A DNA stretch of 42,005 nt from Boothiomyces macroporosus (lineage: Eukaryota; Chytridiomycota; Chytridiomycetes; Rhizophydiales; Terramycetaceae): the NCBI GenBank assembly GCA_027604185.1, contig JADGKB010000114.1, forward strand, positions 1-42,005. Direction: 5' to 3'. The notes beneath the pieces are model-generated. The model was not told the origin of the DNA. It did not search any database and saw only the letters and a program-made list of their open reading frames with translations. The position numbers and the translations under genes were made by a program. Positions 1-42,005 of the stretch are shown here, piece by piece (position 1 is the first letter of the stretch; the number at the start of each line of letters is the position of its first letter).

Positions 1-7
1 TATTAAA

Positions 8-295
8 TTAAGGATATTGGATTTGGCACAAGTTGGCATCACAAGCAGCGAGCTGCGGTATCTGCTTTCTGAATTCCTCAAAGCAGTTGGACAGGCAGTT
101 GGTGCAGGTGTCAAAGCAGGTGATTCTTTGCTGCTCTTGGTTGCCGTTTGGAAACATTCTGTTGCACTTTGTGGTGCAGTCTGCGAATAGCACCGGCGTT
201 GGAGCAGGTGGATTGGCTGTAGTGACTTGCGGGACAGGATCGGCTGGTTGGGTCTGGGCAGCAGCGAGAGTGAAGAGGATAGAATAGAGTTGCAT
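8..295 (-). CDS. Small secreted cysteine-rich protein
   Basis: A single uninterrupted frame of 95 residues. The N-terminus (MQLYSILFTLAAAQTQ) is a short hydrophobic signal peptide ending in Ala residues. A Pro/Thr-rich linker follows, then a compact domain with eight cysteines: a CxxxC pair, a cluster spaced CxxxCxxCxxxC, and a C-terminal CxxxxC pair, consistent with four disulfides in an extracellular protein. I recognise no family; small secreted Cys-rich proteins in fungus-like organisms include effectors, adhesins and wall proteins, but no function can be assigned. A TATAAAA box lies about 40 nt upstream of the ATG, inside a 50-bp inverted repeat (290-339) whose other arm (429-478) carries a gutted copy of the same gene start. 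Codon 2 (CAA) and the CAA near the stop matter for how that copy arose. Confidence 0.72.
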   Translation of the reverse strand: MQLYSILFTLAAAQTQPADPVPQVTTANPPAPTPVLFADCTTKCNRMFPNGNQEQQRITCFDTCTNCLSNCFEEFRKQIPQLAACDANLCQIQYP

Positions 296-478
296 CTGGT
301 AGTTGATACTCGCTCAAAGATTTGCACTGTTTTATACTCGAGAGACTTCGCCACCAATGTTGAAATTGATGGCAAATCAATGAGGTAATTTCATAGCCAC
401 GAAACATGCCAAGATCGCACTGCCTGCAGAGTATAAAACAGCGCAAATCTTTGAGCGAGTATCAACTACCAGATGCAA
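290..478. repeat. Inverted repeat, 50-bp arms (promoter plus gene start)
   Basis: Positions 290-339 and 429-478 are reverse complements over 50 bp with one mismatch, separated by an 89-nt non-repeated spacer. Each arm holds a TATAAAA box, about 40 nt of leader and ATG CAA, so the block is a symmetrical back-to-back promoter. The left arm drives the secreted Cys-rich gene; the right arm leads into a four-residue remnant. Confidence 0.9.
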
Positions 479-487
479 TGTCCTTAA
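473..487 (+). pseudogene. Gutted inverted copy of the Cys-rich secreted gene
   Basis: Directly after the right arm of the inverted repeat the sequence reads ATG CAA TGT CCT TAA. The intact gene begins ATG CAA and ends CAA TAT CCT TAA. The remnant is what would be left if about 273 nt between the two CAA triplets were deleted, followed by one substitution (TAT to TGT). Seen: promoter and start identity, matching stop context. Inferred: deletion at a 3-nt microhomology. Confidence 0.6.
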
Positions 488-802
488 TATAACTAATTTA
501 ATCTACTATTATAAATATCCAACAACTATCTGGATACTAAGATTTCTTACATAGTGATCCTTTACAAGATTCACGCTTTATTGGATTTATCATGCAACAG
601 TCTGATCTAATAGAGGTATAACTACCATCTTTTAAATTAGAGTTGTTTAAGCGAAATCAAGAATTGTATGCTTGAGAAAATAGTATGATTCTCTATAAAG
701 TATATATTGAGTAGCTCAATAGTTTCTCGAACAACTAGTCAACAATCCAATTTTTGCTATTGTTGATTTACTTTATAAGCACTCCTATTTCCTGGTGATT
801 CA
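488..802. other. Intergenic, nothing recognised
   Basis: AT-rich spacer between the gutted gene copy and the tRNA. I see no convincing reading frame, RNA fold or repeat in it. Confidence 0.5.
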
Positions 803-874
803 GGTTCCGTAGTGAAGAGGTTATCACATCAGACTCTGAATCTGGGATCACGAGTTCGAATCTCGTCGGGACCT
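803..874 (+). tRNA. tRNA-Gln (anticodon CTG)
   Basis: A 72-nt intronless cloverleaf. The acceptor stem GGTTCCG pairs with CGGGACC with one T-G wobble. The anticodon stem TCAGA/TCTGG encloses the loop CTCTGAA with anticodon CTG at 836-838, reading CAG codons. The T arm is ACGAG-TTCGAAT-CTCGT, and the D arm contains the expected AGAGGTTA-type loop. A run of T residues from 876 is a normal RNA polymerase III terminator. CCA is not encoded. Confidence 0.95.
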
Positions 875-1066
875 GCTTTTTTACATTTTTTTGATTGAAA
901 AATAAACTTGAAGCAATTATACAAATGGATTGGCAGTGTAATTATTGCATACTGCCATTTGCCTGCTAGATATAAAGATAAAAACAAACACGCAATTCTG
1001 ATGATATCAAACACACGTTAGTAAAATGGGAATTTAAAGGAAATAATAGCTTAAAATAGTCATTTA

Positions 1067-1258
1067 TTAATTTTTTTGATTTAACCTACTTGAACTTGCG
1101 ACTGGTGATAAAACTCTTTTCTTTCCACTAGAATTTGGCTGGTATTTGCCTGAACAACCTGCAAGAACAATTGGATCGGTGTAGTAATCTTCTGTAGATG
1201 ATCCACAACTGATATTTCTTGGTTCTGCTTTCAATATATATTCTGTTGAAGATGCCAT
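1067..1258 (-). CDS. Small hypothetical protein
   Basis: A 63-codon frame starting MASSTEYILK and ending in a Ser/Lys/Arg-rich tail. No recognised domain, signal peptide or membrane segment. Its stop lies in the string TTAATAAATG, so a poly(A) signal overlaps the stop, the arrangement seen in several certain genes here. It is divergent from COG6 across a 156-nt spacer that contains an ACGCGT hexamer (the MCB-type element in fungi; its role here is a guess). It could be spurious. Confidence 0.4.
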   Translation of the reverse strand: MASSTEYILKAEPRNISCGSSTEDYYTDPIVLAGCSGKYQPNSSGKKRVLSPVASSSRLNQKN

Positions 1259-1414
1259 TCTAAAATTTACAACAAACAAATACGCGTTGTAAAGTCCGCC
1301 ACTTTGGCGTATTCCTTATATTACTAGTTATATATAAATGATGGATTCATAATTAATATAAATTCGCTTGTATGGCGAGTGGCAAATTTCTCCTCTTGCT
1401 TTGGAAATCTCACC

Positions 1415-3358
1415 ATGAGCACAAAGCTGATGAAATCAAATCCCCTCGCTATGAGGCTGGAAGCAGTAAAAAACCTTACAGTGGATAATGATACTCTCGA
1501 AGCCTTAAAAATCACCCCCACTACAAAACCAAGACAGACAGTTGAACATTTGCTAATCCAACAACACGAAATATTCCTCAATTCATTCGAAAAAGTAACT
1601 TCAATTAATGAAAGGTGTTCGTGGAGATGAATGAAATGGAAAAATCAATCAAAGAAATGGACGCTGATTTGTCATTCATTAAATCGACTTTGGAACAAGC
1701 CAAGGAAAAAACCACCAAAGTTGTAGATATCACCAACGAATTAAAGGAGGCTTCGAGCGACACTCTCCTTAAGCAGTCCATAATCAAAGAATTTTTGGAG
1801 ATCTTTACCATAACTAAACGAACAGAGATCAATCAGGAATTTTTTGAGAACCTGAAACGATTGCAACAAATCAATGTTCATTCACAAGCATTACTGATTG
1901 GAAATCAAAACATTGGAATGGAGATACTGACTAATCTCAATACAGTGCAGGAGGAACAATATGAAATGCTATTTAAATGGACACAATTACAATGCCGAAC
2001 ATTAAAGCAAGAACAGCCAGAAATATCAAGCGAATTTACTGAAGCGATGAGAGCATTCAGATTCAGACCAATTTTATTTGATGCATGTATAGATGAAATA
2101 TCGTCAATTAGACAAAGCGCTTTAGTAAGGGCTTTTCAAAATGCACTGTCTGTTGGAACTCAGTATTCAAAGCCGATTGAATATTATGCGCATGATCCTA
2201 CTAGATATGTGGGTGATATTCTTGCCTGGATTCATCAAGCGTGTATTGCCGAATACGAAATGCTTTCCTCAGTCTTTGGTATTGTAGGAAACAGCCAGAG
2301 ACAAGCAGTTGAACTTCCGCAAGTTTTCGAACAAGTCGAAGGATATCAAACCTCACGAGAGCAGGTTTTGTCAGTTTTAGACAAAAATACAGAAGGTTTG
2401 GCACCAATGTTGAATGTAACTGCAATTAATCTTAGAAACGTATTGACGCTATGATAACAGTGTTGCTAGGAAGTATTCAAATATACAAGATTCAAAATAC
2501 AATTCAATTTTACCATCAAACGTTATCCAAAATTCTAGATCCAAAGTCGACTCTTCTTACTTCACTTGAAAGGTAATCTTGACTAATGCAGATCAAGTAA
2601 TAACGCGCTGGTAGTATTCAAGAATAGTTTGGAAACTCAAAAAGGAGATTTAACAAGAACGACAATTGAGCCTTCTGAAAGCTTAGATCCACCACCAACT
2701 GTAAAAGAAACAATGTCGCAAATTAAAGAAATATTTACCAGTCTCGAAATGAATATGGTTTCATCAAACGAAAGTATTCTAGCTGATGTCAAAGAGCAAT
2801 TGCTATATCCTTTAATTACAAACTGTGAATCACCAAATGATTTAACACCATTAGATCAAGCAATTTTCAAAGTCAATATATACCACTACATCAACAATGT
2901 ACTTACTTTATTTGGATTCTGCGAAGAGTTGATCAATGAAATCAATACAAAAACCAGCCATCAAGTGACTCTTCTAGTGCATGAACAAGTAAAATACACT
3001 AATATAGCTGAATACAATGTTGGATAAAAGTGGGCTGTTGGAGCTAATTGTCAAAATGAAAAGCTCTGAAAAGCCATATTCGTTGGTTCCTGAACTTTCG
3101 ACTTCTGTGATAAGTACAAAGTTGGCGAAATTAGACAATTATTTGGTAAATGTGACAATGGACGTCAGCGAGACTCTTTACAGAATCAAATCGCTGGATA
3201 TCGCAAAGGAATGCGTCAAAAAAGGATGCATCCAATTTGTAAAAGAGTATTCGTGGCTAGTAAGCGAAATACTAGATCCAGCAAACAAGTACGAATTCCC
3301 AAACAGTTTAATAAGAAGAAACGTCAAGGAAGTAGAGACTTTATTGTCGTTAGATTAA
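1415..3358 (+). CDS. COG6: Conserved oligomeric Golgi complex subunit 6
   Basis: Exons 1415-1594, 1615-2415, 2436-2572, 2592-2988 and 3008-3358 give 621 residues, close to animal COG6. COG6 is a lobe B subunit of the COG tether that captures retrograde vesicles at the Golgi. Family signatures are clear: an N-terminal NPLAMRLEAV block, a coiled coil around residues 60-110, the CRTLKQE and HDPTRYVGDILAWIHQA blocks, and a C-terminal LVSEILDPANKYEFP block. The four introns are 20, 20, 19 and 19 nt (for example GTAAAATACACTAATATAG at 2989-3007) and each restores a conserved stretch. I chose the ATG at 1415 because it opens the conserved block; no ATG lies further upstream in frame. The stop codon overlaps the stop of the gene on the other strand by two bases. 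Confidence 0.95.
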
Positions 3359-3751
3359 TCAATTTCAATAAACTCTTGAATTTTCTTTATCCTCTGAGTG
3401 GCAAGTTTCAATGTCCTGGTTATCAATATAGCATCGCTTTTTCTCAAAGGATTCTTTGCCTTTAGTTTTTCCTTTAGTTTCTTGTTTTCAATCCTAATCT
3501 CATCTACTGGAGCGTTTCCTATACCCTTATCCACCAGCATCTTCAACTCTACATGCTGATTTAAGTTGCAAGTACCTCTTGAACCAATTCCTTCATTCCT
3601 TCCGGTGTTAGTTTGTCCAAGTTTTGCTGTAGGTAGTATATACGCATCTTTAATCCAAAATTTTCCTTTTTCAGTTCATTAATCAACTGTTGTTAGTTTT
3701 GTGTACTCTTTCCCTTTGATTTTCGCATAAATCAGATTCGTTATCGTTCAT
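3355..3751 (-). CDS. Tiny CM1 (centrosomin motif 1) protein
   Basis: Exons (5' to 3' of the gene) 3707-3751, 3576-3686 and 3355-3555 encode 118 residues. Residues 16-52 match the CM1 motif of Cnn, CDK5RAP2, Mto1 and Pcp1: LINELKKENFGLKMRIYYLQ followed by LDKLTPEGMKELVQE. CM1 binds and activates gamma-tubulin ring complexes, so this protein should recruit or activate microtubule nucleation at a centrosome or basal body. The conserved Phe of the ENF core is present. The tail is Lys-rich helix. Both introns are 20 nt (GTACACAAAACTAACAACAG and GTACTTGCAACTTAAATCAG). Known CM1 proteins are usually long coiled-coil scaffolds; this one cannot be much longer, because the next gene stops 87 nt upstream and COG6 overlaps its stop. 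Confidence 0.85.
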
Positions 3752-3838
3752 TGATGTTGTCTGAGCGTGATCTTGTAAACAAAAAAAGAGTGGGGTTTTA
3801 AAATGATATTTCAATCAGAATAACAATTACACAGTTTA

Positions 3839-4332
3839 TTATGCCCAAGATTCTTCGACTGTTTCCTTGACTCTTTTGTTGTACTCTTTGCGACTGTCTG
3901 AAAACATTCTTGCAGCTTCCGCATTGGCTGGCGAGTTTGGATTCGGATCATGCAACAGCGATTGGATAGAAGTCAAAATGGCTGCAACATCGTATGTTGG
4001 CGACCACCTATTCTGTAGGATATCCAGACATAAATCTCCATTAGCATATACATTAGGACTGGGTTAGCAGGATATTACTGAAACATTCTTGAGATAAATT
4101 TCACATGAGGTGGTTTAGTTGGATATTCTTCATCAAATGTAAGAACCAATTTAAATGTCTATTGTAAGGTACAACTTACGCCATCTTCAAATGGTGTATC
4201 CACTGGCCCAAATATAACCGCATTCCATATAAGAACATTATCCGGACATGGTGCTCCACTTATTCCCTCTGGCGCATCCGTTTGTAACCGCTTAAAGTCT
4301 CTCATAAGTCTTCTTTTTGCTGTTGTTGACAT
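3839..4332 (-). CDS. RAD6: Ubiquitin-conjugating enzyme E2, RAD6/UBC2 type (copy A)
   Basis: Exons 4180-4332, 4079-4158 and 3839-4058 give 150 residues, the usual RAD6 length. It begins [20 protein letters not shown] and keeps the family order, including the [15 protein letters not shown] block with the catalytic cysteine at residue 88, exactly as in yeast Rad6. RAD6 monoubiquitinates PCNA and histone H2B with RAD18- or BRE1-type ligases and acts with UBR ligases. Introns are 21 and 20 nt. The AATAAA signal (3835-3840 on this strand) overlaps the stop. A second, tandem copy lies just upstream. Their last exons and last introns are nearly identical while the first exons differ, pointing to gene conversion. 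Confidence 0.96.
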
Positions 4333-4443
4333 TTTGCTGATCAGTAAATTGAAGGTAAAAAATTGTTGTTTCAAAAAGCGACCAGTAAAGTTTAAATTAT
4401 TTATTTGACTACTAATGGCTGCTATGAATGTAGGCGGATGAAT

Positions 4444-4933
4444 TTACCAAGATTCTTCGACTGTTTCCTTGACTCTTTTGTTGTACTCTTTGCGGCTGTC
4501 TGAAAACATTCTTGCAGCTTCCGCATTGGCTGGCGAGTTTGGATTCGGATCATGCAACAGCGATTGGATAGAAGTCAAGATGGCTGCAACATCGTATGTT
4601 GGTGACCATCTATTCTGTAGGATATCCAGACATAAATCTCCATTAGCATATACATTAGGACTGGGTTAGCAGGATATTACTGAAACATTCTTGAGATAAA
4701 TTTCACTTTAGGCGGTTTGGAAGGATATTCCTCATCAAATGTAAGAATAAGTTTAAACATCTATTTCAGATACTTGTTACCCCGCTTTCGAATGGTGTAT
4801 CAACCGGCCCAAAAATAACCGCATTCCATACTAAGAGGTTATCCGAACTTGGTGCTCCTGTTATTCCTTCTGGTGCATCCGTAAGTAACCGCCTGTAGTC
4901 TCTAATTAATCTTTTCTTTGCTGTGGATGACAT
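4444..4933 (-). CDS. RAD6: Ubiquitin-conjugating enzyme E2, RAD6/UBC2 type (copy B)
   Basis: Exons 4781-4933, 4681-4760 and 4444-4660 give 149 residues beginning [16 protein letters not shown]. The active-site Cys88 and its surrounding block are identical to copy A. The intron positions match copy A; intron 1 differs in sequence (20 versus 21 nt), whereas intron 2 (GTAATATCCTGCTAACCCAG) is identical in both. Exon 1 differs at many codons ([14 protein letters not shown] versus [14 protein letters not shown]) and exon 2 at a few (MFKLIL versus TFKLVL), so both copies look functional and partly diverged. The 36-bp inverted repeat of the possible mobile element starts 38 nt upstream of this ATG, so its promoter region may have been changed by an insertion. 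Confidence 0.95.
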
Positions 4934-4970
4934 TTTATGAGTCAAAAGAAATACTTGCAAGACAGCATAA

Positions 4971-5741
4971 TGGGGGGTTTCAAAGTTGAACAAATTTAAA
5001 AATGTAAAGAAATATGTTATTGTAAAACCCAAAATCATTCACTTCAGTTTTTAACGAATTTAAATGGGGACTGTAATAATGGGTAATCTACCAATGTTAA
5101 TGATGTTATTTGATAGGACATTTAAGCTGCCAAGTGATTGTATTGGATGGTTAAATGGACGATTGGCAAACTTAACCCTAACTCAAGTTAATTACTTTGG
5201 GGGTCAAACAAACCTAACCCCAGTCCAGTTTCACTCTTAGTTTAAGTTCTCCTGATATTCTGTCCATAAAAGAAAAAGACACAGGCTGGGTTACACTTAA
5301 TACATGTAATATGGTTGAAAATTTTAAATTTAATTTATGATGTTTTGTGAAAAGGCTCGCTTCACGTCGACTCAATTTAAAACGTCGACTCAATTTCGTA
5401 AAAAGCGCCGCTTGCTGGGTTCTAAAAACCTTCAGTGTTTATTAGCAAGTTGAAAAATTAATAAGTACCTGATCTGCGCAAGATGTCAAATCCCTGACTT
5501 CTTCTGGATTGAAAACCGATACCAATCGATTCAAAGAACTAGTAATGATCTTTCTGATATAGCGTCTACAATTGCTGTTCCTACCGATAATCCCGGGGGA
5601 AATGTCGCCTGAAGGGTTCTGCCCTCTGCTGCCCTTTGCCCAATCCCAATTATGGGTGGGATTATGGGTGGGATTTAAAGGATACATGTCAGCAATTTTT
5701 TGTTGTACATTTTTAAATTTGTTCAACTTTGAAACCCCCCA
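4971..5741. mobile_element. Possible non-autonomous element with 36-bp terminal inverted repeats
   Basis: Positions 4971-5006 and 5706-5741 are perfect 36-bp inverted copies, each opening TGGGGGGTTTC, enclosing 699 bp. The interior lacks a convincing gene. It has a doubled ACGTCGACTCAATTT motif near 5363-5396, a doubled ATTATGGGTGGG motif near 5648-5672, and a single telomere-like CCCTAA patch near 5175. Such a layout fits a MITE-like DNA transposon remnant. I found no clear target-site duplication, so an ordinary inverted duplication is possible. A 94-codon minus-strand frame at 5442-5726 overlaps one repeat and resembles nothing I know. Confidence 0.5.
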
Positions 5742-5824
5742 ATGTACACGGAATAAAATGTTTGATATTAATTTTGGATTATCGATTTAACTATTCTGCT
5801 ATTTCATCAGATTGAACGAATGTT

Positions 5825-8800
5825 TTATTGGTTTTTGCCTTCATATTTTTCTTTAGCAACTTGCCTTAGGGTAGCGGCATTGGTAGGACCAGTGGCATCG
5901 GCAAGTTGAGAAAAGAGAGTATTTGGATTTGAGAGCAAGATATGAGGGGAGTCATACTCTTTCTTTACTCCATTCTCCAATACCAAAACCCGATCAAAAT
6001 CTGCGATTGTATTTAATCTGTGCGCAATAGATAAAACTGTAGTATCCTTGAAATGCGTTTTGATGGACAGTTGAATCAGCTTGTCAGCTTCCGCATCGAC
6101 TGACGCAGTTGCCTCGTCCATAATGAGAATTCTTGGTTTGAGCAAGATGGCTCTGCCCAAACAAATCAATTGACGCTGTCCGACTGATAGATTTTCTCCG
6201 TTTTCAGCGACAGCACTGTCCAGCTTGTCTGAAAGAGAAGATACATACTCCTTCAATCCAATCATTTCCAGCACTTTCCAAATGTCGTCATCTTGGTACA
6301 GCGATTCGACATCCAAGTTGTCTCGGATAGTTCCAGTGAACAGCACAGGCTCCTGCGGAATGATTTGGATGCTCTTTCTCAGCGCTTCTAGTCCAATGGT
6401 CGAGATGTCCACACCATCAATAGAAATCGTCCCTTCAGACAGCTCCACAATCCTAAACAGCGCCGTCATCAAACTGGACTTTCCTGACCCAGTTCTTCCG
6501 ATTATACCAATGTTTTCACCAGGCTTGACCTCAAACGAGATGTTCCTGAGCACTGGTAGATCTGGACGAGACGGATACGCCATGGTGATATTATTGACTG
6601 AAATCGCACCCACTGTTGGCCAATTGGCAGCATCAGGATCGTGGTCAGTCTTGAAAGCAGCTTCTTTTGGCAATTTGTCACAGTAGTAGGAAAGTCTTTC
6701 CACTGAGTTGAATTCATTTTCCAGTTGAGACGAGGACATCAAAAGCAAACTAAGTAGCGATGTATAGCCAATTGCATACGTTAACGCAAGACCAATCAGT
6801 GAAGGGTCAATTGAACCAGAGCTTCCCAATAAACAAAGTAGCAATGTTATAGTGCAAGTAAGTGCTTCCAAACGTAGACCAACCCATGTTGCAGCAAAAA
6901 GTCGAAGATATGTGGGCATGTTGCTAGTATTCATTAATTTCCTTTCACGCGTGACAAACTGCTTTTCAACACCAAATGCTTTCACAGTCGCTAACCCAGC
7001 TAGTGTTTCACTAACATGAGCATAAAGCGGAGATCTGTTTGTAGATTCGAATCGTTTAAATTCCCTATTTGATCTTTGATAGTAAACAATTATCAAGAAA
7101 AAGATCACCATTAGTGGACCAATTAATGCTGAAATTAGGTTATAGACTTACCAAGCAGTTTAACTTCGACGTATACCATAAAAATGGCATTGGCAACCAA
7201 TCCAGCCGTAGAAATGGTACACAAGAACAAAATAATCCAGATTTGCTGATCCACACTTTCAATATCTTTTGACATTCTGTTGAGAATACGACCAATCGGT
7301 TGGGAATCAAAGTAGCCCATTGGTGCTGTAAGTAGACTTCCAAGTGCCTTCTTGTGATAGAATTTAGATGCTTTAAACCCACCAGTCAAGAAGGTAGTGG
7401 TAAGCAACAACGCACATAAAAACTGACCAAGACCTAACAGGCCATAGACTCTCATATAAGTAGCTTTGCTAAAATCGTACTTTGGAGGGTAACTAGTCCA
7501 CCACGATAGCCAAAGATTATTAAACACTTGAACCCCTGCATTGATAGAAGCGCAAATGAAAATGCCCAAAAGATAAGGATACCCTCCACATTGACTAATG
7601 TAATGCCAATAAACTTGGAAAGAAACTGAGCCGATTTCTTGATCTTCTTGTACAATGATTCCACCTTTTTCACCAGTGTTATCATTTTTGTCTTCCAAAG
7701 TCTCTTTTTTTGTTGCAAGTTCACTATCTTGTTCATCTACCGAATAGTGTTTCATCATTTCATACATATTTCCTTTTGCTTCCATCAACTCTTTAAAAGT
7801 GCCCTGTTCGACAATTGTGCCTTTATCAAGAGTGATAATATAGTCCAATTCAGGCAAGAAATGAAGCTGATGAGTGACTAAAATAACGGTCTTGTCCTTC
7901 AAGTATCCTTTAATTGCATCAGTGAATACCTTTCTGCCGACCTGAGCATCCAAAGCCGAGATGGGATCATCGAGGATTACAATGTCGCTATTTTGATACA
8001 TTGCTCTAGCCATTGAAACTCTTGCCTTTTGTCCACCAGACAAATTAACTCCTTTTTCTCCGATTTCAGTTTTTACGCCTGCTGGTAACTGCTGCATATC
8101 CACATCCAATCCGGTAGCTTCCAACACAGTTTTCAGTCTCTCTTGATCCAAGTTATTGTTGAAAACAATATTTCCTTGAACTGTGTCTGTAAGAATCCAT
8201 GGCTGTTGAGAGCAGTATGCCAATCTACCGCCAATATTGAGTGTCCCAGATACTTTTGGCATTTCGCCGATTATTGCAGATAATAAAGAGGATTTGCCAG
8301 ATCCCACAGGACCAATTATTCCAATTTTTGCACCTTTTTTGACTGAAATATCAATATTTTCCAGTGCAAAGGCATCAGAGGTTTCAACGGGCTCTTTCAG
8401 CTCAACTAAATCTTTTTCAGGGTTTACTTCAACAATTACAGGTTTCTTGGCTTCTTTTTGCTCCTGGTTCACTTTTTCCCATTTGAAGCATCCATCTTTG
8501 ATTTCCAAGTGGTTATCCTTCAATTCTTTGATTGTATGTTGAATGTTTTCCAATTCATCAGCTTCTTCTGCACCCAAAAATTCAACAATACGGTTGTAAG
8601 ACACATAGGCAACGACAACGGCAGTTATGGACTGTGGGATGACAAGAATCAACTGAAACAGATTGCTAAACAAAGTGAGAGAAGGAAAGATGCGGTCAGG
8701 AGAAATATCCCCGTATACCGCAGAGTACACCAAGAATGCACCAATTGGCTATAATTAAGTAATGTTACCATAGAAATCGGAGCAATCTGAATCATACCAA

Positions 8801-9769
8801 CAAAATAGACTTGGAGAAAATAATACTTTTTCAAAACAGCAACTTGTTCATCACGAATTTTAGAAATACGATCCATAAAGAACTTTTCCAAAGCCCTAAA
8901 CTTGATAATCTTGATTCCATAGAGCATTTCTCGGAGTGCTTTTAAACGGCGATCACCAATTGACAGAAACCCTTTTTGGTATGTAACCAAAAACCCAATT
9001 GCAGCAATTTGAAGTATCAAGATTGCAAATAAGCAACCTGCACCTCCCCACACAGCATAGTATAGCTTTTGGCCAAGTAAGATAACTGAAACAACTACAT
9101 TTACGGGTGAAACAATGAATGCAGCCATTTGTACAAAAGAAGCACTTATCTTTTCCACATCAACATTAATCAAGTTCAAAATCTGCCCTTGAGTGTATTT
9201 TCTAGAACTTGCTTGAGATAATCTCAATGATTTTTCATAAACAGCACCAATAAGGATGGTTTTCACGTCCACTTGAAGAGAATTGAACAGCTGGATCGAA
9301 GTCTTTTCAAAAACAGTTCTTCCTAGCTGTAGACCAGCGAGAATAAACGACAGCGCTATGCCAGAGTCAAAGTAGAGTAATGATCTTGGATACAGTGGTG
9401 TCAGATACAACAGAATTTGTTTCATAAATGTAGGAATAGTTAATACGCATGCCACTGATAATCCCTGCAATAGCAAACCAAAAAAGAATCGAATGTAATA
9501 TTGCTTGACAAAAATACTTGAAATGGTGTTTTTGATTTTGGCGTTTGGATCACCCTTTAATTTTTTGAAATCGTGCCAGTACGGATCCAGCAATCCAGCC
9601 AGGTAAGTCGCTTGATTAGAGTCTGGCAAGTCATACAAATCCTGATTGAGTGTTTGATTACCTCTTGCTGGAGTGGTTTCCTAGCACCAGAGAACATGAG
9701 CGGAGTAATCCACTCTATCGTTAGGAAATTGAGTGGGTTAATTTTCACTTGCTTTCGCTTGAAATCCAT
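5825..9769 (-). CDS. ABC transporter, ABCC (MRP) subfamily
   Basis: Exons 9662-9769, 8769-9641, 7152-8748 and 5825-7128 (introns 20, 20 and 23 nt) give 1293 residues: a full transporter TMD1-NBD1-TMD2-NBD2 without the extra TMD0. NBD1 has Walker A GPVGSGKSSLL near residue 473, signature LSGGQKAR and Walker B VILDDPISALD. NBD2 has Walker A GRTGSGKSSLM near 1070, signature LSVGQRQ near 1173 and Walker B ILIMDEATASVD. NBD1 has Asp-Pro in place of the catalytic Glu (DDP rather than DEA), the degenerate site typical of ABCC proteins; NBD2 keeps the Glu. ABCC pumps export glutathione conjugates and organic anions or sequester them in the vacuole; the substrate cannot be told. AATAAA overlaps the stop codon. 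Confidence 0.95.
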
Positions 9770-10052
9770 GATTATCTTTTACACGGGCTAGTTTTATATT
9801 GAGGCTTCGTTCGGGCCGAATGTATAAATTTGGCAGGGGAAAAATTAAAGAGTTTCAGCCAATAATGGCAATGATAAAAGATTACAGGAAACGAAAAACA
9901 GATGGAAACGAAAACTGGTAGATCAACCACAGTACAAAACATATTCCAAACCAATCTTGAACTTTTCCATTTCATGAATATTATCATCAAAGTGGGCCGG
10001 TTTTTCCATTGCCAAGACTAGATCCACAAGGGAATATACGCAAGGTACAAAA

Positions 10053-11078
10053 CTATATTTTAAATTTACGCATAATCAACCGCTTCAAAGCTCCAAACCC
10101 AACAATCAAACACCCAGAAACAAACAGCAAAACAGAGTAAAATGCAGTTGGATTGGATTCAAACCCGCTCACTAAATTCATTCCAAATATCGATGCAATG
10201 AATGCTCCAAATGAAAATACAACCGCGCAAGAAGTAACCTGGAGTTCAAATAGCAGAATGTCATTTCGTCGGATGCTCTTTTCCAAATTTACGATTTCTT
10301 CAGTTGAACTAATGCGTTTTAAAAGCGCTTGATATCTAATAAGCAATTCTTGTAGTCTGTAATAGTAATTTTCAAACAAGAGTTCCACTTCTTGATGGTC
10401 TTCAATATCTCGACTCTGGTTTACGTGCTTTTCAGAAATGTACATTTGAATCATATCTTCATCATTGTCCAGCACTCTTTGCAGTGCTAATAATACCGCT
10501 TCTACTTTATGTTTGGATTCATTCAGTCTATTCTTCATTTGTAAAACAAGTTTCAAATCAGTAATGGTAAATTTACCGATTGAGCTAATGCATTTATTAG
10601 CCAAAGGTAATTCCTTTGAATACTCTTGTTCCAAATCTATGCATACCTGGGCAATGATATATTCAAGAACGTGCAGTTCAAGGGGTAATTCTACATTATA
10701 ACAGTGTACCATCTAAATGAAAAGTTTCCAAGAAATACTGTAGTTTTTTGGAGAAATCCTCAATTTCCTCGGTCTGAACCAGCAAGACTGAATTAACGGA
10801 ATAATACCTTCGTCGTGTTTAATGATACCTCGGTATTGTCCCATATTCACTAATATCGCCAGTTTACGGGGCAAGATTGTCGGTAATGCGTTATCCAGTG
10901 ATCGCACGTCTCGCAGTTTCAATCCAATGTGAGCCAAGTCTTTTTTGTAGAGCCTTTGAGTTTGAAGAGTGAAATCACTGTATTTCAATCTCGCAAATTC
11001 AAAATGGTCTTTTGGTATTGTTGCGATTCCTCTTTTTAGTGTATTTAATTGGCTGAATATTCGAAGCGGTCTTGCCAT
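10053..11078 (-). CDS. MRS2: Mrs2/CorA-family magnesium channel
   Basis: Exons 10808-11078, 10710-10787 and 10053-10690 (introns GTATTATTCCGTTAATTCAG and GTACACTGTTATAATGTAG) give 328 residues. The protein has the Mrs2 order: a mixed N-terminal domain with RDVRSLDNALPTILPR and AILVNMGQYRGIIKHDE, the LPLELHVLEYIIA block near residue 118, a long helical stalk, and two C-terminal membrane helices with the diagnostic GMN motif at residues 286-288. The N-terminus is rich in Arg and Lys and lacks acidic residues, as expected for mitochondrial import. It should form a pentameric Mg2+ channel of the inner mitochondrial membrane. The stretch LLVQTEEIEDF is coded by a 78-nt exon and appears only once both introns are removed. 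Confidence 0.93.
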
Positions 11079-11126
11079 GAAAATATTTTCAAACTTTGAT
11101 GAAACGCGCGAATAGGAATACGATTT

Positions 11127-12179
11127 TTATTTCTTGGCTGGGGCATAGATTAAACTTAGGCCAGTTGAAATTACAGATGATAAACTGTTGTAACAGAAAT
11201 TAATGAATCCTCCTTGCGACACTTGCTTGTCTGGTGAAAACAAATCTTCGTCAGTCATTTCTGGCGATACTTTTGGGGCTTCCGTCACTAAATACTCTTT
11301 GGGTTGATCAATTACAGTCTCGATTTCAACAGTTTGTTCTACCTCTTGACTAGAGAACTGCTCAACAGTTTCCATTTGATTGATGGCAACATGTTCATTT
11401 TCTGCAAGCCTTTCTTGCTTTTCAGACAAAAAGTCACTTTCTAGTATAGAATCCTTTGTTATGTCGGTATCTAGATTGACTTCAGTCATGTTGGAAATAT
11501 CAAAAGTGGACGCATTAACAACCGCCATATTGGAAACTTCCAAATCTTCTTCTTCAACAGGTTCTGGGACTTCTAAAACAGGTATTTCCGCTTCGTATTT
11601 CTTGTTTTTGTACTTTTCATTAAACAATTCCAATGCCCTACGCTCTTCTTCTTCACTAGGAATATAACCTTGTTTGGAGGATGAAGACAGCCAAAACTCT
11701 GACGCTTCCAAGTTCCCCAAACTCTGGAATTTCATTGCGAGAATCATTTGAGATTTCAAGTCGTTATCGATTGCCTCCTGCAACAAAATCAAATCCTGCT
11801 CGTCGGAATCCATTGGTAAAAGGTATTTTCTATTCGGAAGCATGTATATATAGTCGGAATAGAGCTTTGCAGCATGAGTTTGAATATCGTTTTGGAGGCG
11901 GTGAATATTGCTTTTTTGTATTGTCGATAGCACATTCTCAAATTGTCTTGTTGCTTTCGGCGCACCTTCAATTTGATTGTTTTGGAGGTACAGCAAAGCT
12001 TGAAGCATTACTAGAGCGTATTCAAATCGATTATCGTTGTCGAGTATCAGTTTCTTGGTTTTGGAAGTTTGGACGTAAACGGCATTGTCGATTTGGTATT
12101 TGGAAATGATTTGCGATTCTTGGTTTACGAGAATGTCGCATATTAAATTCAAGTTTTCTATTGCATTATGAGGATCCAT
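11127..12179 (-). CDS. Lineage-specific tandem paralogue 1 (possible degenerate Sel1-like repeats)
   Basis: An uninterrupted 350-residue frame. Residues 1-190 are helical and contain stretches resembling degenerate Sel1/TPR repeats (AIDNDLKSQMILAMKFQSLG followed by EASEFWL); this is a weak match. The rest is acidic and low complexity, rich in Glu, Val and Ser, ending in a short hydrophobic Ser-rich tail. No signal peptide. It is clearly paralogous to the next gene upstream: both start with a residue pattern of the kind IxNLNxIxxILxNQ and share KTKKL and ALLYL. The neighbour has a 20-nt intron that this copy lacks. Function unknown; a scaffold role is only a guess. The stop codon sits inside AATAAA. 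Confidence 0.75.
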   Translation of the reverse strand: MDPHNAIENLNLICDILVNQESQIISKYQIDNAVYVQTSKTKKLILDNDNRFEYALVMLQALLYLQNNQIEGAPKATRQFENVLSTIQKSNIHRLQNDIQTHAAKLYSDYIYMLPNRKYLLPMDSDEQDLILLQEAIDNDLKSQMILAMKFQSLGNLEASEFWLSSSSKQGYIPSEEEERRALELFNEKYKNKKYEAEIPVLEVPEPVEEEDLEVSNMAVVNASTFDISNMTEVNLDTDITKDSILESDFLSEKQERLAENEHVAINQMETVEQFSSQEVEQTVEIETVIDQPKEYLVTEAPKVSPEMTDEDLFSPDKQVSQGGFINFCYNSLSSVISTGLSLIYAPAKK

Positions 12180-12337
12180 CGTAATCGGCGATACTTTTTT
12201 TCTTTCCTTTTTGGATACGGGTTGCGGTTCACAGGCAAAGCTTACTTTCAGATTAGGTACCAGCGTTATTTACAGCCGCATTTGACTATTTAATACAAGT
12301 CTTTTTATTTCATTAAACACGGGTTACTGGTTGTATT

Positions 12338-13386
12338 TTAAAAACAAAAGCAGAAACCAAATGATTTTTCCGGTGCTGCAACTGTTGAATCTTGCGCTTT
12401 AGGCTCAGATTGTACTTTTATCTCTGTAATTGGTCCTGCAATTGGTCCTGTAATTGGTCCTGTAATTGGTTCTGGGGCCATCTTTGGTGCAGGTTCCGGT
12501 TGGGACACCATAGTGTTCAAACTAGAATTAGAAGGCTTGTCCTGCACCTTGGCCAACTCTTGTTCAGCTACAACATCTACTGAGACTGCATCTTGCTGTT
12601 CAACTGCTGGAGCATCTTGAAGAAAATCTAATTTGAGCGACAGCCTCTTTGACATGCTTTCCTCTAAATCGTGGTCTTGAAGTTTTTCCATAATTTCTGG
12701 CAGCATCAAAGACCGCAAAGACAGCACAGACATTCTCTTGTCATTCTTGCTGTTATTAGTGTTGAGTGAAGCTATAGATTGAATAGATTGTCTTTTTGAT
12801 TTACCAAAAGTGGATTCCAAGACTTCAATTTCATCTGGCTGTGGAATGAAACCAGTCTGGGCGGCTTTCATTAACCAAAAATCTGCAGCTACTTCATTTG
12901 GCGGCTTCATGTTTTTGAATTTGATTGCCAGCTTGACTTGAGCAGAAGGCTCTCCACTGATTGCATCCTGCAAGATTAGCAAATCATTGAACGAGCTGTC
13001 ATTTGGTAACTGATATCTTTGATCAGGCATGGCATTTGTATACCCAATATATAGGTTCTTTGCATGCTTTTCAACACTAGCTAACGATGGATAATGTTCT
13101 GGCCAGCTATTGATTGAAAAGTGTCCAAAGTACGAATAGCAATTTCTTGCCCCTTTGATCCCTCCATTATCTAAATACAACAGTGCTTGAAACAACACTA
13201 GAGCGTATAACACTCTTTCGTCATTATGTAACAGCAGCTTTTTTGTTTTTTGTTTTTGCAGGTGGAGAGCACCCAGTATTTGCTCTTTGGAAATGACAGC
13301 TGGGTCCTGAATTAGAAAATAGAAACCTGGTTGATTAATATTTCAGATATGCGATTCAGATTCCCAATGCTTTCTGGTGGAAACAT
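12338..13386 (-). CDS. Lineage-specific tandem paralogue 2
   Basis: Exons 13327-13386 and 12338-13306 give 342 residues. The intron GTTTCTATTTTCTAATTCAG follows codon 20 and was found by aligning with the neighbouring paralogue: NLNRISEILINQ then DPAVISKEQ here, against NLNLICDILVNQ then ESQIISKYQ there. Residues 30-190 are the conserved helical part. The C-terminal half is disordered, with a short repeat of ITGP units (residues about 305-320), and ends FGFCFCF. I do not recognise the family. The end could shift if an additional short intron is used near the stop. It is divergent from RP2 over 246 nt. Confidence 0.72.
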
Positions 13387-13632
13387 GTAAGAATTATTAT
13401 GGAAAAAAGTATTATTTGTGGCGAGAAAGGTTGATGGCTCAACGAGAGGCGCCAGTACCCACTAACCTTTTTTGTATCACAAATGAACCTAAACACACCT
13501 TCGAGACCACGGGTTGAATATTCTACAAAGATGCCTGAATTGAATAAAGTAAACAGATTGATTACAATGGTATTTATTTTTGTATTCAAGTGTTGTAGAC
13601 ACAGTTTTTTGTTTGCGTCGCGTCCGTTCAAA

Positions 13633-14597
13633 ATGGAGTGTCTAAATTGTCTGTTCGCAAAGTCAGAAGAAGAAAAGCAAGTGGACAAACCAACTGTTGA
13701 AAAAGAGCCTGAACCTATTCTGCCTACCCTTCCTAAAAAGAAATTGACAGCCAAGGATGTGACAATAGCTAATATAACCAACGGGATTATAATTAAAAAA
13801 GGTGTATTTACAGACCCAGTCCCATTTCAAATACAAGATTGCTCATCAGTCAAAATATTTCTACAGGATTGTTACCAACAAGTCACGGTTGATGCAGTAA
13901 CTGACAGTTTGATATTTATTGGTCCTTGTGAAGGTTCAGTATTCATCCGCGATTGCAAGAATTGTACTTTTATCTGTGCTGGTCAGCAACTAAGACTTCG
14001 AGGCTGTGAAAATTTATACATGAATATTTATTGTAACGGTCAGCCAATTATCGAAACCAGCAAAGATATTTACTTTTCATGCTTTCAGTTCTATTACCCA
14101 GAGCTACAAAGTACAACTTGTTAATAATAGGCTTGTTTGATAAAGTCAGGCTAAACGTTTACAAGAATGACTGGATTGGAGTGTACGATTTTAACGATGC
14201 GGGTGCGAATAATTGGACGGTTGCTGTATTTACGTGTTTATGTAGGTGCCAAAAATTGATTTCTTGCCTTCCGATTGCTCAATTGAAAAGAGCGTTGTCC
14301 CTCAAACTACAAACCAGTATGAGCAAAATGCACAACTGAATTTCACTTTTGAAAACGTGCAAGGTATAATTGAGAAGCTAAAGGTACGTGTAATCTAACA
14401 AGCCAACAATATCCACCACTGTGACTAAACCACAAGTGTATCCTGTCAGACAAGATATACAAAAAAGACTAGAGAGAAGCGAGTGCGTGATTGTGGTTTC
14501 TAATCAAAATGAACTAGCAGAAAATGAAAATCTACTCATAATAAGAGACTCTGCAGAGAATGTCAAGGATCTATTTTCTATATTCAGAAAAATATAA
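13633..14597 (+). CDS. RP2: RP2-like TBCC-domain protein (ARL3 GTPase-activating protein)
   Basis: Exons 13633-14110, 14131-14225, 14246-14383 and 14403-14597 (introns 20, 20 and 19 nt) give 301 residues. The TBCC/CARP beta-helix is clear, with VFIRDCKNCTFICAGQQLRL, QPIIETSKDIYFSCFQFYYP and NDWIGVYDFNDAGANNW matching human XRP2. RP2 is the GTPase-activating protein for ARL3, which releases lipidated cargo at the ciliary base. The arginine of the GQQLRLR block, which holds the arginine finger in the family, is present. The start MECLNCLF lacks the Gly2 needed for myristoylation but keeps two cysteines that could be palmitoylated. A longer start at 13483 is open but adds nothing conserved. Presence of RP2 implies a cilium or flagellum. 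Confidence 0.93.
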
Positions 14598-14844
14598 TCG
14601 CAAAACATCCACGGTTAGTTCCTCTGTCCACGGGTTGAAAATAAATGTATTACATGCCTTTAGTTTCAAAATTTCTTGTCCAGAGAGGGAACAGCAATAC
14701 TCCAAGTTTGCATTGATCTGAATGCCATCACCATAAGTACAAAATTGTGTGATTTGATTAGAAATGGATACAGTATTCTTATTGTGCCCCAATCAAGTCA
14801 TTGTTGCCCATAGAAATAAATAGAGGAACAAAAAAAGAGTCCGT

Positions 14845-16174
14845 ATGCTTGTCAGTCTATTGCTAGCGCTGGTAGCTGCCCAAACAGCAACAAATACATC
14901 CATCCAATTAGGTGCAATCGCCCACCGTCTACTCTTAAACCCAGGTTAAATAATCTAATCCAGGTGGTGCCCCATATGACAACTTGACAAGGCCTTATGC
15001 ATTTATCCAACCAACAGTAGTACAAGCACAGTTCAGACTAAATCGGCTATTCAATGTAGACCCAAAAGTAAACCAATTCTCTATGGATTTATTTTTACGT
15101 TTGCGATGGAACGATCCAAGATTGACTTTTCCAGAAAACTTGCAGAACGAAGCATTGAGGATAGATCCATCTCAAATTTGGACCCCAGATGTCTATTTTT
15201 ATAATGAAGCCACTGATGCGACACCCTTAGACCAAACACTAAAGATTTCGAATGACGGGACTGTTTTTTGGTCGCGACATTTCCTAATGACTTGGGCAAC
15301 AGGGTTTGATTTACACGACTTTCCATTTGATTCGCAAAAGCTGCCTTTGCAATTGGTTAGTTACTCCAACAAGTAAATTTTAGTAACCTAGTCAATTTAC
15401 CATGAGTGTCCAATGGTATAACGATTCTGGCGGTGCAACTTACCCTGACCCAATCGTCAACAAGACTTTTTCTTCAGTGTTGTGGTCCCTGGATCAAGTG
15501 TCTGCTACCAATTCAACCATTCTGTTTAGAGATAACCAACCACTATTTGATTTTCTCACTTATACGCTCTATATCACTAGAGATCCATCCGTGTACATTC
15601 TAAAGTACATTCTACCTCTATTTTTCATTGCGCTCTGTTCTACTTTGACGTACTGGATTGATCCTACTGCAGTGCCAGCAAGAGTTGGGTTTGGTGTTTC
15701 CTTGTTGCTAGCTACAATCACATTAAACTTTGTCGTTTCAGCAGATTTACCAAAAGTCAATTGTAACTATATTTAATGTAGATGCAACAAAACTAGATAC
15801 TTATATAGCCATAATCTTTCTGTTTGTGTTTATCGCAATGATTGAATTTGCGGTAGTTCACGTGCTTAGAGTGCTGGGAAGAGTAAATACTGTTAATACA
15901 GGTTTCGCTCTCGCCTACCATAGAGAATATCTTTAGAGCAGTAGCGCCATTCGAGCTAATTCTTTTTACAGTCTACATTTTCCTGCCTGGGTCAGACATC
16001 AACGGCGCGCGAATAGCTCTCATAGTATTAATGATCCTGATTGGTGTTTTTGGAGCAAGCTATTTCATGTACTCGCACTACTTGTACAAGAAAGCGCAGA
16101 AAGCAGAGAAGGATGGCGAAGTTGTTGGCCCAGAACAATTATCTCCATTCCGTGCAATGTTTGGCCGCAAATGA
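14845..16174 (+). CDS. Pentameric ligand-gated ion channel subunit, Cys-less, anion-type pore
   Basis: Exons 14845-14944, 14964-15372, 15392-15762, 15782-15882 and 15902-16174, with four introns all of 19 nt, give 417 residues. Order: signal peptide (MLVSLLLALVAAQ), extracellular beta domain with the WTPDVYFYNEA block, then four membrane helices. The signature FDLHDFPFDSQKLPLQL is present, but both Cys-loop cysteines are replaced (Thr146 and Leu160), as in bacterial members. M2 begins PARVGFGVSLLLATITLNFV near residue 265; the Pro-Ala-Arg at its cytoplasmic end is the anion-selective signature of glycine and GABA receptors. The M2-M3 loop LPKVNYATKLD appears only after removing GTAACTATATTTAATGTAG. 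The ligand is unknown. It should sit in the plasma membrane as a homopentamer. Confidence 0.93.
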
Positions 16175-16284
16175 TTTCTTAATAAACATTAAGATCTATT
16201 AATTGCTTTCAACCACCAACAACATGACTGCTCAGCCTCCATTTGTACTTCTCAGCCTCAATTTGCAAACACTTTGCAAATCTA

Positions 16285-17031
16285 ATGTCCTGCCTCCAGC
16301 TAAACAACTCTATATGCTCGCCCTACAACTACAAGATCAATACCAAAACCCTTTCAAAGGTATACAAAATAAACATCCAATCACAGCACGATTACGAATC
16401 CATACTATCAAACACCAATCTATGGTCGGTATATTTATCCTGTCCCGAGTACAAAGACTCGCTAGTGCAGTACTACCTCTCATTCATGTGCATGACGGAT
16501 ATATTCATTTACTCCAAGGACTGTAATAATTATGAAAAAGTTGGATTCAGTATTCCCATATCACAAATGAATTATAAACGGTCGGATAGACCACCAAGGC
16601 TATGTGATCATGTATGCGATCAGTATGGTTTGTATACAAAGTTACTGCTTGGAAAGTGTTTGCCCACTAGTGATCCAAAGATTGCAGAAATCAGGAGTGT
16701 GGTGGAGAATGCAGGTACACAGTGTAGAGAGATTTCACAATCTAGCGTATTTGATCAGGGTAGTTGTATACTAGGTGTTGATAGAGATATTGACACTTGT
16801 GGGTTTGGATATCCATCGGCTAAGCAGAGCTTTTGTAGAGAGAATCCAAATGATGCTTGTTGTGCTGGTAAAATGTACTTTGGACAGTCAAAGAAATTGT
16901 CGCCTGTTGCGCCTAAGCGAACTTTTGATGTTGTAGTTGGGATACTGTTGTTTGTTTCGCTCTTGTCTATTTTTGTATTCATGCTCCATAACCTGCGTAA
17001 AAAGAATAAATTCAAGTATGATACTCTTTAA
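16285..17031 (+). CDS. Cysteine-rich single-pass membrane protein (5' end uncertain)
   Basis: From the ATG at 16285 the frame gives 248 residues with 14 cysteines, then one C-terminal membrane helix (VVVGILLFVSLLSIFVFML) and a short Lys-rich tail, that is a type I layout. The part LCDHVCDQYGLYTKLLLGKC faintly recalls Frizzled-like Cys-rich domains; I would not rely on it. No signal peptide precedes the Cys-rich part in this frame. A hydrophobic start (MTAQPPFVLLSLNL) exists in another frame at 16224, but no 19-23 nt intron joins the two. A doubled CTCAGCCTC/ATTTG unit at about 16230-16266 may have shifted the frame. It ends 80 nt from the LYS9 stop, tail to tail. Confidence 0.6.
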   Translation: MSCLQLNNSICSPYNYKINTKTLSKVYKINIQSQHDYESILSNTNLWSVYLSCPEYKDSLVQYYLSFMCMTDIFIYSKDCNNYEKVGFSIPISQMNYKRSDRPPRLCDHVCDQYGLYTKLLLGKCLPTSDPKIAEIRSVVENAGTQCREISQSSVFDQGSCILGVDRDIDTCGFGYPSAKQSFCRENPNDACCAGKMYFGQSKKLSPVAPKRTFDVVVGILLFVSLLSIFVFMLHNLRKKNKFKYDTL

Positions 17032-17111
17032 AAGATCAAGGCTATTATATATTCAAACACTCTATGAGTTCAATTATCCAAATCAAGAATCATTTTCAAA
17101 AAGGTTTATTC

Positions 17112-18500
17112 TTAAATGACTGCTTCAACCATGGTAATTCCTTCCTTTTCCAATGCTTCAATAATAGGCTGGCAGAGTTCCAAAGTCATTGGCGCCAAGA
17201 CTCCCTTTTCTTTGATTTTACCATCAAGAATCAATTGAGTGGTAATACCGCATGGAACGCCAACAGTCCTTGCCATAGCACTTTCACCACCTGGAACTCC
17301 AAACCATAATCCAGTTGAAGTTCTAGTTTCCTAATATTAATTAATAGTACATGTGATCCATCCTTGTTTTCGATTTCAAATCTGTGTTGAAGCATAACCA
17401 TATCCCTTTCATTTTCTTCATACTGCATCTTTTCTTCAAGAGTAGCACAGAGAGTATCAAGCAAGTTTTCTTTCAAATGTACCTTGGTGTCTGAAAAGAA
17501 GCCTAACCATCTAAACCCAGAAATAATTCTAGATTGATCTTCTTGTGGAATAGCAGATTTCTTTATAATAGCAGCAATCAATTCTTGTTCATTTGTACTT
17601 GAGGCACCAGTTACCTTTTGCAATACTTGGTTCCACGCAATAGGAGTTGATTTTGCAGACAAGTATTCTACAGGTTCATCACTCAAGAACCCTAACCCTA
17701 CCAAAGCTTTGACAAACTTTGGGAACCCCTGGTATCTTAAAGTACCTCTAATCAAATCCCTGCATTCTGGAATGTTGTATCTCTTTGTGTAAGGAGTAGA
17801 ATCTCTGTTTGGATAACCTTCAAAAGCAAAGGCCGGATAAATGTAAATAGGCTTTGCCAAGTCCATTAGTCTACTTCCTGGGGTTTCTTCAATCTTTCCA
17901 TCTTTCCAGTACTTTGCGTCATTTCGAAGGGCAAGTAAAACACCTCTAGAAGACCAAGAGAACTTGTATCCCAAAGGATTGTTTGAATCTTCAGGTGCAG
18001 GGAGACCACCGCAGTAAGAATAGAATCCAACTACTTTACCTCCTTCATTGTGCACTTGCGTAATCATTTTGATTGCATACAAATGGTCAATACCAGGATC
18101 AACACCTACTTCATTGAACACGGTAATTCCAGCATCAACTGCTTGCTGATGAAGTTCTTGCATTGCTGGTGAAATATAACTGGTAGTAACAACGTGCTTC
18201 TTGTACTTTATAGCTGCTTGAATAACTTTGGCATGTAGAGTGTAAGGAATCAATGAAATCACTAGGTCATGCTGGCTGACTTGTTCTTCAAGCGCTTGTT
18301 GGTTTGAAACATCAAGTGAAATTGCGCGAGTGTTTCCGTGTCCATTGCAGAGATTTTGAGCAGTTTGAATGTGTCTGCATGCGACGGTGATAACGTTTTC
18401 TGGTCTGGTAAGCAGCACTCTGAAGCATGGGCCGGCGACGTATCCTGATCCGAGAAAGAGAATCTTTCTGTGTTAATAATTTTTACTTTTGGGATGACAT
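17112..18500 (-). CDS. LYS9: Saccharopine dehydrogenase (NADP+, L-glutamate-forming)
   Basis: Exons 18487-18500, 17351-18467 and 17112-17330 (introns GTAAAAATTATTAACACAG and GTACTATTAATTAATATTAG) give 449 residues; yeast Lys9 is very similar in size. It makes saccharopine from aminoadipate semialdehyde and glutamate, the penultimate step of fungal lysine synthesis. The N-terminal Rossmann motif LFLGSGYVAGPC is revealed only when the 14-nt first coding exon (MSSQ) is joined. NEVGVDPGIDHLYAIKMI and GVPGGESAMARTVGVPCGIT are family blocks. It is a stand-alone enzyme, not fused to an LKR domain as in animals and plants, which argues for a fungal lineage. AATAAA lies one base after the stop. Confidence 0.95.
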
Positions 18501-18883
18501 TATTTTTTTTGCAAGAGATGATCTGTGCACATCAGAAAATCAACTGGGAGTTAAGAACAGCAGACCTAAGCGTAGGTATCAGAAACAGCAGACCTAAGAG
18601 CAGTCAGTAGGACTATCCATACGGTAATATCCTTTGTACTATACGGCAAGAGTAATAGTATCACTAGGATACTCTTGATAATGCCATAGCTCTAGATTGA
18701 CTATCAAAGCACCAATAAAGTTATCTCTAGTTGTATTGACAGTCAAAATGTTCAAATACAATCCAATTGTGCATAATTATTGATTACATAATCAAATATA
18801 TGCATAGAAAATAAACTGATCTAATCAAATAGAATCTTTAATCCATTCTTTTAAAGTTTAATTTTTTTGTCCGGAAATCTAAA
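18501..18883. other. Divergent promoter region of LYS9 and UBR7
   Basis: No gene seen. A 15-bp direct repeat AACAGCAGACCTAAG occurs at 18556-18570 and 18584-18598. An 8-bp perfect stem (CAAGAGTA at 18647-18654, TACTCTTG at 18670-18677) encloses a 15-nt loop. Either could be a regulator site; there is no direct evidence. Confidence 0.4.
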
Positions 18884-19846
18884 ATGAATGTTGTGACTGC
18901 GTTAGAGTACGTTGAACAGATGGAGCAACAGGAAAAGGAAGCCCAAGAAGCTCTCCCTTTTGATCCCACCATCTGCTTCTACTCTAAAGGTACCTGTACC
19001 TAATATAGGCTACATTAGGCAGCGAGTGTATTCCTGTCTTTCTTGTGCAAACGAAAAGAACTCTCCGGTTGGTGTTTGCTATGGGTGCTTTGTAACTTGC
19101 CATACCGATCATGAATTCCAAGAACTCTTTTTCAAAAGGAACTTTAGATGCGATTGCGGTACTAGCAAGACAATCAGTAATTATATACTAATCAGATCAT
19201 GAATGCCTCATTGATAATACCCATCGACCGGATAATGAAAATCAGTATAATCATAATTTTAAAGGAATCAATTGCTACTGTAACGAAATATACGATCCTG
19301 AAAAGGAAGATGATATTATGCACCAATGTTTGGTTTGTGAAGATTGGTTCCATGAGAAATGTATTGGAATGCCCAAAGAAGAGTTTGAAGAATATATTTG
19401 CTCTGGGTGTGTATCAAAGCACGATTTCCTCCTCTGCTATGCAAATGAACAAGGATTCATCACAAATGTAAAAAAGAAGGAAAAAATAAAAGTATCAACT
19501 AGAGGAATATTCTGTAAAGAGGGTTTCAGGAATGCTTTCTGTAGATGTGTAAAAGTACTCTATATTAACCAAGTGCATGGATCTATACTCTGACATTCCA
19601 TTCATAATTGAAAAGGAAGAATCTGTAGAGCCAATCAAAGATGAAACTGATAAATCATTAATAGATTTAGGAATGGAGAAACTCAATCATATTGATAGAA
19701 AAAGAGCTATTGACGGAGTGATTGCTTACAATGGATTAAAAAGAGATTTACTAGAATTTTTGAACGAGTTTAAAAAGAATGACAAGATTGTAGAGCAAAA
19801 AGATATACTCGACTTTTTTGAAAAAAGAAAGAAGAGAAAACTGTAA
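18884..19846 (+). CDS. UBR7: UBR7-type protein (UBR box plus PHD finger)
   Basis: Exons 18884-18989, 19009-19176, 19196-19554 and 19574-19846, with three 19-nt introns, give 301 residues. The UBR box (residues about 40-95) has the spaced Cys/His set ending FKRNFRCDCGTSK. The atypical PHD follows (CYCNEIYDPEKEDDIMHQC then CEDWFHEKC). A Cys-rich FCRC-VKC pair comes next, and the C-terminal helix region (MEKLNHIDRKRAIDGVIAYN) matches animal UBR7 and yeast Mlo2. UBR7 is reported as an E3 ligase for histone H2B and a histone-binding factor; in yeasts its relative acts in chromosome segregation. RAD6-type E2 enzymes, partners of several UBR proteins, are also in this window, though that may be chance. 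Confidence 0.94.
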
Positions 19847-20152
19847 TAAATCATGCTGCGAAACGCGTCTCTGCAAATACCATGCTGAAATTTCAATAAA
19901 GAGTAAATGTTTTGTTTTTATCTTTACCACCAGAGCTTGTTTGTAGACACTCAAAATAATTTGCCGGTACGAATTCGGTGGATGTTTTTAACGAATAGCA
20001 TATTCAACTAGTTTCACTTTTTGAAGCATCTTTTTCATTATATTTACTGATTTCCTCATATTTCTCTATAAACAATAACGGTTATTAATCAACAATAGCC
20101 ATTGTCTTATTTCGTGTTAAAATGAGGTAATCTAATCTAAAAATGTTCCTCA
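19847..20152. other. Intergenic between UBR7 and the 7TM gene
   Basis: AT-rich. An ACGCGT hexamer lies near 19864 and A/T runs elsewhere. No gene or RNA is apparent. An ATG at 20121 followed by GTAATCTAATCT looks splice-like but has no suitable AG. Confidence 0.4.
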
Positions 20153-20923
20153 ATGATCACTGACTATATAGGTTTTGGAATTCTTGTATTCTCCTTGATT
20201 CTAGGAATACACATGATCTACTTTAATTACCTTCAATATAGAGCTCATCCCACTTGGATTCTAGCGTTACAATTACTAGCTTGTGTATGCCAATTGCTTA
20301 ACCAAACGGGCTTCACTCTAGTCTTTTCCCTTACACTCAAAGAGTTTTTCAAGTCTGCACAAAATTGCTATTATATGTGGTACTTTACTAACACAAACTA
20401 TTCAGTCTATCAAATTTTGTCTATATATGTTCTTGTTGTCCGTTCGAGCGCGATTCTGCAAGAAAGGTACGCGAAAATCTATAGAGTATGTCTGCTGCTC
20501 ATGTTGGCTATTGCAATGGGCTTTATTACCGCTTCTGCATTCCAAGGACTCACTTTTGTGGTTGATGATTTCTGCATTAGTACCATCAATGAACTATCCA
20601 ATCTTGTAGGGAAATTCATACTCTTGATTATTCATTTTATTGTCTGTGTGGTGTTTGTCTTAATTGTCCATAAGAAGATTATGATCAAGTCAAAGACTCG
20701 AAGTGCTTTTATCTTTGGATCAGTCAAGGTAATAGTTGCCGTTTTAGCTTCTCTGATTTCAATCATATTTTCTTTTACAAATATTTGGGGTGCGCGGTTC
20801 TTTATTCAGTTCACTGTTGAAAATTACTTTGGATTGATTGCTTCTACATTTGTTTGTATGGTTCCTGAAACCGGAAAGGACTCTACTCATTTGGGAAGCT
20901 CTATAAAGAAAGAAAATGAATAA
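20153..20923 (+). CDS. Orphan seven-transmembrane protein
   Basis: An intronless 256-residue frame with seven hydrophobic segments at about residues 7-26, 33-55, 80-102, 108-130, 145-170, 180-205 and 212-235, and a short polar tail. The size and spacing fit a compact GPCR-like fold, but no DRY, NPxxY or class motif is evident, and it has the long TM5 plus KKIM loop seen in many orphan receptors. No signal peptide. I recognise no family. It could also be a small transporter. The stop TAA is embedded in AATAAA (20919-20924). Confidence 0.7.
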   Translation: MITDYIGFGILVFSLILGIHMIYFNYLQYRAHPTWILALQLLACVCQLLNQTGFTLVFSLTLKEFFKSAQNCYYMWYFTNTNYSVYQILSIYVLVVRSSAILQERYAKIYRVCLLLMLAIAMGFITASAFQGLTFVVDDFCISTINELSNLVGKFILLIIHFIVCVVFVLIVHKKIMIKSKTRSAFIFGSVKVIVAVLASLISIIFSFTNIWGARFFIQFTVENYFGLIASTFVCMVPETGKDSTHLGSSIKKENE

Positions 20924-20945
20924 AAACGTGTGTTTATGAATGGTG

Positions 20946-21807
20946 TTAATGGTCGGTATATTTACCCAAGAACTTTTCAAAGTATACTCCATGCTCTTTT
21001 ATTACTCGAAATTGTACCAAGTTTGCTTCATCTAAATAGTAATTTAACCACACAGAATGCAAGAGGGCTTTAAATTATTAGAGAACGAGCAGATATTGCG
21101 TATCGCGATTATGGAGAATGTTTATTTACCCCCCAGTATGGATCAATATGTGCTTTTCACAAAGAATGATATCTTCTTGATAATCAGGAATAATCAAAAG
21201 TACTGTACTTTTGTTCCAACTATGCTGGATTCTTTCTCTTCCAAAAACAGATACAACCCGACTATTCTCGAATGGATTCATTATTTTTCCTTATTTTTGA
21301 ATGAAAGCAGCGATACAAAATCACATACAAGGTTTTAGCAGGTTGTTCTCTACACACAAACCTTATCAATGAAACAATACAAGATATCACAACTTTCAGG
21401 TCTTTAAAGTCTTTGAAAGTTCGGAAAAGTTGACTTTTGACTTTGCGAGATCATTTAATCAAAACTTGTTTTGCGCTTGCGAATACGATTCTCCAATTTG
21501 AAGATCCATTTAGTGATCATTGCTTTTCTTTGATAATCAGTGGATCTGTTAGCTGCTCTAATCTTTTAGAAAGACTTTGCTCTTTGCGTTCATTTTCTTG
21601 GATTCGTTCTCAGTTCTTGCACTGGAATTCCACAACTTTTGGAATAAAAATTTACAGCAAAAACATGGTATTGAAATATTGAATTTCAATACTAGAATCA
21701 TCTATTAGCTTGACACATGCAGTTCCTCCAACCTGCCTTAGACCCGATTCGTATCTCAGGTCTCTTGTTTGATATTCAGCAGATCTACAAGGCATTATAT
21801 TCCTCAT
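20946..21807 (-). pseudogene. Unresolved coding-like stretch, probably broken or oddly spliced gene
   Basis: On the minus strand several coding-like pieces follow each other in different frames: MRNIMPCRSAEYQTRDLRYE from 21807, a coiled-coil piece ending LTDPLIIKEKQ at 21517, a piece starting MITKWIFKLENRI at 21520, one containing RERIQHSWNKSTVLLIIPDY, and a last one ending KEHGVYFEKFLGKYTDH at 20946. Some junctions fit short introns (for example GTAAATTTTTATTCCAAAAG at 21636-21655); others need 25-62 nt introns or frameshifts. The plus strand also has a 93-codon frame (21057-21338) that continues only with frame changes. I recognise no family. It may be a decayed gene, two small genes, or a sequence with errors. 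Confidence 0.3.
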
Positions 21808-21863
21808 TCATGTCACCTATCTGCCAAATATTGCTAGTTGTACATATTAAAAAGCAGGAAATT

Positions 21864-24800
21864 TTATTGTCTGTTGTTGTACTTGAACCTTTTAGGGTCT
21901 TGATTGGAATTGCTGTCGCTGGGTCTCTTATTATCCTATCATTAAATCAAAGTTACTTGGTATCTGTCATTTCTGTTAAAACGTCTGTCATTTGGTCTGT
22001 CATTCTGTCGATCATTCCTTTCAAATCGATCGTTTCTACGATCTGTATATTGGTTTTGGAACCTTTCTCTGAAATTCCCATCCCTTTCTCTGTTATCCCT
22101 CATTCGGTTATCACGCTGGAAATCTTTTCTTGGGAATCTATCACGATTATCATTTCTCTGGAAATCACGATCATTTCTGGAATCTCTTTGATCTTGGCGT
22201 GGCCTTTGATACTGTTTTGATCGGGCATTCTGGATGTCTTGGTTGTTTTCCTTCTTTGCTGGCTCATTACTAGCATCCGCTTTGGTTGCAGAGTCTTCAT
22301 TATTAGATACTTCTTTGTTGCTGTCAAGAGAAGTCGTTCGACTAAATTTCGGACGTTCGTATTTATGTTCAGTCTTTGATTCTACTTGCACTTGATCTGC
22401 AGCAACATATTCTTGTGTTGGCGGATTTTCTGGTGAGGGTGAATCTCGTAGCCTGGTGTTTCCATTATCATCTTCAGGCTTTCTCGGAGACTCATCTCGA
22501 GTGAACTCTGTCTGTTGTTTCGGCGAATCCATCTTTGGTGTTTTTGGTATTTCAACCGGAAAAGATTCTGATTTTGAAACTATTGGTGGCTCTTTTTCAG
22601 CTGGGAGAGTTTTTGGCGGTTGCTGTGTTGTGTCAGATAAAAGCCTGGAGTCTTCAAATTTTGTATTTTCTAATTCGCCTGTATCTACCTGCTCTGGCCT
22701 AGGCTCCTTGAATAATGTATCTTTTGATGGCACACGAGATACTTCATTTTCACTTGAAAATTCCTCTTGTTTTTTCAGGAATTCCCTATTCTTTTTCTCT
22801 TGTTCAATCTTTTGTTTTAAAACTTGTTCCTTATCTAATCCAGCTGATTTTTCAATTTGAGATTTCACTTGAGATATCTTTCTTAAAACTTCTTCAGGAA
22901 TTACAGGTTTTGCAGGGGAAACATCGGTTTTATCAGTTATGGGTGTTTTACTATCGGGTAGATCCTTTACCTCTTCATTTGCACGAGGTTTGTCAGCAAT
23001 ATCAGCCCTTTCCTTGGTGTCTACAGTTACAGACAGCTGCTCTTTCGGCATATTTGATGAACGATCCGCAGTTGATTTGTTTCTATCTGAATCACGGTTC
23101 CTATCCATATCTGTTGCATTGCGATCTCTGTCTCTCCCAAACGTTCTATTACGATCATTATAACCATGATCACTCTGTAAGCGCGAGCGATCGTCTTCAT
23201 TTCTCCTGTAATCACCCCTGTCTTGCGACCTTTCATTTGATACTCGGTCGTTTCGGTCTCTACGATCATTTCCCGTCGAATTTCTGTCGAATCGATCTCG
23301 TTCATTCAAACGGTCGCTTCCAAATGAGCTCCTATCCCGATCACTCTGGGAGGAATTTCTGTCGATTCCAGCAACATTTCGGCTGTCCCTATCCGGTCTG
23401 TTATTACCATAGGATGCTCGTTCGGGTTGATTTCTTTCTGGATGCAAATTACGGTCTCTTTCGCGATCGTTGCCATATGCATTTCGGTCACCACGATCCC
23501 GCTCATGACGATCATTTCGGTCGTTTGAAGAAGAATTGCGATCAACTCTGTTGCCTGGCCGATCATATCCTCTATCTCGCTCAGCACGGTCATTATTACG
23601 TTCCCAATCAACCTTTCCTCTATCTCTTTCATTTGATCTTCTATCTCGGTCACTTCGAGTTGGAGTGCTTTCAAACCGATCTCGTCTGTCTTGAGACTGA
23701 TTTTTGGTGGGCGTCTTTTCAACCATCGATTTTTCATTTGCTTGTTTGGTAAGTTCGGTTTGTTCCATCGTTCCACTTTCTTCTTGATCTGGTAAAAGCA
23801 TCTCTGTATCCTTGTCGTCTTCCGTCCAAACCGTAATCTCCTCAATCTTTTCGTCTATTTCACCTTCGTCGAGCTCACCTACTTCCATCTCCATTTTTTC
23901 AATTGTAATTAAAACATCTTTATCGTTCTTGACTGTAAAGACCCTTTTTGATGCATCCTTTTCTGATTCTCTCGAAATAGACTCTTTGGGATCTTTGCTA
24001 TCACGGTTTCTAGATTCCTTGTTTTCGTCGGCTTTTGTGCTTCGTTTATCTTTAGAGTCTCTGTCTCGATCCCGTGAATCTCGTTCATTGTCGCGATCAT
24101 TTCGTTTTTCCTATATTTAAATTCAATAATACTCTACGATCTACAGTCTTGTCCTTGTCCCACTCCCTCACCTTTTCTTCCTTTTCTTCCGCTGGTTTAG
24201 CCCATGCAAGAGCCTCAATTTTTTGCATTTTATCATTTTCACTAATCTCCAACTGTTTGAAAATAATTGTTTGTCCAGCAAATTGGATTTGTGGTTCAAG
24301 ATCCAGGATTTCTACCGGTTTCCATTCTTTCTTGCAATGCTGAATCTTTGCATAGTATGAACGAGCGAGTTGCTTCATATCACCTCTAATTTCATTTTCT
24401 TCAATCTTCATTATAGATACTTCGATTTGCTGGCCAATAAAATCTATTGTTGGGAAGAAATCATTGATTTTGTCCAGTACGATAATTGCATTACGCATTT
24501 GCATATATTCACCCGACTTTAAACATGGAAGGAAAGCTTGACGAAGTTGCAACTGCCAATTGATCATCATTTGCTTGAATTCTTTGTAAGACAGTACACT
24601 TTCAATGTTCTTTTTGAATCCAGGTACATCTCTTGTAACTTGATCATACAGCGCTTCATCCTTGTACCATCTTGTCAAAGTTTCAAGTATTGTTGAAAGG
24701 AACAGTCCATAATTCTTTGCTTCAAACTCGGTCAATGAAAACAAAATAGAGTGAATGCATCCGCTATCCAAGATCTTGTCGTACAGCATCAGTGTTGATA

Positions 24801-27800
24801 AATTATCAGTTCCAAGAGTGTGCGATAACTTGATGAAATGAGCACAATAAATGGCATCAGCAGGCGAAATGCAGCATCTTTCATATACTTGTTCGAGCAT
24901 ATAAGCTGGAATATCCAAATTTTCCTCTTTAAACCACCCACCCTTTGTCATTTTAAGTCTCTCCATGGTTCTTTTGTGGAAATGCTTTTGACTATTAAGC
25001 TCTTTGAGTAATTGAAGTTGCATGGATAGTACTCTTTCCTTTTCTTTGCGGTTCCTAGAATCGTTCTTTGCCTTTTCCAGTTCAGCCAAAGTCTGTTTAT
25101 GCTTCTTCATTTGTAGTTCGTATCTTTTGGTTGGTACTAGAATATCTGACAAAGACAAGCACCAGAAGTTGGTGTAAAAGTCGACATAAGACTGTGGTGC
25201 AAGATTCAATTGAAGGATTTGGTTTGATAATTCTTGAAGGACTGGATGGATTTCAATGTCAACTTGCATATCATCCTCCACAACACTTGATTTCTCGTCC
25301 ATCATTTCATTCTGCTCATCAACCTGCATTTCTTCATCCTTTCCAGGATCGTCAACAATTTCTTTGGTTTCAATTTCTTTTGTCTCCAAGGTATTCTTTC
25401 CGGTATCCTTATCCTTTCCTTCTTCCTCATTTTCATCTTCTCCTTCCACTTGGACTTCTTCTTCCTCCTCCTCATCTTCTTTCCTATCATCGACTTCTTC
25501 CTTTTTCTCATCTCTACCTTGCATATCTATCAAAATTTTTTGTCTGTAGATATGAAAAGCGAAAGGCACACGAATACGTTCGACAAGGTATTCAAAGGAT
25601 GGATAGTCGCTATTGTTATCAAATACAAATTCAAAGTATTGAAGGAAGGATTTTAGGCATAAATCGTTTAGCCAGCCTAGAATCTTTAAACTTGGTAAAT
25701 CAAATTCATCTTTTTGTCGATAAATGATTTCTTGTTGTTGCTGTGCAATTAGTATTCCAATCTTCATCATGTTTGATTTTAGATTTTTCATTAGCCTTGT
25801 GCTAGTCTTTTTAATAGATTTCTGATTATTCAAAAACCCTTCCTTTCGGAGTAGCTCTCCACCTGCTAAACACTCCAGTTGGATTGCTGTAGCTTCTTCT
25901 GGTAAACTAGTTCCTCCCATTTGAGTGAGTAAATCTTGAAGAATTACCAAATCATATACTTGGTTATTTGCCAGTTGGTTACAAATATACTGCAACAAAC
26001 CCTCCAAGTCGATTGAATGTTTTTTGAATAAAGTGCCAGAAAATGTAGAGAGCGACTTTAGCCACTTTTCGATTGTTGTTCCATTGGGTTCAATCTTTTC
26101 TTTTGGTTTTGATAAAGACTCTAGTAATGAAAAACATAAAATATCTAAATCCAGATCAGTCAAGTATCGCGTAGCTTCAACTACAAACGGAATCATATTG
26201 TCATACGATTCTATCATGTTGATAATGTACGCAAATGTTAGAGTAGGATTCGAATGCACAATTTTCCCGATTTGTCTTCCATTTAATTTTACATTTTCTT
26301 TACTCAATCTGTTCATGATATATTGAATATCTTTTCTGTTGCCTGTACTTGCAACTTGTAAAATATCAATTCTGGAATAAGTGAAATGTCTCCATTCACC
26401 ATACAGAGCATATCTAGTTTTGTAGTCGAATTGCTTGACGATTTTCCATATTTCATTCGAAATATTAGTGTTAGTTTGGGTGAGAGATACAGCTGGGAAA
26501 ATATATTCTGATAGCAACTGCTTGCACTCTTTTTCTAATCCAAGTTTAAGTAAATGCTTTCCTGTTGTTAGCAAGAATTACCAAATCTAATGATTTTCCC
26601 AAGTAACAAGTTATCTGAAGAGAGATACGCACCAGCATAGTACAGCAAATCGCTGATTTTTTTGAGTAATGAAATAGTCTCTGGTTTTGTTTCTACGCTC
26701 TCTTTGATATTCAATTCTCTAATCAAATCGTCTTTCCAAGGATAGAAAAACCTAAAGAGTGAAGGGTAATGTTTTTTGCCAGTGTACACTCTAGTGCTTA
26801 GTCCACAACTGGTTTGATAAGAGGACACTGGTGGACAGAACAAGTTCAAGTCCTTGGATTTAGATTTAAAGACTCTGGTATCAACTTGATCAACTAATAA
26901 ATGGATAATTCGGCAAATATTGTATCCAATTTCCTTATCTATAAATTTCACCTCATTCAATAGTGTCAATGAAGTCTTTAAATCACCTTGGATCAACAAC
27001 AAATTACCAATAGCTAGAGCACATTCCAACACTCCACTTTTTTGACAATTTCTGGCTTTTACTGTTTTTTCAGGTGCTTGCTCTACTGCTCCTAGCTCTC
27101 CCATTACCACTCTTACAAACCGTCCAGCATTTTTAACTTGCTCCCGCAATTCTTTCTTGTATTGATCCAAAGGTTTTTCATTCAAAAATGGGTACAATTC
27201 GTTAATTTGCAGCAATGAATGTTTGATCAAGATGGCGGATACATAATATAGCTGTATAGGAGCTTCTTGGTATGATCGGTACTTGAATCCCAAGAGTTGC
27301 CCCAAGTTGTTCTGCTTTTCTACCAGTCCTTGAAACAATAGTAAAAAGTAATCCCAGTAATCCAAAAAGTTGGCAATAAACAAGTCCAGCAAAATATCCA
27401 ACACTCTAATATTAATACCAAAAACCTATTTGGATCCAGATCGAAATAACCAATCAATTTCCGGATATTTTCTATTATTGTACTTGTTTTTTTCAAGTCC
27501 CTGTTTCGCAGTTCAACATAATCTTTCTCATCCTTGTTAAAGTACACATCCAGCGGCAACACCAACCCTTCAATCACCAGAACTACCAGTTTGGAATATC
27601 CTTCAGATTCCTCTCTGAGTAAATTGTATCTGGTTTGCTTGTATAGTAAATTGGTATTGGCTCTAATGATTTTGCGATCTACAAACTTTGCGTCTTCGAT
27701 CTCTCCAACTGCAGCAAGTAGCTCTGTGTCGAGAGTTGTCAAGAGCAGCTCTGACGGAAGAGACAATTCTTTTATCAAGTTGATAATCGGTTGCTTTTCT

Positions 27801-27955
27801 ACAAGTTGAATATCCAGCAGTAAAATGTAATCGACAATCAAATCGTTAAAACCAGGTTCGACTGCCAGTGATTTTAGTGGTGCAATATCGTTGGTGTCAA
27901 AGTACAATTTTACTGATTCCTGGATTTGAACTTTAAGATCATTTTCACTTTGCAT
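21864..27955 (-). CDS. THO2: THO complex subunit 2, with long RD-rich tail
   Basis: Exons 27426-27955, 26582-27405, 24133-26561, 21957-24110 and 21864-21935 (introns 20, 20, 22 and 21 nt) give 2002 residues, longer than yeast or human (about 1600). THO2/THOC2 is the scaffold of THO, which couples transcription to mRNP packaging and export. Family blocks include RYNLLREESEGYSKLVVLV, the DPNRVLDILL junction across intron 1, and SPADAIYCAHFIKLSHTLGT. An acidic insert (EEEEEE-type) lies around residues 850-920. From about residue 1262 the tail is disordered and dominated by Asp-Arg and Asn-Arg dipeptides, then Lys/Pro/Glu/Ser-rich, and ends with a basic DPKRFKYNNRQ. AATAAA overlaps the stop. Confidence 0.94.
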
Positions 27956-28257
27956 TAAAAAAGGAAAGATTGATTAGTGATGCTAAGTCTTCATAAATTA
28001 TTAGCTTCTATGGTAGTTTTAACTCCTTGCTATGGGTGACTATAGGGACATCCAAAATGTGATCTCTTTATACCATATAACGCAGTTACCTGAGAGTTGG
28101 AGTTGGAACTCTATGGAAATGAGACTCGCCATCATAAGGCTTTAGTTTAGCACTGGAAGATAGCATATCGAAAGGGATACAATGTACTGACAGAGTCACT
28201 AGGGGGCACTGGCATGTGCCTTTGTTCACCAAAGATCAGTGCAAAAAAAGTTTACAT
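27956..28257. other. Divergent promoter region of THO2 and lipase
   Basis: About 300 nt without a supported gene. A short hairpin GGCAC-TGGCAT-GTGCC occurs near 28205. Nothing else recognised. Confidence 0.4.
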
Positions 28258-30423
28258 ATGCTTGGAGAAAACTCTGAAACCTCTGAAGATCAAGATATAA
28301 TACTTGAAGATATCGAACCGCCAATCGGATTCACATTCTTGGATAACAAGATCATGGAATATGTAGATCATTCACCCTTACTCCCAAGTTACTTGGCATC
28401 GCTGATATCTTCACTATCTATGGCTTCCAGAGTTTCATTGCGATTCGCTTCTATTGCAGTCGGTAATATATTGCTAATCAGACACCATATTCGAGTCTTT
28501 AAAATTCTCTACTGCTACTACGTTGGGCTTGGGCAGGAGAACACTCGTTTCTGCTGTTTCTTCTGCTAGATCACTACATCATATGATAGGAAAGGAAAAG
28601 GAATTGTCATTTTATAATATCTTGGATAATTATACAAACACATCTGTCTACATGATCAACATGTCCTTCTCATTGGCAGAGTTGTTGTGTCTTTCAACCT
28701 TTCATTTGTACTCTGCATCAATCAGATTCACTTTGGAAATGGCGGAAGAGACTGTTCAGATATTTGATGGTTTGTTTGGGAATACAGAAACTTCCAAAGC
28801 ACTCGCGGCAATGATTGTCATTTTTTTGCAAGAACTGCAAGGGCATGATGATGCTTTGGGGCTTACTCAGAGATTTGGAAAGATCTATGCTCTTGGGCAA
28901 ATGGCAAAAGCCCTAACGGTACTTTGTAATTGAACTAGGCGTATTGCTGTTTGCAGTACATGAACAAGAAAAGATGGAGACAGATGGTAAAGCTACACCC
29001 TATATTCCAAACTAGTGTAACCAAAAAGGGAGGGTAATTTTCATTTAATCCTAGCTATGATCCTGCTGCTCAAGTCAAGACCAAAGACATGTTTTCCAAT
29101 TCTGATCCACTAAACTCTCCGATAATATTACGGCGCAAATCACTGGAAGTATTCACACCAAAACCACAAATCAAGAAAACGAAATCCTCAGACAATTTCA
29201 AACGGCTACGAACAAAGAGCGAGGAAATTCCGCAAAAGTTATTTGAACCATTGACCAAATTAAAACCGTTTAATCAAATCAAGTTAGGGTCTAGGTATGT
29301 CAAATTTGCTGTTGGGGCGTATGGAACAAACTTTTTAAAGATTATGGGAATAGAGAAACCGAGAGAGGTGCATTTCAACATTCAAGACCACCATAATCAT
29401 CATTCCATGGCTAACCACACTGATATTCCAGTGGAGCATATCATCACTTCTTCATACAATGAACCAACAACTCTACACCCACCAAAGATTAATGCACCTG
29501 TACATTACGTCGCAGTAGACCATGCCACCAGCTCAGTTATTGTTTCATTAAGAGGAACACTAGGGCTTTCCGACTTGGTTACTGATATTACAGCAAACTA
29601 CTGTTTCTTCAAGTACGATGATGGAATTGAAGGATATGTACACTCTGGAATATTCCAATCAGCGATTAAAATATCCAATAGTCCGATTCGAGATGCTGTT
29701 TCCGAAGCATTAATCAAGCACCCTGGATTTTCACTTGTATTGACTGGACATTCACTCGGTGCTGGCTGTGCTGCTTTGCTTACATTATTGTGGTCGACAA
29801 AGATTGTGAACGAGGATGGCTCACTTACTTTTCTAACTGATAAGAACAAGGGGTTTCCCGAGAGACCCATTCATTCCTTCTTGTACGCTTGTCCAGCAAT
29901 AATGTCTGCCGAATTATCCAGACACTTCAAGAAACTAATGACAACGTTTGTATACAGACATGACATAGTCCCATGTTTATCTCTAGGACTAGTTAGAGAT
30001 TTCAGAAACATTACAGTTAGTTTGTGTCACGAAGAAGGAATGGCTGAGGGAGTAATTGGAAAAGTGTTGGGGATTTTCAAAGAGCATGAAACTGGTACTA
30101 CACAAAGAGACGAACTATGGTATTGGGCACTATTAAAAACATTACGAGCAGGTTAAAAAACTCTAACGTAGACATGAAAGCAGACAAGTTATATCCACCG
30201 GGAAGGGTATACTGGATAAACGCAAATCATGATCAGTTACCTAAAAACGCAAAGCCATCAACAACACTAAGTTTATTTGAAGTCGATGACGTTGAGATCG
30301 CTTTTTCTGAGATTGTATTTTCAACCTCCATGTTTACTGACCAGTACTTTATACTAACCTAGTTCTCCACACCACTATGAAGGTTCCTTGGAACTTATTG
30401 TTGAAAATATGCAAACAAGTTGA
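28258..30423 (+). CDS. Class 3 lipase, diacylglycerol-lipase-like
   Basis: Exons 28258-28462, 28482-28918, 28939-29033, 29055-30151, 30172-30343 and 30363-30423 (introns 19, 20, 21, 20 and 19 nt) give 688 residues. The N-terminal 250 residues are helical with ATTLGLGRRTLVSAVSSAR, as in fungal DAG lipase-like proteins. The alpha/beta hydrolase fold follows: GTLGLSDLVTDI, the nucleophile elbow LTGHSLGAGCAA with Ser at about residue 479, and the Asp block YRHDIVPCLSLG. The expected catalytic His block DHSPHHYE exists only if the 19-nt intron GTACTTTATACTAACCTAG (30344-30362) is removed; unspliced, the frame ends DQYFILT. It should hydrolyse glycerides at a membrane or lipid droplet. Its stop is 17 nt from the stop of the CLC gene. 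Confidence 0.93.
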
Positions 30424-30440
30424 GATATTTTATTTATACA

Positions 30441-32870
30441 TTATTCTTGTGTTTTGTGAATAAACGATAGTAGGCGTTTTTTGTGAATGATGCCTACAAA
30501 CACACCGTCCCTAATTACAAGTAGCGTTCTGATTCCCAGTTTTACAAACATTTCAATTACTAATTCACATGAAGCAGATGCGGAAACAGTGAGTGGTGCC
30601 TAGGTTAGTGTTTCTTACCTTATCTACCCATTGCGACAAATCACAAATTGGATTTGCGGATTGGATGAGAGGCGTTTGGGCAGGTGAGTTTGAATTATGG
30701 AAAGCCAAATTGTGGAATACAATGCACTGATTGTAATCCATGTTTACATCAACTAAACCAAGAGCGTGGGATAGATCTGTTTGTGAAATGTACCCCGTTA
30801 GTACATATCCGGATTTAACTACAGGGAAACCACCGTCAAATGAAGGATGAATCATATCTTGTTAGAAATACCATACCCAAATGTGATAATTTCCCTTGTA
30901 TATCACTCACACGATAAATAGAGTCGGTATCTAATGTATCAACATTAGTTTCCATCAGATCCTGCGCCAGAGTAAGTCGCGTGAAATTGTTGCGTTTGTG
31001 GTTTAGGTAAGGGTATCCTTTTTCATGAATTAGGTGATCATAAATTGAGTCTCTACCAAAAGCATCAGCTACCCACTTTGCAGCCATAATTGAGGTCATT
31101 AACGGAAGCACATAAGTGAGAGCGCCTGTAAGCTCAAACATAATAACAGCCAAGGAAACGGTCATTCTGGTTACTCCAGAGAGAGCACCAGCAGCTCCTA
31201 CAAGTGCATAAACACCAGGTATAATAGTTATAGATGTTTTTCCAAATAAAGGCGAATCCAAAGAACTATGTTAATTCAAGTTACTTTAGTAGTAATTGGA
31301 ACAGCGTTCCTACAATTCTTCCAATTGAAGCTCCGACTGCCATTGAAGGTATGAAAATACCGCCAGGCACTCGAATGCCAAAAGTGATAATCATCAGAGA
31401 CGATTTGATTAGTAGAGAATACAAAAGTTCAATCAATAAATCACTGTAATTGTTGTATCTGCACAAGCTTGACTTTGATCCAGGCACACAATCGCTGAAA
31501 AGTTCCGTTACAAAGTTGATATTGCCCTGCCGTGTAAGCTCGAATGGAAAACTAACCAAACTGGTTACAAGTGCAATAATAATCAGTTGCAATAGAGGGG
31601 TAAATTTAGGTATTTTTTGCTTTAAGCGGGCTATTAATGTCGTAGCATGAATGAATAACGCGCCAAACAACCCACCTAGAATACCAAGCAAAAAGAATGG
31701 AACCAATTCTATTGCATTCCAGTCTGCATTATATGTGACTTGAAACATTACCAGTTTGCCCGTTCCTAGAGGGTTAATCATTTTCAAAGTAACAGCAGCA
31801 ATCAACGCACAAAAGAATGCTCTCCACATTGTTTTTGGAGGAAAGTAGTATGAAGTTTCCTCTAGTGAAAACAATACACCGCCAATGGGAGCACCGAAAG
31901 CAACAGAGACACCAGCAGCGCAAGCAGCAGACATGATCTCTCTTCTCTTTGCATCATTAGTCTTGTACTTTTCAAATATCCTTGTAGTTACATTTCCAAT
32001 TGAGCAAGCAATATGAACCAGCGGTCCTTGAACACCCATTGCTAATCCAGCCGCAATTACGAATATCAATGAAAATATTTTGAATATCAATGTTCGAAGT
32101 CCAAGAAATCCTCTAATTACAAAACCTCCAAGAATAGTTTTAACTTCTGGTATCCCAGATCCAGCAGCATGGTACATGTAGTAATAATTTGATGATGGGT
32201 TTTCCAAGTGTAAATATCCATGATTGTATATCGTATTTAATTGTATTTGATGGTATGGACCTCCGGAAGCTATACCGAACGCTATTAGAGCAAACAGCAG
32301 TCCGCTAAAAGTATATATCAAAAGTGGGATATCCGCCGATATATCAGACCACGAAACCCAGCTACACACTTTTCCAGTACAGCATAAATCCTTGGAAGAG
32401 AATATATTTGATCCACAGTATCCGTGACGAAAAGTTTCCAATAGTGCGCTGGTGAAATCCAATAAAGATGCAGTGAACCCAGATACAATCCCTACATTAG
32501 CAAAATATACCAACTATGGTGAGAACCAACCATGCTTGAGCGGCATCGAATAGTTTCTGGGGCTTGTTTTTCCATCCTGACAGTGACTTTAGCTTTCTCT
32601 GTCTGATGCGGTCTTTAATTGTATCGTGTATCCAATCAATAGTCGTATAATCATCGTATTTCCACCGAAGTCCATGTTCCTCTACTTTGTTTATGACTTG
32701 ATTATCTGGCCAGTTGTTGACGTTAATGACTGATAGTGTTGGGGAATTGATGGCAAAGTTGGGCGAGTCTGGCGACCAAGTTCGTCGATGTTCGTCAGAT
32801 CTATCTTAGTTTGTTTTTACATTCTCAAGCGGGAAGCCTTTTTTCTAATGAGCGGCTCTTGTTCTTCCAT
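30441..32870 (-). CDS. CLC-family chloride channel/transporter with Gln at the gating position
   Basis: Exons 32821-32870, 32511-32800, 31285-32491, 30877-31265, 30619-30857 and 30441-30599 (introns 20, 19, 19, 19 and 19 nt) give 777 residues. It resembles the ClC-3/4/5/Gef1 group: acidic N-terminus, CLC core with [18 protein letters not shown] near residue 224, the [16 protein letters not shown] block near 322, and two C-terminal CBS domains. The selectivity-filter helix reads MGVQGPLVH, so the gating glutamate of the usual GxEGP motif is Gln (about residue 268), while the internal proton-glutamate block SLEE is kept. In other CLCs this change removes proton coupling or fast gating, so a channel-like chloride leak is predicted. 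Location is likely endosomal or vacuolar. Confidence 0.94.
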
Positions 32871-33027
32871 TTTAAAGAAAAGTTTCAAAATCGTCTTTGC
32901 ACTTTATCAGTGTCAATTTCAACCTGAACGTGCAGATCGCTCTCAGCAATGAATTTCCTCATAAGCCGTGATATAAATTACAAATTAAAACAGTATATAT
33001 TATAATCCCAACAGATTTATTATGCGC

Positions 33028-33596
33028 TTACATGAGTCCGATTCTGGAAGCAACTTCGGTAGCTTCAACATCAGCTGGCAAACGAACGAAAGCCTTCTTC
33101 TTTCCATCTGGGCGGATGAGGGTGTTGACGTTAGCAACATCGACATCATAAAGACGCTTCAAAGCATCCTTGATTTGGCGCTTGTTGGAGCGGACATCAC
33201 AGATGAAGACAAGAGTGTTGTCGTATTCAATCTTCTTCATGGCAGATTCAGTTGCAAGAGGGAACTTGATGACAGAGTATTGGTCAAGGGATGGGGTCTT
33301 GGCAACAGCCTTTCTTGCGTACTTTGGAGCACGGGCAAGTTTAAGGGTCTTTGGCAAGTGGAAAGTAGCAGAGGTCTTGGTCTTGATTTGCTTCTTTGCA
33401 GTTCCCTTGAGGGCAGCCTTCTTTGCGGATGCAGCTTGCTTGACAGCTTCGGTTTCTAAAAGGTTAGATTTGCTCTAGTGTTGGGTCTTTTTAAAAGACG
33501 TCAAGTGCATTCGAGAATGCCTTTCGTTCCACTAAAACAAACAGCTTCACGCTGTAACCCAATGTGTGATTACTTACTTTTTGCTACTGGTGCCAT
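33028..33596 (-). CDS. RPL23A: Large ribosomal subunit protein uL23
   Basis: Exons 33578-33596 and 33028-33455 give 148 residues (yeast Rpl25, animal RPL23A). The protein sits at the polypeptide exit tunnel and is a docking point for SRP and chaperones. The core [39 protein letters not shown] and [16 protein letters not shown] is strongly conserved; the N-terminal extension is Lys/Ala-rich, as in eukaryotes. The first coding exon is only 19 nt (MAPVAK plus one base) and is followed by a 122-nt intron, six times longer than any other intron placed here. CTAAC and TTTTAG mark its 3' end. AATAAA lies a few bases after the stop. Confidence 0.96.
33456..33577 (-). other. 122-nt intron of uL23, with two hairpins
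   Basis: On the gene strand it starts GTAAGTAATCAC and ends with CTAACCTTTTAG. It contains GCATTC-TC-GAATGC and GTCTTT-TAA-AAAGAC hairpins. No C/D box snoRNA motifs (RUGAUGA, CUGA) are seen. Its length and structure contrast with every other intron here, so it may carry regulatory information or an unrecognised RNA. Confidence 0.8.
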
Positions 33597-34151
33597 TTTT
33601 AAAAAGTAAAGATTTTCTCTTGAAAAAAAAACTCTAGAAAAAAAAATAGCCCTAGCCCTAGAGTTGGCGAAAATATTCCTGCTCTCTAGTTGAGCTGACT
33701 GCGAGTTGAATTTTATTCCAGAATTGAGTCTTGTTGACTTTTGATCAGCACTTTTAAAGTCAAATTGGTTTGAATACACTATACTATTTATCTTACCTTC
33801 AGAACACGGGTTTCTAATTCATAAGGAAGAATAACCGTCCGGTAATAGTTGATCGATTGCATTCAAAATGTAATATTGAGGTACTTTTATGTGGCTATTG
33901 TAACTTTGGCACACGGAAATATGCGCCTCTCCCTTCACAGTCATACCCAACTAAATCGAATTCACTTAACCCTGAATCTGTTTGAAATCAATAATGTATC
34001 CCCCAATGTGTCTCTTCATTGCTTCAGTAATGACCAGTCTGGGATACGCGGACTGGGTCCTCTATCAATTTTAGGAATAGGCGGCACAAGGTGAAGGGGC
34101 TTGAAACACCAATAAAAGCTTTAACCAGTTTCACCGCAAGACCAATTCATA
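33597..34151. other. Long intergenic, promoters of uL23 and the GPI protein
   Basis: The longest gene-free spacer apart from the inverted-repeat segment. Just upstream of uL23 there is a doubled AGCCCTAGCCCTAGAG patch (around 33648-33663), which could be a ribosomal-protein promoter box. No reading frame of note; short frames here contain no recognisable protein. Confidence 0.4.
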
Positions 34152-34880
34152 ATGAAGATTTTGAAAATACTTTCATTGGCATCAACCATATATTGCGCAA
34201 GCAGTACAATTAAGCACCAAAGTGCAACTGCTACAAAAACACAACCTATTAGTACAACCACCAGTGCTCCAACTCATACCGCCGTTCCTCTCGTTGAAGC
34301 GTTGACCTACAACTGCACTTTTCATTCAACCCTTCCACATCACACACAATTTGATGGATGTCCTAGAGAATTGGTGTGGAACAACGACACAATTACAATC
34401 AATGTAATGTATGATAATATCAAGACTGAAAGAAAAGCAAAAACTGCGATTTTCAACTTTAAAAACAAAGGCAGCAAAGTATTTGGAAGCAATGCCACTG
34501 CATTTGATGGGACAGACCCAGAAACCATTCATTTCGAGTTCAATCCCACCAAACTGTCAGTCAATGCATCGCAATTAGGCGATGTGAACAATGAATATAT
34601 CGTCACTTTGGAAATGATCTTGTCTGAACTTGATCCTAATAGCAGCGTACCAATTATTACAACGGTGCGCGGCCCTTTATTTGCCATTAGAACTTTGGAG
34701 TTCCAACTCCAAAACTTTAGTATCAGTACAAATGGTACTAGTACCAACTCTTCTGGATCCTCTGGAAACAGTGCTCCAGCGCCAACCATTGTTCAAATAC
34801 CTTCCAACCCTTCAGCTACAAGCTCTGCTGTAAAGATCACTCCTCTAGTGCTACTTTTCGCTCTACTTAGATTAATATAG
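34152..34880 (+). CDS. GPI-anchored secreted glycoprotein
   Basis: An intronless 242-residue frame. A signal peptide (MKILKILSLASTIYCASS) is followed by a Thr/Ser/Pro-rich stretch, a folded middle part with two cysteines (residues about 55-70) and many N-glycosylation sequons (NCT, NDT, NAT, NAS, NSS, NFS, NGT), a second Ser/Thr/Pro/Asn-rich linker, and a hydrophobic C-terminus (ITPLVLLFALLRLI) preceded by small residues, typical of a GPI attachment signal. It should be displayed on the plasma membrane or cell wall. I recognise no family. Confidence 0.8.
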   Translation: MKILKILSLASTIYCASSTIKHQSATATKTQPISTTTSAPTHTAVPLVEALTYNCTFHSTLPHHTQFDGCPRELVWNNDTITINVMYDNIKTERKAKTAIFNFKNKGSKVFGSNATAFDGTDPETIHFEFNPTKLSVNASQLGDVNNEYIVTLEMILSELDPNSSVPIITTVRGPLFAIRTLEFQLQNFSISTNGTSTNSSGSSGNSAPAPTIVQIPSNPSATSSAVKITPLVLLFALLRLI

Positions 34881-35226
34881 ACTATTTGCATATTGAATTT
34901 TAATTTTACTTTCATTTTGACAGGCTTGCAAAGTAACGTCAAATTCAGTGGGCTAATCTTGGAGCCACACTATGAAGTCATACACTGATGAAACATTGCA
35001 TATATTAATACACCAACAATTTAAAAGATGATTCAAGTTGAGCATATCCAACAGTTCAAGAAATAGTAACAGCCCAATAGAAGCTAAATAAATGGCCAAT
35101 TAGAAGGCAAGATCCACAAAAAAAGAGTACATATCCAAAAAAGAGACTGAGCTTGGAACCAGAGACACCAAGGAGAGTGGCCAACCATTTTAGATGAGTA
35201 AAACCAAGTTTTATTAATGAGAATCA
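34881..35226. other. Intergenic, 3' side of two convergent genes
   Basis: About 346 nt, AT-rich, between the GPI-protein stop and the SR-protein stop. No supported gene or RNA. Confidence 0.4.
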
Positions 35227-36116
35227 CTATTCTTCATCATCATGACGCTTTGGAGGAGATTCGGCACGTTTGGCAGGAGATCTTGAGCGATCACGGTCGT
35301 CTTCTCTGTCCCTATCTCTGCGATCATCCCTGTCTCTGTCACGACGATCGTCTCGGTCATCTCTGTCGCGACGGTCGTCTCTATCGTCTCTTTCACGGCG
35401 GTCATCCTAACATTAAATTAATCAAACATTTCTGTCACGATCATTACGGTCGTTGCGATCACCAGAACGATCCTTGTCGCCCTAACATTAAAGCTTGCAT
35501 ACTTCTTTGATTGAAAGGATAGAACCATTGTAATCGTAGCCTTCAAAGTGTTTGAGAGCCTTTTCCTTTCCTTCAATGGAAATGAATTCAACTACACCAT
35601 CTCCGTTTTGGTCAACGTTAGTGTATTGAACTTCAGCAACTTTGCGCATCAAATCTTTCAGGTCCTTGAATCAGAATATACTTACTTGCCATGAGGTTCC
35701 TCTTGGGAGACCTAAAACTGTAACACTACAATTAATCGCTTTTGTACCGATGATCTGGCTTGCGGATGTTACGTGGACGGTCTCTGTCATCTCTTCTGTC
35801 GTCTCTTCGTCTGTCATCCCTTCTGTCGTCTCTGCGATCACCTTTGCTACTCTTTGCAAATTCACAAATTATTCTGGATTAAACATCCTCATACCTTTCT
35901 CCCATGAATCTTGTTCCATCCAAATCCTTTACACAGTCTGATGCATCTCTGCCATCATCAAATTCAACAAAAGCAAAGCCTTGAAGACATCGCACGTCCC
36001 GAATTCTTCCGAATTCCTTGGCCAACTTTTCGATATCCCGTTCTCTACAATCTCTAGGTAATTTGCCTGGGAATTAGCTCTACTGTACCAAAGTAAACTC
36101 TTCTGTTTTCTCCCAT
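35227..36116 (-). CDS. SR-family splicing factor (two RRMs, RD/RS tail)
   Basis: Seven exons: 36089-36116, 35895-36066, 35748-35873, 35686-35725, 35503-35664, 35428-35481 and 35227-35406, with six introns of 21-22 nt, give 253 residues. RRM1 starts RVYFGKLPRDC and has RNP1-like GFAFVEFDD. A linker of Arg-Asp repeats follows. The pseudo-RRM2 contains VTVLGLPRGTSWQDLKDL, close to the SWQDLKD signature of SRSF1. The C-terminal tail is RD/RE dipeptides with a short SRSPAK RS element. SRSF1-type proteins define exons and help export mRNA. This gene has the most introns per length in the window, and its introns are slightly longer than most. Introns 5 and 6 share the ending TTTAATGTTAG. Confidence 0.94.
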
Positions 36117-36523
36117 TGCTTTTGTTGAGTGAAAATTTTTTCATTTTCACAACCATTTTGGTGACTTGAACTAGAGGAATTTTGAAGAGTCAAACAACTG
36201 AATTAGTCAGATTATCAGATCACAAGGTAGCATCTTTAATTTTTGAGTTGGTCCGTTTGAGGCACTGCATTACCTTTCTGCAAATGAAAGGTAGCTACTG
36301 GCACTTTAATAATCGCCTTCGCAACTCAGTACACCACTTGAAAATTGGTTTACGTTCCCAATGTCGAATGGTGTCCCAAGTTTTACCTCCAAATACAGTT
36401 TCTTTATTCAACGTGAATTTCGATTCGCCTCTTTAATTCAATCATGGTAAGTAGGTCAATTTGAGCTTATTTAATCTTGCAAACCAATTCAAGTTTTTTT
36501 TATTTTTTTTTCTTTTTGCAAAA
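36117..36523. other. Divergent promoter region of SR factor and RRS1
   Basis: Roughly 400 nt with no convincing protein. It contains a perfect 8-bp hairpin at 36271-36293 (TACCTTTC, loop TGCAAAT, GAAAGGTA) and, just before RRS1, an ATGGTAAGT string (from 36444) that might be a 5' leader splice donor. A non-coding RNA cannot be excluded. Confidence 0.4.
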
Positions 36524-37445
36524 ATGGATGTTTCTGACCAGCTCGCAAAATTGGAAGAGAAATAGTAATTCAATAGTAACATAGCGCTTCTGTAAAAGTT
36601 GATAAAAATATTCCACTGGAAGTTGATTTGCAGTGTCTGACTGCGTTTGATCCAAACCCACTAGAGTAACAATAATTTAACAAAAGAAAGGACTTGGAAG
36701 CAGATGCCAGAGATGGGATTCAGATATTAATCAATGCAATTTTTGAATGTCCGACTGTGTCCAACGAAGATGGTGTATTTGCTACACTCCCACGTTCTGT
36801 AAAGAATCAAGTCCCAAGAGCAAAACCAATTCCTAAACAAAAAGCAATGACCAGATGGGAGAAATTCGCTGCTGCCAAAGGAATCAAAAAAGTTAAAAAA
36901 AAGAGAGTTGAGTTTGATGAAAATACTGGTGAATATCGCCCAACATTTGGATACAAAAACCAAGGAAAGAGTGGCAAAGATTTATCAGACTGGATCAAGG
37001 AGGTTCCGGATGATGCAGGTAATTCATTAGTGACAGTAGATCCAAATGCTGATTTATATCAAGTAGAAAGGGAAGAAAAGAAGAATCGCGTGGCAAAGAA
37101 CCAAATGCAGCAAAGAAGAAATCAAGAAGAAGCATACGCTCAGCAAAAGGGGATGGATCACAAGGCATTCAAGAAGCAAATGCTCTACAAGCAGATTGTG
37201 GACGCAAACGTGTCTACCGCCTCCATGGGCAAATTTGATCCAAAATTAAAGAACGACAATGTCAAAGTGAAAGGGGTAAAGCGAAAGGTACTCTATTACT
37301 AAGTTAGTTTGAATCCAACACTGCTCCTGTTGAGGTTGAAAAGAAAAAGAACTTGGAGATTGCAGAAAAGATTGGTAAACCGAAAAAGGAAGAAATCAAT
37401 GTCAGACAGGCTGTCAATATTCATTCTAGCAAGCGAAGAAAGTAA
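36524..37445 (+). CDS. RRS1: Ribosome biogenesis regulator RRS1
   Basis: Exons 36524-36564, 36585-36665, 36687-37287 and 37308-37445 (introns 20, 21 and 20 nt) give 286 residues. RRS1 with RPF2 delivers the 5S RNP to pre-60S particles in the nucleolus. Family blocks are the N-terminal PLEVDLQCLTAFDPNPLE, ARDGIQILINAIFECP, LPRSVKNQVPRAKPIPKQKA, MTRWEKFAAAKGIKK and VSTASMGKFDPKL. The N-terminal block appears only after removal of GTAATTCAATAGTAACATAG. Poly(A)-type TTAATAAAAT follows the stop by four bases. The ATG at 36524 follows a long pyrimidine/T tract. Confidence 0.95.
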
Positions 37446-37778
37446 GATTAATAAAATGTGCATTAATATCAAAGATCTTGTGTAAATTTCTGCTGTAATG
37501 CTGCCATATCGTAGATAGTACTTTCTCTTTCGATTTAATTTAATTCAAATCAATTAGAGTGTCAAATGCGCCTTTTTGAAACACTTATATTTCGGAAAGC
37601 ATAGTGACTGCTGTCTAATAAACCATAAAAGCAGTGGAACCTGATTTCGGCAATATTCATAGTATTTCTACACGTTTGTTCAATCATCAGCCTTTTGCAT
37701 CCATTGGGCGAAATTAAAGACGTCATTGTCGAAAAACTGCATTGTCTAGTTCTTCCTACCAAATAGCTCCCTGAAAAA
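37446..37778. other. Intergenic upstream of the thioredoxin-like gene
   Basis: About 330 nt. The only sizeable frame is on the minus strand and overlaps the start of the next gene; it shows no recognisable protein. Nothing else seen. Confidence 0.4.
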
Positions 37779-39414
37779 ATGTCCTGGCAAGATATTAAAA
37801 ATCCAGAAGAGTTCCACTCCATCACCAAAGAAAAGTTTTCCCTATGTTTGTTTTATTGTTTTGCCTACAAGTAGACTCTAATCTAACATAGTTCCGACGT
37901 CAAATCAATGCCCCAGAGATTGGTTTCACAGGGAGTTACCTGTATACAGGTAGATACAAATAGAATGAAAGACGTTGCGGCCAAATTTCGGATCACTGGC
38001 TACCCATCCTTTCAATTTTTTGTGAAAGGACGTGTCTTTGGGGGTCTGTTGGCAGATCCGCTCAAAGTGCCAGAGGTGCTCAAAGAATGTATTTTAGCTC
38101 AGAGCAAGTACCGTGAAGCCAAATCAGTCTCGGAATTTTTGTCGTTTATCGCTTTTGATGGCTTGTCCGTTTGTCTGATTTACAGCACCAGACATCCAAA
38201 TCATATGAATACTGTATACAATATGAATTGCTACTCCAAAGACTATCCGAGCGTCCAGTTCTGTGGGATTGATGAAGCCCTGGGAATAGAAGTAAGAGAT
38301 TCTCATAATTTAGGAGCTGACGTCGAAATTTCAGATCCTATCATACCCTGCGTATATACTATGCTACAAAAGCCAGACACCGTTCGCATTGCCTACCAAC
38401 GAGCTTCAATTGCTGGAGAAACTGAGTATATTTGAAAAATCTGGTATTGAAGGACTGGTACCACCAGAAATACGTACCTCAAAGAAGGCACAATCCAATG
38501 AGAGCTGCGTTAGCCAACAGAAAACGGAAAAAATCAAACCCAGAGTCTCTCAGTCCCAAACTTCTATTGAAAAACAATCACCAAGAATATCCGAGCATCG
38601 CACTTCAGTTTCAACCAATCCGATCCAGAGAAAAGAGTCCATTGTCAAACGAAGAACTAGTCTAGGAGTAAACAAGCCCACTCCAATTGATACAAGTGAT
38701 GCTACAGTTTATTCCATGGGTGGCGGACGTAAGAGCGCTGGAAGTCATGGAATCCAATCCCCACTCACCTTAAAAAGTGATACATCATCTATTGAATCGT
38801 CTCCAAAAGTGAATGGCAAAAGAAGAAGCACACTGGAATCTGGCTCTGGATCTTTGCTCCCCTTGAAATCTGAAGTTCGACCAAAAGCAAAAGCTAACCC
38901 TGCCTCAATTTCACTGAAGGAAGTGATTGGATTTGAAATCCCAGAAGACTCTGTTTTTGAAAGTAAAAGAAGTTCAGTTTTTGTAACGCCTGCTGTTCAA
39001 GATAGTTCAAAAGCAGTCGACATTTTGGTTCAGAATGCGATTAAGCGGTCTGAAAAGTTGGTTTTAGCTGATGATGGGTACTCTATCGTAGAGCAAATTG
39101 ATGCAATTTCGGAATCAAATCTGATTGATGGCTTCAATGCAATTAGAGAAGAGCAAATCGAAGAAGCATTTTTCATTGAACCGCCATTGACTGATGAATA
39201 TGATGCTCTGCCTGTTAAAGGCTTTAGAGAATCAATTAACCTCAAGGAATTCTTGCCCGTGAAAGATACTAGGAGTAGATCCAATTCCAAAGTGGGAAGT
39301 ACGAGGAGTTGTCGTAATGAGGAATACCGTAGTGAATTGGAAAGACAACTCCAGGAAATGAATTGGGATACGGAAAATGTTGAACGCAATCAAAAAAATG
39401 GAATGAATATTTGA
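37779..39414 (+). CDS. Thioredoxin-fold protein without CxxC, with long disordered tail
   Basis: Exons 37779-37870, 37892-38381 and 38404-39414 (introns 21 and 22 nt) give 530 residues. Residues 1-110 form a thioredoxin-like domain: MSWQDIKNPEEFHSI, strand SLCLFYCFAYNSDVKSM, VTCIQVDTNRMKDVAAKFRI and the cis-Pro loop TGYPSFQFFVKG. At the active-site position the sequence is YNSD rather than CxxC, so no thiol chemistry is expected. A second alpha/beta part (residues about 110-190) may be another inactive fold. The last 330 residues are Ser/Lys-rich and disordered, with several acidic patches. A further 21-nt stretch at 38352-38372 also looks intron-like but is kept here because it preserves frame. 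Function unknown; binding or scaffold is a guess. Confidence 0.8.
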
Positions 39415-39438
39415 AATAAAAACTTCAAATTATTTATT
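39415..39438. terminator. Paired convergent poly(A) signals
   Basis: AATAAA on the plus strand (39415-39420) follows the thioredoxin-like gene stop directly, and AATAAA on the minus strand (39433-39438) follows the GPCR stop directly. Only 12 nt separate them, so the two 3' ends probably overlap. Confidence 0.7.
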
Positions 39439-42004
39439 CTATTTCAACATACTTTCACCCAACATTGAGTGTGAAGCGTATTTGTTTGCCCAACTCTGGA
39501 AATACTGATCCCATTGCTTGGCATCAGGCTCGTTCTCGAACATGATTTCAAAAATATCATAGTCCAGATGAAACTTTCTTGACGTGGTGGAAATCATCTC
39601 AATTTTGAAGAATTGGAGGTTTGACAACTTCCAGCAGTCACCGTCTCCCCTCTTTGTGGAATTTTTATCTTCAAGAGTAACTTTGGTAAAGCGGCAGAGT
39701 GAAATCAAGTCGTTAGACTCTAAAGTCAGAATTCTTGGGCTAGATTCGCCGAAAATACCGCTTTTCTTTAATATGACAGGCGTGCCACTCTTTGGTTTCT
39801 TCAAGTCTTTGGAGCTATTCGCAGTTTTCTCTTCCTTTGTGGTAGTTTGACTATGGGATTGAGAAGAAGACTGATTAGTTTTGGAAGTGAGTCCCCGTCC
39901 TTTTGCGCAACTGATAACCTTCAGCATAAATGTGCTGAGTAAATTAAAGTACAAGACATAGAATACTGCAAACATCTTTATCGCCGCTTTAAGCCTAAAT
40001 CCAAGTCCAGGAGAAAGCAAAATCGAGATTGCAAAGAGAGTCACCTAATATTATTTCAGTCGTACTATTACAGTGTTGTATATGGAAATAGTGATAAGCT
40101 TGGTTTCGCTGTATCTTGATGGAACATTTCTTGTTTGGAAAGCAATGTACAAGTTGAGAATTAAAATAAAAGCACAATATAAGGAGAGAGCCATCACCAT
40201 GTCGCTTTGGATATTGAGTGAAGTGGAAGAGCAAGTCCAGGCGTATACCCCTTTTACCACTTCTAAAGCGGCTGGTTTGGGAGAATCTATGGCATGCCAT
40301 ACAGCAATAATAATTGCAGCTGGTAATCCAAAAACTATACCAACGATAATTGTTTCGTGCGTTTTAAGGACCTTGTGAGTAGGTCGAGTAAAAATCATTA
40401 GCATTCTGTAGTTTTTGATAAACATCAATCCATAGTAAATAGAAAATGTAATTGGCAGAATCACTGAATCACTAGTGCAAGCTAATGTGGTAGGTTTGTT
40501 TAGCATAGTCAATAAGTCAAACCAACTAATCAAAATGCAGATCTGCATTACAAATCCAACAAATACGTCCGACGCTCTGACCATTGGATTATTTCTATAT
40601 ATTGCAATTCCGACGAGACTCGCCAAGCTGGTTACACCACCAATGAAAAACAATATTAAAGCAATTATTCCAAGTGCATCACCTGTAGTTCTCAGGTAAT
40701 CTGCTACAGTTGTTGGGTCGATTGCGTCCGCTGGCTTGTAACTGGCTCCTCCTGGATAGTAGTATGGCTGAATCTGGTATTCTGCGCCATTGGACCACTT
40801 TGATACTTGGACAAGGCTGGCGTCTGCCTGAACATTCATAATCGCGTAGTCCCCGCTTCTGTCGCCGTTTTGGTCCAGAGATATCCTTCCCGTCGTCGTG
40901 TCGTGATTTGGGAAGTTAAATGATTGAGGGACTTGCATCTGGCTGTTTAGCTCACCTGCATTAGAGCGGCTTACCATTAGCGAGCTTGGTGACATTGTTT
41001 CCGTTTGCTTTGACCAGAGCATCAAAGCCCAAAAGCGCTAGATCGACGCAGCTGCTGTGGAAATAGCCAAACGGGCCGCTGCTGTTGATCGAAGACACGT
41101 TTGCGCCAGGGTTTCCAACGCCGAGTCTGTTGGCTTTCCAGTAGGCGTCAAAGGCGTCTGACACTGGCCCGTCAGCCCGCTCCAGCGGGAACAGATACGA
41201 GGTGCCGGCATAGGCAGTAGTAGGGACCATTTGCTGCAGCCCGTCGGTTCCGATCCAAAAGTATCCAGCGCCGTAGCAGCCAGCCAGCGTGGCCTGCTGG
41301 ACGATCACCTCGTACTCTGCTGCAAACCCGAAATACACAATGATCCTCGCTTCGGCAGAAATAATTTGCTGTGCGATTTGATTGGCTGCATTTGCGTCCA
41401 CATTCGTTTCCACTAGCTGTCTCGAAAGCACGGTTATGTTATACTGCGACGCGTAATTCAGAAAAGAGGATATGGCTCCATTCCCATAGTCTTCGTCGGT
41501 ATTAATAGTGGCGATTTTGTGCCAGCCGTTGAAAGCAAGGTATTGGGCCATCGTGAGCGTAGCAGCGTTATCGTTGGGGATGGTTCGGAAAAAGTTTGGG
41601 TAGAGCGCTTTCTGTCCCAGAGTCGGATTAGTGGAAGAGCCGCAACACATTGGAATTTGGTAGTTTTGTAGAATCAACGAACTAATAATCGACATTGACG
41701 AGTATCCGGAACCAAAGATAAATATTTCTCCGTCAAGAGCCATATCGAGTGCCTGAGGAATCAACTGCGCCTTGCTTCCATGGTTATTTAGCAGAGTCGG
41801 TACAATTGTTGCGTTTGGGTGTATTAGCGAAGTGTTTTGGTTGAGCTGGCTGATTCTTACAAAGACACCTTCAATTTCATCAGCTAAATCGTTAGTTCCG
41901 TCAAGATAGAACATGAGAATTCCTACCTTGATTTGTATCGTTCCATTAGGAGTGAGACATTTACAAATCCCTAAGAGTAGGGCTATCTGATAGAGCAAAT
42001 TCAT
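39439..42004 (-). CDS. Class C (GABA-B/mGlu-like) GPCR with PH-like C-terminal domain
   Basis: Exons 40975-42004, 40066-40955 and 39439-40044 (introns GTAAGCCGCTCTAATGCAG and a 21-nt one) give 841 residues. The start ATG lies one base inside the window edge and opens a signal peptide (MNLLYQIALLLGICKCL). Residues about 20-430 form a Venus-flytrap domain resembling bacterial amide/branched-chain amino-acid binding proteins (VGILMFYLDGTNDL, NGWHKIATINTDEDYGNG). Seven membrane helices follow (about 465-720), with RMLMIFTRPTHKV in an inner loop as in class C receptors. The cytosolic tail has a Ser/Thr/Lys-rich linker, then a segment ending FEIMFENEPDAKQWDQYFQS that looks like the last strand and helix of a PH domain. 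It probably senses a small metabolite at the cell surface. Confidence 0.92.
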
Positions 42005-42005
42005 T

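Follow-up and report, generated by a model that had tools for sequence, protein, structure and literature searches.

Within coding sequence, to which its near-universality is limited, the chytrid Boothiomyces macroporosus appears to have a single, nearly uniform class of introns of 19-23 nt. These are almost certainly U2-type spliceosomal introns, reduced to roughly the smallest size physically possible for an otherwise ordinary spliceosome. Our case for splicing is built from reading frames, homology, intron borders and motifs in genomic DNA.

Tiny introns in the window

We analyzed a window of 42,005 nt (the whole stretch of DNA). Our own gene finder predicts 46 introns of 19-23 nt at the standard intron cost and 52 at a lower cost (18 of 19 nt, 19 of 20 nt, 10 of 21 nt, 4 of 22 nt, and 1 of 23 nt). 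Two of the six introns gained at the lower cost have poor site scores. A preliminary description had counted 55 introns (19, 21, 10, 4, and 1 of these lengths, respectively), which is near our relaxed count, and the three introns that it quoted were recovered at identical positions. Its statement that all introns are 19-23 nt was too strong, as the window also holds a 122-nt intron in the gene for ribosomal protein uL23. The predicted introns, by position, strand, length and gene, are as follows; calls are from the finder at standard cost unless the line says otherwise.

1595..1614, +, 20 nt, COG6; within COG6_N match 40-128 (profile 17-105)
2416..2435, +, 20 nt, COG6; within COG6_C match
2573..2591, +, 19 nt, COG6; family match
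2989..3007, +, 19 nt, COG6; family match; quoted earlier
4059..4078, -, 20 nt, RAD6-like E2 copy A; quoted earlier
4159..4179, -, 21 nt, RAD6-like E2 copy A
4661..4680, -, 20 nt, RAD6-like E2 copy B; gap-free to solved E2 chain
4761..4780, -, 20 nt, RAD6-like E2 copy B; gap-free to solved E2 chain
7129..7151, -, 23 nt, ABC transporter
8749..8768, -, 20 nt, ABC transporter
9642..9661, -, 20 nt, ABC transporter
10691..10709, -, 19 nt, MRS2-like; family scan
10788..10807, -, 20 nt, MRS2-like; family scan
13307..13326, -, 20 nt, gene without family scan
14111..14130, +, 20 nt, TBCC-domain gene; within TBCC match
14226..14245, +, 20 nt, TBCC-domain gene
14945..14963, +, 19 nt, 5' of Cys-loop receptor model; relaxed cost only, lower support
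15373..15391, +, 19 nt, Cys-loop receptor; within Neur_chan_LBD match
15763..15781, +, 19 nt, Cys-loop receptor; within Neur_chan_memb match; quoted earlier
15883..15901, +, 19 nt, Cys-loop receptor
17331..17350, -, 20 nt, LYS9 saccharopine reductase; spliced protein equals deposited protein
18468..18486, -, 19 nt, LYS9; spliced protein equals deposited protein
18990..19008, +, 19 nt, PHD/UBR-like gene (name by eye); relaxed cost only, lower support
19177..19195, +, 19 nt, PHD/UBR-like gene (name by eye); relaxed cost only, low site score
19555..19573, +, 19 nt, PHD/UBR-like gene (name by eye); relaxed cost only, lower support
21936..21956, -, 21 nt, THOC2
24111..24132, -, 22 nt, THOC2
26562..26581, -, 20 nt, THOC2
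27406..27425, -, 20 nt, THOC2
28463..28481, +, 19 nt, class-3 lipase gene
28919..28938, +, 20 nt, class-3 lipase gene
29034..29054, +, 21 nt, class-3 lipase gene
30152..30171, +, 20 nt, class-3 lipase gene
30344..30362, +, 19 nt, class-3 lipase gene
30600..30618, -, 19 nt, CLC chloride channel
30858..30876, -, 19 nt, CLC chloride channel
31266..31284, -, 19 nt, CLC chloride channel; within Voltage_CLC match
32492..32510, -, 19 nt, CLC chloride channel
32801..32820, -, 20 nt, CLC chloride channel
33456..33577, -, 122 nt, ribosomal protein uL23, the exception; donor GTAAGT, branch CTAAC, acceptor TTTTAG; finder and family scan
35407..35427, -, 21 nt, RRM gene
35482..35502, -, 21 nt, RRM gene
35665..35685, -, 21 nt, RRM gene; within RRM_1 match
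35726..35747, -, 22 nt, RRM gene
35874..35894, -, 21 nt, RRM gene
36067..36088, -, 22 nt; relaxed cost only, low site score
36565..36584, +, 20 nt, RRS1
36666..36686, +, 21 nt, RRS1; within RRS1 match
37288..37307, +, 20 nt, RRS1
37871..37891, +, 21 nt, thioredoxin-like gene (name by eye); relaxed cost only, lower support
38292..38313, +, 22 nt, thioredoxin-like gene (name by eye); standard and relaxed cost
40045..40065, -, 21 nt, gene without family scan
40956..40974, -, 19 nt, gene without family scan

Homology carries across the predicted junctions. Residues 1-149 of RAD6 align to residues 1-149 of a solved E2 chain, with two junctions crossed and no gaps. The COG6_C match (residues 158-618 to profile 1-462) crosses three junctions, and the spliced LYS9 protein is 100% identical to the deposited HK103_000772 of B. 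macroporosus. Elsewhere in the genome, all six introns of PRP8 (19-22 nt) lie at gap-free positions relative to solved PRP8 chains.

Splice sites and the spliceosome

The borders are GT-AG (rarely GC-AG), and near the 3' end there is a branch motif that could pair with the GUAGUA of U2, which is present in both U2 genes. YTAAY occurs in 171 of 250 introns, while shuffles give 44. After dropping 24 introns without a site and 17 with ties, we had 209 introns with one best site. The branch A was at +14 in 115 of these, at +15 in 69, at +16 in 13, at +17 in 4, and elsewhere in 8; it was at +12 or +13 in none of the 209. The distance from the branch A to the last G was 4 nt in 6 introns, 5 nt in 117, 6 nt in 76, and another value in 10. 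The motif had been described as ending 4-7 nt before the AG, which does not hold: it mostly ends 2-3 nt before, with the branch A mostly at intron position 14-15. We rejected a U12-type identity, given GTAANN donors and a short YTAAY branch; U12-type introns have a ATATCCTT-like donor and a TTCCTTAAC-like branch.

In-frame stop codons are found in 39 of 40 introns of 21 nt, as compared to 27.0 expected for random phase, an excess that the finder itself favors. Stopless 21-mers hidden in exons are few (3, versus 2 each for 19, 20, and 22 nt).

Might introns this short need a modified spliceosome whose snRNAs differ or whose branching factors have been lost, a proposal made for Stentor? The scarcity of G at +5 of the 5' site (44/250) would fit this idea, and Isy1, SF1, U2AF35, U1C, U4, and U5, which lie outside the set that we surveyed, could be changed. 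Nevertheless, we consider it improbable. The genome encodes RNAs and core proteins of the major spliceosome: U1 (68.8 bits, just below the gathering score of 69.5), two copies of U2, U6, PRP8, U2AF65, Slu7, Prp18, Cwc25, and Yju2. The recognition sequences are canonical (U1 5' end AUACUUACCUG, U6 ACAGAGA, and U2 GUAGUA). In a genome search, PRP8, Slu7, and Prp18 looked ordinary, and an exon-by-exon search found the domains of U2AF65, with a score under the family cut-off. The alignment of the Yju2 N-terminus starts at residue 1. From its MGGG methionine, Cwc25 aligns to solved CWC25 from residue 1 and retains the glycine plug (MGGGDLNLKKSWHP), unlike Stentor as described in an excerpt of PMC9505925; our finder's own Cwc25 model starts further upstream. 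The preliminary description had expected changes to the spliceosome, and we saw none in the U1, U2, and U6 recognition sequences, the U2AF65 domains, Slu7, Prp18, or the N-termini of Cwc25 and Yju2.

Intron lengths in coding sequence

In a 252-kb sample with the length prior on, 250 of 256 predicted coding introns were 19-23 nt, but this figure of 98% is partly circular because the run combined a length prior with a motif trained on short introns. Runs with a flat prior test the lengths fairly. With a flat prior from 15 to 150 nt and GT...AG as the sole border requirement, the lengths form a single peak at 19-22 nt. With the motif model refitted without a length filter and introns of up to 300 nt, 142 of 199 introns were 19-23 nt and none were shorter; the other 57 calls, taken as called, spread over 25 to 299 nt. 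Neither run gave a second peak. We also compared GT-AG with 255 other border pairs while allowing lengths of 15-60 nt: GT-AG borders gave 39 introns of 19-22 nt, and the decoys averaged 4.4 and never exceeded 17, which excludes chance. The ultrashort, near-uniform class of nucleomorphs, heterotrichs, and mikrocytids is marked by coding introns that keep to a few neighboring lengths around 15-21 nt and by the lack of any longer introns; B. macroporosus resembles it in the first respect and departs from it in the second. In 181 kb of exons, we found 9 intron-like segments at the motif-model score that retains 75% of introns, and synonymous shuffles predict 7.4. The sample has about 1.3 introns per kb of coding sequence. 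Extrapolated from the sample, the total would be about 15,000, in a nuclear genome of 15.2 Mb.

It is very unlikely that intron lengths here are distributed as is usual in fungi, with the short class produced by a method biased towards short gaps. Introns of 92, 122, and 241 nt in three ribosomal-protein genes, the 57 longer calls, and the invisibility to our method of introns in 5' leaders and other untranslated regions would all suit that explanation, but it conflicts with the lack of a second peak in either run, and PRP8, RAD6, and COG6 have short introns only.

The preliminary description had also claimed that all borders are GT-AG. This stands insofar as GT-AG far exceeds the decoys, but 6 of 264 introns elsewhere in the sample (about 2%) are GC-AG, while each of five control donors gives 0-1. 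A G at +5 is found in 5 of the 6 GC-donor introns and in 44 of 250 GT-donor introns (p = 0.001). It is barely credible that the segments are something other than introns, with reading frames lost and regained through assembly errors, programmed frameshifts, or translational bypassing: frames do break at these sites and the introns are predicted from DNA alone, but errors would not yield decoy-beating borders, a common YTAAY in an almost constant position, GC-donor introns in which a +5G compensates, or interruptions of PRP8 and RAD6 at gap-free positions.

Longer and tandem introns

Longer introns do occur. In three of the six ribosomal-protein genes that we examined (uL23, eL8, and eS12), the first intron is longer and its GTAAGT donor is perfect. 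Removing the 122-nt intron of uL23 joins MAPVAKK to TEAVKQ; at relaxed cost, the finder instead picked 33475-33587, with a poor site score. The introns of eL8 (241 nt) and eS12 (92 nt) have borders placed by eye (the finder gave 409 and 573 nt). Because introns in untranslated regions are invisible and half of these six genes have long ones, long introns may exceed their share in the coding census. Once GC donors are allowed, five GT-AG calls outside 19-23 nt persist. These are uL23, one that on inspection divides into an intron of 19 nt and a GC-AG intron of 21 nt, and three of 41, 169, and 241 nt, taken as called.

In four places, a pair of tiny introns seems to lie directly end to end, with a zero-length exon between the two. 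Recursive splicing at zero-length exons and fungal twin introns are known, and they share with these pairs an AG directly followed by GT between the two introns. In contrast, the members of the B. macroporosus pairs look like complete introns of 19-21 nt, and the double unit is 39-41 nt.

A proposed mechanism

Each intron is made up of three signals end to end: a 5' site of about 6 nt (GTAANN), 2-3 spacer bases, and YTAAY, with its branch A at +14 or +15. The 3' site (YAG) comes next, with its G 4-6 nt past the branch A. Two nearly fixed rulers, of 14-17 and 4-6 nt, add up to the length of 19-23 nt. We propose that the first six bases pair with U1 and then with the ACAGAGA box of U6; the five bases upstream of the bulged A would pair with the GUAGUA of U2; branching would form a loop of about 14 nt; and the first AG would serve as the 3' site. 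We suspect that steric limits keep the branch A from lying before +14 and that deletion bias drove intron lengths down to this floor. The escapees are 5'-end introns of certain ribosomal-protein genes and perhaps introns that carry small RNAs; those seen keep the perfect GTAAGT donor.

A more specific proposal, which we offer tentatively and think somewhat doubtful, is that the canonical spliceosome has a length ruler with a floor at +14 and, for coding introns, a soft ceiling near +17. Longer coding introns would then exist only as tandem complete tiny introns around a zero-length exon, spliced successively. Other long introns would require a perfect GTAAGT, would be mostly in ribosomal-protein genes, and would carry, now or formerly, an RNA cargo.

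Because introns of 19 to 23 bases are apparently removed by an ordinary-looking spliceosome, B. macroporosus is a natural test of minimal intron length. So far, the minimum has been debated from nucleomorphs, giant ciliates, and reduced parasites, where one could appeal to changes in the spliceosome or to relaxed selection. In B. macroporosus, the limit seems to be approached in a fungus, which we take to be free-living, that is related to well-studied species; its snRNA recognition sequences are canonical, and its branching factors look canonical. This case helps to separate what the geometry of the spliceosome permits from what requires new parts. Also, many gene predictors and RNA aligners disallow introns under 20-30 nt, which may have led to faulty gene models in related chytrids.

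Comparison with known systems

The near-uniform class of tiny introns that the preliminary description had proposed for a fungal nuclear genome is supported by the sequence. Our literature search found no comparable class in a fungus. Excerpts of published accounts describe similar classes in nucleomorphs and mikrocytids (PMC10245619) and in heterotrich ciliates (PMC9505925), and the comparisons below are with those excerpts and that of PMC5014332.

Chlorarachniophyte nucleomorphs have introns of 18-21 nt, with over 800 in about 300 genes (PMC10245619). They resemble B. macroporosus in length range, narrow distribution, and intron-rich gene set, but a nucleomorph is a relic nucleus, while ours is the 15.2-Mb nuclear genome of a fungus. 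The introns of Paramecium are around 25 bp, with a described deficit of 3n lengths (PMC5014332). Both organisms have in-frame stops above expectation in 3n introns, but those of B. macroporosus are shorter and a 3n deficit is not evident. Mikrocytos mackini, an intracellular parasite with a reduced spliceosome, has introns of 16-17 nt (n=224; PMC10245619), also with very narrow lengths and conserved motifs; in contrast, the tested factors are present in B. macroporosus, with about 15,000 introns by extrapolation.

Stentor coeruleus has introns of 15-16 nt (PMC9505925). It shares with B. macroporosus the near-uniform length, a commonest intron start of GUAAUU without a +5G, a 5-nt tail past the branch A, and canonical U1, U2, and U6 recognition sequences. 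The branch A is at 10-11 in S. coeruleus and mostly at 14-15 in B. macroporosus. According to the excerpt, S. coeruleus lacks a strong branch consensus and has an altered Isy1 N-terminus and an altered glycine plug in Cwc25, whereas B. macroporosus has YTAAY and an intact Cwc25 plug.

Introns of 19-23 nt across 252 kb

Our own gene finder (a two-strand Viterbi with a coding model of order 4) was run on 252 kb: the window (contig C114), the PRP8 locus, and five stretches of 40 kb on other contigs, out of an assembly of 15.2 Mb in 216 contigs. With a flat length prior (15-150 nt) and GT…AG as the sole requirement, introns peaked sharply at 19-22 nt and the remainder were scattered. This peak was present from round one, when the coding model had been trained on long uninterrupted frames only. 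After the motif model was refit with no length filter and introns of up to 300 nt were allowed, 142 of 199 introns were 19-23 nt, none were shorter, and 57 were spread over 25-299 nt. With a length prior added, 250/256 introns were 19-23 nt (84 of 19 nt, 109 of 20, 40 of 21, 13 of 22, and 4 of 23), a figure that depends partly on the prior; the runs without it are the fair test. This census covers 124 genes with at least 240 coding nt (shorter gene models were left out) and 194 kb of coding sequence, at 1.29 introns per kb.

Extrapolating from 250 per 252 kb to 15.2 Mb gives about 15,000 of these tiny introns genome-wide, with some assembly stretches duplicated. Equal-scoring duplicate matches (C49:3194 and C100:4789; C10:128743 and C10:182399; C20:74242 and C20:119309, all named by contig) point to the presence of haplotigs or segmental duplicates.

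For the window itself, the preliminary description had placed 55 GT-AG introns, all 19-23 nt, in 18 genes. The three introns that it quoted are found at exactly those positions. At a lower intron cost, the finder gives nearly the same length counts (52 introns); at the standard cost it gives 46. The window introns are not all of this size, as the intron of uL23 is 122 nt. Nor are they all independent: a RAD6-like E2 gene at 3839-4933 is tandemly duplicated, and one intron is identical between the copies.

Random GT…AG gaps are ruled out by decoy border pairs. With 15-60 nt allowed, GT-AG borders gave 39 segments of 19-22 nt, while the 255 other dinucleotide pairs averaged 4.4 and never exceeded 17. 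The top decoys, TA-GA (17) and AT-AA (16), may represent the GT-AG segments with their borders shifted. Sequencing errors as the source of the segments are ruled out by the shared motif together with homology.

Homology across the junctions

PRP8 has six introns of 19-22 nt; when the spliced protein is aligned to solved PRP8 chains, all six junctions are gap-free. RAD6 residues 1-149 align to 1-149, crossing two junctions. Our spliced LYS9 (saccharopine reductase; 449 residues) is identical to the deposited B. macroporosus protein HK103_000772, so the deposited annotation already takes out a 19-nt and a 20-nt intron there. The species belongs to the Terramycetaceae (Chytridiomycota; Rhizophydiales), and the next two database matches are from the chytrids Globomyces and Kappamyces (73-74%). 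The LYS9 alignment crosses junction 2, and junction 1 sits at its edge.

Pfam matches report ranges without gaps. Junctions lie inside Pfam matches with protein and profile equal in length to within 1 position in COG6 (4/4), the TBCC-domain protein (1/2), RRS1 (1/3), and the transmembrane region of the Cys-loop receptor (one junction). Matches to MRS2, the ligand-binding part of the receptor, RRM, and CLC also cross junctions, with larger length differences. The receptor gene (window 14945-16174) is a pentameric, neurotransmitter-gated type in a chytrid fungus.

Motif specificity and in-frame stops

The intron motif is specific: with the threshold set to retain 75% of introns, there were 9 matches in 181 kb of exon (from genes of at least 300 nt with no call above 23 nt), compared to 7.4 in synonymous shuffles and 12 in antisense. 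Since the exon count is about that of the shuffles, decoys are not depleted in exons.

Among introns of 21 nt, 39/40 contain an in-frame stop (27.0 expected at random phase), a result that the gene finder itself favors; the excess is absent from the 19-, 20-, and 22-nt classes. Exons contain just 3 candidate stopless 21-nt introns, so a large hidden class of them is rejected. Because so few stopless 21-mers hide there, we cautiously take the excess as a sign of selection to degrade intron-retaining transcripts, which PMC5014332 describes for Paramecium.

Branch-site geometry and donors

We scored the branch site as YTRAY, without a fitted model. One best site was obtained in 209/250 introns (24 with none and 17 with ties were dropped). 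Counting from the 5' end, the branch A is at +14 in 115, +15 in 69, +16 in 13, +17 in 4, and elsewhere in 8; it is never at +12 or +13. The distance from the branch A to the final G is 5 nt in 117, 6 nt in 76, 4 nt in 6, and otherwise in 10. Thus, introns of 19 nt are mostly 14+5, those of 20 nt are 14+6 or 15+5, and those of 21 nt are mostly 15+6. Branch positions show an abrupt lower edge and tail off upward, which looks like a steric floor. Such a floor would comprise six bases for U1/U6, a spacer of 2-3 nt, and five bases for the U2 branch helix.

The usual fungal donor is GTAAGT. Here, the donor is GTAANN, and +5G is scarce (44/250). Allowing GC donors added six introns of 20-22 nt, four of them with GCAAGT; five control donors each gave 0-1 introns at 20-22 nt and 0-1 outside that range. 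A G at +5 is found in 5/6 GC-donor introns versus 44/250 GT-donor introns (p = 0.001), which suggests that the strength of 5' pairing remains important. The evolution of 5' sites is the subject of PMC10581693. Coupling of exon -1G with +5G was rejected (p = 0.87), as were U12-type introns (motif mismatch).

Tandem pairs around zero-length exons

With the length prior on, the finder predicted 166 internal exons, of which four were zero-length and none were 1-8 nt. At each zero-length exon, two complete introns meet at AG|GT.

Tandem intron pairs (length-prior calls; contigs of the same assembly)
C50 11108-11146: 19+20 nt
C100 7993-8033: 21+20 nt
C100 18325-18364: 19+21 nt
C58 46358-46396: 19+20 nt

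When the length prior was off, the finder read one of these pairs as one undivided 39-nt intron. Only 12 of 40,000 simulated introns of 39-41 nt could be divided into two introns with equally good scores. Two of the pairs are inside Pfam matches of near-equal protein and profile length (Endosulfine and Aa_trans). This favors removal of the entire unit and is silent on splicing order. Our reading is that the pairs would be spliced sequentially at the zero-length exon; direct excision would yield an identical mRNA.

Longer introns in ribosomal-protein genes

We checked six ribosomal-protein genes, identifying uL23 from its Pfam and PDB matches and the remaining five by eye. In three of them the first intron is longer, with GTAAGT at the start and a branch-like motif and a short pyrimidine run at the end.

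Longer first introns and a related stretch
uL23, window 33456-33577, minus strand: first intron, 122 nt
eL8, directly after the ATG: first intron, 241 nt, borders by eye
eS12, ending within the ATG codon: first intron, 92 nt, borders by eye
Stretch L044 (contig C122) 1849-1977, just behind the eS12 stop codon: GTAAGT…CTAATCCTAG

The eL8 and eS12 borders were chosen to restore the protein start; the finder put 409 and 573 nt. The introns of eL30 are short (22 and 21 nt), as are those of eS4 (one of 22 nt that follows the ATG, placed by eye, and another of 21 nt). No intron was seen in uL24.

Inside the stretch behind eS12 is a C/D snoRNA-like match to RF00046 (32.2 bits, short of the gathering score of 60); the stretch is a possible 3'-UTR host intron. 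Given this match, RNA cargo may be why some long introns have been preserved. Rfam gave no convincing family in the uL23, eL8, or 5' eS12 introns, and three weak matches over 200 kb of the non-window sample. The uL23 intron has a branched fold (-29.3 kcal/mol, z -1.8) that is moderately better than shuffles (8/200 were as good).

Once GC donors were allowed, five GT-AG calls outside 19-23 nt were left, including uL23. The others are calls of 41, 169, and 241 nt, plus one of 133 nt that by eye contains two introns, one of 19 nt and a GC-AG one of 21 nt.

Spliceosome components and comparison with known systems

Changed pairing sequences in U1, U2, or U6 are ruled out by the snRNAs themselves. 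The 5' end of U1 is AUACUUACCUG (U1 score 68.8 versus a gathering score of 69.5), U6 carries ACAGAGA, and GUAGUA is present in each of the two U2 genes. The genome also holds PRP8, U2AF65, Slu7, Prp18, Cwc25, and Yju2. U2AF65, with RRMs, a UHM, and an N-terminal motif containing tryptophan (by eye), is kept although the branch A to AG spacing is mostly just 3-4 nt.

Yju2 aligns from residue 1. Many eukaryotes have two Yju2/Saf4-family genes; a single match was found here (G000:C109:23557-24204, on another contig). Read from the MGGG methionine, Cwc25 matches its solved homolog from residue 1, with MGGGDLNLKKSWHP; the finder's own model starts upstream. Adjoining the Cwc25 gene are weak SNORA73/snR30-like and Afu_309 matches (stretch L018, contig C100, 5387-5593).

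Among the literature matches listed, no tiny-intron class is reported for Boothiomyces, other chytrids, or any fungus. The kind is known elsewhere: PMC10245619 gives 18-21 nt for nucleomorph introns and 16-17 nt for Mikrocytos, and PMC9505925 gives 15-16 nt for Stentor. According to the latter source, Stentor has a 10-nt loop and has lost the Cwc25 plug. In contrast, MGGGDLNLKKSWHP is intact in B. macroporosus, where the loop would be 14 nt. Because Cwc25 and Yju2 are ordinary here and the plug is lost in Stentor, these comparisons suggest that a 14-nt loop would fit the standard branching factors, while a 10-nt loop may not.
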